Shown in pieces: positions 1 to 64,000 of a stretch of 64,000 nt of DNA (positions are counted from its first letter, which is position 1; every line of letters starts with the position of its first letter). A program made the translations under genes and the position numbers. Below the pieces are notes generated by a model, which was not told the origin of the DNA, did no database searches, and was given only the letters and a program-made list of their open reading frames with translations. Source of the DNA: Dioscorea cayenensis subsp. rotundata (Eukaryota; Streptophyta; Magnoliopsida; Dioscoreales; Dioscoreaceae); NCBI RefSeq assembly GCF_009730915.1, contig NC_052475.1, forward strand, positions 124,001 to 188,000. Direction: 5' to 3'.

Positions 1-1148
1 CCCTTGTAATCTACATCCACCTCTAGTAGATTTAGGTGACATTTATTAGCGGAATAGGAATGGAATGAAAATGAAAAAGGGAAAGAGAAAGAAAATAAAG
101 CGGTAGGAATAGAATTAGAAATAAAAACTGTGTTTAGTTTGAAGTAATGTCATTGAGAATGAAAAAAGATAAAATTTATAAATATGATAAAATTACCTTA
201 ATACCTTTAATACAAATAAATAATTTATAGATATAAAATAATGAATAATATTCAATGATAATTTTTTTAATTTATAAAATATTTAAATATCATTGTTAAA
301 AATAATTATTATGATTAAATATTTAAATTAAATATCTCTTTCATGATTATTATAATTATTTAATAATTTTTATTTAATTAAATATGTCTCAAGGTCAAAG
401 TGTCATTTCACTTTAATTATAATAACTAAATACATAAATTAATTATTTTATTTGATTAGATATCTATTAAGGGCAAAAACATCATTTCACTTAAATAACT
501 ATATTACATAATTCATATTACTTATTATTTTTTAATTATTTTAACTAAATACTTAAATTAGTCCATTTTGTTAAATATTATTTATTTTAATTATTATAAT
601 TAGTTATTAAAATTAATAATTTTTATTTAATTAAATCTAATCAAGGGTAAAAATATCATTTCATCATGAATAATGTTCATTACTCCTCATTCCTCCCAAT
701 TTTAGGGGTAATACAACTCCTTAACTGTAGATAATTGGATTATCTAGAGTGACCATTACCATTCTAATAGTTGGTTACCCAAACATGGAATTAGATTACT
801 ATAGATAATTAATTCCATTCCAATAGCGCCCAATCCTTGCATCTAAACACCCCCAATTTTTTTTTCCTTCATTGTTGTTTTGTCTTTGGTTTTATTTGTT
901 GTTGTTTTTCCACTTGTTGTTTTATTGATGTCTTTCTTAAATAAATTATGGTTTATTCACTTGTGTATATATATAATTAATGTTCACTTTATGAGATAAA
1001 AAAATGTAGCTTTAAATTTAATTAATAATTAAACAAGAGATAGTACCAATTTTGCCTTTAATTATCGCAATACCTTAAAAAATAATAGCTACAGTAAGGG
1101 GAAAAAAAGCAAAAAGGTATTACAATCTAAAGCTGGTGATCTATGGTA
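1..1148. other. AT-rich intergenic DNA
   Basis: Very AT-rich sequence with runs of alternating A/T and short direct similarities such as repeated phrases resembling 'aaatatcatttca'. No reading frame with protein-like composition is visible. It is probably decayed transposon sequence, but no termini could be defined. Confidence 0.5.
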
Positions 1149-1403
1149 TCAAACTGCAAAGCCCTGTTCAAGCAAGATTGAGTGTTGACGGTGACGGACT
1201 ATCACCAGGCAAGTAAGACTCAAGACCGAGGAAATCCTCTTGATGGCAGGAGGGACGAAGGATTGGCTAAATTGGTTGGAGGAGCGCACCGAGCACGTGG
1301 TTGGGCGCCACGATGATTTGCTAGGAAGCTTCAGCAAGGGAGCAGACCCCTCTAGACTCTTATGTGCTAGGTTAGAAGACCTAGGCCTACAGAATTTGGA
1401 GTT

Positions 1404-1667
1404 ATGAAGTTATGGTGGAGAAGCCGAAGGGTCGAGGATGCTCAAGTAGGACAGAAGTCCTTCAGTTCATGGGAGGAACTGAAAAAGGAGCTGAAGGTCC
1501 AGTTTTTTCCTTGCGACACAAGTTGGGTTGCAAGGCTCGCCTTGTCAAAGTTGAGGCAAACCGGCACTATCTGGGAGTATGTGAAGGCATTCACATTTCT
1601 TATGCTCGACATCACCGACATGTCCAAGGAGGACAAGCTGTTATATTTCATCATTGGATTGGAATAA
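1404..1667 (+). pseudogene. Ty3-gypsy retrotransposon gag fragment
   Basis: An 87-codon frame reads like the conserved core of the plant retrotransposon gag domain. It opens with a WW-R-x(4)-EDAQVG stretch and continues with a SWEELKKELK-x-QF-P block, a short region ending LSKLRQTGTIWEYVKAF, and a closing LDITDMSKEDKLLYFIIGL block. Family knowledge: this arrangement is typical of the capsid part of Ty3-gypsy gag polyproteins in plants. The frame ends at a stop just before a GC-rich element begins, and no protease, reverse transcriptase or integrase is present nearby. It is therefore an isolated dead fragment. The preceding 150 bases (about 1200-1400) may hold more decayed gag leader. Confidence 0.75.
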
Positions 1668-1675
1668 GAATGCAA

Positions 1676-2790
1676 GCGGGGCGGGGCGGGGCGGGGAATG
1701 GGATCCCTTTCCACGGGCAGGGATTCTCCGCCTCAAAATTCCCCATGGGGAGAAATTCCCCCTACTCACTCCCCCGTGGGGATCCCCGCGAGGTCGGGGA
1801 ATACTCTCGGGGACAAGGAATTCCTATTCCATCAAATTGTTTTTCTTAATTACACATGTAACACATCATATATGAAATTTTTAAAAATAAACAAAATATT
1901 CCTCAAAATAAGTATTATTTAATGTATAAGAAAACAACAAACTAATGAACTAATCGATGGTATAAAGAATTGAAGATGGGGAACTGCGGAAGTTGGGATT
2001 TCATAAGAGATGTTCCACTTACAAGTTGAGATTTCATAAGAGATGTTCTACTTACAAATTGAGATTTCAATAAAGTTGATAAATTAATCAATTTAATCTA
2101 AATTTTAATATAACATATTTATCTATAGGAAATAAAAAGTTTTGATTAAAATTTTTAAAACAATTTTTCATATAATTATCTCCAAGTATTACATTGAAGT
2201 AACACTAGTTTTTAATTTTATTAGTTTGAGTTTTAATTTTATAAATATATTATATAATCATTTTATTAAAATAATTTAAGATTTTATTAAATAAATATGT
2301 TTTAATGAAATATATAAATATAAATAGTTAATAAGTTGTATAAAATAATTGTGAGTCCCATTTTATAATATAAAGATAAATTAATGAGCAAGAGTTTAAA
2401 TGTTTAATGGATTGAAAAAATAATATTTATAATATATAATATTATTTCAAATTTATTGTTACAATTAAATTAAGTTTCTATTAAATATGAAAGTTATATT
2501 TACTGAAACTTATTAATAATTAAAAAAATTAACAAATAAATATTTATTGATTATATATATAATATTATATTAATGTTGAAATAATCTTTAACAAATATAC
2601 TAAAAATATATAATATATATTTTTTGTTGGGGAATCCCTGTGCACCACGGGGAGCGGGGTGGGGATCCCCGTGGGGCGGGGAGAGCATTCCCAGCTCCCG
2701 TCCTGCCCCGCTAGGCGGAGAGGAATTTTTCCCCGTTCCCCGCCCCGGAGGGATGTTTCGGGTAATCCCTGCCCCACTAGCATCCCTAGA
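1676..2790. mobile_element. Non-autonomous element with GC-rich inverted ends
   Basis: About 150 bases of extremely GC-rich sequence (tandem GCGGG units, many GGGGATCCCC-like blocks) at 1676-1825 are matched in inverted orientation by a similar GC-rich block at 2625-2790. The 800 bases between them are strongly AT-rich and non-coding. Both ends contain the shared phrases GGGGATCCCC, GGGAATNCTCTC and CGGGGAA. The sharp composition jump and inverted ends indicate a non-autonomous DNA transposon. The superfamily (hAT-like is possible) and target duplication could not be resolved by eye. It sits directly behind the gag fragment. Confidence 0.6.
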
Positions 2791-2814
2791 TTGGAACCAT
2801 GGGAAGCGCTGCCA

Positions 2815-3006
2815 TCACCAACAAAATTTCTGACGGAAACTATCACCAATGGAATATGCCGTTGGTGATAATATGAAATTCCATCACTTATATGTTCTAA
2901 GATGCTAAATCTTTTTTGTTGAAATTACGTCACAAAATCCGTCGGTGATATTGACTTTCATCAACGAAAAAATCCCGTCTCTAATGCCCATGTTTTCTTT
3001 GTAGTG
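2815..3006 (-). mobile_element. CACTA (En/Spm-type) transposon terminus
   Basis: Read on the minus strand, the segment starts at 3006 with CACTACAAAGAAAACATGG, the canonical CACTA terminal motif followed by the A-rich run. It continues with subterminal blocks built on 'atcaccaacgg' and 'gtcggtgat' units in both orientations (2815-2870 and 2930-2960). Only about 190 bases remain. The other terminus is missing or was destroyed by the adjacent GC-rich element. No transposase remains. Confidence 0.75.
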
Positions 3007-3724
3007 GAATCATCATAGGACACAGTACAAATAACCTTGAGAAGGGAGGGACCTGTGTGAAAAATACTTAGAGAAAAAGCTAGCCGACGTCATGAGCAGA
3101 AACTCCTCTCTGACCTTAAAATACTAGCATTTTATAAAAAAGAAACATATATATATATATATATATAAAAGTCGTTCTAGAACCATTTTAATGTATCTTT
3201 ACTAAGTCATCAAGGTAAAGATATTATTATCCCAGAGTAACTTGAAGTATAGACGATGCGAGGAAGAGGACTTCTGCTACCTGTGAATAAGACAAAAATA
3301 GAGGAAGTTGCCGTAGAATCAATGGTTGGCAATGAGCTGCTAGCATCTAGTGATGTTAAATGGTCTTATAGCGTTTTGCTGGGCAGGAATGTGTCCTTTG
3401 CAGTGAGGGGAACATGGAACCTTGCAACGAATTCCATAAGCTGCATGGGGCATGGGAATGCAGCGAATGCTGTGTATATATATAGTTTTCTGCCTCTTAT
3501 TTCCACAACCAAGTGAACTCACGTGCTCACTAAACCAACGAGACGATGAAGGTGGACTCTCATGGCAAAGGGGACGGAGGTAATAACAACATGTCCCTTC
3601 AAGGTGTTCAAATTTTATGTGGTTTCAAGTTTTTCCAAGTTATATTGATAAATACTGATCATGATCGTAAGTTTTACAACATTTCTCCCTTGTTAGTATT
3701 CTGCATTTTAGTACTAGATATACT

Positions 3725-4740
3725 ATGATCTGCACCATCCATCAACCAAGCATTGGTTTCTTTGAATCTTACAATGAGGTTAATTAGTTCTCTGTTACCT
3801 CTTTGGTATGTTTCTTGTCAATGCTAGCAACACAGCGTGTGGCTCTATTCCGTTTAGAGCTGCCATTGATGAGAACCGGAGGCAAACTATCATATGATTG
3901 CCTCCTTGGCCAATATTCTCAAAGCCTCATTTGAGTATGTACAAGTGAGTTTCTACTTCGTTGAGGAGGGAAAAACAAAGGCATCTCTTAACACACATCA
4001 TCCTGACAAGTATAATTTTTTTATGTAGGCAATTCTGGGGATTTCCAAAATCCAAGGTGGTCAAACCCTGCTACATGGGTGCTTGACATCACTTCCCCAT
4101 CAATTGAGGCTAATCTAAATCTTGATTTTGGCCAGCTTTATATCTCATCATCTCTGTGCATTTAAGTTTGGTGTTGTAAATAATTTACCATAGATGTCCA
4201 ATTGCATCCTTCATCTTTTTCCTCTGGTTCTCTCACTATATTTCTTAATGTTATTCAATAGGACAAGGAGCTCATCAAGGACCTAAGCATTCTTGCACCA
4301 TGTTCCAATGACCTCTACTTCCCTCACAGTGTGCAGAGTTTTGGAAGTATTCAGAGTATTGGTTGCTTCACAAAGCAGCAACAGTCTCACCCACTTCTTC
4401 ATAACTCTAGCTTTGGGTATTCTCCTTGGCACCATGTTTTGGAACAAAGGGAATGCAACTAGTTTCAATTTTTATTTATTACATCCAAGAAATACATCCA
4501 TTTTTACTGTCCAACTGCAACTCTGAACTATGAACAGAAGTAAACAACAAGATGCTCTTAATCTACTTGGGGGTCTTTATTCTATTTTTGCTGTATTTCA
4601 TAGTGCCCTCATTACCAAATTAGTGCCACTCATCATCTCCACTGAGAGACCACTTTTCTACAGGCTAGGGTAAGAGCAACACGAATGTATTCAGCATTGG
4701 CCTATGCGTTAGCTTTGGTAAATAACCATTGCTACCTATT
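3725..4740 (+). pseudogene. ABCG/PDR-type ABC transporter fragment, decayed
   Basis: Pieces of the second half of a plant pleiotropic-drug-resistance (full-size ABCG) transporter appear in order but in shifting frames. First is the H-loop phrase CTIHQPSI near 3731. Next is the LMRTGGKLSYDCLLGQYSQSL block near 3860-3950. An AILGISKIQGG / PATWVLDITSPSIEA block follows near 4028-4140. ELIKDLS...CSNDLYFP lies near 4265-4325, then the transmembrane start LALGILLGTMFWNKGN near 4410-4455. Last is LNLLGGLYSIFAVFHSAL with ERPLFYR near 4560-4665. Family knowledge places these between nucleotide-binding domain 2 and the middle of transmembrane domain 2. Frame changes between blocks and the absence of the rest show it is dead. 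Some exon-intron structure survives, so it is a genomic fragment rather than a retrocopy. Confidence 0.8.
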
Positions 4741-4939
4741 TTCAGACTTTTTAATTTTTAACACACACACACACACACATATATATATACACATATATTT
4801 AAGATTGTCTGCATCGCAAGTAAGCATTGAGATTGTTTACATTGTAATCCAAAATCTTGTTTACAACCTGCTCTACTTCTCCGTATTATAATCTGTCAAG
4901 ATGGAATTTATTCTCTACTCAGACCAGTAGGGTATCTTT

Positions 4940-6108
4940 TTTTTTGGAAAGGGATGGTTAGCTGCTTACCAGCTCTTAGGGGGTTGTATTGGGTGTAATG
5001 TCACTTCTGGACATGAGACATTATTCTGGAAAGATCGCTTGGCTCAATGGTTGTGCACCCATGTTCTTATGGCCGGATACTTATAGAAACGCACAACATC
5101 CAAATGGTTTTGTGCGGGATCTCGCCCATTTGTTAGATGAAGCCCCATTCATCGAGGAGCCGCCTATTCGAGTACACAATAATCGTCTGCGACCACAGAT
5201 TAGGGAAGCGGGAAATAAGAAATAATGGTTGCTCACGGTAATGGTGCCTTCTTGGTGAAGTCCTTCTATAATTTTCTGAATGACGGCGGGTTGCGTTGCC
5301 CTGTGGCTAGGTTTTTCTGTCGTAACTTTTGCCCTAAGAAAATAAATCTGCTTAACTGGCTGGTATGGAAAGATAAGGTTCATACTCTGGAGAATCTTGC
5401 AAAACGTAAATGCAATAAGCTACCGACCGCTACTTGTGTGATACGTCACTTAGCAATCGAATCGGTTGATCATCTCTTTACACAGTGTTCTTTTGTACAA
5501 CAAATATGGGGTCACTTCTATAGGCTCTTTCAGCTTCCTGAACGACCTCTATCTATGAGTAACCTGTGGGACTCATGGAGGACGCTAGTTCTATATTCCA
5601 TGCGGGAGATGGGGAATTTAGTGGTGAAAGCACTTGTTTGGAATATATGGCTTGCTAGGAATGATTGTATTTTTAATGCCATTATTGTGCCTACTGATGT
5701 CATTATTCTTAAGATTGACTGTATGCTTTTATCCTGGTTCTCTGATGTTACAGACGAAGCAAAAGCGAAGTTGGAAGACTCCATGACAACCATTCGCCGT
5801 AGTATGGAGTTTCCTGGACCTCGAGCTGAGGAATCTAGTGGGGTTCCGACGTTGGAGGCACTTGGACCGAGTGTGGGCTAGATTTTTTATTTTGTTTTGG
5901 GGCCAGGAGGATGGACTTCTTTCCTCCTTGTTTTCAATTACTTGCGTTTGTTTTCTTTTGAGTTGTTTCACCACATCTAGTGGTGCTAGGTGTTTATTTT
6001 TGCTTGTTCTTTTATCGTGTGGGTAGATTGTTGTATTTCATTTGTCTTTTAATTGAAGTGGTTTATCTACCTTTTCAAAAATAAATAATAATAATAATAA
6101 TAATGCAA
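4940..6108 (+). mobile_element. 5'-truncated L1-type LINE
   Basis: Frames at about 4989-5225 and 5225-5881 give the C-terminal part of a plant LINE ORF2. The second contains CPKKINLLNWLVWKDKVHT and C-x-IRHLAIESVDHLFTQC-x(4)-IWGHF, the zinc-ribbon-like region (zf-RVT) that follows LINE reverse transcriptase. A stop splits the two frames. The copy has a T-rich 3' UTR and ends in an A-rich/(TAA)n tail at 6079-6108, the expected 3' end of an L1-type insertion. The reverse transcriptase core and endonuclease are absent, so it is dead on arrival. Confidence 0.85.
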
Positions 6109-7960
6109 TTTGAATTAAAATTAAATAAAGTGATTCATGACTTTATCTAATGGAATCCTAAGTTAACTTTAATTGCCATTTTGGATAATGATCTACAATG
6201 GAGTTAATATCCTTTGATGGTAAAGATTATATTTAGTACATCACCAAAAGTCTCCTATCTAATATTTTGGAAAACCCAGTTCCATCGACGGGAGAGAATG
6301 TGATAGATTGGAAGAGTCTGCGGATTCTTCAAATGCAGATCTTAATCCCTTTGTGCGTATTGTCTGAATTGCTATGGCTGAAGGTAAGTGATCATGCTTC
6401 CGCTATTACATTAATTATTCAATTAATTTGACATATTAAATACCTTACTCTAATTTTATAATTTGACATAATTAAATAAGTAAATATTGTATGCCAATTA
6501 ATTTCAAACACAGCAAATATGTTCCTTTGGTTCCTCTGCTTCGTGTTTTATGTGCTCCATTTACTTTGCTTTGTACAACGTGATGGTGACAGCATTCACT
6601 CCCATTCCTAACAATATCATATCCTTCATCTCAGTCTTCACAGTACCTAAACTCAAAATCAAACACACGTGGAGTTTTACATGAACGCCATTATTCCGTC
6701 TTTCATGCAGCCGACCCTTGTGCAGTGGAGGTGGTACTACTGGGTTAATATGTCCAATGTTCTTAACTATTTTTGGGCTAGTGACATCTCAACGTGGGGA
6801 TAAAACAAACTCGGTTGACAAGGCCTAACATTAATTATGAGTTTTCCTTGGAAGAAATTAATACTGGGTTTTAATTTCCAGCAAGGTTTTTCTCCCTGTA
6901 GTTCACGCTGAGTTTGTGCTAATCTTCTTCTTTGTCTTTGCATGCATTAATTATACTTAACTCCACCAAGTTCCTCAACAACGAACCAAAATAGGCAAAG
7001 AGTACTATATTTTTATGAACCAAATTTATGACAACATCCGAGTTCTGTAACATTTTCACTGTACTTGAATTGAAAATGGCTCCACCACGAACTGTAGGCC
7101 GGGCTGACTACTGTGTGTGTAATGTATGCATGTGGTCCCATTCCAAATATATTTTAGTATTATTTTATACAAGACGAGATACATGCATGCAATAAGCAAA
7201 AGTGCAAACTGACCACCGTTGCAGTCCTTTCCATCGCTCTCAGCGGATCAAAGCATCATCATCCGGGATCCAAAGAAAATTCCTTTCTCTTCTTCATTGA
7301 TCATTGGCCCACATCCTCCCTAGAAATCAAGTTATCAACAACCGCTAAATAAAAAATAATCCTCAATGATATATTTTTAAAATTTCAAAAACCTTCATTG
7401 TAAAAAACAAATGCCAACAGCCAACTCATCTAGGTATTCTTCGTCGTGCCCCTACTCATTAGGAGATCCTTTTTACCCTTGGGAGCTTTTTTTGCCACTC
7501 TCTTTATGCTCTTTTTACTCTTCTTTATGTTTTTTTTTCTCATCCTGAGATTGGTGGATGACGTTATGCTCTTTTGGTTCATCATATATGATTACTCTAT
7601 ATATTTTATATTTAGTTTTGTGTACTTGATTGTTGCACTGTTGTCTTACTACTTTTAGTTTAATTAATGCATTTATGGACCATTTCTTTAAAAAGGTAAA
7701 AAAAATCTCGTCTATCATTGCAAAAAATCAGTTTGTTTATAACCGAAATTCAAATTCATGAGCATTGTTATAACTTATAATTAGAGCTACCAATTTTGTT
7801 TTAAATTTAGCGGGATCTCTTAACTTTAACTCCTTGGTAGGAATTGTAATTTAATTTCCAAAATTAGAGTAGCGGCAGTAAAGTAATTATTATTATTATT
7901 ATTGTTAAGTTAAGTGAAAGAAAAGCAGCGCGCCAAAAAGCTACCAACCTTTCGTTTCTG
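6109..7960. other. Intergenic region upstream of SBE2
   Basis: No supportable gene was seen. The sequence is moderately AT-rich with short open frames of low-complexity translation only. Its last few hundred bases are presumably distal promoter of the starch branching enzyme gene. Confidence 0.4.
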
Positions 7961-7967
7961 ATCTCCT

Positions 7968-8015
7968 CCACGTGGCCCCCATCATATCACTTTGCTGTCA
8001 GTTCCACTATAAAAG
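7968..8015 (+). promoter_or_regulatory. SBE2 core promoter: G-box and TATA box
   Basis: A perfect palindromic G-box CCACGTGG lies at 7968-7975 (core CACGTG 7969-7974). A TATA box TATAAAAG lies at 8008-8015, about 190 bases before the chosen start codon. Spacing to the TATA box suggests transcription starts near 8040. G-boxes bind bZIP and bHLH factors and often mediate ABA, light or sugar responses in plants. That role here is inference. Confidence 0.6.
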
Positions 8016-8195
8016 GCATTGTGGGGCCCCACTTGCAGGGGATCCACACCATTCACGCAGGGCTGAGTGAGCCGTACACGTAGCAACACGGCTCTGCTTC
8101 TTCTTGCGCTCCGTTTCCATTAAACTTATCATCCCTCTCCCTGAACCCTTTGTCTCTTGATCTTTCTTGAACCCCCTGAAGAAAACCCCATCGAG

Positions 8196-11100
8196 ATGCC
8201 GTTTGCTCTCTCCGGGATCCTCCTTCCTACTGTGCCGGGAACGTCCTCCCGATCCGATTTTCGCGGCGTCCGCCGGAGTAGAGCGAACGTCTCATTTCTT
8301 TCCACCACGACGAACTCCAACTCTAGTGAGTGAGATCTCTTCATCTTTCTTCGTTTTTTCTTTTTTTCCTTTCCTTTTCTTCTTATTGGCTGCAAAGTTT
8401 TGGTGTGATTGGTGTCAAATATGGTATCCCGTGCTTCTTCGGGATGAGCGTTCCCGTGGTGATCTTTTTATTTTTAGTAGATTTGCCTTTTTCTTTTTTG
8501 GTTTTCTTTTCTCTGATCTGATTGGTTTTGTCCTTTTTTTTTTTGCTGTGATTCTGTTTTGTTCTTGGTTTTGGATTGGTATGTGAGTGATGGTTGTGGT
8601 TCTTTTCTCGATCTTGGATTGGCCCTGCTTGGTTTAATGCTAACCTTATTCTTCTTTTTAGGGAAGATATGTGCTTCGCTCTCTCCTTCTCCTTCTTTTG
8701 ACTCGGATTCTACTTCTACGACTGTGGCTGCTGCTGGTGGGAAAGTTCTTATCCCAGGTGGCGAGAGCCAAGAATCTACTCCCCCTGCAATCAAGGATCC
8801 TCAGGTAGCCGATAAAGATCACAAGGTATAATCAACTCTGTTTTTGTTATTATTATTATTTTAAAAAAAAATATATAGAAAAGAAAAATAAAAAACCAAG
8901 AATTGTGAATCTTAAGATTTTCCTGTATAATCAAGAGTGTTTGATTTACTCTAGTTTCACATTGTGGGTTTTGTTGATTTCTTGAAAGAAGAAAAAGAAA
9001 ATTCAAGGACGCCCCTATCAATTGTGGATGTTAAGATTTCCCTTTATATTTTGCACAGGTGTTTGAAGATGTAGTAATTTTACCCACCGAAGTTGAGAGT
9101 GCCATTGAAATTGAACAAAAATCTGTTGCTTCAGAAACCCTTGTTGAGGTGGATAGTGCCATTGAAGTTGAACAAAAATTTGTTGCTTCAGAAACCCTTG
9201 TTGAGGTGGATAGTGCCATTGAAGTTGAACAAAAATTTGTTGCTTCAGAAACCCTTGTTGAGGTGGATAGTGCCATTGAAGTTGAACAAAAATCTGTTGC
9301 TTCAGAAACCCTTGTTGAGGTGGATGGTGCTATTGGAGTTGAACAACAATCTTTTGCTTCAGAAACCCTTGTTGAGGTGGAAGGTGGTGAGCTTCCTGAG
9401 TCTTTGGCCACTGTGAAAATTGATGAGCCAATGGAAGAGAAATTAGGAGTTATTCCTCCCCCTGGTAGTGGCCAGAAAATTTATGAGTATGACCCTCAGT
9501 TAGAAGCTCATCGAGCACATCTTGACTACAGGTGAGAAACACTTACAATTTTATGATTGTGATGTATTTTCAGATAGACTTTGGTTATTACTGTATTTAT
9601 ATCTATAGACTATAGGTAACAGATGGATGTTTGTATCTTCTTACTATTTGGCTTTTCACATTATGGATTCTTCTTTGATGTTCCTTTTGGAAGTACAATG
9701 TGCTGCCTGGCTGCATCTAGCAAGAGTCTTTTGGGGATTGTTCCTGCGTGAATGTCGTATCTATGATGCTACCATAGCTAAAGTTATCTTTCTTCAAGTG
9801 CAGATATAGCCAATACAAGAGACTGCGTGAGCTTATTGATGAACATGAAGGAGGTTTGGAACCATTTTCTCGTGGCTACGAAAAGTTTGGCTTTATCAAA
9901 AGGTTACCTCTGCATTGCCTTATAAAAGCTGTTTCTATTTTTGAATTTGATCATACAATTCTCATTTCCATCTAGAATTGAGGGTTTTGTCTCTACTCGA
10001 TAATATTCTTTTTATTCTTATTTCTATATGTATCAATTGTGCCAAGCCAACTTTATTTTTAGTATATATGTTGTGATTAGCAATTAAATCTTGCATGATG
10101 CATTTTTGGTTTTTGTCTAGATTTTTCCTTGTATGCTGCACAAAGATGAGTTTGATCATCTGCTTTATCTTATTCCTTTTACTTAGGTTGATTGCTTTAG
10201 GTTATGATTTGCTCAAATGCTGGTGATAGTTCTCACAATTATGTATGATGAACCTTTCTTCTTCTTCTTTTTTTCCCAGTGACAACGGCATAACGTATCG
10301 GGAATGGGCCCCTGGAGCAAAGGTTTGTTGGTAAACATGGCTTTGCTCTGTGTGTGTGTGATTGGTCATGATGATGATCCATTTTTAATCTATGTATTAC
10401 CAGGGGTTGATTCTCTTAAATGTCTGGATTTAAAAATCTATTTCAACAATAGCATCCTTGTCTTTTAGTACCCGAAAATAATGTCGTTCATTTGCTTTCA
10501 GTGGGCAGCACTAATTGGAGATTTTAACAATTGGAATCCTAATGCTGATGTCATGACGAAGGTATGCTACTATCCATGCTTCCTTTTAGACTATAATATT
10601 TTGCTAGGATCTATTTATTACCTTTTTCATTATCGTGAGCAGCTCTTGCTTCAGCTAATTCTTTTTACTCATATTACTTGTAGAGGGTTGTCTACTGATT
10701 TATATTAGACTTTCCTGAAACACAAATTTTGAACAACAATAAGGTGGATGATTCATTGGTAAATTGTTAGTGCTGTGAAAGCACGAAAGGTGGTCTTGTA
10801 ATAAAGATCTCCATCCCTATGTTAGATAGATTCTGTTGTAAATTTATTTTCCTTATGTAAAGAATTGGAGGCCTTTGTTTTTTTTTTTTTATGAAGCCAG
10901 AGTTTAAGGTCTTGATCTTAGGTTGAAAACTCTCAGTCTTTTGAATTGAGTTTTTAGCTTCATTTTAAGGTGTTTGAGTTTCAATGGTTGATAAACAAAC
11001 TAATGATTTTATTATATGGGTGACGACTCTAATGCTCGACTGTCTAGAATGAATTTGGCGTGTGGGAGTTATTTTTGCCCAACAATGCAGATGGCTCACC

Positions 11101-14100
11101 ACCAATTCCTCATGGCTCACGTGTGAAGGTACTATTTAGTTGCTGACCATTAAATTTTGCCCATTTCTTATATTGTAATAATTTATTGAAATTCTTTGGA
11201 ATATCTGAATGATATTAGATCTTGTTTATTCATGCAATCTATCATTGTTCCTAGTTTGAGTTATCAGAATTTAGGAGTTCTAAAACATGGATGATCTATT
11301 AGCTCATTAGATTTCTTCCTGGTAAAAAAACCTGATGTTGCGTGCTTTTATAGCATTTGTTGATGAAAGAAAGTTAAATCTCTGTATGATGGAAGAATTG
11401 ATCGTATAGTGACAAGCTGCTGCCATGTTATTGCACACTTGAACTCTGCCATATTTCTATTGCTTTCTTAGAAATGTTCAAATATAAAGGGGGAGAAAGC
11501 TTTTATCTGGAAAAGCGAGTAACATAATAATAGTCCTATTTTGCAAGTGAGAATAGTTATATATGTCTCAATTATCTTCATTGTTTGATTGTTGTATATT
11601 CATCTGTTTGTGTCTTTTCAGACCCTGTCAAACACTTTAAGAATTTAATGGCCATCAATGTGGTTTACAAGTTGTTCATCGGTTGTTTTATTATCCAAAT
11701 ATATCCAAAATATTTAATGATCAAACGCACCCTCTTCTTCACGTATAATTATCCGGCGAACTAATCATCACTAACCCTATAATCACAATGTCACCACAGA
11801 TACGTATGGATAGTCCATCTGGCGTGAAAGACTCAATCCCTGCATGGATAAAGTTCTCTGTTCAGGCCCCTGGGGAAATACCTTACAATGGTGTATATTA
11901 TGATCCTCCGGAGGAGGTATTATTATTTCCCTGTTAAATATCATTTGGATAAAAAGCTTCCGAATAATTAATTAGTTTTTTTCCTGTGATGGGCATTTGG
12001 TATTTTATTTTTGAGTATTTATTTTATTTCTGAAATTCAGTTTTTCATTTATCTACATAGGAAAGGTATATATTCAAGCATCCTAGGCCAAAAGCTCCAA
12101 AATCTATACGTATTTATGAGTCACATGTTGGAATGAGTAGCACGGTAAGCCTTCCACATTTTTTTTAACCATTCCATCTTTTATTTGTTTTACATCAATA
12201 TTTGGTGCAAGACCTTCCATATTTCTTGGTGTGCCTTCTCAAACAATTACACAACAATTATGGTGAAGGGCTAAGGTAGTCGCTACTTTATATTTTTCCG
12301 GACGTGGTTTGGTTGGGGTTAAGAAAATCACGTTTAAGTTGGTTTTTGAGTTAAATTTGACTTAATTAAAATAAATATTTTAAAATGATGGGCATTTTTT
12401 ATTACTTATTATTAATATATACATATATTTTTAATTAATTCAATCTTGAAATATAAGTTGGTGGGACTCCCCCCAAATAGTTCTTAATGATTGTTGATGT
12501 TGACATTTTGATTCTTCTATTGAACAATAATGAGCATTCCTGTGCAATTTATTTCAATAATTTCATGGACAAACTATTATTGAATTATTATTTCCTGTGT
12601 GGAAGTATAAATTTTTCATATAATACTTTCAAGCATGGGTTTTTGGTGCAAACTTGAAACAGTGTTACTGCCAAAACATGATAGTTCTTTTCTTTTTTTG
12701 ATAAATAAGTAAATTAATAAAATGGCCATATCTATAAGGAACCTTAGGCGACATTAATTTCTGTTGTTCCATGCTTGTATTGTATACAATATTCACTGGT
12801 ATTTTGTTTCTTTACCTAGACTTGGGTTGTCACTTGCAGGAACCCAAGATTAACACATACGCTAACTTCAGGGATGATGTATTACCCCGGATTAAACGAC
12901 TTGGATACAATGCTGTTCAGATAATGGCCATTCAAGAGCACTCATATTATGGAAGTTTTGGGTAATTTACACCTTTTTGGATTTTGTGGAAGTTCAAGCT
13001 TAACATATTTTTTTTGTTGTGACCTAGCTAAAGTACTGAAACTTGCAAGCCATATTTTTGGCATTCATTGAATCACCTGTTTGATATTTTCCAAATTAAA
13101 CCATTTGAAATCTGTCAAATCCGACAGTTCCTCTTCATTATGTATTTAAGAACCAAGCTAACCCTTTTTATTAATTTTGTTCAGGTAGAGAAATTTCCTA
13201 GATGTGAAAGTTATGCTATGCTCTTCATGTTTCTGTTGGTCATATATTATCAATCAGTGTTCTTGATACCTGTCTAGTAACCATTATGTTTGTTGTTTTA
13301 TATTTTTTGTAGGTATCATGTAACCAATTTCTTTGCGCCAAGCAGTCGTTTTGGAACTCCAGATGATCTCAAATCCTTGATTGATAAAGCTCATGAGCTT
13401 GGAATAATTGTCCTAATGGATATTGTGCACAGGTTATATTCAAAATTTTTTTGTATCAGTCTTTTTTTTCCTTCAGAAGTATCCTTACCTCTTTCATATT
13501 GGTCATGTTATCTTTAATAATATGATGGTTTTGTCATTATCCATTCACATTTATTGTTTTCCCATTGTTTCTCTAACTGATAATGCTAGCAACTTGATCA
13601 GACGGGGTTATCGAGTGAAATTTTAGAAAATGAGGCTCTGTACACTTCAAAATAGAAAAGGAAATCAGCTGATGACACAGAAATTTTCAGATGAAAATAA
13701 AATAAAATTATTGACATTTGAATAAGCTGTGATGTGAATTAATATTTTAAGTAATGGGAGTAAGATATGACTACTATTTTTTTATGTTCAAGAAAGGTAA
13801 TGAAGTTGTACTTTCACTTAATCAAGATGTGCCTTCTTGGATTTCTGAGAGAAGTGGCTGTTTGGCTCAAGTAATAATGAATTTGTTGCTCAACCTTTTA
13901 TTTCCGTTTTCTATATATGTATGCTGGTGTTTTTTGGAACTAAGCCTTCATCAGGAAAGCATCAATGCCCGGATTAATGTGAAAACAACGTTGGTGCTGT
14001 GCATATCTGTGCTCAATCTTCTATATCTTACATCAACGCCTTATTTTTTGTTACTTGCCCTTGAGGCATCTAACTTTGTTTACATTGATAACCCAGCCAT

Positions 14101-17100
14101 GCGTCAAATAACGTCTTAGATGGGTTGAATCAGATTTGATGGGACGGACACTCACTATTTCCACTCTGGATCTCGTGGGCACCACTGGATGTGGGATTCT
14201 CGCCTTTTCAACTATGGAAGTTGGGAGGTGTGAACAAACTCTGTAGATTTGTTGTCACAACAATGTGCTGACTTCCTTATCTCCTGTCACATTATGTTTA
14301 ACCTGCCTCTGATTCTGTGCAGGTGTTGAGATTTCTCCTTTCCAATGCAAGATGGTGGCTTGATGAATATAAGTTTGATGGTTTCAGATTTGATGGAGTT
14401 ACCTCAATGATGTATACACACCATGGGTTGGCGGTAAGCAGAATATAAGTCATCATTGTCTGGTTGTTTTAGATCTCAGGTCAAATTGCCTTGTTTGAAC
14501 TTATCCTATCATCAAAGAGTACATTAGGTTCTAAACATCTCTCTTATGGAAGGTTAAACTGTTTGATTTTTTTTATAATGCTATAGACAACTATATCAGA
14601 AGTGGAGAATGCTTGAATTACAGGTGGGTTATCACCCTTAAATTTTCTATTTATTTTCTGCTATTATTTCCAATCTTACTCCATGGTTTTTTGAAGACCA
14701 TGAAATAATAGCTATTTGGGAATGTTAAGGATATACTTACCCAGATTTTCCTTTTTGTGGTCTTCTTTGAATTGTTTGAAATTCCTTTTACAAGTGTAAT
14801 TTGTTTTACCCATATTTGCTGGTTGTGTTCTCTTGATGCTTTCAGGTGGGTTTCACTGGAAACTACAATGAATACTTTGGATTGGCAACTGATGTGGATG
14901 CGATGGTCTATCTTATGCTGGTCAATGATCTTATTCATGGGCTTTTTCCAAATGCAGTTACCATTGGTGAAGATGTAAGTTAACATCATGAGCTTTACAT
15001 TTGGTTTTATTTTTTATTTTTTTATTTTTTTATTTTTTTATTATTTATGCTCAATAAAATGTATTGTGTTGTTAATGTGTTATGTGTGAATTAACAAGAG
15101 CTGTAGATATGTATATATATAGTGATTCTTCTGTAGTATAAATGGATGTATCCAACTGGTTTTTGTTGTGAGATCTAGATCGGTTGGGATATTTTGTATT
15201 CAAGGTACAGAAAAATCATTGTACCTGCATATATTGCTGTGTTCCTTGAGTATTATGATTATCAACTGGAGTATCTGAGATGAACCAGCCTCTTTTATGT
15301 TGTTGATGGATTTGCGTGCATTAACATCATCTTTTATAGTGCCAAAAGAGTTTTCCAATAATGATTCTTAACGATAAGCCAAGTTAGGTGATCCTACAAT
15401 TAACTTGTACAATCCCATGTGCCTGTGTGTGTGTGTATGCCTGTCTGTGTCTCTGTGTCATATTCTTGTCCCTATGCATTAATTCATTTTCAATTTATTA
15501 TGTAGCATTAATTTGAATGTATGGTGTGTTATATTCTTATCATGATGCATTGATTCATTTTCAATTTATTTTGTAGCATTAATTTGAATGTATGGTGTGT
15601 TATATTCTTATCACGATGCATTGATTTATTTTCAATTTATAATGTAGCATTAATTTGAATGTATTATGTATGTTATATTCTTTTCGCTATGTGTTGATTC
15701 ATTTTCAATTTATTAGGTTGCATTAATTTGAATGTATGCCTCAGGTAAGCGGAATGCCAGCGTTCTGCATTCCTGTTAAAGATGGTGGTGTTGGTTTTGA
15801 TTATCGACTTCATATGGCTATTGCTGACAAATGGATTGAAATTCTAAAGTAAGTAAAACTGAGATGGTGCGCAGGTACATAACTCTGTTGTTAGTAGTCT
15901 AGCTGAATTTTGCTGCACACTGCCAATTATGTGATGGTTGCCTCTTGGCTTTCACATTTTTCGTCAATGTGAAAGTTATCATTGACTTATTTTGGAGTAG
16001 GAAAGATGAACTGAGCCTCAGGTCACTTTGTTAATATTCTTGCCTGTGTACCTTAGTCAAACTAGGATAGTATAGTGACTCATCTGATAATAGAATAGTC
16101 ACTAAAAAAATCTTATTATAATTTTTTTTTTTTTTTATCATATTCTTTACTATTTTTGCAAATTTTCTAATTCCCTTGGAAATCACCATATGCATATTCA
16201 GTTTTAATTTACTTTGATGGTTATTATAGGTTAAAGGATGAGAACTGGAAAATGGGCGAAATTGTATACACCCTCACAAATAGGAGGTGGTCAGAAAAGT
16301 GTGTTGGATATGCTGAAAGCCATGATCAAGCTCTTGTTGGGGACAAGACTATTGCATTTTGGCTAATGGACAAGGTAATCTTTGCTGTAGAATGCTTTTA
16401 TCTGCGTTTATTTGGAAGCATTTATGTACCTGTGATTGCTTGTGCATGTATTTCTGTCTGGTTTTTTACATCTATATGCATTGTACATGCCTAGACTCAT
16501 ACACCTCTATTCTTGATTTGCTTGTTTATCTAGCTCTTAACTTAAATGTGTGCATTCACTTATTTTTAGTCTTCTAGAATGTTTCTCTTGAATATTTTTT
16601 CAAAAAGTTGTGTTATGCATGGGCATTCATGCAGCATTCAAAATGAAGAATATTCTCATGCATGCACAAACTTAAACAATAGAAGTACATTCCTTATTGA
16701 ACTCATTTTAGCAGGGTAGTGTCTATCAATGGTTTTCTACATGTCATATCAATGAAAATGCTTAAAAAAAAAAATTGCTCATCAATGTCCACCAATGAAG
16801 CCATGATGGAATTAATGGCCTCTAGATTAGTCAGTGCAGAAATTACTATTTCTATTTCATTTAGTAACTCTAAGATACTTGCATTGGTCAACACCTAAAT
16901 TTTTTGGTCTACTAATTTCCACTCAAGCCACATTTTGTTTTAGTTTGGATTCTGCATATTGATATTAAGACCATACATATGCCCTGCTTCATCTCCATGT
17001 CCAAATTTTAGAAAATGGTTGTCCTAAATGCCATGCTAGCCACAGGACAATAATATCATATGTCATGGTTGGTGACTCTATCCTTGTTGGTACTATATCT

Positions 17101-19167
17101 TATTTTATGGAGTATTTTCTGCAGGATATGTATGACTATATGGCTCTTGATGTTCCAACAACTCCTAGAATAGAGAGAGGAATAGCTCTCCACAAGATGA
17201 TCAGGTTAATCACTATGGGATTAGGTGGAGAAGGATACCTTAATTTCATGGGTAATGAGTTTGGGCATCCTGGTAAGAATTAGCTTAGCAACGCTATATT
17301 TATATCAAGTTCAATAATTATGTTGTTACTAGTTAGATCCTGATAACTCGCAAATTTACTATATATTATGTTCCATTCTTTTCCTGTGTTTCAGAGTGGA
17401 TCGATTTTCCAAGAGGTGATCAAAGACTTCCAAATGGTAGGGTGATATCGAGCAATAATTATAGCTTGGACAAGTGTCGCCGTAGATTTGATTTGGTAAG
17501 CTTCATGGATTGTTGCATCTACTTAATACAAGGTTGTGGTTTGCTATCATATATACATGTATAGGAATGGTTTATCGAATTTGTTTTGGCAGAAGGATAA
17601 GAGCAAAATTATTGGAAAAATTCCTTATGAATTTGTGACAAATAGTTAGTTTGAAACCCTGCTAACTCTCACTTATGTAAGCTTATCATGCTGCCTAAGT
17701 ATCTTAGGTATTGTCATCAAAATTTGGGTGATCACTCTGTTTTAGGTCGATACTGAAGTGAATGGAAAGGTGGCATTTTGGACTATGCTAAGATGTTTTT
17801 TTTTTACTCATCAATCTTCTTAGTTCCCATTACTTGCGTGGTTCCATCAATTTCCTTTTAAAGATTAGGGATACCATGAGCACTTTTGGAGATCTCCTTG
17901 ATATCTTATAGATACTGCAATACAACTATTGCCTGCCTTCTCGATTGTTACAATCCACCAATGTTTTTGCATTGGGTGTAACAGATCTTGGTGCAACAAG
18001 TACCAGCATAACTTGGGGGAGGTGATCAGTTAATGGCAATAGGGGGCAAAGTAGGTTGCCCACCTATTAAGAACCATAGACATTTTTGGCTCATCACAGT
18101 CACGTGTTTATGATCCTTTTTTGTGTGTGTGTGTGTAATTTTAGTGAAACTGCTGAGGCATTTTATTTGCTCACAGTTTCTATGCCATCTCAAAATGTGA
18201 TTCCATTGAGATCATTTGTTTTTAATGGTTATTCTTATTTAGTTTTGCATTTGACATTATATATATAGCGACGGAGTCAATGGTTGTTGAAAAATGTTGA
18301 AATAGTCTAATGTTTGGACTGATATTTACATGATATCTTTTCTTATTTCCATGCCATTGTCATTGTAATTGCAGGGAGATGCAGATTACCTAAGGTACCG
18401 TGGAATGCAGGAATTTGATCAAGCAATGCAACATCTTGAGGAGAAATATGGTGTATGTGTAGCTTTTGGTACCTCTTCCTTGGCAGTTTTTTTCCTTACT
18501 TTTACTCCTGGGAAAGTTTTATAACCTTGAAATATGAATTGGCTGACAATTTGTGGATTTATGTTATTATATAGTTCATGACTTCAGAACACCAGTTTGT
18601 GTCACGGCAAGATGAAGGCGACAAGATGGTTGTTTTTGAACGAGGTGATTTGGTATTTGTCTTCAATTTCCATTGGAACAACAGTTACTTTAACTACCGA
18701 GTCGGCTGTTCAAAGCCTGGAAAATATAAAGTAAGATGTGATTTTGCTGCCCACATTTGTTCTAAATGTTTTGGTACAATATGTTTTTCTTTCATCAATC
18801 TTGAGAATGTAACTTTTTTATCTTAATTTTATTGTTTGGCATGCTTGTGATATTTTAAACAAAGTTGATGCCAGGGTCTGATGTGCGATATGCTATTAAT
18901 TTCAGGTGGTTTTAAGTTCTGATGATGGTTGGTTTGGTGGCTTCGACCGTATTGATCCCAAAGCAGAGTACTTCACTAGTGTATGCATTCACTCATTATG
19001 TTAACTACTTCAACCTGGTTTCCTTTTTTGGCTTGTCAGGACAACAATAACATGACTTTCCCCTTGTCTTCCCCTTGCAGGAAGGAAGGTATGACAATAG
19101 TCCCCGCTCTTTCTCAGTGTATGCTCCAAATAGAACAGCTGTCGTGTATGCTCTCTGTGATGAATGA
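8196..19167 (+). CDS. SBE2: Starch branching enzyme class II (1,4-alpha-glucan branching enzyme), plastidial, with frameshift in exon 12
   Basis: Forms alpha-1,6 branches in amylopectin in the plastid. I place 22 coding exons: 8196-8325, 8662-8825, 9059-9531, 9804-9902, 10280-10322, 10502-10561, 11048-11128, 11800-11916, 12061-12144, 12840-12961, 13313-13432, 14097-14227, 14323-14433, 14846-14974, 15745-15848, 16230-16374, 17125-17272, 17395-17495, 18375-18452, 18575-18730, 18906-18980, 19081-19167. The frame-corrected length would be about 918 aa. Order: Ser/Arg-rich transit peptide, acidic N-terminal repeats (residues 112-206), CBM48 ([17 protein letters not shown]), GH13 barrel. Catalytic residues are visible: Asp in FRFDGV (exon 13), Glu in TIGEDV (exon 14) and Asp in ESHDQ (exon 16). 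The 22-exon layout and domain order fit class II rather than class I. Exon 12 is 131 nt where phase demands 130. An extra base at about 14134 gives a TGA at 14137-14139, after 511 codons and before every catalytic residue. Either this allele is null or the base is a sequence error. Confidence 0.93.
9098..9382 (+). repeat. Five in-frame 57-bp tandem repeats in SBE2 exon 3
   Basis: Five consecutive 57-bp units start at 9098, 9155, 9212, 9269 and 9326. Each encodes 19 residues of the form [19 protein letters not shown]. Copies 2 and 3 are identical or nearly so. The last copy is the most diverged ([19 protein letters not shown]). The unit is acidic and lies between the transit peptide and the carbohydrate-binding module, in the part of SBEII that varies most between species. 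Confidence 0.95.
15455..15740 (+). repeat. Minisatellite, four copies of 71-73 bp, in SBE2 intron 14
   Basis: The phrase 'gcattaatttgaatgtatg' recurs at 15505, 15576, 15647 and 15720. Each is preceded by 'ttgattcattttcaattta' and 'ttatattctt' blocks, giving a period of 71 to 73 bp. The array abuts the intron 14 splice acceptor: the CAG at 15742-15744 follows directly after the last unit. Confidence 0.9.
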
Positions 19168-19600
19168 TTCAAAAGCTTCGTTAGGCCTTTCCAGTTGAAT
19201 GCGGCAGCTCTGATGAAGTGACCGCAGTTGTGGAATCCAGTGGCATCATCATCCATGCAGATATAGTAGATCAGCTTGACATTGTTATTGATGATGATTA
19301 TTCTATCCACTCCACTTTTGTTAATATAGCTTCATCCTTGGGCGGTAGCATACCAGCAGAAAGTGCTTTCCTAAACTCCTTCCACTCGCAGCAGCATATG
19401 GTTCCTCCTTTTTTCCTGATGAATAACTGATTCGGAGGAAATTTGTGTTGATGTTTTTCCCATCTATATATCATCTATGAATAATTTTTACATGTACGGC
19501 ATAGTAATGGAATTAGTTGTGGCAGCCACTGATATTCATTCCTTCCTTGTAATACACTACTACGAGTCAATTCTGATGAATAAAGGCGAACATGGTGGCA
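19168..19600 (+). other. SBE2 3' UTR
   Basis: Non-coding sequence after the TGA stop. An AATAAA signal at 19579-19584 is a plausible polyadenylation element about 410 bases after the stop. From here to 20290 nothing else is visible beyond AT-rich and microsatellite-like sequence. Confidence 0.5.
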
Positions 19601-20290
19601 GTAAGTTGATTTCATGCTGGTGAGATCAAGTGGATTGTGTCTTTGATGCGTAATTGATTCCTATAAATGGATTTCTGATGATGTTGCAAGCCAGATACAT
19701 AATATATATATATATATAATACATGTCGTAAGTGTCCTTTTTATATGAAATCATAAATCCTACGGTAAAAAAAATCAAAACTTGAAGGTGGGTAGTATTT
19801 TGATGGGATAAATAATAACCCAATATATTTATGTTATATGTTGACAGATTTTACTAGTGTATTGTATTTGGTGGCACATAACACTCTTTGAGTAATGGCG
19901 TGACGCGAAACTATCCAGATGCTCTCTCTACCACCAAACCAAAGCAGCGTATTGAGTATTCTACAGCGACCGCGGTACTAGAATAGATTCCTGATGTCCA
20001 CCAGTAGCAATGAGGCATCCACAACCTATCAGTCAGTCTATGATTCACAAAGGCATTTTGGCATTTGACAAATCAGGGTTTGATCAGATCACACTACTCT
20101 AGTAGTAGTTGGCATGTCAGGGACAAAAGTAAAGATGCATATATATATATAATGAGTATGGGACAACACTATGGTATATACATCACTGGTTGACATGTCA
20201 ACCACCTATGGATACCTGCCTAGCCTAACCAGGCCCCACTCTTCGTCCTCCCCAACATTATGAGAACTCGTCGTATTTAGGGCGTTTATA

Positions 20291-20925
20291 CCATAGTTAT
20301 CAGACCCGGCCCGGGCATTAACCCGGTCAAGACTCTGGGTCACGGGTCAATTGGTTCAACCGTCGGATCATTTGGGTCAATGCTGGGTTGATAAAAATAT
20401 TTTAAAATATTATTTTTTTAAAATTATAAATTAGTTTTTTAATTATATAATAATATATCATAATAATATCCATGAATTATTAGTTATCAAATAAATAATT
20501 TGATGGAAAAAATACAAAATAATTGCTAATCTTTGATTTGGAAGTAGTAGAAAAAGAGGAAAAAAAGCTCAAACTTCACATAATATCGATACATAACAAT
20601 ACTAATTCACGATAAAAGTTTTAAATTTATCATCAAACTATCAAACCAAACTCAATCCAATATATAACCAAAAGTTCAAAAATTGAAATTACAAATCAAA
20701 ACTGGGTCAATTAGTCGATCACGGGTCAATCTGGTTCGATCACGGGTCAATCGATCCCGACCATTGGGTCAACCGGTCTAACCACCGGTCAAAAGCGGGT
20801 CAATCGCGGGTCGAACAGGGTTGATTGCATAATCGGTCTAATTAAAGACCCGGGACCGGTTGAAGCACCGGGTCACCGGGTCAACCGGTCTGACCGCCGG
20901 GCCGGTCCGGGTTTGATAACTATGG
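20291..20925. mobile_element. MITE copy 1 (tandem pair)
   Basis: A 635-bp non-coding element begins CCATAGTTATCAGACCCGG and ends with the inverted form CCGGGTTTGATAACTATGG, so it has terminal inverted repeats of roughly 27 bp. GGGTCAA/CCGGTC-rich subterminal blocks flank an AT-rich core. It is bounded by TTTATA on both sides (20285-20290 and 20926-20931), which reads as the target duplication. It has no coding capacity. Confidence 0.9.
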
Positions 20926-20931
20926 TTTATA

Positions 20932-21566
20932 CCATAGTTATCAGACCCGGCCCGGGCATTGACCCGGTCAAGACTCTGGGTCACGGTCAATTGGTTCAAC
21001 CGTCGGGTCATTTGGGATTCAAATCTTTCGGGTTGATAAAAAAATATTTTAAAATATTATTTTTTTAAAAATTATAAATTAGTTTTTAATTATATAATAA
21101 TATATCATAATAATATCCATGAATTATTAGTTATCAAATAAATAATTTGATGGAAAAAAATACAAAAATAATTGCTAATCTTTGATTTGGAAGTAGTAGA
21201 AAAAGAGGGAAAAAGCTCAAACTTCACATAATATCAATACATAGCAATACTAATTCACGATAAAAGTTTAAATTTATCATCAAACTATCAAACCAAACTC
21301 AATCCAATATATAACCAAAGTTCAAAATTGAAATTACAAATCAAACTGAGTCAATTGGTCGGACCACGGGTCAATCGGTTCGACCACGGGTCAATCGATC
21401 CCGATCACTGGGTCAACCGGTCTAACCACCGGGTCAAAGCGGGTCAATCGCGGTCGAGCGGGTTGATTCGATAACCGGTCTAATTAAAGACCCGGACCGA
21501 TTGAAGCACCGGGTCACCGGGTCAACCAGTCTGACCGCCGGGCCGGTCCGGGTTTGATAACTATGG
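20932..21566. mobile_element. MITE copy 2 (tandem pair)
   Basis: The second 635-bp copy is in the same orientation, differs from copy 1 only by scattered substitutions and short indels, and has the same terminal inverted repeats. A third TTTATA follows at 21567-21572, so the array is TTTATA-MITE-TTTATA-MITE-TTTATA. The intervening TTTATA is shared. Confidence 0.9.
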
Positions 21567-21572
21567 TTTATA

Positions 21573-23654
21573 GTTTATACAATGTCAGCCTTTCATCTGA
21601 TTGTCCCTAAGATCCTTTCATGCTTCCCTTCTTAGATACCTCAGTCATGTGTGTGTGTGTGTGTGTGTAAACGACATTGGAGAATGGTGCTAGGTGAGAT
21701 GTAAATGACATGTCAACAACCATTCCGTTTTCGTGATTGGATGAGACTAGTCTAATAAAAAGAAAAAGGCATTAAGCTCACATATCACATGAACCGTGCA
21801 GTTTTTATATCATAAAGTTAATTATAGTTGTCATTAGTCTATTGTGATGTCAGGAGCGCCTAGCTAGGCTGTTCTTGGATTCTTTGTAGAGGTAGAGACA
21901 CATCAGTTCCAACTGTTAGCTTGAGAATCTGAACCATCACTTTGCATTGGGACCTTTTCTAGGTGCTATCTTATCATCCCTATTTTGAGTGGCACTGTAG
22001 ACCATGTCCAAGCCAGTTAATGAAATACAAATAAGCGCACGCACACAGTCACACTTGCATGTATCATTTTATTTTTATTTTTTTTTAAATTTACCACACC
22101 TGAGCATTCATATTTATATCCCTTTATATTCCCTTGCGCATGCTAAATTGTCCATGAGAACACTGTAGAACATCAATGGCGAGAAGAAACAAAAACAAAC
22201 ATCCATGAACCGATGGACAAGCCACCAGCAACGTAAATGAACTGCTTTCTTTTATCATAGATCAACATGAATTGATAAAGACTAAAGAGACGTGCACGCT
22301 AGAAACAGTGAAGCATTCAATGTAATGGTCCTTGTAAGGACCAACCTCATCCTAAAAAAAACAAAACTAGCTAGAATTCACCAATTATATATATCAAGAG
22401 GAATTATGCTATGTATATATTTTGATTGCTTGTTGAAGAGTAAAACACCATTTTTTAATTATATATAATGAATGAAAAGAGAAAGAGATAGAGCCATAGA
22501 GGCATGGAGTTGTGTCCTTCCATGCCATGCCATGCCTGTTCGTATTTATAGCCAGAGACAAGCATTTAAGTAAAATAATAATAATAATAATGATAATGAT
22601 GTATGTATAAAAGAAAGGAACAGACATATGAATCCAAAAACAGGACTGTTTTGCAGTTAAAGCTTGAATATTGCTCCACGTAATCGCTCTCGTCGTCACG
22701 TTTATAGAAATATCAATACAAACCCATGCAAAGCTCGTGCATGCGGTGGCTTATGCTGGTCTTGGTTGAGCTTCACCCACGCCACCTCCTTTTTCACCGT
22801 TGGTCTGGGTTCAAGTGATAATCAAGAGTCCTTTGAGATCCACTCATATTTCAATATCTTCTTGTATTTCTCCTTCATGAAAACGACTGCACTCCTGGGA
22901 TATGTCCTATATCTAACTATCAATCCTGCTACCAAGAAGCCATATACTTCCGCCCATTTTTCTTTCCAGAGAATGTTTCAAAAATTCTTTATAGTCTGAT
23001 GTGGTCCTCTCCGAAGTCAAAGATGGTAAAAATTGTGACTTGTTCCCACATACTGTTATTTTTATAACATTCAGTGTCCATCCCATCACATTAAAAAAAA
23101 AATAAAAAATAAAAAAGCCCAAGCTAAAGTTATTATTAGGGGGCATCTCAAGTTCCAATATGTCTCGTCTCCTCATCACATAGATGACTGAACGGTCAAT
23201 GATTTGATAATCACACCGAATTAATTTCTTCTTTTTTGTTTTTTTCTTTTCTGAATAAAGGGTCTTGATGGTGCCTTTGTTTTTTTTCACTTTTTACAGA
23301 GTAGTAGTAAGTAAAGTTACATCGATTTGGCAGCCGATGGGAGCATGCGTGCTGCCATGCTCTGCTCTACAACCACAAAAATACACATCGGGAAAAAGAG
23401 AAAAAAAAAATAACAAGGCCCACAAATCTCCATATCAGTCCTTCTTTTCTGTCCTTTTTATCAAAATTAAATATATATTTTTTTATATATAGTTTTTATA
23501 ATTCCAAATATGAACCATTTTTTAAACAAAAGCACACGTATGTACGGCCCACTAGCTACCGACGGGCCCACGGTAGCAGACGGATCCATGATCGCATGCG
23601 AGATCCGATTTCCCGGCTGTCGGCCTCCGAATCCGATATATATAATATCACAAA

Positions 23655-23685
<31 letters not shown>

Positions 23686-24506
23686 TTGAGAATTGAGAAC
23701 CAAGTATACGAGAGGTCCACGTCCAGGGTCCTGCCACCACACCACCACCCCTCACTCACGTGACTCCATCCATCCATCCATCCATTCATTAATTCATCCA
23801 CCATACACTTGCCTCGGAACTAGAACTGCCCGCATCTTAAGACGATGATGATTGCTCGCCAGTTACTATCTGTAAGCGCCACGTAATTCGAGGCGGTGCC
23901 GTCATGGACCCGAAAAGTGAAAACTTTCATTGCTTAGAGAGCCTCCAGGTGCAACATTCATTCATGATTCATCCACCGCCACCGCTTCATCAAAACATGC
24001 TCTCCTCTCTCTCTCTCTGTTTCTATGTATTTCGTCACCTGTGAATAAATTAATAATTCCGCGGTATAACTGCTTTGATAATTGTTCTATTTTTCATTGC
24101 ACTGTCATTTTCCATAAGGTAAACAATCACTATCAAACAATTAATTGATAAATAATTTAGTAAAAAAATGATAAAAATCCAATATTCACTTTTTTTAAAA
24201 AATAAAAAACAAAGATACATACAATTTTCAAATCTTTGAAGAGTCAATTTTCTTATTTAATTTTGTTTTATAAATTACTACCAGTATTTATATAAAAAAA
24301 GATACTTAAAAAAAAAATGAAGATATATTATTATAAGAGCAACCTTCCTTTACTTTTTCCCTTAAAAAAAACTAATATTATTATTATTCATATATGATAT
24401 ATATATATAAAAAAAAGTAGGAAGGAAGAAGCAGTAAGTCCACAGTCCAGAGTGCAGCAGTATATCAGCAAAGTGCTTTATTTGTAGCCTTTCTCGTTCC
24501 CCTACC

Positions 24507-24538
<32 letters not shown>

Positions 24539-24814
24539 AGCCAGAAAGCCAGAAAGCCAGAGAGGCACAAGCACAACCCCAGGCCCAGGCCCAGCCTAGG
24601 CTAACAACACACTTGTCCACCTCCCTCCAATCAAAATATCCGCCATTTCAAAACCCCACTACACTTCTCCTTCTCTTTCCAGTTTCGCCCCCCTACTACC
24701 TCCTTAACATTAACATTAACATTAATGCTGTTCCTCTTATAGACTTCGTCATATATATTCTTCTTCTTCTTCTTATTATTGTTGTTGTTGTTGTTGTTGT
24801 TTGGTAGCTAACAA
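21573..24814. other. Intergenic region with microsatellites
   Basis: No supportable gene. It contains (GT)n near 21650, (AT)n runs near 23645-23690, a CCAGAA array near 24505-24565, and (TTC)n/(TTG)n tracts just before the next start codon (24760-24800). The last 400 bases are presumably promoter and 5' UTR of the gene at 24815. Confidence 0.4.
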
Positions 24815-27488
24815 ATGGCGCAGAAAAAGAAACACCTTCGTGAGCTTTTGAGAGAAGAGCAGGAGCCATTCCTTTTGAAAAGCTTCATCCAAGAACGCCG
24901 GGTACTGCTACGGAGACGACCACCGTCACCCAAGAAAAGTAGCACAACCGCACTCGTTCCTTCAACTCCAACTAACGCTAAAACCCCTCTCTTTCTCCCT
25001 TCCAACTCCAAAACACCATCCCTTTTCAGTCTTGCAGCGAAGAAGACTCCTGCCTCCTCCTCCTCCTCCACTGCTATCAATCCAACTGCTTACTTTATAT
25101 TGGAAGCGGCTCTCAGGATTCAAGAGAAGCAGAGCATGAACCATTCCAGAAGGTCCATCAGAGGTCTTGGCATTGGCTTCTTTGGATCGGTTTTGAAGAG
25201 ATTAGTGTCGTTTAGGAAACCTAGACGTGAGATTCAGGCCAGAGATGCCACTCTTTCCATCAAGGATATCAAGGTCTGGGATTCCCCGCACGCCGGAGAC
25301 TGCCGGAAAAGGATTCAGGTAACTCACTGCCTTGAAAAGCGCCGCTCCGCTTCTCACGGAGATGGAAATCATGGGATGGAGAAGAACGAGCTGGTTGAAG
25401 ACAAGAGCTTCTGCTTCTCGTCCTCGGAGGACGGGAGAGGAGGAACATCCTCTTGCTCAGACGAGAACCGATCGCCGGAGTTTGAGTCTCCGGCGGCCTC
25501 TCCCACCCGCCGGAAACCAGAGGTAAGCTTATTGTCTTTCTTTGTTTTTGTCCTTTTCGTCTTTCATTAATAAATAGATTACCGAGTTCTACTCTTATCT
25601 CTCAACTCGGACGACTCGTTAATTACTCGGTAGAAAAAAATTATATACAACTGCACTCTTTTCTTGCTTGTGACCCGACTGCCATGCTTGGTCTCGGGTG
25701 ATTCATTCAGATTAATTGTATATATTTTGAAAAAAAAAAGAAGAGAGGATATTTTAGTATGGTTTAAATTGTCGGTCAATATTAGTGGTCTAAGAATTTG
25801 GAATATTGCATGCTTTGAGCCTTTAACAATAGTGTTGGTATTGGTCGTCTTGTGTTTTTGTCATTGTTGTTTGGGCATTTAATTTGTCCTTCAGCGATTC
25901 TGTCACGGTAAAAAATAAAAAAAAAGAGATGAAATTGTTGATCTGTTGGTTCTTCTTGTCTTTACTGTTGAAAACTATATAGAATTTCCGTGTAGTTGTC
26001 CGGGTGTCTTTCAGCGGCATGGGCAAGTAAAGGCAACGCAAAGTGGCTTTTTCTCATAGAAAGTAGAAAAATAAAAAAGATAGTACTAATGCGACATAAT
26101 GGGCATGAGGACATTATCAAGCTGCATAATCAAATATTAACAAACAAAACAAAAAAAAAAAAATTTAATCCTAGTCCAGCTCCTGCATAATGCATATGAG
26201 GACATTAAATTAAACTAACTAGTAATAAATCCAGTTATAGGTGGACCAGAAGAGATTGTTCCTGTGACTTTATTGTTAGAGACAATGATATGTTTATGAA
26301 AAAAAAATGAATAACATTTTTTTATTCATTTTTTAGTCTTAGTATTATTATATAGTATAGAAGTAGTTTATAATTTATTTTTCTTTTTTTTTTAAAAAAA
26401 GGAATTGATAAATCAGGGACAGCTGGTTAGTGGCACGGGGCCAGAGGAAGAGTACGACGAGGAGCAGCGGCAGGAGAAAGAGCAACAGTTGAGCCCCGTC
26501 TCAGTGCTGGATCTGGACCCCACTTTGGAGGAGGAGGAGGAGGACCACCTGGAAAGACACGTGGACTCATACGAGCGAAGTCTGGCAATTGTTCAAAGTA
26601 CGGTGCACTGAACTACCCTACTTCTCACTACTACTAATAGACTTTAACATTTTACCTTTATTTTATTTTATTTTATTTTTAAACCCACTCACTCACTCAC
26701 CTAATCACAGAATCACTCACTCGTGTTGCTGTCTCTGTTTCAATAAAAAAAGTTTTTTATTTTTTTATTTTTTTATTTTTTTTGAGGCGGGCTAATTCTC
26801 TTTTGAATTCAAATCTGATATGCTTCGTTTTTTTACTGTGCATGCAGGAGCAAAGCAGCAGCTTATGCACCACCTTCGAAGGTTTCAGAGGTTGACCAGC
26901 TTGGATCCTATTGAACTGGACCGGCTCTTGGCTGAGGATGAACTTGATGATGCTGATTATGATCTAAATAATTCAGACTCACATATCATGTTGCACACCC
27001 ATAACCAACGTTCTCAATTAGCAGAAGAAGAAGAAGAAGAAGAAGAAGAAGAAGAAGAAGAAGAAGCATGTTCATGTTCATGTTCATGTTCTCCTTCTTG
27101 CATAGAGAATAGCCGGATGGACATGAAGAAGCTGACTATGGACCTAATTGATGAGGAGAAGTACACAACAGAGAAGTTTGGCGAGGAGGAAGAACAAGTG
27201 TTGTTGGAGAAGGTGCGCCAGAGATTTGAGTCATGGAAAGAGGTTGAATCTAACACTATCGACATGATGGTTAGCTTGGATCTCAGACATGAGACACAAG
27301 GTTGGGGCGGGCCTTGCAAGGAACAAATGTTAGAGATTGCAACTTTACTTGAAGCTGCCATTTTTGAGCTGCTAATCTTTGAGTTCTCTGATGAACTTAC
27401 TAATTATGATCATCATTATCAACATCATCATCATCATCATCATCATCAGCAGCAACAGCAACAACAACTACTAGTTGTAGTCTCATAA
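24815..27488 (+). CDS. Plant-specific DUF4378-family-type protein, function unknown
   Basis: Three exons, 24815-25522, 26402-26597 and 26848-27488, joined in phase, encode about 514 aa. The start MAQKKKHLRELLREEQEPFL and the following FIQERR match the opening of a plant-only family I know from uncharacterised proteins carrying the DUF4378 domain at the C-terminus. Family-like blocks are: an ILEAALRIQEKQ helix (residues about 92-105); a basic GFFGSVLKRL segment; an acidic EQQLSPVSVLDLDP block (exon 2); SLAIVQRAKQQLMHHLRRFQ across the exon 2/3 junction; and QRFESWKEVESNTIDMMV near residues 425-445 followed by EIATLLEAAIFELLIFEFSDEL. Low-complexity inserts are poly-Glu (residues about 360-374), a Cys-Ser run and a C-terminal His/Gln run. 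No signal peptide or membrane segment is seen. The biochemical role is unknown. Confidence 0.85.
27023..27066 (+). repeat. Coding (GAA)n microsatellite
   Basis: About 14 GAA units encode poly-glutamate in exon 3 of the DUF4378-type gene. They are followed by TGTTCA units (Cys-Ser) and, at 27421-27465, CAT/CAG/CAA units (His/Gln). All are in frame and likely polymorphic in length. Confidence 0.9.
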
Positions 27489-29676
27489 TCTTAGTCTAAA
27501 CTAGATGCATGATGCCTTTATTTCAAGTGAGCCATGCAGTGGTCATGATCACCTACTTCATGGTTAGGTCTTACAAAAGATAGCAAGCAGTATCCTAATA
27601 CTAATTACCTTTGAGTCAGTGAGTACCTGGATCGTTTGTGTGAGTACGTTGTCACATGGCTATCTGAAATTTTGCCGGTGTTACAGTCGGACTGTAACAG
27701 AGGACTGCACGGAGCAGTTGTATGTGATTTCATGTACATTCATGGACCTGTCTTCTTTCTCTAGTGAATGTTTTCTTGCGCCAAGTTCATCCCCCCAGAA
27801 CAACTTCTATTATAAGTCCAATTCCATTTAGCTTTTTTACCGTGCTACTACTATGCCAGCTCTTATGCTTTCTGTTATATATATGTATATATATATATTA
27901 TTTTTAAGTTTTATATATATAGAAGAAACGCAATGTCACTCATTAGATGACGAAGGCTCGTTGGTCTGAAATAAATTTAACTTTGTATTCATTTTACTAC
28001 TTGATGAATTCCTAAGTTTTCCATAGACATGTGGTTTGTGCAGGGGATCAAATGACAATGAACGCATGGAATTCTATGGATGAAACAAATTAGGAAAAAA
28101 ACCCAGTGGTAATTACAAAAGATACTTAACCGATCATATATATCCATGGAGAGGAGTTGAAAATAGAATATTATCCAATTAATTAAATCTTTGTGCAATT
28201 TGTTATTGAAGATGAGGATGAGTCACAGTTTAGAAGTAGTAATATGGAAAGTGTATGGTATAGTGGTTAAATGTCCGCGGTGGGCTTGTTAATTATGCAG
28301 AGGAATTGACCAGCAATCCCTGCAAATGGATCCAATGCCCTGGTCAGGAGGAAACCTTTGTGCATGTTGTGGACCGTCTTCTTCTTCTTCTTCTTCTTCT
28401 TCTTCTTCTTCTTCTTCTTCTTCCGGGCCATTGATACTCCTGCTACATTTGGCAATATATTCTCATAAAACTGGATTTGCAATAACTTAGGACAAGAGTG
28501 ATGACCAAAGTGTTTTGTTTGGCCCCATTACTATTATTTCTCTCTACTTCTGTCCATTTCCCTTGTAAATCCGTTTCATAAGTTGGCATTTTGTGGACAT
28601 ATGTCTGAATTGATTCTCATACTTTAATTTGCATGGTGTTCCTCTTATTTTAATCTTAAGTAGATTAATATTTATTTTTAAAAAATGATTAGTAGTGACT
28701 AAAAAAATAATTAAAATTGAATAAAGATGAGTCTAAAATTTAATTACATACTAAAAAATTTATCCCTTTTTCTTGTGTGAATCTATTTTTATGTTTTATT
28801 TATTTTTACATTTGTTTTTTTTTCTAATAATTTTTTTAAAAAAATTGAATAAATCATAATTAATTAAAGAAAAAAGAACCAAGGGAGACTTAAATTTTTT
28901 TTAAAAAACTATAATGAAATACAGAAAAAACCAAAGCCAAGAAAAAAAAAAACACAACTTTAATAAAGAACAACAAAAATAAAACACAGTTCAAACGAAG
29001 CATCCACTATGGGAGAAAATTTGCTAATTAATGAAATGGATAAGAAAGGAGCGGCAATGATTATCAACAGCAGATGAACATCGAGGAAGCCATTATTACT
29101 GTCTGGCTTGCCATGCGGTGCTACACGTGCTTTATGACGGGTTCTCAGATTGACATTGTGGTCTTTATTGTAAATTAAATAAAAATAAATAAAAAATTCC
29201 ATGTTTAAATTAATATTTTATTTAAAAAAAAAAAGGTGGATTTGGAGTTGGAGAGACCGTAAACCCCACGCGGAGGAGATGGAGACCAAGATCTTGTGAC
29301 GACTTCTCTTCTCGCGAGAAGTCGACCCTCAAAGTCTTGTGTTGGAATGGAAGTAAAGGGCCTACGCATGTGATGATGAAACAAGGTAACAGCACTTGTT
29401 AATCTCAATCTTCTCTTCCAAAGTCCAACTGATTATTCTCACTGTTTGCTTCCTTACATGTTCCTGTTTTCTTTGTTTTTTTTTAGTTGAGTTTTGAGTT
29501 TTGAGTTTTAGTCTTTTATTATGTTTGTGTTGGTGTGTAAAATGTTTTTCATTGTTATTATTTGATTTATTTTTTGTGGTAATTGAAAATTAAATTGATT
29601 GGGTGTTAGAGCAGTGCTGATTGATTGAGAGGAGGTTCAAAGTGTGGATTTTGAGGAAGAGGGGAAGGGGTTCATT
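27489..29676. other. Intergenic region with (CTT)n microsatellite
   Basis: No supportable gene. A pure (CTT)n tract occupies 28378-28423. The rest is AT-rich with short frames of low-complexity translation. The final few hundred bases are the presumed promoter and leader of the gene at 29677. Confidence 0.4.
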
Positions 29677-32600
29677 ATGGGAGATTCAACGGAGATGACT
29701 ATTGAGTTTCTTCGTGCCAGATTGCTCTCTGAGAGATCCATTTCCAGGACTGCGAGACAGAGAGCTGATCAATTGGCCAAAAGGGTTGGTTTTAATTATT
29801 CTCAACATTTTAGCTCTTATTTGCTGTTTATTTATTTATTCATTTATTTATTAAAAGAAAAAAAAATTGTGTTGTTTCAGGATGCTTTTTCTTTGACTGA
29901 TTTGGTTAATGTTTTTGGGTAGGTTATGGAGTTAGAGGAACAGCTGAGAGCTGTGACCATCCAGAGGAAAAAAGCTGAAAAGGCAGCTGTTGAGGTTCTT
30001 GCCATACTGGAATCTCAAGGTGCTGATGGCTTCTCGGAGGTCATTGATTCAAGCTCTGAGCATGCTGATGAGGATTGTGATGAACGGAAAGAGAACGGTT
30101 ATGCTCATAATGGTAAAAGGGATGAGAACTCTATAGTATTGAAGACAAAGACAAGTGAGGAGGTGGATGGATTGTCAGGTTCAGAGGTTGAAGTTTCTGC
30201 TGCCTCAAAAGGTCAGAGCTTGTCATGGAAAAGCCATAGTAATAGTCCCAATTCTCGCCAGAAGTTGAGGCTTAAACAATTTAAGCAAAGACAGAGACGG
30301 CCTAGTTTGCTGTCTAACAGGGAGTCCCTCCCAAAGTATCAGCTGGGCAAGTCGTGCCGGAGGATCAAACCAAAGGAGATGGGGTAATTCTCTGAACATT
30401 TTTATTTTATCTTCCCCAATCTTATTATCAGAGAGCTAACATTTACTCGTTTATGTTTTTTTTATTTTTATTGTCCCAGATCACCAGCAGACAATGAGTC
30501 TGGCAAGAGTGTTCTTGATGCCGAAGAACAGAGTGTGTCTACATTGTCTAGTAATCATTTTGATGACCAACCCGATGAAAATGGGGAGGCTTCAAGAGAT
30601 GAGATTGTTCAAGGCCCTCCTCCTCATGATGAAAATAACAGAACTATTGATGTTGTTTCTGTAAATGATCATGATGAAGATGAAGAAATGAAGAGAGTTC
30701 TACAACAGCAGGAACAGCTGATTGATCAGTTCCAAGCAGAGGAAAATGCTCAGAGAGAATGGGAAGAGAAGTATAATGAGAACAAAAGCTCCATGCTGGT
30801 ATGCACGCTCCTAATCCCGTCTATCAATCATGCCTGCAATATAATCTTTCCTGCTTGTCTCAATTATAGAGTCCTTATGAATTTACTTTGAGTTATACTT
30901 CAATTATGCAAGAAGGGAATTTTTCAAATGAGAAATGTGAGACTAAATCCCATCCACAAGAGAATTTTCTCTCATCTTGAATTTCATATAGATTGAGGCC
31001 TTTACATGTGAAACCAGCTTACTAGCATTGCTGGTAGACAACATGCAACTTTTTCAACCCTGAAAATCATAGCTATAGAATTTCATCTTGCCTGGCAAGC
31101 ACCATTTCACCATGTTGGTTTTTATGACCTATTTGATTTCGTGAAGCCGGAATGGTGCATATTTAAGGCCTTTTTCCTGTCATCAAGTATTCATTATAGA
31201 CAAGGTTGTTCATTATGTAGTTTTATTACCTTGAGAAATTAGAAAAGAAGTTTTGATCTCATCTCCTTTGGATGGAGAATTAGTTTATTTATGTCAATAG
31301 GTAACTAGATATTACCAAATACTTTATTCTCAACTTATTTTAAGGCAGGTCTTATTTTCAACTGGGACAAATAAACTCCATCAAAGTTCTAATGTCACGT
31401 ACCTCATGGATCCTTTGTACTTGCATCAATTTCTCACCATCAAACTCACTCAAACTGTTATTTAGATTTACCCAAGGTGGCAATTCACTGGAAAATCTTG
31501 TTAGACATGGTAGAGCTGAATGCTTTAATTGCTCACTGCAAGATTCACTTAAGTCAGACTATTATTTCTTATAGCCCAGTCTGCTTGGCAATTCTCATTT
31601 GCTAGCAAAAGAAAGAAATCCTGATTACCATCTTATTGCTACAAATAGTGTACGTTGTTTTCATTGCCAGTCATTGTTCAAGTGATCGGTCGCGGCGCGG
31701 GGTGGGGGTCCCTAGCTAGCTCTAAATTGATAATAACTTGGGTTCTAATTTTTTATCTACATTTATTTTTTTATGTTTTCTTGGTTAATAGTTTTTCACT
31801 CTTCTTGACTAACCAATTTGCTTGCATCACCTTTAAAAAATAGAGCGTTTATGAAGTCAAGAACCAGCTTACTGCAGTTCAAACTGGGAGTAATCAGGGG
31901 CAAAACACCTATCTTCCCGACTTGAATTCAGACTTTCAAAAAGCAGAAAAATTGAGTGATCGGCAATTTTCAAGTAGTGGACGACCAATTGCTCAGATTC
32001 CTAATCAAACCATGCCTAATGACCAGAAACCACAAGGTATTATTCCTGAAAATAATGATAGTAACCATCGGGTACTTGCCCCAAGGCATTCAGATGGCTT
32101 TGGTCCTAATGGCCTGACAGCAAATCCCCCTGGGCGTATTTTCACTGATGGTGGGCTTGGCAAGCCATTAAAGCACCATGACATGCTGGTGGGCAGGGAT
32201 GGAACAAACATGCAAGAATTTGCTTTCCCAACCGAAGTGAGTTTTGATGCCATAACTGGGAAACAGGATCAGGCATTGTATTTTGATAGATCAGACTCTA
32301 GTTCACACAGCAATCAAAATTTGAACCCAGATACTCGGAGATTTTTTGAAAGCACATCTAGTTGGAGCCAATCATCTGATCATTCTGCTGCCAAATTAAC
32401 TCCATGGGGATCTTCAGAAATTCAAAGGAGGTTACCTCAAACAGCACTTAACAATTTAGGCGGTGTATTGAATGCCCTTCAGATTGCTAAGACATCGCTA
32501 AAGCAACAGCTGAATGCATCTCCTTCTCCAAGCGGAGGCACATTAGCAATAGCTGCACCAACCTACTCTCGGGTTCAGGCAGAAACTTCGGACATCCCAA

Positions 32601-33001
32601 ATGGGGCCACGGCGCTTTTTAGGTTGCCGACAGATTCATTTCCACAAGATAACATACCTAGGCAAAAATTCTATGATTCACCATTACGCTTGCCATCCAG
32701 TTATGCTGACATCAAGCATGCGCCCAGTGCCAATGGTTACCGTTCCCGGAGCTCCTCATACATCGAAACAGAACCTAGAGTTTCAGTCGGGACGCAGTTA
32801 TATGATCCTTACTTAACTTCCAGCACAATATATTCTAATTCCAGTCAGTATTCTCTTCCTTTCTCAGACTCCTCGAGAGAGGGGTCGCCCTTTCAGAACG
32901 GAGTTTCAAGACCTTATCTGGAAACAAGGAATCAGATGTCAAGGAGAGACCCTTATGTGTACCATGCTCAGACTGCTCGGTCTGATTCAAAGAGGCTGTA
33001 G
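29677..33001 (+). CDS. Predicted coiled-coil / low-complexity plant protein
   Basis: Four exons, 29677-29784, 29923-30383, 30480-30798 and 31844-33001, join in phase to about 681 aa. The start is the first ATG in frame (MGDSTEMTIEFLRARL); the open frame extends upstream but has no earlier ATG. Residues about 8-70 are heptad-like and charged (LSERSISRTARQRADQLAKR, VMELEEQLRAVTIQRKKAEKAA), fitting a coiled coil. A second helical, Gln/Glu-rich stretch near residues 240-290 (LQQQEQLIDQF, EENAQREWEEKY) may be another. The C-terminal half is Ser/Pro/Asn/Gln-rich and probably disordered. It resembles a widespread uncharacterised plant family sometimes labelled myosin-heavy-chain-like; no motor domain exists here. 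No signal peptide or membrane segment. A polyadenylation-like AATAAA lies near 33211. Confidence 0.8.
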
Positions 33002-33307
33002 GCTTTAGCAGTGCCTTAAGAGTCCAATCTTCGTTGAGTGAGATTTTCTTTGCTTTGCTTAATTTTGTATATCAAGTATTAATTTGTCATGAGATGGTTC
33101 AATAATGATTGAAAGTGATTATGCTTTAGCGCGCTCTGTGATGTACGAGGCATTTTCAATTTTTTGCTATATATATATATATATATATTGAAAGCGAATA
33201 TGATTTCATTTCAATAAAAAATGTTTTGAGTTGTTCAAGAAATTATAGTGGCCTGTTTTGCTCTCTTGATGTGGTCTGGGTGCGGACAAAGCTCTATACC
33301 CGGATGG

Positions 33308-35829
33308 TGTCACGCTCCGAACCCAGTTTTATGGAATCGGGACGTTGACAAACGGCGGTACACCTACATGGCCGAAACCAAGTAGGCATACAAGGCCTTA
33401 AATCTTGATCAAAAACAGAACAATAAGTCAAACTCAGTGGATTGTAATAAAAATATAAACTTATTCAAATAAAACCTAGGCCAACAACAATCGGGACTTA
33501 TTACAAGCTAAATAAAACGGCGATGACCCAACGATCCTTACTAAGCTATCTCGCCATCGACCTCTACTCCCGATCCGAAAAAAATATCAACAAAATTTAT
33601 GAGCTCGACGACTCAAGTAAGCACCCACTAAAAAAATATAGGGATCAATTAAACAAAATCATAATTTATCAAAAATGAGAAAAATCGAAAAACCGGAATT
33701 ATTTCAAGTAAACAAAGATATCAAAAGCGAGCATATAGGTCCCCCAAAACAACTATTGCAAAAACAAAATCACAAAAATTCATATATTTACCTTCGGTGA
33801 CCCGAGACAAAAATTTATCAAAAGCCATATTTTTTTACCCTCGATGACAAGAGCCAAAAATTATCAAAGGTCGATATTCTTCACCGACGGCAGCGGTGGG
33901 AAACTATAGTTTCTATAACAAAATACGTGTCGACACGGTCAGTGTTTAACCCCCGATGATGAGGGTTATTGCATAGTTAATTGGGGGACTAGTTTCTATG
34001 TCAAAAATACGGCGATATTCACAAAACAATAAACTAACAAAAATTCGCATTGGGCATAATACGAATAATTTGCCAAACAAAATTTTTATCAGTCGTATGA
34101 TCCCATTTTATCATAGCAAAATAAACCAGTTACTTGAATACAAATATGAACAGATAATTTAAAAAATATTAATAATTATTATTAATCAGAAATTAACTAA
34201 GACATATCTGAAATTCATAATTGGAATAATACATATTTAGATAAACTATATAAAACTTTAGAAATTAAATAATCCGAATTTAAAATAAATATTTAAACCT
34301 TTCAGATAATTCTAATCCGAAATAAAATATCATTAACTCAAAATTTCAAATAATTTAAGTAATTCCAAAAATAATAATAAATAACTAATTCAAAATATAT
34401 ATGTCAAAATAATCATTAATTTTCTTTAAAAATTCCAAAAGTTCACAAAACTTGAATTTTCAAGTATATACATATAATAGGATTTATATGTGGGATACTT
34501 ACTTGATTAACGCCCAAAAATACTCTCAAACCTTACACTCTTTGCATGTCCTATATTTGGGAAGAGATCCTATTAGTTTTCAATAACAAAATCGAGTCTA
34601 ACAAACAATAGTATAAAAAAGATTTTCGAAAGGGTACAAATGCAAAAATAGTTCAAGCTATTGTTCTACACTCCCAAATATTGATTATTGTGGGGTTACA
34701 ATAGCCATTACTCACTCTAAAAGCCATATCAATAATTTCAACATGATCAATAAGTACTAAAACCCTCATAACTTCACTTATATTTTTCCAAATCACAAAT
34801 TTAAAAATTCTGGGAATAATAGACACCTAACACTATGACATATCCGAAATTCACATAATTTAGAGTACTACTCAATTTGTAACATTCAATTGAATCTCCA
34901 AGTATTTCTGCAAACTTATAATTCAGACATATACTTTTAAACTATGCATATCTCTCAACCTACAACTCCAAAAGTAATGAAACTTTACTGACAATCATAT
35001 AACTCAAAAATGAACGACTTTCTTATTTTTCACCTTATCTAATTCAATCTCCCTGATCATCAAAATTGGTCATGATTCTTCAAGTTCTGCACAGAAATAT
35101 CATCCGAGACAATTATATTAATAAGGCTATATCTCACAGACTATAGATGCATAAAATCTGGAATTTTGCAGGTATTTAGGTAACATCAAAATCTACAACT
35201 TTTATATTTTACTCTCCTTCAAATTCTTCCTCTAATATCTCTAAAATCGGAGAGGAATTTCTGCTATAGTCAAAAACGAAAATCTGAAACCTATCAAACT
35301 AAAACAATTAGCAATTTCCTTTCACATGGCGAAAGATTGTATCTCAATCAACTATACTTCATATTACATCAAACATATCATGCAAGATCTCATCCTTGAG
35401 ATGTGATTTAATCCATAAAAACATCATGATCAAGATCCTAAGTGCACACATCAAAAGAGAAACAAAACTCCTTCAAACCACAAATTGGGAACAAACCCTA
35501 GAAGCTAAATCTAAAGTTTAAAGGTGAATCACAAATAGGAACAAATTGTAGGGTTTCAGAAAGAAAGAAATCTAGAGCTAACCGGCATCAATAATAATTG
35601 CACAAAGCTTAAAGATCCTACCTTGAAAGAAGCAAAACAACTCTTGAGAAGAAGATCCACTTGTCCTTGTCGCCGGCACCACCATGAAATAAAGGAAAAG
35701 AGGGCTAGGGTTTTTTTTATATATATATAAGAGATCGTGGCGGGGGTTTTAAAATCTTTTAAATCAATGGCTCTGATTGAAAAAGCTTGCATTGATGGCT
35801 AGGATCTAATTTAAGCGGTGGGGCTCACA
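33308..35829. mobile_element. Solo LTR, about 2.5 kb
   Basis: The segment begins TGTCACGCTCCG and ends GGGGCTCACA, giving TG...CA ends. It is flanked by an exact 5-bp direct repeat GATGG (33303-33307 and 35830-35834). No internal domain, primer-binding site or second LTR is present. Composition and phrases such as 'ttaccctcgatgacaagagcc' suit a long LTR of a gypsy-type plant element. Unequal recombination between two LTRs is the usual origin of such a structure. Orientation cannot be assigned. Confidence 0.8.
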
Positions 35830-35834
35830 GATGG

Positions 35835-36779
35835 GTTCCGATTGCTCTCTTTCAAAAGGATCACGGTCGGTTTATATGGGTCTCAGCCGGCTGTGCTGCT
35901 GTGTGCTGACTTTCACAAGGGCAGGGCTAAATCTAACCCGGCACACAGTGCCCTTATTTCAATCCGAAAGAAGTGGGATTGAATAGGCGTAAAAAACTTT
36001 TGACATTTTGATGTTTAGGAAACAATATTGCATTTAATAGGCATGCAAAAAAAATGTTGAATTAATTTGATCAATGTTTGATTTTGAGAGAAAAACCAAT
36101 GTGCTTGTTCCTCATAGATTGCATGTGGAGAGGTGCTCCTTTCGTCACTGACAAAATGAGGCAACCATGTAAAATAAAGAAAGACCAAGATTATTTCAAT
36201 GGTTTATTTTACTCATAGTCAACGATAACATAATGCTGCATTATGTGAATAAAGAACAGAGTCAGGAGTATTCATATTAAATACCAAAATTTTGTATGTG
36301 CTTCATTTTACAAGGACCAAGTCCTGCAAAGACATTGGCATGCAGCTAGTAGGAATTCATTGACTTTATAAAGATGTATATATATGTATATCGGCCCAAT
36401 AATTGATTGCTTTCATCGGCGGAATTGTATAATTAATTCTAACAGGGCCCAGAAAATGATTTCACCAATGTCCCATGGTTACCTATGAAGAATGAACCCC
36501 CCAACATATGCATTCATTAATTCACTCAAATAAACATCATTAATGCTCACAAAAGAATCAAAACAATAGTGGTCTTAGCTCCATAATCTCACAACTTCAA
36601 CTTTATTCAGCTAATAAATCACCAAAATAACAGACATAACCTTAATAAAACCCACGACAGAAGACTAGTAAATTAAGAGGAAAAAGGAAACAGGGATTCC
36701 AGCAAGGAAGCAAGCAAGCAAGCAAGCAATTGCAAAAGAACACAAATCTCCAACAGCAAGCACTCATGTAAATGTACTA
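35835..36779. other. Intergenic region, 3' flank of gene A
   Basis: No supportable coding frame. It includes the presumed 3' UTR of gene A (minus strand) and a short GCAAGCAAGCAAGCAAG array near 36700-36728. Confidence 0.4.
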
Positions 36780-37546
36780 CTAGTCTCGGCGAGTGTAGTT
36801 GCCGGCGACTCGGCCATCGTTGTCACGACCACCATAATTATCCGTGCCCACTCTGGCGCCTCCACGGCCACCTTGGACGTTGTTGTTATAGACATCCATG
36901 TAATTGTTTCTTCCGGCACCGTTCCTCATGCCTATATCCACATCTCCAACCGCATCATCAACGTTGTTGCAGAACACTCGAGCACGGTTATCTTGACCAG
37001 CATAGTTGCCACCACCTACACGGACTTGGTTACCGTAGTCTCCACCCCTCACGTTGTTCCTGAACACCTCCGCATAGTTATCACGTCCACCGTAGTTCCC
37101 ACCGGCGATCTCAACGTCCGCATTGGCACCGTAGATTCCGTTCTCGAAGACACGACCGCGGTTGTCACGTCCGGCGCCATTGTTAACGGCGATGTGGGCC
37201 CTCCCACGACCGCCGATAACATCGTTGTTCACCACGTCCATTGCGAAGTCTTGGCCTGCATAGTTGCCTACTCCAATGCGAGTGTCCCCAACGTTAGGAC
37301 AGCTAGGGACACAACAAGGACGGGCTGGCCGACAGGTTGGCATGCATCGGGTTACCACGTAGGGGCAGCCAACCACGCAGCATGGACGGGGAGGACAGCA
37401 ACCTGGCATGCACCTATTCTGTAATAATGCCATCATATAGATATATATATATGTATGATCAGTTGTAAGCATTATCATAAAAGCAATCAAAATTTCAGTC
37501 ACTATTTTATTTTTTCCTTTTCCTAAGTATGCAACATAAGTATGTT

Positions 37547-37598
<52 letters not shown>

Positions 37599-37615
37599 CA
37601 TATGTGGCTCACCAT
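36780..37615 (-). CDS. Gene A: Cys-motif plus six-repeat protein of the local family
   Basis: Two coding exons on the minus strand. Exon 1 contributes only ATG (37613-37615) followed directly by donor GTGAGC; exon 2 is 36780-37418 after a CAG acceptor at 37419-37421. Product about 213 aa. Two consecutive copies of the motif C-x3-C-x4-P-C-x4-C-P lie at the N-terminus (around CMPGCCPPRPCC and CMPTCRPARPCC). Six degenerate repeats of 25-30 residues follow, first TRIGVGNYAGQDF-x-MDVVNNDVIGG and last ARVGTDNYGGRDN. Gly, Asn and Asp dominate. No hydrophobic leader is seen in the spliced form. An alternative start inside the intron (MMALLQ) cannot be excluded. Function unknown; the repeat period and inside-pointing hydrophobics suggest a beta-solenoid. 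The intron carries (TG)n(AG)n at about 37545-37595. Confidence 0.75.
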
Positions 37616-37729
37616 TTTGTTGATGTGTTCGGAGAAAGAAGGGATGGAGATAAAATGTATAAGAGGGACTCTTGGAGAAGGTTTGTTGTGAGACTTGAGG
37701 GTGGTTGTGACAGGGAATAGAATGGTGGG

Positions 37730-37737
37730 CTTTTATA
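37730..37737 (-). promoter_or_regulatory. TATA box of gene A
   Basis: TATAAAAG on the minus strand, about 115 bases upstream of the ATG at 37615. This leaves a plausible leader of about 85 bases. Confidence 0.55.
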
Positions 37738-38452
37738 AACAAAGGCATTGAAATGGTCAATGGCTGGTCGTATTAAAAAAATATTATAAATGTGGGTCAC
37801 CATTCATAGGGTCTTTTTATATAGAGGAGAAAAGAAAGAAGAATAAGGTGGTCATTCTTTATGTTTTCGGTTCAGGTCAGCAGCAACCTTCAGGGAAAAC
37901 CCACACATTTGTTTTCATATTTGTACATTAAAAGAATATTAAACGATCTAGGCGTCCCTTATGTTTCTCCCAAATGTTTTTTTACAAGAAGCAATGGGTA
38001 GTTCGAGGCGCCTTAAATTATCAGGAACGTACAAAAAACTCGGTAGAGTAAGTGGAGGTGGGCCCATACACATGGGCATTGAGATCATCGCACACAATTA
38101 CCGTTCACATTTCTCAAAAATATATCATCAGTTGAAAATCAAATTCTCATCACTAGATGAAGAGTTCTATTGTTGACTCGTATATTAATAGATTATTTGG
38201 TCATAATGTTAAGTGGATAAGTTCTAGTACACATTGTACCGGGTTTGCGGTTGGTTTTTAGCAACAAACTTGCCCGAGAAGTTATGCTAATCAAAAGGGG
38301 CTTCTTTCTTAATGACCAAGGTCTTACTTTACTGGGTCTAGTGAACAGGAATTAATACTTTACTAAATCATCAGCACCACCACCTCCACATCCACCTCAT
38401 CCTCTGTATTTGCTGAGAAGATCAGAGGCAACCCCAGTCCAGTTGGTAATTA

Positions 38453-39685
38453 ATGGTAAGTTTTCTTCTGTTTTTTTTGGTTGCACATGCAATAAGTTGC
38501 AATCAAATAAGAGGAGGCTTCCATCATGTCTGATTTTGCTATTTTTATGGCATGGCTAATGGCTTGTTATATGGTTGCACGCATCCAGGGAGCCTGCGAT
38601 CCATCCTGCAGTGAGAGGCATCCTTGTGGAGTACTGGGTTGTCCCAGCTCTCCCTTCATAGATCCACCAGCCGTAATTGAACCCGAAACCGGATCTTTGC
38701 TACCAAGTGGAACTACTGGCGCACTGGAGGAGACATCTCCACTAATAACGGCGGCTAATGAGTCTCATGTAACCAATCTACAGATTCTCTCCAGCTGTTT
38801 TCTCTCTCTCTCTCTCTAATTTCATACAAGCTTTCTTTCTTTCTTTCTTTCTATATATCAAACTCTCTAAACTCTGTCTTTTAATTATAGCCGCTTGAAC
38901 AGCCACCAAGCGCTCCAGTGCTTCCGGACAAGGCCATCTCACCGACACCACCTATGATGGCAGTTCCCATGCCTTATCAGGAGCAAGCCATTCCACCACG
39001 CCAATTCGTAGGGGAGAGTTCAGTCCCAGTCCCAGCACCAGCACCAGCACCAGCACCAGCACCACCTCAAGGTGTGGATAATCATGACGTACCAATCCAG
39101 AGGATGGAATCGATGGATTATCCCCCTCCAGGTCACCGTCCATTTGGTGGAGAAGACCTGGGTCGGCGTGGCACGAGGCGGCCATTCCCTGGTCCTCACA
39201 CTCACAGCCGGTGGTATGACTATATCCCCTTGATATCCGACTTAGGTCGTTATAGATGCCGCCAGTACTACCCAAACGATCATTACTTGAATAACAGGCC
39301 TTGCTATCGGAGGGTGGAAAATTTCTGGTATAACCGTGACTCTGACAACTGTGTACCTCCCCGTTCACGGAGGGTTCGAGATCGTGTACCCAATTACTGT
39401 CCCAATATGGATGACTACAACTACGTGCCTGTGCCTCCTCCCCCTTTGAGGAGATGGAATACTTTCCCTATTAGAGAGCCTCCATCATCCTCCTCTGCAC
39501 ACCAGAATCATGAAGATCCGCAGGCAGGACCCAGTGATGGCCGTCAGCCTGCAGCTGGTGATCAAGGCACCCTTGTTCGGGATAACATTGTCATTGGTGA
39601 TCCGACCAGGGTGAGGATTGGAGAAGGAAATCGTGGTGGCCGTTCTACTGGTGGTCGTGTCACTGGTAATGTAGTCATTCGCTAG
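38453..39685 (+). CDS. Gene B: Cys-motif, Pro/Arg/Tyr-rich member of the local family
   Basis: Exons 38453-38455 (ATG only, donor GTAAGT), 38589-38768 and 38891-39685 join in phase 0 to about 325 aa. Exon 2 opens GACDPSCSERHPCGVLGCP, a perfect match to C-x3-C-x4-P-C-x4-C-P. The middle is Pro-rich with a (PA)n run (VPVPAPAPAPAPAPPQG) and then an Arg/Tyr/Asn-rich stretch. The last 35 residues revert to the family repeat (TRVRIGEGNRGGRSTGGRVTGN). An alternative start at 38527 inside intron 1 would keep frame and give a hydrophobic, signal-peptide-like leader (FAIFMAWLMACYMVA). I prefer the ATG exon because all relatives share it. No recognised domain. It looks like a family member in which most repeats were replaced by disordered sequence. 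Confidence 0.7.
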
Positions 39686-41139
39686 ACCAGACCAGACCTG
39701 ACCAGACCACGTACACCAAAACCAAACCAAAATTATGCAACAAGATATTTAATTTGTTATGGTAATATGTTTTAGTCTTGTCTTTTTAATGCTTCTGATC
39801 ATGGATGTATGCATACTTTTCGTTAAGTTCGCTTGTAAGTAGATGTAGTAGTAAGTTTGTAATAAAGAGGAGTAGTTTTTCAATAGAACAGATCCTTGTT
39901 CAAGTTTATCTGGGCATGCATGCACTAGTGTATCCATTTTGTTAGCTAAAGCATAGGCCAACCAAAGGTTAATTTAAAGTGGCCCACTTTCCACCTACAA
40001 GGCTGCAACGCACAATTTGCAGCCACAGGATCTGGCCGACGTGTGGACAATTTGGTGGTTGATATATATATTTTATCTCCATGTTTTGTTCTTATATTAC
40101 CATTTGAAGAATCCAGGCTATATTCGGACTGGCTCGGATTGTGACTATAACTTCCACTGTGAAAAGTCATGAAACACTTAACTTTTTTATCAGAACGTAT
40201 TTATGCCCAATAAATAAATATTTTTTTTAATTTCTATGATGATATTGTTACATAATTAAAGAACATCATCAGAAATAGGGTTATGATCCTCCAAGATTTA
40301 TTGAAGAAGTAACCAGGTCGATCAAAAGAATTCGGACAAATAATAAAGGACATGGTATATATATGGCTTTGCATATTCCTGTGTTAATTTAAAGTTTTCT
40401 TCATTTGATACTGATGTAGTGATATTCCTACTCAAAATGAAGATTTTAGCTAAGATGCGAATGTCGTCATCACCCAACTAAAACAGAGTCACTAAAACGA
40501 CGTGGTTGAAAAACCAATAGCTGTTGAGAGGGGATCTGTCAAACAAACCTATCTAATTAAGTTTAGGTGATTATTTTATCACTTAAAGACAAGACAATAG
40601 TGTGATTTATTCTCACCATTTGGTCATAATGTATTTACAATATTATGTCTTAGTCAAACCTTTCACACTAGCCAAAATTTCAGATCAACAAAATATGAAG
40701 TAGACCAAAAGTAAACTGAGCTTAAATTCCTGATATACTAATGTCTTAAAAAGTCAGAACAGCATGGTCATTGTTTATCAGAAATGCAGGGCAGCAGTTA
40801 TCACAACGGAAGACAGCAGGATGGTGATCGCGGCGGTGGCCTGTCCTTGTTGCTTCCTTCAACATGATGTATTATGGAATATACAAAGACTTCACCAGGT
40901 CCACTCTCATTAAATTTTCAACTAGTCTTTGTTTATTGGAGATTGAGTACATACCACAAAGACTTGGATGAAGGCGTCTGAATGATTGCAACGAATTAAT
41001 AGCTTTACCAGTAATATTTACTCTTAATTAATATTATGATACTTGTAGTTCCTTAGTAACTATATATCCCATCCAACGCTCACAACTTGTGTCCCATCTT
41101 ATTATTGTTGGTGCCAATTAAGGTATACGTCACTGAAGC
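39686..41139. other. Intergenic region between genes B and C
   Basis: Contains the 3' flank of gene B and, from about 40560, sequence resembling the upstream flank of gene D (43790 onward), marking the left part of the C/D duplication. No further gene is supportable. A 27-codon frame at 40784-40867 was not retained. Confidence 0.45.
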
Positions 41140-41649
41140 ATGGCACAGAGGGAGGAACGAGCTCGCCAACCACCTCGCCAAATGGATTCTGATCCAAGGC
41201 CTTATGCCCGGGCGAATGTTGGTCGTAGTGCTGCTTCCGGTGTTGGTGCTCGCCATTCGGCCCCTCCCAGATCACATGCACCTGAAAGTTATGATGAGTA
41301 TGCTCGGTATCCACGGGGTGGCGAAGGCCGCCGGAATGACTTTGTTCGTGAAGGGCCAAGCAATGGAGGAGGCCAAGGTCAACGTCAAGGTGAAGGTGAA
41401 GGTGAAGGTGAAGGTGGGGGGCGAGGTGCTCCTCCTCGCTGGCCTCGCTGGACGCCTGCCAACCAAACCAATGATGATGACGACGACTGCTCATCCTCAT
41501 CGTCTGATGACGAGCCTGAATTCAGAGACATGCATATCGTCATTGACCGCAACAGGATTAGGAATGCTAAAGGCGCCAAGATTGTCACAGGCCAACGTGT
41601 CAAGAGGGATCTCAGTGTTACTATAACCAACAATGTGATTGGAGGCTAA
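41140..41649 (+). CDS. Gene C: intronless protein with acidic linker and single family repeat turn
   Basis: A single exon of 169 aa starts MAQREERARQPPRQMD. The first half is Arg/Pro/Gly-rich and shares HAPESY and GRRN blocks with gene D. A GEGEGEGEGG run and a DDDDDCSSSSSDDEPEFRDM acidic/Ser stretch (casein-kinase-2-like sites) follow. The C-terminus IVIDRNRIRNAKGAKIVTG...VTITNNVIGG resembles one turn of the repeat of genes A, F and G (compare VVNNDVIGG in A). No Cys motif and no ATG-only exon. It is a close paralogue of gene D 3.2 kb downstream, in the same orientation. Function unknown. Conservation of the frame between C and D supports it being coding. Confidence 0.75.
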   Translation: MAQREERARQPPRQMDSDPRPYARANVGRSAASGVGARHSAPPRSHAPESYDEYARYPRGGEGRRNDFVREGPSNGGGQGQRQGEGEGEGEGGGRGAPPRWPRWTPANQTNDDDDDCSSSSSDDEPEFRDMHIVIDRNRIRNAKGAKIVTGQRVKRDLSVTITNNVIGG

Positions 41650-44401
41650 GAAAAATACATATATGTATATATATATGTATACTTGGTCCTCTCCTTTCTG
41701 TGGTATTTATTTCATGTTGTTATGTTACAATTCTGCTGCTCTTGTTATTATCAGATGAATAATATTCCGCTCCTTCAGGGGCAAATAAAAAACTGTTTGA
41801 GATGGGATTGCATGAGTAAATTAAACATTGGAAAACCATCACATATATATCTAGCTAGGAGTAATTATTATTATTATTATTATTTATACATACATACCAT
41901 TGAAATAGATGTATAATTTAGCATTTTAAGGAACAATTTTAATTTTTTTAATAATGTTTAAGTTTTTATTTATATTACTTATAATATTAATAATTGAAAA
42001 ACATTAATTACATTTAATTATTTATGTAATAAATGTTCATAAGACTTTTGAAATCTAAGGTATATATAAAGTTTATATGGTAGAAGTTGTTTAATTATAT
42101 TATTTTATATATGATATTGTCTCAAAACTCTTCGCAAAATTTTAAAATCTCCGATGCAAAGCCGGGGAAAATGTCTAGTTATTATTAAAATAGACAAATC
42201 AGTCACTCAAACTTTTTGTGAGAGGGACACGATTGAGAGAAAGTTGATTATTTAACCTCTCATTCAAGAAGGCAAAAAATTATGATCTTTACAACTAGCC
42301 GAGAGATCGAATTGGTTTTAATTATGGTGTGAATACTCTTTGTTATTTTACTCTCGATTTATTTTTTAATGATGGATGAGATAGGAATTACATTGTGGAA
42401 GGGTATTTCTCACAAAAAAAATATATACTCACAATCACAAACAAATAGACTTATTCTATGAAAAAAAGTTTATTATAAATTAAAAAAATAGTATAATTTT
42501 ATAAAAGTTCATTCTCCTTATAAAGTTCATTCTCCTCCATGATCAAACATTGAGGGTTGATCCTAGTGGTTAGTGGCACAGCTAATCCAAGGATTTTATA
42601 GCTTGTTTAAAAAGAAAATCAAATAATTGTGGTTTGTATGTTTTTTTTAAAAAATTTAATAAATAGGTAGTTATCATTTCAAAAGTTTTTTTCAACTCAG
42701 GAAACTCTACCAAACATTTTAACTTTTCAGTATTACTTTTATTTTTTTGACAAAACGGACAATTATATTACTTCCCTCAGAATTGACACTTCTTCTATTT
42801 CACAATTTCAAATCAAATTTTCAAAAACTGAGAGCCCCTAATATATGTAGCCCACAAAGAGATCCATTTTGTTATTATTTGAACGAAATAATTTTGAATT
42901 TTTATCTTAAGTTGCCCCTTGAAGAGATCCATATTTTTAATCTGATAGAGAAATACAAATATTTGACTTTATAAAGACGTCATCACTGAAATTTTTATTC
43001 ATCTTAGTTTTATAAAGCAGTCATTCACACACACACACACACACAAAAACATGCTATTTTTCAAAAATTATTATGACAATTATTGTTACACGCTATTTTT
43101 CAAAAATTATTATGACAATTATTGTTATTCATCACTCTATAATACACATTATCTTTTCATGATTTATCTCATTTTATTTTTTTAAAAATGTTAAAATTTT
43201 AATAAATAATCGGGCAAACATTTTGTGAATAAATTGGATAATCAGTACTGTTGACATTTAATAGGAATTGAAGTGATTAATTTCACAAAAAACTAAATGT
43301 ATGATTAAGAACGGCTTTGCCCTTTTCTGTTTGAAATCAATTTTACTACAACAATATAACGGTAAGAAAAAAGCCATAGTTAATAACTTTATTTATCATA
43401 AATTACATATTAATAAAAGGACAAATATTTAGTGAAAAATAAACTTTTTAAATAATGATGAGTATTTAACATACCATGATAAGTCTAAACACCACACAGT
43501 TCTCCAATATATCACATTTATAGTTTACATAACATATGATGCTTTATATAGAATTGTAAAACACATAAGTTAAGTGTCATTAAAATTTAATTTGATTGAT
43601 CTTACTTAAATTTAGAGTTAATTATTATTATGATTAAACTATAATTATATTTAAAGTTAAATTAAGTTGTAAATAACTGAATAATTATAAATTTATGTTT
43701 CCTGTATAGTACAACAAGGCAAAAAATGTAACCAAACTACAGCTTAGCTGATTATTTTATTAATCACCATTTATCAGCATGCTGTCAAAGTGAGAAAGAA
43801 TAGAGGTTGTCACCGAAAGGCAATTTGATAGTATGATTTATTCTCACCATGATATGACGGCCTCTTTCTTTTGTTGCTTTTTTTAAAGTCATTTCAGAAT
43901 TATGCCACGGGCAAAGCCTCAACTCTAAAATAAATAAATAAATAAATAAACAAAAGAAAAGTAATGCTAAATTCCTATATACTAAAAAAAAAAAAAAGAC
44001 TTGAACGGCAATCAAGGTGGTCTTTGTTTATTCGAAAATGGGGGCATCCAATTCAAAGGCAAAACAATACCATATCTGTCACTTCAAACTTCCCAAATTG
44101 CACAATTTTATACATATTAACTAATAGCGAGTCGCATATAGGATAAGGGTATATATCCCATCCCACACGACAAGGATTATAATGGAATATAAAACGACTA
44201 GACCCAGTCTACTCTCTTTCAATATCAAGGTAATCTTTGTTTATTGGAGGAGGACATATAGAAAGAAAAAAATGGGTGGAGGAGTTTGATCAAATACAAC
44301 CAACACTTTTGAGTTTGATGCAACAATTACACTCATATTAGGATATATCTATCTACTCGCTACTCGCTGCTCGCTGCTCGCTGCTCGCTGCTAATTGAAG
44401 C
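41650..44401. other. Intergenic AT-rich region between genes C and D
   Basis: No supportable gene. It includes a (TTA)n tract near 41865-41885, a 39-bp direct repeat pair at about 43053-43128, (CA)n near 43025-43045, and from about 43790 the upstream flank of gene D, which resembles the flank of gene C. A TCGCTGC-type array (44352-44391) directly precedes the gene D start. Confidence 0.45.
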
Positions 44402-44890
44402 ATGGCACGGAGGCTAGGCCGAGCTTACCAACCTCCTCCTCCAATGGATTTTGATTTTGATTTTGATTATTCCGATCCAAGGCTGCCTTTTGCCAGGCCG
44501 GGTGTTCGTCGTGCTGGTGCTGGTGCTGGTGTTCGCCACCCGCCTCCCAGACACGCACCTGAGAGTTATGAATTCGCTGGGTATCCACCTGGTGGCAATG
44601 GCCGCCGGAATGAGTACTTCGTCCATGAAGGTCCAAGCACTTGTGATCAAGGGCGTGGAAGGGCTGCTCCTCCTCGTCGGCCTCGGTGTAAGCCTGCCTA
44701 CCAAGTTGATAACGATGACGACTCCTCGTCCTCATCCTCATCGTCAGACGACGAGCCTGAATTCAGAGACATGGATATCGTGATCGACGGAAACAGGATC
44801 ATGAATGCCAAAGGTGCTAAGATCGTCACAGGGGTTCGTGTCAAGAGAGACCTCAGGGTTCGTATAAGCAACAATAAGATCGGAAGTTAA
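44402..44890 (+). CDS. Gene D: tandem paralogue of gene C
   Basis: A single exon of 162 aa starts MARRLGRAYQPPPPMDF. Like gene C it has an Arg/Pro/Gly-rich first half (HAPESYEFAGYPPGGNGRRN), a DDDSSSSSSSSDDEPEFRDM acidic/Ser stretch, and a C-terminal repeat turn (IVIDGNRIMNAKGAKIVTG...VRISNNKIGS). The segment from EPEFRDM to the end is the best conserved between the two, so that region is probably under constraint. A (DF)n run near the N-terminus comes from a GATTTT microsatellite. No Cys motif or signal peptide. Flanking non-coding DNA is also similar, so the pair arose by local duplication of a unit of at least 1.2 kb. Confidence 0.75.
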   Translation: MARRLGRAYQPPPPMDFDFDFDYSDPRLPFARPGVRRAGAGAGVRHPPPRHAPESYEFAGYPPGGNGRRNEYFVHEGPSTCDQGRGRAAPPRRPRCKPAYQVDNDDDSSSSSSSSDDEPEFRDMDIVIDGNRIMNAKGAKIVTGVRVKRDLRVRISNNKIGS

Positions 44891-45198
44891 AAAAGAATCA
44901 GTATCTCTGCTTAATTAATTGGTCGACCTTCTCTGCTTGCTACTATCATCTTCTGTAACTGTTTTGCTTTGTATTATGGTTATGGTTCTATATATGTCTC
45001 TGTGTGTTGTTATATATTATCAAATGAATAATAATAATTATTAATATATGTTCAAACCTTCAGTACTACTGTCATATAAAAACTCATGGATGACTAGATA
45101 ACATGATCGATCGAGTAGATTATTAATCATGGAAGACTTAAGCGATACATAAACAAATTAAAAGGGATGGAAATTTTACAGAAAGTTGTACGTGTTAA

Positions 45199-45887
45199 TT
45201 AATGTCTACGTCGATCTCCAAAAGGGGAGCTCCACCTTTCCCTGCCTCTGTGAGTGGAACCCCTGCGTATGCCATCTTCATGGTTAGCAGAGGAAGTTGG
45301 TCTTATCCGGTTGCCGGAAATGACAATCCGAGCATCACCACCGGACTGGTTGCCAACCCCAATTCTGACACTCCCCTGTCCTCCCCTGTTCACGTTCATG
45401 TAGCTACTCCCAGAAGCATGAAAAGCATCTTCTTCACCACGGGAAACATTGGTCACTGTAATCCCAGAAACACGAAGAGCCAAATCCTTGTGTGCAGTGT
45501 TGCCAACTCCGAGTAGAACGCTGTCTCGTCCTCGTAAGACCTCATCCACTTGGATGTCCATGTTGATGTCCTCTGCAGAATTGTGGCCTACGCCAATATT
45601 CCTGATGTTGTTATTAGACCATGAATATGGCTCTTCTAATCCGTCAGTACTATTGTTGACGCCCCTTCTCTGTGAGCTCGGACCAGGGGAACCCGGCACG
45701 TTCGTTGACGGCGGTGGTGCGTTGGGACATCCAGCCGAGTAGCATGGCTGCCATGCTCGGCATGTACTCCGACAAGCCTATAAACAATTACAAAAGTAGA
45801 GTTGGTTTGTTATGCGAGTATGTAATAAGTGTCTATGGAACAAGTACGTTTTTGGCCGGTCGAGGGAAAGAGCAGAGGACTAACCAT
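45199..45887 (-). CDS. Gene E: Cys-motif plus three-repeat member of the local family
   Basis: Minus strand. Exon 1 is ATG only (45885-45887, donor GTTAGT); exon 2 is 45199-45777 after acceptor TTATAG. Product about 193 aa. Exon 2 opens ACRSTCRAWQPCYSAGCPN, a perfect C-x3-C-x4-P-C-x4-C-P match. A Pro/Ser linker, three degenerate repeats (NIGVGHNSAEDINMDI, LLGVGNTAHKDLALRV, RIGVGNQSGGDARIVI) and a basic, Arg-rich tail ending GDRRRH follow. In this gene the three bases before exon 2 read TAG in frame, so the Cys motif can only be translated if the intron after the ATG is removed. That is direct support for the ATG-only exon model of the family. Function unknown. Confidence 0.75.
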
Positions 45888-47476
45888 GTTATTTAGCGGA
45901 TGCAGGTGAGACCTTGGAAATGAATACCAAAGCACCAGAACAGACCTGCAGTACGAACTCGGCACACTGGAAGTGGAACCCATGTAAATTTATTAAATAG
46001 ACGCAGGCGTCTGGAAAGACTCCCTTGGTTTGCTGTCACTGATTTCGACCAGCTTGATGCCAACGGTACATTTAGTTATGATAAATATTAGATATATAAA
46101 AATAATAACAACAATAAAATTAATGGAATTAATCATTAATATATTATCATGTACTTCGCATTTGAAGGAGATTAGTTAGTTTGAATCTCTCACCTAGGAA
46201 AATTCACAGAGTCACCAGTGGAAAAAATAGTTGTTTTTTTCCTTTAGAGATTGTATGACAAGAATTTAAGTCTTAGGGGTTCATTGACTTACTATAATTA
46301 GTACAACTCTTTATTTGTTTGTCCCTTAATAATCTTTTTAATTGAGAAGCATTTAGCACTTATTCGTAAAAAAAAAAAATGAAGCCACTTTTAATTACTT
46401 TGTTACAATATTTTTAAAATAAAATAGATAACCACAAACATCAATTAAGAAAAAAAAACTACATATTAAAAGAAGATAAAGATAGAAATATAATAAACAA
46501 ATGAAATACAAAAAATAAAACTACAAATAAAATCCATTAAAAATGGGAAGAAAAAGTACAATAACAACAAAATCAAGGACAAACAAAGCAATGGAAAGTA
46601 GACCTAGCAAAGATAGAGAAAAGTTTTCCACTAAGATGACCTGCTAAGCAAAGATAACACGATTATCTCTGGACCTCTATGGAGGACATGACTACATGGG
46701 TTGCCTTTATTTTTTCCAATGATTTTCTTCCACCACCATTTTTTAAACGAGGGCAAGATTAAAATCAACGATGTTTAATATCCCTCATCCACCCAAATCA
46801 TTAGGTTTGCACAAATATTTTCGATTGAAAACCTTATGATTGGACTTGTCGATGTTTGGTCCCAGCTAAAGGAAAATTTTATTTTTGCAGTTTATAGTTT
46901 TTTTCACTTAGTAGGATTGTTTAAAAATTGATATTCAATTGTACCTTGTCTCTTTATCTTAATTTGAAGTGCTTTATTCATCTTTTCAAAAAAATAAAAA
47001 AAATAACAAGACTAAGTTTATCTTCAAGGGAGAGCCCCTTGGATTTTCAGGAAAATAAAAATAATCTAATTGCAAAAATCAACTTTTGATCAGTTGAGGA
47101 GGATTTTCAAGAGAATAATAGTGCTTTATCAACTATCATTTGGGAAAAACAAATGCAAACTCTTCTATTATTATAGGAGTGGTTTCACTATAAATATTTA
47201 TGAAAATCAAATTAAATTAATTGTTTTTAAATTTTTTTAAATTTATGCAGGACTATCAAAATAGAGAAGTAAAAGGTAAATGTTTTATACGAGTGAGAAA
47301 TAATTTTATTTTATTTTATTTTATATTAATAAAAGTGGATAAACAATATCTTTCTCCAGAAGCAAGACCTCCCATTGCTCATGAGCTAATACATCTGATG
47401 TTGGTGGACCAAGTGCTAGGAACTCTAAATCATGGGATAGCGGAAAATGATGGACCAGAATATAGGAATTAATGGA
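45888..47476. other. Intergenic region with LINE 3'-end remnant
   Basis: AT-rich. At about 46900-47006 the phrases 'tttatcttaatttgaagtgctttattcatcttttcaaaaaaataaa' parallel the 3' end of the LINE at 6030-6090 and finish in an A-rich tail, so this is a short LINE 3' remnant. A frame at 47221-47472 of unknown kinship (contains PEARPPIAHELIHLM) is interrupted by the MITE that follows. It is not called a gene. Confidence 0.4.
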
Positions 47477-47851
47477 GGGTAAATTTTTTCACTAGGTCAT
47501 TAAATTTTGATTCATTTTCACTTTGATCCCCGAACTTTAATTTGTATTAATTTGATCATTAAATTTTAATTTGATTTCATGGGGTAATAAATCAAGGAAT
47601 TTAACTCCCAACTGATTACATGGCTGTTTGAAAATCCGAGTCAGTCCTTGTCATAACACATTATTAAGTCTTTTGGAGATACCCATGTTATTGAAAAAGA
47701 GCCAGATCATTCATTTGGGGGTCAAAATCTCTTGATTTATCACCCAGTGAAATCAAATTAAAATTAAGTGATCAAATTTATGCAAATTGAAGTTCAATGA
47801 TTCAAAGTGAAAATGAGCCAAAATTTAATAACATACTAAAAAATTTACCCC
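47477..47851. mobile_element. MITE with long terminal inverted repeats
   Basis: About 130 bases at each end are inverted copies of each other. The left arm starts GGGTAAATTTTTTCACTAGG; the right arm, read on the minus strand, starts GGGGTAAATTTTTTAGTATG. Internal matching blocks include 'cattttcactttga' and 'ttaattttaatttgatttca' in both arms. Total 375 bp. It could form a long hairpin. The target duplication was not resolved (flanks AATTAATGG and AATTGATGG are similar). Confidence 0.8.
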
Positions 47852-48478
47852 AATTGATGGATATAGGAGAATTGGAGGATTTCCAAGATCCAAGTGATAC
47901 AGAGGATGATTTGACAAATCAATAGGAAAGAGATATCAAACTCAAAGCACTAGTTAGAAGGAGAATCAAACTCGGTTCCGACCTAAAAAGGGCTGCTGCT
48001 TAAAATCTTGATCTTTTACATTTTTTTTTCATTTTACTTATCTCAATGTTTTTATGGATCATCTAAAAATTGTTTGGTGGAATTACTATGAGTTGTTAAT
48101 CCGTTCTATATGGCTCATAAACAAGGGTAAATATGCTTAGGTAATGGTACATCCACCGCTACAAAATTTGGTTTCTAACTTTTTTCCGACCTCCATCAGG
48201 TCTCTTCTAGGAGAAAATTCTTCTCCTAGCTAGGTATTTGTCAAATTTCTATCTACCTTCTATGTCGGTAGCCTATATCCTATCATCAGCAATGGCCCAT
48301 TCACATTTTTCTAGCATGACAAATTAATGACTTCATGATAGAACCTCCGTTTGGTTGTGCCCAACTCTGTGTCTTGTTGAACCACATTCACTGGGCTTAG
48401 AACTTGCCTTCTAATCATCTCTAGCAACCAATTGGATGACACCAAAATTTGGACCCTCAAAGATAATAGGGTGTTTTT
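47852..48478. other. Intergenic sequence with duplicated LINE-like phrase
   Basis: No gene. The phrase around 48400-48470 ('ccttctaatcatctctagcaacc' then 'gacaccaaaatttggaccct') recurs at about 50460-50520, which marks a dispersed or locally duplicated element. Confidence 0.4.
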
Positions 48479-49440
48479 GTTGGGAAAACTTAAATAATTT
48501 TCTTTACAAAAATAGCCCCATAATAGATAATATTATGAAAATAAAAAAATTAAACAAAAATATCCAGATAAACAATGTAAACAAATAAAAATCAATATTA
48601 AACCAATATAACGAGGTTCGCCAAATAGCATATTCTTCCGGCACCACAGCAGGAGACCATTTCACTATTTTCGAAGAAGTTACAATTATAGGTATGGGAA
48701 GTTATTATTAAAAAACCTCCACCAAATTTAAATAATAAAAAAAATAATTTTTTTTTGGGATATTACAAATGAGAGTACATGGACATATTAATAGCAAAAA
48801 TGATTTTTTTGTCAACCATTGAATAGTCCAATGGTATGACACCAAAGTATAAGGAGGAGGTCATGGGTTTCAAATCCTTCCCGACGATCTATTCACTTTA
48901 TCTTGTTCATACAGTCTGTCACACGGATTTTTATACTATTCTCATCATCGTACATATCATGTGCATCAGAGTTCCAGATCGCTTTCTAGATCTGCTTTAT
49001 GTTGGGGGGACTTAAAACTTCACTTAAGACCCCTTTCGGAAGCACTAACACACCCGTAGATGTCTCCCAAAACACATGCAAAGATAGGGCTAAAGAAAGA
49101 AAATTACACACAAACCACGACACAGTAATTACGTGGAGTTCGGCACTCTTGCCTACGTCTCCACGGGGGTCGGGAATTGAAATCCACTATGAAGAATATC
49201 TCCGATGGCTTGAACAACTCTCAAGCTCGTCTCAAGAAGAAAACAATAAGAAAATTCTGACTTATATATACCTCATCCCCAACTCAATGACAGATAATCT
49301 TATTAGCATATATTATATGCTAATACATCTTTACATACTAACATAATAATATATGCTAATATATCCTTATATACTAACATAATAATATATGTTAATATAT
49401 CTATATAACATAAGTCAACATGTGACTAACATGCACATGC
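48479..49440. mobile_element. LTR-like retroelement fragments
   Basis: The region begins TGTTGGGAAAAC and contains 'aacgaggttcgcc' (48610) and 'acgtggagttcggcactcttgcctacgtctccacgg' type sequence (49131-49167). Phrases of this kind are characteristic of LTRs of many plant Ty1-copia elements read in antisense. No matching second LTR or coding domain was found nearby and no target duplication was recognised, so the boundaries are approximate. Confidence 0.4.
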
Positions 49441-50439
49441 CCAAAAAGCCACTCATAGTTATTTTTTATCATTATTTCTCTTCACAGTTTATATTCATAT
49501 TAAAAGGGCGTTGTTGTCTATTATTTAAAAAAAAAATGAATTTTTTTGGCTATTTTTGTTTTCTCTTTTGTGTTGATTGGTGCTCCACTCCCAGTGGACT
49601 TGGGTGTTTTTTAGTTTGTGGGTGTGTGTAGCTGTTTTGTACTTTATATTTGAGTGCTCCCTCATGTTGTTAGGACGTGAAAAAACTTAAACAAGAGGAT
49701 GTAAGATTCAAATTAAGGAATACATTTCTCTGACAAGGGTTAGTCATTTTTTATTAAAGATAAATGATATCGAGCAATAATACAAGATATTCCATGCTCA
49801 AAGATTCTATTGATCTCAACGAAATGATGGAAAAGTAGAGATCCTTTTTAGTGGAGATAAGATAAGGATCAATATTCGGTTTTAACAGCACAATAAATGC
49901 TATCTCAAAGATTATACTCACCATATATATGATAAAAATTATGGGCCATTTTAATATAACTGTGATTTATCCATTTTTTTTAAATTAAAAAAAAATTATG
50001 GGGCCAAGAAAGTGGGCTCTTTTAAACTTAAATAATTTAAAATGATTGATTTTTTTAATATGCTAGTTCATTTTGTTTAATTATATTTGTTTGAAATATT
50101 TTGATTTTTGAATTTTGTATGATAATTATTGTACAATGTCACTCTTAAGTGTGATTTTGAAATTTATGAAATTTTTATGTGATTATGGTAGTTTTAGTGG
50201 ATGTTTTCTGAGTTGTGTTGTAAACCTGGTTATTTGTATTTTAAATTTTCCTTTAATTATTAATTATAAATTGGTTATTTGAATCCTTTGAATTTGTTTG
50301 TTTTTGTGAAGTTGTTACTTTATTTTATTTTATTTTATTTTTTTTTTTTTGAGACAGATATTGAAACCTTATGTGCCACTTGACTTTGTGGGTATATATG
50401 CAGTCATTTGTTGGCGCACATAATTCGGTGAGCCTGGTT

Positions 50440-50770
50440 CGGGGCTTGATTAAGGGCTTTCCTTCTAATTATCTATAGCAACCTGGAGGGCACCAAAATT
50501 TGGACCCTCGAAGGGAATAGGGTTTACTCTTTTAACCATTTCTAATCGACAATGGAATTAGATGCTTGGTCATCTTACCTTTGAAAACCATCCTTTCAAT
50601 TGGTTTTCGTGGGATAATAAAATCCTTGCTCTTAATAATCTGGCAAAGCAAAGATGCATTAAATTGGCCGATGTGTTCTTTGCCATATCATGATAGAGAT
50701 GGTTCACATTTGGCATCATTTCAGACAAATTTTTCGTCTTATCATATTCCCACCCTCCGTGATTGAGGTT
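50440..50770 (+). mobile_element. LINE ORF2 C-terminal fragment
   Basis: The translation around 50600-50700 (FSWDNKILALNNLAKQRCIKLADV across frames) matches the LVWKDKVHTLENLAKRKCNKLPT block of the LINE at 4940-6108. It is a short zf-RVT region remnant. Confidence 0.6.
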
Positions 50771-52931
50771 TGGTCATTATGGAGGTTCCATCTCAAGAGA
50801 TATTTGGGATCTCATTGCTCTATTCCTGTAGTTTAGGACGTGAAAAGACTGATGTGGGATTCAAATTGAGGAATATATTTCTCTCACAAGGGTTAGCCAA
50901 GTTTTTTATGAAGATAAATAATATCCAATAAAAATGCAAGATATTTCATGCTCAATGATTCTATTAATCATGATGCAATGGTCAATAACTTCGTGATTTA
51001 TTCATTTAATTAAAAAAAAATGATGCAAAGTAGAGATCCTGTTAGTGGAGATAAGATAAGACTCAATATTCTTATTTTTTAATAAATAAATCATAAATAC
51101 ATTAAAAATGCTGTAAAATAGAGTCTTCGTGGGAATTGTTTTACTTATAAGTGCTTGTTTTGTAGCAAACCAAACATCAAAAACGAATTTTTATATGTAA
51201 AATATTTTACATCACATCTACTTACATCAAACTAAACAGCCCTTAAAAAAAACAGAGTAACAGAGTATAAGCCAACAAATAAGAACAAAACAGAGCAATA
51301 ATATGGAACAAACAAAAACAAACCGATGACATCCACCAAGAGTGGAACTTAGATTAAAACAAAAACAACACCGTTAATAGTGGTTACAAAACAAAAACAA
51401 ACACAAAATCAAAAACATAAAAAAAAATGGACGAATGCTGCTTGTGGAAGGCTTCCACCTAGCATAACGATATTTTAAAAACTAGTTTTATTTTTTTATT
51501 TTTTTATTTTTTTTAACAAAGTGGACTATGTTAAAAGATTATATTCATCACATAAAAAAGATTATATGCACGATAAAAATTATGCCGTCAAGCAAGTGGG
51601 CTCTTTGAAAATTACATAATTTAAAATGATTGATTTTTCCCCTTGAATGCATATCATTTTACATTAATGTATTTATATAATTATTAAGTTAAAATTATTA
51701 CAGCTATCACTTTTTTTTCAGCACTCCAAGTCTTAAATACAAATTCTAGTACCATAACATTATCATTGAAAGACGTATCTTTACATATTTTAGATTGGAA
51801 CATCTATCTTATTAATGGAGGGTTGATTTGTGTCATTGTAATATTTGTTCTTTCTACAAAGCTACCACCGTCAGTAAACTTTGAATAAAAGGCTCCGTGT
51901 CATGTTGGTTTCCATATGCTTTTTTAATCAACAAGACATGAGATTCGTAATTTGTGGGGGATCTTCTTGTCTTGTTTGATGAATTATTTTTTATTACACT
52001 GTAAATCTTAAGTACTTTAAGTGGGACTATAATATCCTTCTTATCTCCATAATCTTCAACCCTACGATCCATGTAGACGTAGAACTACATGCAAATCACT
52101 TTTTTTAACCACTATCAAGGTTATTACCGAGTTAATATTAGACTTTCGCCTATCGGCCATTTTGAAGATAGAGTTGATTTCTTGCAAACAATTTTTAGAA
52201 AAGTTCTTTCCGTGTTTAATAATTAGTGGAGTAAAGAATTATTAGACATACATTATAGCACTCATTGATTTTCATGCCAGGAAAGCTTTGAACACAAGAT
52301 ATGTTTTGGATTCAAAGGATAAAGTTTTACGGCCTCTTGTTTTACGAGACCGGATTGTTTGTCAATTGGACAAATTTGGTACTAATTATAAATCCTCCAT
52401 TTCACTTACTTTGGCATGCGCATCAGTAGCTACAATCCCAATACAGAGAATATTGCATTATGCATTCGGTTTGTGGGAAAGGTTAGCACATTCTTTTCTA
52501 CGAGGTAATATTAAAATTAACAATTAAGGTTAGGGTTTTTTTTGGAAAAGGTGGATTAATTAAGGTTAGGTTGACTCTATTTTCTATAATAAATTTTAAC
52601 TATTTTAATTATATTCTACACAATATCAAATTGAGCAAATTAAACTAAATGGTTATATACATGTATCACACTGGACAAAGTAACTAATCAGGCCATGCTC
52701 AAGCTATGCAGGGAATAAGCAAGGGTTTTAATAATGAACACAAACATTTTTGTGATGCAAATTGATGACGATGCAAGAAGGACATGTGTCATCAAGTTGG
52801 ATAACCAGCGAGTCAAAAAGCCAAATATTTGACTCATAATGCAGTAAAACAGCATATGCTCCTTGTTATCCCTAGTGGAAATTAAAGCGGAAAAAACTCC
52901 GTCACCAAATTGCCATCCACCTGTAAACGCC

Positions 52932-52938
52932 TATATAA
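52932..52938 (+). promoter_or_regulatory. TATA box of gene F
   Basis: TATATAA sits in a block (GCCTATATAACCTTTGC) shared with gene G, 81 bases before the ATG at 53019. Confidence 0.55.
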
Positions 52939-53018
52939 CCTTTGCATGTTGTATAGCCTTGCTGCATACCATCCAACAATTAGCTTACACTACACTACCA
53001 ATATCAATTCGATCAACA

Positions 53019-53492
53019 ATGGTAATGATCTTATTATAGTACCTTGGATTCTCTTCTGATAAACTATGCATAATATATATATATATATATCGTACATATA
53101 AGGGCGTTAATTAGTGAGGCATATATATGTATAATTAACCAGCCATTTTGATCACTCACTTGTATCTTATATTGGCAGGGGCAGGCGTGCTCAGCATCAT
53201 GCCGTCCCTACAGGCCATGTGGTCTCCCTGGATGTCCCCACAAAGGGGAGGTCCTAATCAGGTGGACAACAATGCGCAAGGCGAGTTAGGCATGGACGTC
53301 GCTGGCAACCAAGTTGTTGGCGGACGTGGAAAAGTCGAGATTGGTGTGGGGAACAACGCTGGGGGTGACAATCGCGGCAGAATAATAGACAACGATGTCT
53401 ACAACACAGACAGGAGTGTTGACATTGGCGTGGGAAACACAGCTGGAAGGGATAACAAGATGCAAGTTTACGGCAACAAGGTTTGCCGTTAA
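53019..53492 (+). pseudogene. Gene F: frameshifted, shorter sister of gene G
   Basis: It has the family layout: ATG-only exon 53019-53021 with donor GTAATG, then exon 2 from 53179 opening GQACSASCRPYRPCGLPGCP, a perfect Cys-motif match. About 25 codons later (53259-53262) the coding strand has one base fewer than gene G: ATC-AG-GTG where G reads ATC-GGA-GTG. In the original frame translation stops at TAG 53287-53289, after 37 codons. In the shifted frame the body is open to 53492 and encodes three repeats (VDNNAQGELGMDV, VEIGVGNNAGGDNRGRI, VDIGVGNTAGRDNKMQV) ending NKVCR. Gene G has six. Either a recent loss of function or a sequence error. An AATAAA lies at 53671. Confidence 0.75.
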
Positions 53493-54477
53493 CCACTCAG
53501 GAACTAGTACGTCTTCAAACGCAACAATAAATACTAGCAACCTGCTGTTGCCTGTCATAAGTCTAAGTACTAGTTGTGCTCGCTACTTTACTTCTGTTTG
53601 TTCTATAAGAACGGCTGCATTGTATTGTGTATGCCATGCGTGAAAGCTTGTCAGCTTTATTATATGATGAAATAAAATGGCAGCAGCATTATACGTATAA
53701 TAAACGCTTTGTGATGCTCTGTCCCCCACTGGTTGTTGGTCTCTGTTTATATATACGAACATGAGGATGTCAAGGATGTTAAATACTTCATTTCTTTTTT
53801 TTTTTAATTATGTATTAAGGGAGACGGTAAAGAAGTTCATTCCACCACCCGAGCTGCTTATAATGATCGTCTAGCTTCAGAGAGGGCTAGCTAAGTCTTC
53901 CTGCTTTTCTTCCCCTGTTTTCCAACGAACCAGGAGACCTATTTCAAGGCTGTATAATCAGGCCCAGGCCAATTTAAACCATAATAAGACCCATTTCACT
54001 GCAAACCTAGATTTTTATTTCTGTTTTAGATTGGCTGACAACCCCCGGCCCCTTTCCTTCTTATTGATACACAATAGGTTGTGAAGAAAAAAAAGACTGT
54101 TTCGTTCCTTTTTCCTCTCTTTTATGAACAACTCAGCTGTAGTTTTCTTTTCTTCTCAGCTCCATGTTGTTTGTAGGTGTGGCAGTGCATCACTTTTGGT
54201 GATTGTCTCCTAGTCTTGTTTCTTTCTTTTTGTTGTTTTTTTGGTCTTTGTTTGTTATTTTATTTTATATTTGTCTAGTTCGTCTGTTTGTTTTGTTGTC
54301 TTTGTATTTGTTTTATTCTAATTTTTTTTAATAAATCAGTAATTTATTCACTCTACTATATAAAAAACACTTGCAACTTCCAATGATACTATTGAACCAC
54401 TCCTTGTTTTGTTCTTAAATTTCCATTTGAGGAATTGAGGTTAAAGTATTTTTTTACTTTAATAAATATGATTTATC
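53493..54477. other. 3' flank of gene F and intergenic DNA
   Basis: Up to about 54000 this belongs to the left duplication copy. From 54130 to 54350 a T-rich stretch ending near an AATAAAT resembles a LINE 3' UTR, but no coding part is attached. No gene. Confidence 0.4.
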
Positions 54478-55076
54478 TTGTTTTTTGTTTTTCTGAGGCT
54501 ACATTTGGCTTCTGCTATCTGGGGATACTTTGGTAGGATCTTTGGTGATCGGGTTCCCCCGCGGAGTCTTAAGGACCTCTTAGGCAACTGGCAGAGGAAT
54601 GCTTCTAAATCTATGTTTTACTTTTGGGACTTACTTGTTAAGGCTATCTCTTGGTGTATTTGGCTTAAACGAAACGCTCGCATTTTCAATTCTAATTACA
54701 TGTCGAATGGCTCTATTATTAAAAAATTGATCATTTGATAATTTTGTGGATTTCTGCAGCGCTTGAGGCAAAAAGAGCTAAATTGGAGGAACCAGTGTCT
54801 AAAATCAAGAGGAGTCTGGAGTTCCTGTCTTCTACTGATGACAGGCAGGCTATCTAGGAAGCGAGGCCGCCCCCAGGGAGAGTAGTCTTGTTGTTTCCAT
54901 TCAGGTTCCCTAAAGGATTCCCCATTCCTTTAGGACCCTCTTCTTTGTAGTTTTTTCCCTGTTTTTGTTGCTTCCCACTTCTGGTGGTTGACTTTACTTT
55001 GCCAGTTGTAGCCACTTTTCTGGTGGAATTTGTTATCTTTTTATTGCATTGTGGTTTATCCATTAAAAAAAAAAAC
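54478..55076 (+). mobile_element. LINE 3' fragment
   Basis: A frame at 54478-54738 contains SAIWGYFGRIFGD and a WCIWLKRNARIFNSN block, matching in order the IWGHFYRLF and NIWLARNDCIFNA blocks of the LINE at 4940-6108. A T-rich 3' UTR and an A-run at 55064-55074 close the copy. It is 5'-truncated and dead. Confidence 0.75.
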
Positions 55077-55379
55077 ATTTGGTGCGGCACTAACATGATT
55101 GACTATGTCAACGTCCACTGTGGTTTTTTTTAAACGAGAGAGTTGAATCATCAAATTGTATTTATTCCAAATAATTACATAATTTATTTATACCTATAAT
55201 AATAATAATAAATCATTTAGCGTTTGTGGGCTATTCATTAGAAAGAGCACGATATATATTTCTGTTTTAATTTGTAAAATAAAAATAATAAAAACATAAA
55301 TCAAGATGCATATGTCATCATCACCAAGCTAATGAAGGAAGAATTAGTTGACCCGTAACCTTGGCTCGAAAAATTATAT

Positions 55380-55541
55380 TAATCGTTTAGAATAATAAAA
55401 TATCCGCTCTTGATAATCTAGCCAAACGGAGGTTCAATAAGTCAGCCGATGTGTCTTTTACCATGGCACCGTAGATATGGTTGACTCCTCGGCGGAGATC
55501 CAATCATTTTGAAGGCTCCATCTTAAACTTCACTTAAGGGA
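55380..55541 (+). mobile_element. Short LINE ORF2 fragment
   Basis: 'aataataaaatatccgctcttgataatctagccaaacggaggttcaa' type sequence parallels 50620-50670 and encodes a decayed zf-RVT phrase (DNLAKRRF). The copia element is inserted just after it. Confidence 0.5.
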
Positions 55542-55546
55542 TATTT

Positions 55547-55685
55547 TGTTAGAGAATACAGCTGTGTATACAGCTGTATATCTATATTTGTATAGCTACC
55601 ATATTTATAAAACTGTGTATCTATATATACCTTGTACAATTGTAGGCTTTTGTAATGAAGATTGATTAATCTTTTCCACCTAACA
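55547..55685 (+). repeat. 5' LTR of the copia element
   Basis: 139 bp, TGTTAGAG to CCTAACA, highly similar to 60241-60380. It is unusually short for a plant LTR. Confidence 0.93.
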
Positions 55686-55697
55686 TGGTATCAGAGC
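55686..55697 (+). other. Primer-binding site of the copia element
   Basis: TGGTATCAGAGC directly follows the 5' LTR. It is complementary to the 3' end of initiator methionine tRNA, the usual primer of plant copia elements. Confidence 0.9.
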
Positions 55698-55959
55698 GGT
55701 TTTTCTAAACCTAATTTTTTTTTCCACACCACCACCCTCGATCCGCGTGCACCATCCTCGATCCGCGCCTTTCGCCCTCGGCTCGCCGCGCATGCACGCG
55801 CCCGGCGCCGCCGCGTGGCCCGATAGCGCCGCTGCACGCGTCTCCCAGCGCGTTCCGGTCGCGCCGTCATTGCACATCCCGGTAGCGCGCCGCCCGGTGA
55901 TGCATTCGCAGCGCGCCCGCGCCCGCCCGCGCCGATCCTCGAGCGCGTAGTGTGTTTTC

Positions 55960-56692
55960 ATGGCCTCTACCCAAGTTTCTTATCTCCAAAAGGCGGACGT
56001 CATGCTCAATGACAAGAATTATAAAGCATGGTCGTCCACTTTACGTGTGCTCCTTCGCGGACTTAATCTTTGGGGTCATGTTGATGGTACCCGTCCGCCT
56101 CCATGTTCTTCTAGTGCCGTTTCTTCTAGCTCCTCTTCGTCTACAGTTACCAGCGCGTCCTCTTCCACGTATGCTGACTTGCTCAAGTGGACTAAGGATG
56201 ATGCTCGTACCATCGCTATCATCTGTCAGTCCTGTGAGCTTCATATTCGTTTGGCTGTTTGTGATCTTTCTACAGCCAAGGGCGATTTGGGATCATCTGC
56301 GCGCCCTCAATCTTCCTTCCAGTTAGGTGTTACGCTACTCCTTGCTACAGACTCTCACTTTTACCTATCGGCGTGAGACCTCTGTCTCGGATTTCTTTGC
56401 CGTGCTCAGTGATTTATGGCGTCAGTGTGATGAGATGACCCCCTCTCCTTCTCCGACCTGTGCCCAGTGTCTTGCCATTGCTCAATATCGTGATTATCTT
56501 CACATTTATGAGTTTCTCATGCGTCTTCGCCCTGAGTTCGAGGCCGTTCGGGCTCAGCTACTGCACTGGGTTACACCTCCGTCTGCTAGTGATACTCTGG
56601 CATATGTACTTGATGAGGAGATTCTTCTTCGGTCCTTAAATGTGGTTCCACCACCTGATGCTCCTCACTATGTTCTTGCTGCACCCCAGTAG
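55960..56692 (+). pseudogene. copia gag region, frameshifted
   Basis: The first frame (from 55960) starts MASTQVSYLQKADVMLNDKN and contains NYKAWSSTLRVLLRG, typical of the copia gag N-terminus. Near 56280-56330 the homologous reading moves to another frame, which continues with a YRRETSVSDFFAVLSDLW block and stops at 56692. A CCHC zinc knuckle was not recognised. The gag frame is preceded by an unusually GC-rich leader (55740-55950). Confidence 0.8.
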
Positions 56693-56999
56693 AACCTAGT
56701 GCCGACCATTGCTCCTTTGATGCCGTCTCCTGGTCTTAGCGCTCCTGTCGAGTCCTCATCTCGGGTCCTCGGGGGACCCGGTTTCTAGTGCGCCTCCTGG
56801 GCGAGTCGGGTTCGATGTCATTCTTGCCATGCTCCCGCCCCGTATTACGTCTCGAGTGTCGCATGAGCTCAGCGGGCTCGGATGAGCGATGCAGGCGAGG
56901 GCCCCAGCCCCCACCCCTCGACTACTCGGGGTGGTCCATTGTCTCTTGGCGGTTCGACCTTCTTGCGACTTTCGAGTCGGATATCTCCTTTCTTACGCC

Positions 57000-59900
57000 C
57001 CGGTACTCACTCGGGATGCCTCAGAGCGTCTCCACTCACCCATCAGTCGCCTCTGCCCCTACAGGTATTTTTTCATCCTCTTGGTTACTTAACTCTAGAG
57101 CTTCTTTTTATATGACCTATGATGATACCCACCTTCATTCTCTTCACCCTTTTTCTTCTAATCTTCGTGTCATTATCGCTAATGGCACGACACTCCCTGT
57201 CCCTAGTCGTGGCCTCTTACACACCACTCATTTTTATATTCCTGATGTTGCCTTTGTACCATAGCTCTCCATGAACCTTATTTTTACTGGCCAGCTCGCT
57301 TCTCTTGGTTATCTTCTTATTTTTGATGAGTTTAGTTGTCGTGTGCAGGATCGTCTTATAGGGACCCTCATTGGAGCTAGACATCGCCATAGTGGGGTGT
57401 ATGTGCTCGATCATCTTCGTCTTCCGTCCTCTTCTACGTTACTAGCGGCCTCGGTTTATTATTTTTCTACTGTTCGTTTCCATCAGTGGCATCATCGGCT
57501 TGGCCATCCTAGTGGTTCTCGTCTGTCTTCTCTTATTCATCAGGGTATTTTAGGTCGTGTTTCAGTTGATAATTCTCATTCTTGTTCGGGTTGTAAGCTT
57601 GGCAAACAGCTACAACTCCCGTATCCTTCGAGTGTGTCTAGGTCTGGGTCTGCGTTTGAATTAGTTCATTCGGATGTTTGGGGTTCTGCCCCATATGTTT
57701 CCAAAGGTGGACATCGTTATTATGTTATTTTTGTTGATGATTTCTCCCGTTACACTTGGATTTATTTTATGCGTGCTCGTTCCGATTTTTTAAAGGTTTA
57801 TATTGATTTCTCTAATATGGTGCGCACCCAATTTTTTGCCATCATTCGTACTTTCCGTTCCGATTCAGGAGGAGAGTATCTTTCTCATGAGTTTCGTGAG
57901 GTTCTTGCCTCCCACGGCACTCTTCCTCAGCTCTCTTGTCATGGTGCCCATGCTCAGAATGGCACTGCTGAAATGAAACATCGTCATATTCTTGAAACCG
58001 CTCGTACTCTTCTCATTGCCTCCATGTTCCCCCTCACTTTTTGTCTGAGGGTCTGTCTCTCTTCTTGTTTACCTCATCAATCTTCAACCCTCTTTCCTTT
58101 CTTCACGGTTGTAGTCCGAGGGAATGTCTTTTTCCGACCCTACCGGTTATTCTCATCTTCGTGTGTTTTGGTTGTTTTGTGTTATGTCCTCCTTATGCCT
58201 CGAGGCGGATTAAACTTTTACCTTTCGATCTGTTCCTTGTGTCTTCCTTGGTTATAGTCCTGAGTACAAAGGCTATCGGTGTTATGATCCTATCACACGT
58301 CGCCTCCGTATCTCGCGTGATGTCTCCTTTGTTGAGGATCGTCCTTTCTTTGTCCTTTCCCCTTCCTCTTTTTCTCACTCCTCTACTACATTGTCCGATG
58401 TTTAGTTTCTCATTGTGTCCTCACCACCTCCTTTGTCCCCATCTCCACCTGTATCTCATCCATCTGTTTCACCGTTGACTGCTGACCCTCCTGTCCAGTT
58501 TTCTATTCCCACTCCTCTTCTTCCTGAGCAGTCACCCCCGGCGCCAATGGCTTCCTCTGATGTGTTCCCTGCGGATGATCCCCCTGCACGTCGTTATCCT
58601 CTTCGTGATCGTCATCCTCTTGATCGCCTTAATCTTGCCTCTCGAGCTTCTTGACCTACCTATTTCTCCCTCCAATGACCCTCCAGAACCATCTTCTTAC
58701 TGAGAGGCTGTCAAAATACCTGAGTGGCAAGCTGCTATGTCTGTTGAGTTGGAGGCGCTCGAGCACACCTCTACATGAGATTTGGTTCTCCTTCCTCCTG
58801 GTGTTGTTCCCATTACCTGCAAGTGGATCTATAAAGTCAAGACTCGCTCTGAATGTTCTGTAGAGCGGTACAAGGCTTGCCTTGTGGCTCGTGGTTTTCA
58901 GCAGGAGCAGGGATGAGATTATGATGGGACTTTTGCTCCTGTAGCTCATATGACTACCATTCGAGCTCTCATTATTGTCGCTGCCGTTCGACGATGGTCC
59001 CTCTTTCAGCTTAATGTGAAGAATGCTTTTCTTCATGGGGATTTTCAGCCGGAGGTTTACATGCTTCCTCCCCCTGGTTTTTCTTCTCCTTCTGGTTTGG
59101 TCTGTCGCCTTCGGAAGGCTCTATATGGTCTCAAACAGGCTCCTCGGGCCTGATTTGAATGTTTCAGTTCTGCTGTGGTTGCTGTTGGTTTTCAGCCTAG
59201 TCCGCATGATCCCGCTTTGTTTGTGCACTCTTCCTCTCGTGGTCGGACTTTGTTGTTGCTTTATGTGGATGATATGATCATCACTGGTGATGATCCTGCT
59301 CATGTGGATTTTGTCAAGCATCACCTTTAACAACATTTTCAGATGACTGATCTTGGTCGATTGAGCTATTTTTTGGGCATTGAGGTCATTTATACTTCTA
59401 TTGGTTTTCAGTTGTCCCAGCAGCGTTACACATCTGATATCCTCGCACGGTCAGCTCTCTTTGACTCTTGTGCTGTGACCACTCCTATGGAGCTACATCT
59501 TCAGTTGCGTGCTGATGAGGAGACTCCCTTATCTGATCCGACACGCTATCGTCACTTGGTTGGGAGTCTGGTCTATCTTACCATCACTCGTCCAGACATT
59601 GCTTATGTTGTGCATGTTTTGAGTCAGTTTGTTAGTGCACCTACTTCTGTTCACTATGCCCATCTTTTGAGGCTTTTGCGCTAACTTCGGGCGACTCCGT
59701 CTCGAGGCCTTCTCTTCTCTCAGCACAGTTCTCTGGAGCTTCGTTCTTATTCTGATGCTACTTGGGCTAGTGATCCGTTTGATCATCGTTCTGTTACTGG
59801 CTTCTGTTTGTTCTTGGGCTCTTCTCTCATTGCTTGGAAGTCCAAGAAGTAAACTGGCGTTTCTCGGTCTAGCACTGAAGCAGAGCTTCGTGTTATGGCT

Positions 59901-60150
59901 ACTATTGCTGAGGAGATTGTTTGGTTGCGTTGGCTTTTGCATGATCTTGGTGTTGTCTCTCATGCTCCTACTCCTCTACATTGTGACAACACGGTGCCAT
60001 TCGGATCACTTTGAATTACATCCAAACATTCCTTCTCCAAGCATATTGGCGTTGATGCTTTCTTCTTGCGTGATTAGTACATCAAAGGCATTCTGGCTCC
60101 CCAGTTTGTTCCTTCTGAGCGTCAGCTTGAGGATCTGTTTACTAAATCTC
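57000..60150 (+). pseudogene. copia pol region (protease, integrase, RT, RNase H), interrupted
   Basis: Protease: the WLLDSGAS-type motif is present at about 57085-57115 but reads WLLNSRAS, so the catalytic Asp is replaced. The GAG-pre-integrase HHRLGHPS and C-x2-C region lies at 57490-57600. The integrase core (57650-58010) shows HSDVWG, SDSGGEY and an NGTAE...E segment, so the DDE triad appears present. Frameshifts follow near 58030-58260 and a Pro/Ser-rich linker at 58390-58650. Reverse transcriptase covers 58700-59690, with YVDDM at 59262-59276. The RNase H-type end (59690-60120) contains SRSSTEAELRVMA. Stops occur at several points, so no intact polyprotein is encoded. Confidence 0.85.
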
Positions 60151-60213
60151 AGACACGGGCACAACATGATTTTCTCTTGTCCAAACTCTCGATGTTTGAT
60201 CCCCCGTGAGTTT

Positions 60214-60240
60214 GGGGGGTGGGGGTGGGGAGAGGGGCGG
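60214..60240 (+). other. Polypurine tract of the copia element
   Basis: A G-rich purine-dominated run directly abuts the 3' LTR. It is the expected plus-strand priming site. Confidence 0.8.
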
Positions 60241-60380
60241 TGTTAGGGAATCTGTTTGTGTATACAGTTTGTATATCTATATTTGTATAGCCACCATATT
60301 TATATAACTGTGTATTTATATATACCTTGTACAATTGTAGGCTTTTGTAATGAAGATTGATTAATTTTTTCCACCAAACA
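60241..60380 (+). repeat. 3' LTR of the copia element
   Basis: 140 bp, TGTTAGGG to CCAAACA, partner of 55547-55685. Confidence 0.93.
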
Positions 60381-62314
60381 TATTTAAGACATGATTAATC
60401 TCTTTGAGGATGTCAAAAGACTCAGACATGATCTCTCACAAGAGGATCAGTCATTTTAATTTTTATTAAAGATGAAGAATATTAAATAATTAATAATGCA
60501 AGATATTTTATGCTCAAAATGATTCAATTGAGCAGAGGCAGAGATCCTTTTAGTGGTGATAAGATAAGGTTTAATATTCGAACTAACAACATATTAATAT
60601 TTGAAAGATTATATTCATCATAAAAAGTTATATTCATCATAAAAATTATGAGGCTCTTAGGGATCTCTTTATCTTTGTTGTTTTTATTTTATTCTCGATT
60701 GGTGTTTAGTATTTTTTGTTTTTATTATTTTTCCTTCGTGTTTTATCAATTTTTATTTTTAATGAATTGTCTTGTTATATGTTTTTTTAATACACATAAT
60801 TTATTTATTTTTTAATAAATAAATAATAATAAATAAAAAAAAAAAAAAAATTGCCGCCAAACAAGCGGGCTCCTTGAAAACTAAATAATATAAAATGATT
60901 GTTTTTTTCTTCTTTTTGTTTCTGAATGCACATCTAGTTACATTAATGTACTTATATAATCATTAAGTTAAAATTATTACATGCAACTATTAATTTTAAT
61001 TTTCAGCACTCTTCAAGTCTAAGGTACAAATTCTAGGTTTTTTTTAATAACATAATTAATATTTTCACCTAAAGGGGCATCTTTACATTTTTCAAATTGG
61101 GGTATCATCTTATTAATGGAGAGTTGATTTGTCATATTCTAATTCTCCTTTCTACAAAGCTTACCACTGTCAGTGAACTTGGAATAAAGCTTCTGTGTTA
61201 TCTTGGATATGATTCCATATGATTTTTTAATCAACAAGACATGAACTTCTTTGTGAAGGATCTTCTTATATGGTTTGAAGAATTATTTTTTATTGAATTG
61301 CAAGTCTTTAAGTACCTTAAGTGGGACTATATCCTTCGTCTCTTTAAAATCTTTGACTCTACAATCCCTGTAGAACTAATTACACGTAGAAATTACTCCT
61401 TTTTAACTACTATTAAAGTTATCACTGATTATTAGATTTGTCGTACCAAAATCTTTGATTCTACAATCCTTGTAGGACTGATTATACATAGAAATCACTT
61501 TTTTTTAACCACTATCAAGGTTATCACTAATCATTAGACTTACCACCGATTGGTCATTTTTTTTTTATAAAAAAGTGGATAAACCACTGTTTTATTAAAA
61601 AAAACCAGTTCAAACAAGCACAGAATAGACCAACAAAAAAAACATTATTGGCCATTTTTTTAAAGATATATTTGGTTTTTGACAAACAATTTTTACAAAA
61701 GTTAGTTCTCTCCAAGCTTAATAAAATCGTGTAGTTGTTGGAGTTTTAGTGGAGTAAAAAATTATTAGACATATAACACTCATTAAATTTAATGCCAAGA
61801 AAGCTTTGAACAGAAGAGATGTTTTGAATTCAATGGATCAAGTTTTGTTTTCCAAGACCAAATTGTTTGTCAATAAGACAAATTTCGTGCTATATTACTC
61901 ATGGATCGGAGGGGTTTGAGGCAGTGAAACCCTAATTATCGCTATTCATCGTTATGATGTAGTTGTTGTTAGCTGTTTGCTCAACAATAAACTTCTACAC
62001 GATAACATTGAACAAATTAAACTAGAAAGGGTTATCAATATTTATCATGCAAAACAGAGTAGCTAATCAGGGGATGTTAACTAAGCTTGCTCAAGCTCTA
62101 TAGGGAACAAGTAAGGGTTATAATAAACACAAACATTTTTGTGATGCAAATTAATCATGATGCGAGGAGGACATGTCTTCAAGTCGGATAACAAGCGAGT
62201 TGAAAACCCAAACATTTGAATCATAATGCAGTAACAAGAGCATATGTTCCCTCTTATCCTCAGTGGAAAGTGGAAGGAAGTCCGTCTCCAAATTGCCATC
62301 CACTTGCCAACGCC

Positions 62315-62321
62315 TATATAA
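62315..62321 (+). promoter_or_regulatory. TATA box of gene G
   Basis: TATATAA in the block GCCTATATAACCTTTGC, 78 bases before the ATG+1 boundary, conserved with gene F. Confidence 0.55.
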
Positions 62322-62398
62322 CCTTTGCCATGTTCTACAGCCTTGCTGCATACCATACAACAATTAGCTTACATTAGCAATCTCAACCAGTTTCAAAA

Positions 62399-63141
62399 AT
62401 GGTAATGATCTTATTAGTACCTTGCTTGGATTCTCTTCTGATATACTATGCATAATATGCATATATATATATAGATCGTGCAGATATGGATGTTGATTAG
62501 TGAGCCATATATTTATGTATTATTAACCAACCATTTTGATCACTCACTTGTATATATATCTTATATGTTGGCAGAGGTGCGCTGCAGCATGCCGTTCCTA
62601 CCGCCCATGTGGTTACCCTGGATGTCCCCATACAGAGGACGTCCAAATCGGAGTGGACAACAATGCTTACGGTGACTACAACATGGACATCCTTGACAAC
62701 CATGTCCTTGGCGGACGTGGAAAAGTGAGGCTGGGTGTGGGGAACGACGCTTGGGGTGACAATCGCGGCAGCATAAGAGACAACGATGTCTACAACGCAG
62801 ATGGGACTGTTGACATTGGAGTGGCAAACACTGCTGGGCGTAACAGCTACATGGAAATTTATCGGAACAAGGTGGATGGCAGCAGCCCTGGTGCTCATGT
62901 TCGTATGGGAGTTGCTAACGATGCATGCTGTGATAACCGCATGAAAGTCATGCGTAACACTGTGAAGAACGCCACGGATGATGTGGACATTGGCGTGGGA
63001 AACAGAGCTGGAAGGCATAACAATATGCAAGTTTATGACAACGAGGTTCTCGGCGGAACCGGAAGGGTTAAAATTGGAACCGGAAATACGGCCACCACCG
63101 ATAACAACTGCCGGATTCGTGGCAACAAGGTTTATCGTTAA
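62399..63141 (+). CDS. Gene G: Cys-motif plus six-repeat protein, best-preserved family member
   Basis: Exon 1 is ATG only (62399-62401, donor GTAATG). Exon 2 is 62575-63141 after acceptor TTGGCAG. Product 189 aa. The N-terminus reads RCAAACRSYRPCGYPGCPH, a perfect C-x3-C-x4-P-C-x4-C-P match. Six repeats of 24-30 residues fill the rest: VQIGVDNNAYGDYNMDI, VRLGVGNDAWGDNRGSI, VDIGVANTAGRNSYMEI, VRMGVANDACCDNRMKV, VDIGVGNRAGRHNNMQV and VKIGTGNTATTDNNCRI, each followed by a DN-x-V or NxV turn and a Gly/Asp-rich link. There is no in-frame ATG upstream in the intron, so the ATG exon is the natural start. No leader peptide or membrane segment. Function unknown; a beta-solenoid fold is my inference from the periodic V-x-I / N-x-V spacing. 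Confidence 0.8.
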
Positions 63142-63736
63142 GTACCACGAACGCAAGTCAAGAATATATCTACATATACTAGCAACCTGCTGTTGCCTGT
63201 CATAAGTCTATTAACTGGTTGTGGTCGCTGCTTTACTATATACTGTTTGATATATAAGGGCAGTTAGTTGTATTGCGTATGTCATGTGTGAAAGCTTGTC
63301 AGCTCTATATTATCTTTGATGAAATAATATGGCAGCAGTATATATATAAATATATTAAACGCTTTGTGATGCCCTGTCCCCTACAGGTTGTTGGTCTTTG
63401 TTTATATATATCATTATCATATATGGACCGGAGGAGGATGTTAAATACTTTATTTCTTTGTTCTTTTTTAATTATTTATTAAGGGAGCCGGTAAGGAAGT
63501 CCATTCCACCACCCTGGCTGCTTATAATGATCGTCTAGCTTCAGAGAGGGCAGTGACCCAAGTCTTCCCCTGTTTTTGGGTCCTCAGCTTACAACAATGG
63601 TATTCTCTCTCTCTCCCTTCGAACAGAAGAACCAGGAGATCCATCATCTTGTAATCGGCCCAGGCCCATTTATTCATGGACATTAAACCGTTGATGTATT
63701 GTTCACTGGTCTTGTCTTGTTTTGTTTGTTTTCCAG

Positions 63737-63883
63737 GTTGGCGAAGTTGAAACTCCAACATCTGGCCCAACGGTGGACGCCGACGAGACAACAAGTTCTC
63801 CTCACCAACCAATCAACGACCAACTGGCTATGGTACCTCTGCCAGTGCCAACTGGGGACACTCCTCTGACCACTGACTTCCAG
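63737..63883 (+). CDS. Candidate internal exon of a gene running off the right edge
   Basis: A 147-base open segment lies between a pyrimidine-rich TTTTCCAG acceptor and a CAG|GTAACG donor, phase 0 at both ends. It encodes 49 residues rich in Thr, Pro, Asp and Ser (VGEVETPTSGPTVDADE...). An ATG followed directly by GT (63597-63601) lies 137 bases upstream, which would repeat the ATG-only exon layout of the cluster, but there is no Cys motif in this exon. It could be an exon of a gene-B-like relative. Low certainty. Confidence 0.3.
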
Positions 63884-64000
63884 GTAACGAACTCCTCTTG
63901 GACTTGATTGCATGTACAGCTCTTCCTGCCTATTGTACAGAGGATTTGAGATTCATATGCCTTTTCCATTCTCTTGACATCCAGTTTTAACCCTTGATTG

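What the first reader, a model, noticed from the sequence alone, without database searches (positions are those of the whole stretch)
36780..63141. Cluster of seven related genes for an unrecognised repeat-protein family
Seven members on both strands within 26 kb share parts of one architecture: ATG-only first coding exon, invariant Cys motif, then 28-residue Gly/Asn/Asp repeats. I match them to no family I know. Local duplication, copy-number change in repeats (six in A and G, three in E and F, about one in B, C and D), fusion to Pro-rich sequence (B) and decay (F) all occur in one place. That is the pattern of a young, fast-evolving family.
Basis: partly seen in the sequence, partly recalled or inferred. 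Interest (0 to 1): 0.9.

Follow-up and report, generated by a model that had tools for sequence, protein, structure and literature searches.

The report
Conserved yam-specific repeat-protein gene family
This stretch of yam DNA carries a cluster of genes for small proteins built from a repeated 28-residue unit behind a four-cysteine motif; the family looks real, old and conserved in sequence, but its function is unknown and the searches made here found it only in yams.

Summary
Five of the seven proposed members (A, B, E, F, G) share a phase-0 intron directly after the ATG, a C-x3-C-x5-C-x4-CP motif seen nowhere else in the window, and one to six 28-residue repeats. C and D are a separate pair (60% identical) with neither intron nor motif; their link to the repeat is unproven. 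No Pfam, NCBIfam or PDB sequence match of note was found. Three protein searches gave six relatives: three named Dioscorea, three unnamed, so the window is taken as yam DNA. The window's own genome holds a second cluster on another chromosome-scale contig, with further intact six-repeat genes. Four distinct six-repeat proteins (A, G, K2, K4) keep two Asn per repeat in 24 of 24 units; compared pairs have dS from 0.56 to saturated and dN/dS of about 0.13-0.27. This is an old family under purifying selection. The F/G pair is more recent, and F is frameshifted with fewer repeats. AlphaFold2 models G as a beta-solenoid (pLDDT 78.6, pTM 0.76) but is known to over-predict solenoids. Best reading: an intracellular beta-solenoid rod with a Cys tip, probably a scaffold. 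Function untested.

The parts
37613..37615 (-). Gene A, first coding exon (ATG only)
   Evidence: ATG|GTGAGC; TATAAA 122 nt upstream
36780..37418 (-). Gene A, exon 2: two Cys motifs (37362-37412, 37296-37346), then six repeats (about 36792-37283)
38453..38455 (+). Gene B, first coding exon (ATG only)
   Evidence: ATG|GTAAGT
38589..38768 (+). Gene B, exon 2 with Cys motif (38595-38645)
   Evidence: of two GT sites tried, the one after 38768 keeps the frame into exon 3; motif
38891..39685 (+). Gene B, exon 3: Pro-rich region, then about 1.5 repeats at the C-terminus (39611-39679 by profile)
   Evidence: profile of tandem genes only: 0 of 3000 shuffles
41140..41649 (+). Gene C, intronless; acidic Ser stretch and conserved 43-aa C-terminus; membership unproven
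   Evidence: 60% identical to D; 96% identical unnamed record P0003
44402..44890 (+). Gene D, intronless; as C; membership unproven
   Evidence: 90% identical to D. alata P0005; last 43 residues 37/43 identical in D. zingiberensis P0006
45885..45887 (-). Gene E, first coding exon (ATG only)
   Evidence: ATG|GTTAGT; D. alata P0001 starts at the same junction
45199..45777 (-). Gene E, exon 2: Cys motif (45724-45774), three repeats (45304-45603), basic C-terminal tail
   Evidence: 95% identical to P0001
53019..53021 (+). Gene F, first coding exon (ATG only)
   Evidence: ATG|GTAATG; TATATA 87 nt upstream
53179..53492 (+). Gene F, exon 2: Cys motif (53188-53238), then three repeats in another frame (53262-53483); probable pseudogene
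   Evidence: dN/dS 1.02 against G over the repeats
62399..62401 (+). Gene G, first coding exon (ATG only)
   Evidence: ATG|GTAATG; TATATA 84 nt upstream
62575..63141 (+). Gene G, exon 2: Cys motif (62578-62628), six repeats (62641-63138)
   Evidence: structure model
63597..63599 (+). Gene H (candidate eighth member), possible ATG-only exon
   Evidence: ATG|GTATTC read from the sequence; not tested further; no Cys motif in the C5 stretch scanned
63737..63883 (+). Gene H, possible next exon (Pro/Thr-rich); a B-like C-terminus follows outside the window at C5:191996-192121
   Evidence: C-terminus 52% identical to B over 42 residues; that these pieces form one gene is inference

Best explanation
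A real and old gene family of yams (Dioscorea), not a young burst. Shown by sequence: five genes in the window and further loci on a second chromosome-scale contig (C10: K2, K4 and K5 intact, K1 broken, K3 and K6 partial) carry 28-residue repeats close to V-x-I-G-V-G-N-x-A-G-R-D-N-x-M-x-V-x-x-N-x-V-x-G-(G/A)-R-G-G; the five window genes and K1, K2, K4 and K5 also have the four-Cys motif and an ATG|GT upstream; the intact six-repeat genes are under purifying selection. Inferred: the proteins stay inside the cell (no signal peptide precedes the Cys motif once the intron is spliced); each unit forms about one turn of a beta-solenoid; the two Asn that never vary stack as ladders; the N-terminal Cys motif binds a metal or cross-links subunits. 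Most likely role (inference, low confidence): a short rigid rod that works as a scaffold or associates end to end. The B-type genes put about one and a half units at the end of a long Pro-rich arm, which could act as a docking cap. C and D are a neighbouring conserved pair, not shown to belong.
Against: No transcript, protein or phenotype was available. Foldseek gave no match at E <= 0.001 in the PDB (best 0.014, probability 0.04) or the viral library, so the exact fold is unsure, and the handedness of the model was not checked. AlphaFold2 draws confident, unrealistic beta-solenoids for perfect repeats of random sequence (PMC11795689, abstract read); these repeats are imperfect (mean identity 42% within A and within G) but the bias may still act. 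The Cys part of the model has pLDDT under 50. The protein searches found no A-, B- or G-type protein in any species, so annotation supports only the E-type start. dS above 1.9 is near saturation, and saturated bootstrap rounds were counted as dN/dS 0 (45-237 of 400 for the distant pairs). H's link to the tandem repeats alone is weak (57 of 3000 shuffles).
Confidence: 0.6

Rival explanations
1. The proteins are functional-amyloid-like subunits: the repeat units stack between molecules to build fibres, as in curli (CsgA) or FapC, rather than forming a discrete rod.
Against: All scores are weak, TM-scores are 0.08-0.22, and a profile of the family found no PDB sequence at E <= 10. Curli and Fap are exported by dedicated bacterial systems (recalled); here no export signal is seen.
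Confidence: 0.15
2. The proteins are intracellular binders of a linear polymer (a polysaccharide or nucleic acid) along one face of the rod.
For: VIA matches include pectate lyases and other polysaccharide-acting beta-helices; E is basic (pI 9.5) with an Arg-rich tail, A and G mildly basic (8.5, 8.2).
Against: A shared fold shows no function, and binding or catalytic residues were not looked for.
Confidence: 0.15
3. A young, fast-evolving orphan family.
For: F/G duplication with a decayed F; the C10 cluster lies in a 95-98% identical duplication with one broken copy; no named relative outside Dioscorea.
Against: High or saturated dS with low dN between A, G, K2 and K4; the shared six-unit array predates A/G; E is 95% identical in D. 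alata.
Confidence: 0.07
4. The family is not Dioscorea-specific: it belongs to a wider plant family that word-based searches and annotation gaps missed.
For: The protein search needs shared 5-residue words and one of the three scored only the top 8000 candidates; no other plant genome could be searched; A- and G-type proteins were not found even for D. alata, perhaps because an ATG-only exon is hard to predict.
Against: Pfam and NCBIfam profiles gave nothing above cut-off.
Confidence: 0.35

Closest known systems
Right-handed beta-helix proteins of the pectate-lyase / SufB-SufD type
   Different: No sequence similarity; Foldseek not significant; N-terminal Cys motif
Bacterial functional amyloids FapC and CsgA (curli)
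   Same: Imperfect Gly/Asn/hydrophobic repeats; FapC is the top Foldseek row though weak; similar motif style (PMC12392863 section 6)
   Different: FapC repeats are mostly 38-39 residues, three per protein, with linkers of varied length; here 28 residues, up to six, contiguous; no export signal seen
Genes with start-codon introns (phase 0 between codons 1 and 2)
   Same: Same intron position, short proteins, no signal peptide seen (PMC1626468)
   Different: That class was described as conserved and enriched in ribosomal proteins; these are repeat proteins found only in yams so far
Plant glycine-rich proteins (recalled class; no call)
   Same: Gly-rich composition
   Different: Patterned hydrophobic and Asn columns, N-terminal Cys motif, no signal peptide seen

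Membership tests
The family defined here | Phase-0 intron directly after ATG | tested here: met
   A, B, E, F, G 5 of 5. On C10, K1, K2, K4 and K5 have one or two ATG|GT sites 83-127 nt before the start of the open frame of exon 2 (not tested against chance); K3 and K6 are partial. None seen for C and D
The family defined here | C-x3-C-x5-C-x4-CP motif | tested here: met
   A (2), B, E, F, G; K1, K2, K4, K5. Not in C, D, K3, K6, or the C5 stretch of H scanned
The family defined here | 28-residue repeat with Asn 7 and Asn 20 | tested here: met
   24 of 24 units in A, G, K2, K4. E and F score in the profile, though some of their units lack one Asn; B scores with its own unit left out; the B-like C10 gene 4 of 3000 and H 57 of 3000 shuffles
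The family defined here (for C and D) | Significant match of the C-terminus to the repeat | tested here: inconclusive
   D 0 of 1000 and C 222 of 1000 (whole), D 1 of 2000 and C 73 of 2000 (last 60); 8 of 300; D 512, C 1157, P0006 838 of 3000
Pfam or NCBIfam families | Profile match above the curated cut-off | tested here: not met
   Pfam 0 of 6 above cut-off; D only IMUP at 15.2 bits against 27. NCBIfam 0 of 7. F was not scanned against Pfam
Right-handed beta-helix fold | Confident structural match | tested here: inconclusive
Functional amyloids (FapC, CsgA) | Repeat homology by sequence | tested here: not met
   A profile of G, A, F, E finds no PDB chain at E <= 10
Functional amyloids (FapC, CsgA) | Fibre formation | not testable with these tools
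   needs protein

The most novel reading that the evidence does not exclude
A monocot lineage has evolved its own intracellular Asn-ladder beta-solenoid, capped by a four-Cys motif and encoded behind a start-codon intron, that assembles into rods or fibres in plant cells: a plant-made functional-amyloid-like or scaffold system with no known homologue.
Probability: 0.2. Interest if true: 0.75.

Novelty: new variant of a known kind. Interest (0 to 1): 0.45.

Why it matters
A conserved multi-gene protein family in a crop genus has no domain entry and no solved relative, and is almost unannotated: searches of 5.77 billion sequences returned E-type and C/D-type proteins but no A-, B- or G-type one, perhaps because gene finders miss an exon that is only ATG. 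If the solenoid model holds, it is a natural repeat protein with two perfectly kept Asn columns, useful for studying how beta-solenoids form without an export system and how lineage-restricted proteins arise.

Tried and rejected
Rejected: a signal peptide. B has an internal ATG (38526) before a hydrophobic stretch, and reading B's first intron also gives a hydrophobic start, but the ATG|GT is shared by five genes and the D. alata model of E starts at the spliced junction. Rejected: N-myristoylation as a family feature; of A, B, E, F, G, K2 and K4 only B and the frameshifted F have Gly 2. Rejected: C and D as proven members. Rejected: the sub-cutoff IMUP match of D. Viral contigs: 47 stretches matched a pattern, none encodes a relative. 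No RNA family, no tRNA. Model of D uninformative: pLDDT 49.2, pTM 0.14. Viral fold library: nothing at E <= 0.001. A 14-residue half-repeat: the lag-14 score was above the shuffle mean for G and equalled the highest of 500 shuffles for A, suggestive only. Odd/even repeat types: 34 of 2000 label shuffles reach the difference, weak. Literature searches: listings only, apart from four papers opened; no listed title concerns these genes, and the three annotated gene names occur in 0 papers held. A GWAS of D. alata with browning markers on chromosome 5 was opened (PMC7464735, passages and section 2.5); I could not place the markers and the candidates named there do not include this family.
Full report
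What was checked. A, B, E, F and G each have an ATG directly followed by GT, an intron of 107-194 nt, and a second exon that starts just before a Cys motif. None of the five introns is a multiple of three, and reading through stops after 6-30 residues. B has a further intron; of two GT sites tried, the one after 38768 keeps the frame into the Pro-rich exon. C and D are intronless. The D. alata protein P0001 (182 of 192 residues identical to E) begins MACRSTC, the product of the predicted splice.

More than chance. A loose form of the motif C-x3-C-x5-C-x4-CP matches six places in the window's six frames, all in these five genes, against 0.03 per window in 30 mononucleotide shuffles. A profile of 19 hand-set repeat units finds 6 units in G, 6 in A, 3 in F, 3 in E and 1 in B. 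With a gene's own units left out, 0 of 1000 shuffles reach the score for A, E and G and 1 of 1000 for B; for B's last 60 residues it is 4 of 2000. A and G are 46% identical over 188 residues.

C and D. They are 60% identical with dN/dS 0.32 (bootstrap 0.19-0.49), and the last 43 residues of D are 37/43 identical in D. zingiberensis P0006 and 43/43 in D. alata P0005. They lack the intron and the motif. Tests of their link to the repeat disagree: whole protein D 0 and C 222 of 1000 shuffles, last 60 residues D 1 and C 73 of 2000; 8 of 300 column shuffles; D 512, C 1157 and P0006 838 of 3000 with a C-terminal profile. Status: open.

What the genome shows. The window lies at C5:124001-188000 of a 584-Mb assembly. 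G as query gives 11 matches at E <= 0.001: 4 on C5 (G itself, A, F in two pieces) and 7 on C10; the search scores only the best candidates, and B and E did not reach that limit. I fetched C10:30001-130000 and C5:188001-208000. C10 holds K4 (58% identical to G; six repeats, Cys motif), K2 and K5 (six repeats, identical proteins), K1 (a broken copy of the K4 type), and K3 and K6, which show two units each. K1-K3 and K4-K6 lie in two stretches whose matching pieces are 95-98% identical (35.7-54.9 kb against 95.0-119.3 kb), a recent duplication or an assembly duplicate. B-like C-termini lie on C5 past the window (gene H, 52% identical to B over 42 residues) and on C10 (112.2-112.7 kb, minus strand; 31% over 157). 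Against a profile of the tandem genes alone, B is reached by 0, the C10 gene by 4 and H by 57 of 3000 shuffles. D as query gives three matches: itself, C, and a D-like open frame on C15.

Age and selection (Nei-Gojobori). K2/K4: 75% identical, dS 0.56, dN/dS 0.27 (0.17-0.44). G/K4: dS 1.9, dN 0.33. G/K2: dS 2.7, dN 0.37. A/K4: 61% identical, dS 2.3, dN 0.31. A/G: dS saturated, dN 0.45 (five of the six pairs were compared). Saturated bootstrap rounds were counted as zero, so the lower bounds of the distant pairs mean little. So the six-repeat form is old and constrained. In A, G, K2 and K4 the two Asn columns hold in 24 of 24 units, Gly 4 in 22, Asp 12 in 21 and Ala 9 in 21 (A and G units were in the profile used to align them). 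A and G units match by position: 2 of 720 orderings, including the true one, score as high. The exception is F: the region is a copy of the G region (72-79% identical in the four longest pieces), with a frameshift and fewer repeats, dN/dS 1.02 over 73 codons of repeats (bootstrap 0.48-2.83) and 1.26 over 26 codons before the break.

Relatives. G alone: 30 candidates, none at E <= 0.01. Profile of G, A, F and E: 2 of 2233 candidates, both E-type. Profile of A, D, C and B: 4 of the 8000 candidates scored, at E <= 0.1, all C/D-type. Three of the six are named Dioscorea; three are unnamed (one from ENA, 84% identical to E over 95 residues; two marked lgn, 96% identical to C and to D). In D. alata the E and D genes have consecutive numbers (05G003000, 05G003100), as they are neighbours here. 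No A-, B- or G-type protein was found. I recall, from no call, that D. rotundata assemblies have about this size; the species is not established.

Function. Start-codon introns are a described class, typical of short proteins without signal peptides in plants and other eukaryotes (PMC1626468, abstract and section 7), which supports an intracellular protein. The most likely mechanism is a short rod with an N-terminal Cys tip that serves as scaffold or self-associates; fibre formation like FapC or curli and binding of a linear polymer are the main rivals. None of these steps is shown. On novelty: the family itself matches nothing known, but a lineage-restricted repeat protein with a probable beta-solenoid is a new variant of a known kind, unless the assembly in the novel case is shown.

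Noticed in passing
55547-60381: A copia-type retroelement (gag_pre-integrs and rve domains, RVT_2 below its cut-off) with about 141-bp terminal repeats that are 91% identical lies between F and G; its frames are interrupted.
   Followed up: partly
9035-9532 and 16969-17280: A branching-enzyme exon (E 5e-20 to PDB 1,4-alpha-glucan branching enzymes) lies at 16969-17280; an open frame at 9035-9532, perhaps of the same gene, carries tandem repeats of about 19 residues.
   Followed up: partly
47477-47850: A long inverted repeat (126-nt arms) that folds at -148.8 kcal/mol as RNA, possibly a foldback transposon.
   Followed up: no
20284-21572: Tandem duplication of about 640 bp, 93% identical.
   Followed up: no
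15454-15738: Tandem repeat of about 71 nt, 86-89% identical.
   Followed up: no
5219-5878: An open frame with a zf-RVT domain (E 5e-15), a reverse-transcriptase relic.
   Followed up: no
L023, 1066-1587, minus strand (around G000:C15:8207947-8208297): A D-like open frame with near-identical internal units on a third contig; the match covers D residues 3-132, without the C-terminus.
   Followed up: partly
L009-L018 (G000:C10:35663-54910 and 95002-119260): Two stretches with 95-98% identical pieces that carry the second cluster; a recent duplication or two haplotypes assembled side by side. One copy of the K4-type gene is intact, the other (K1) is broken.
   Followed up: partly
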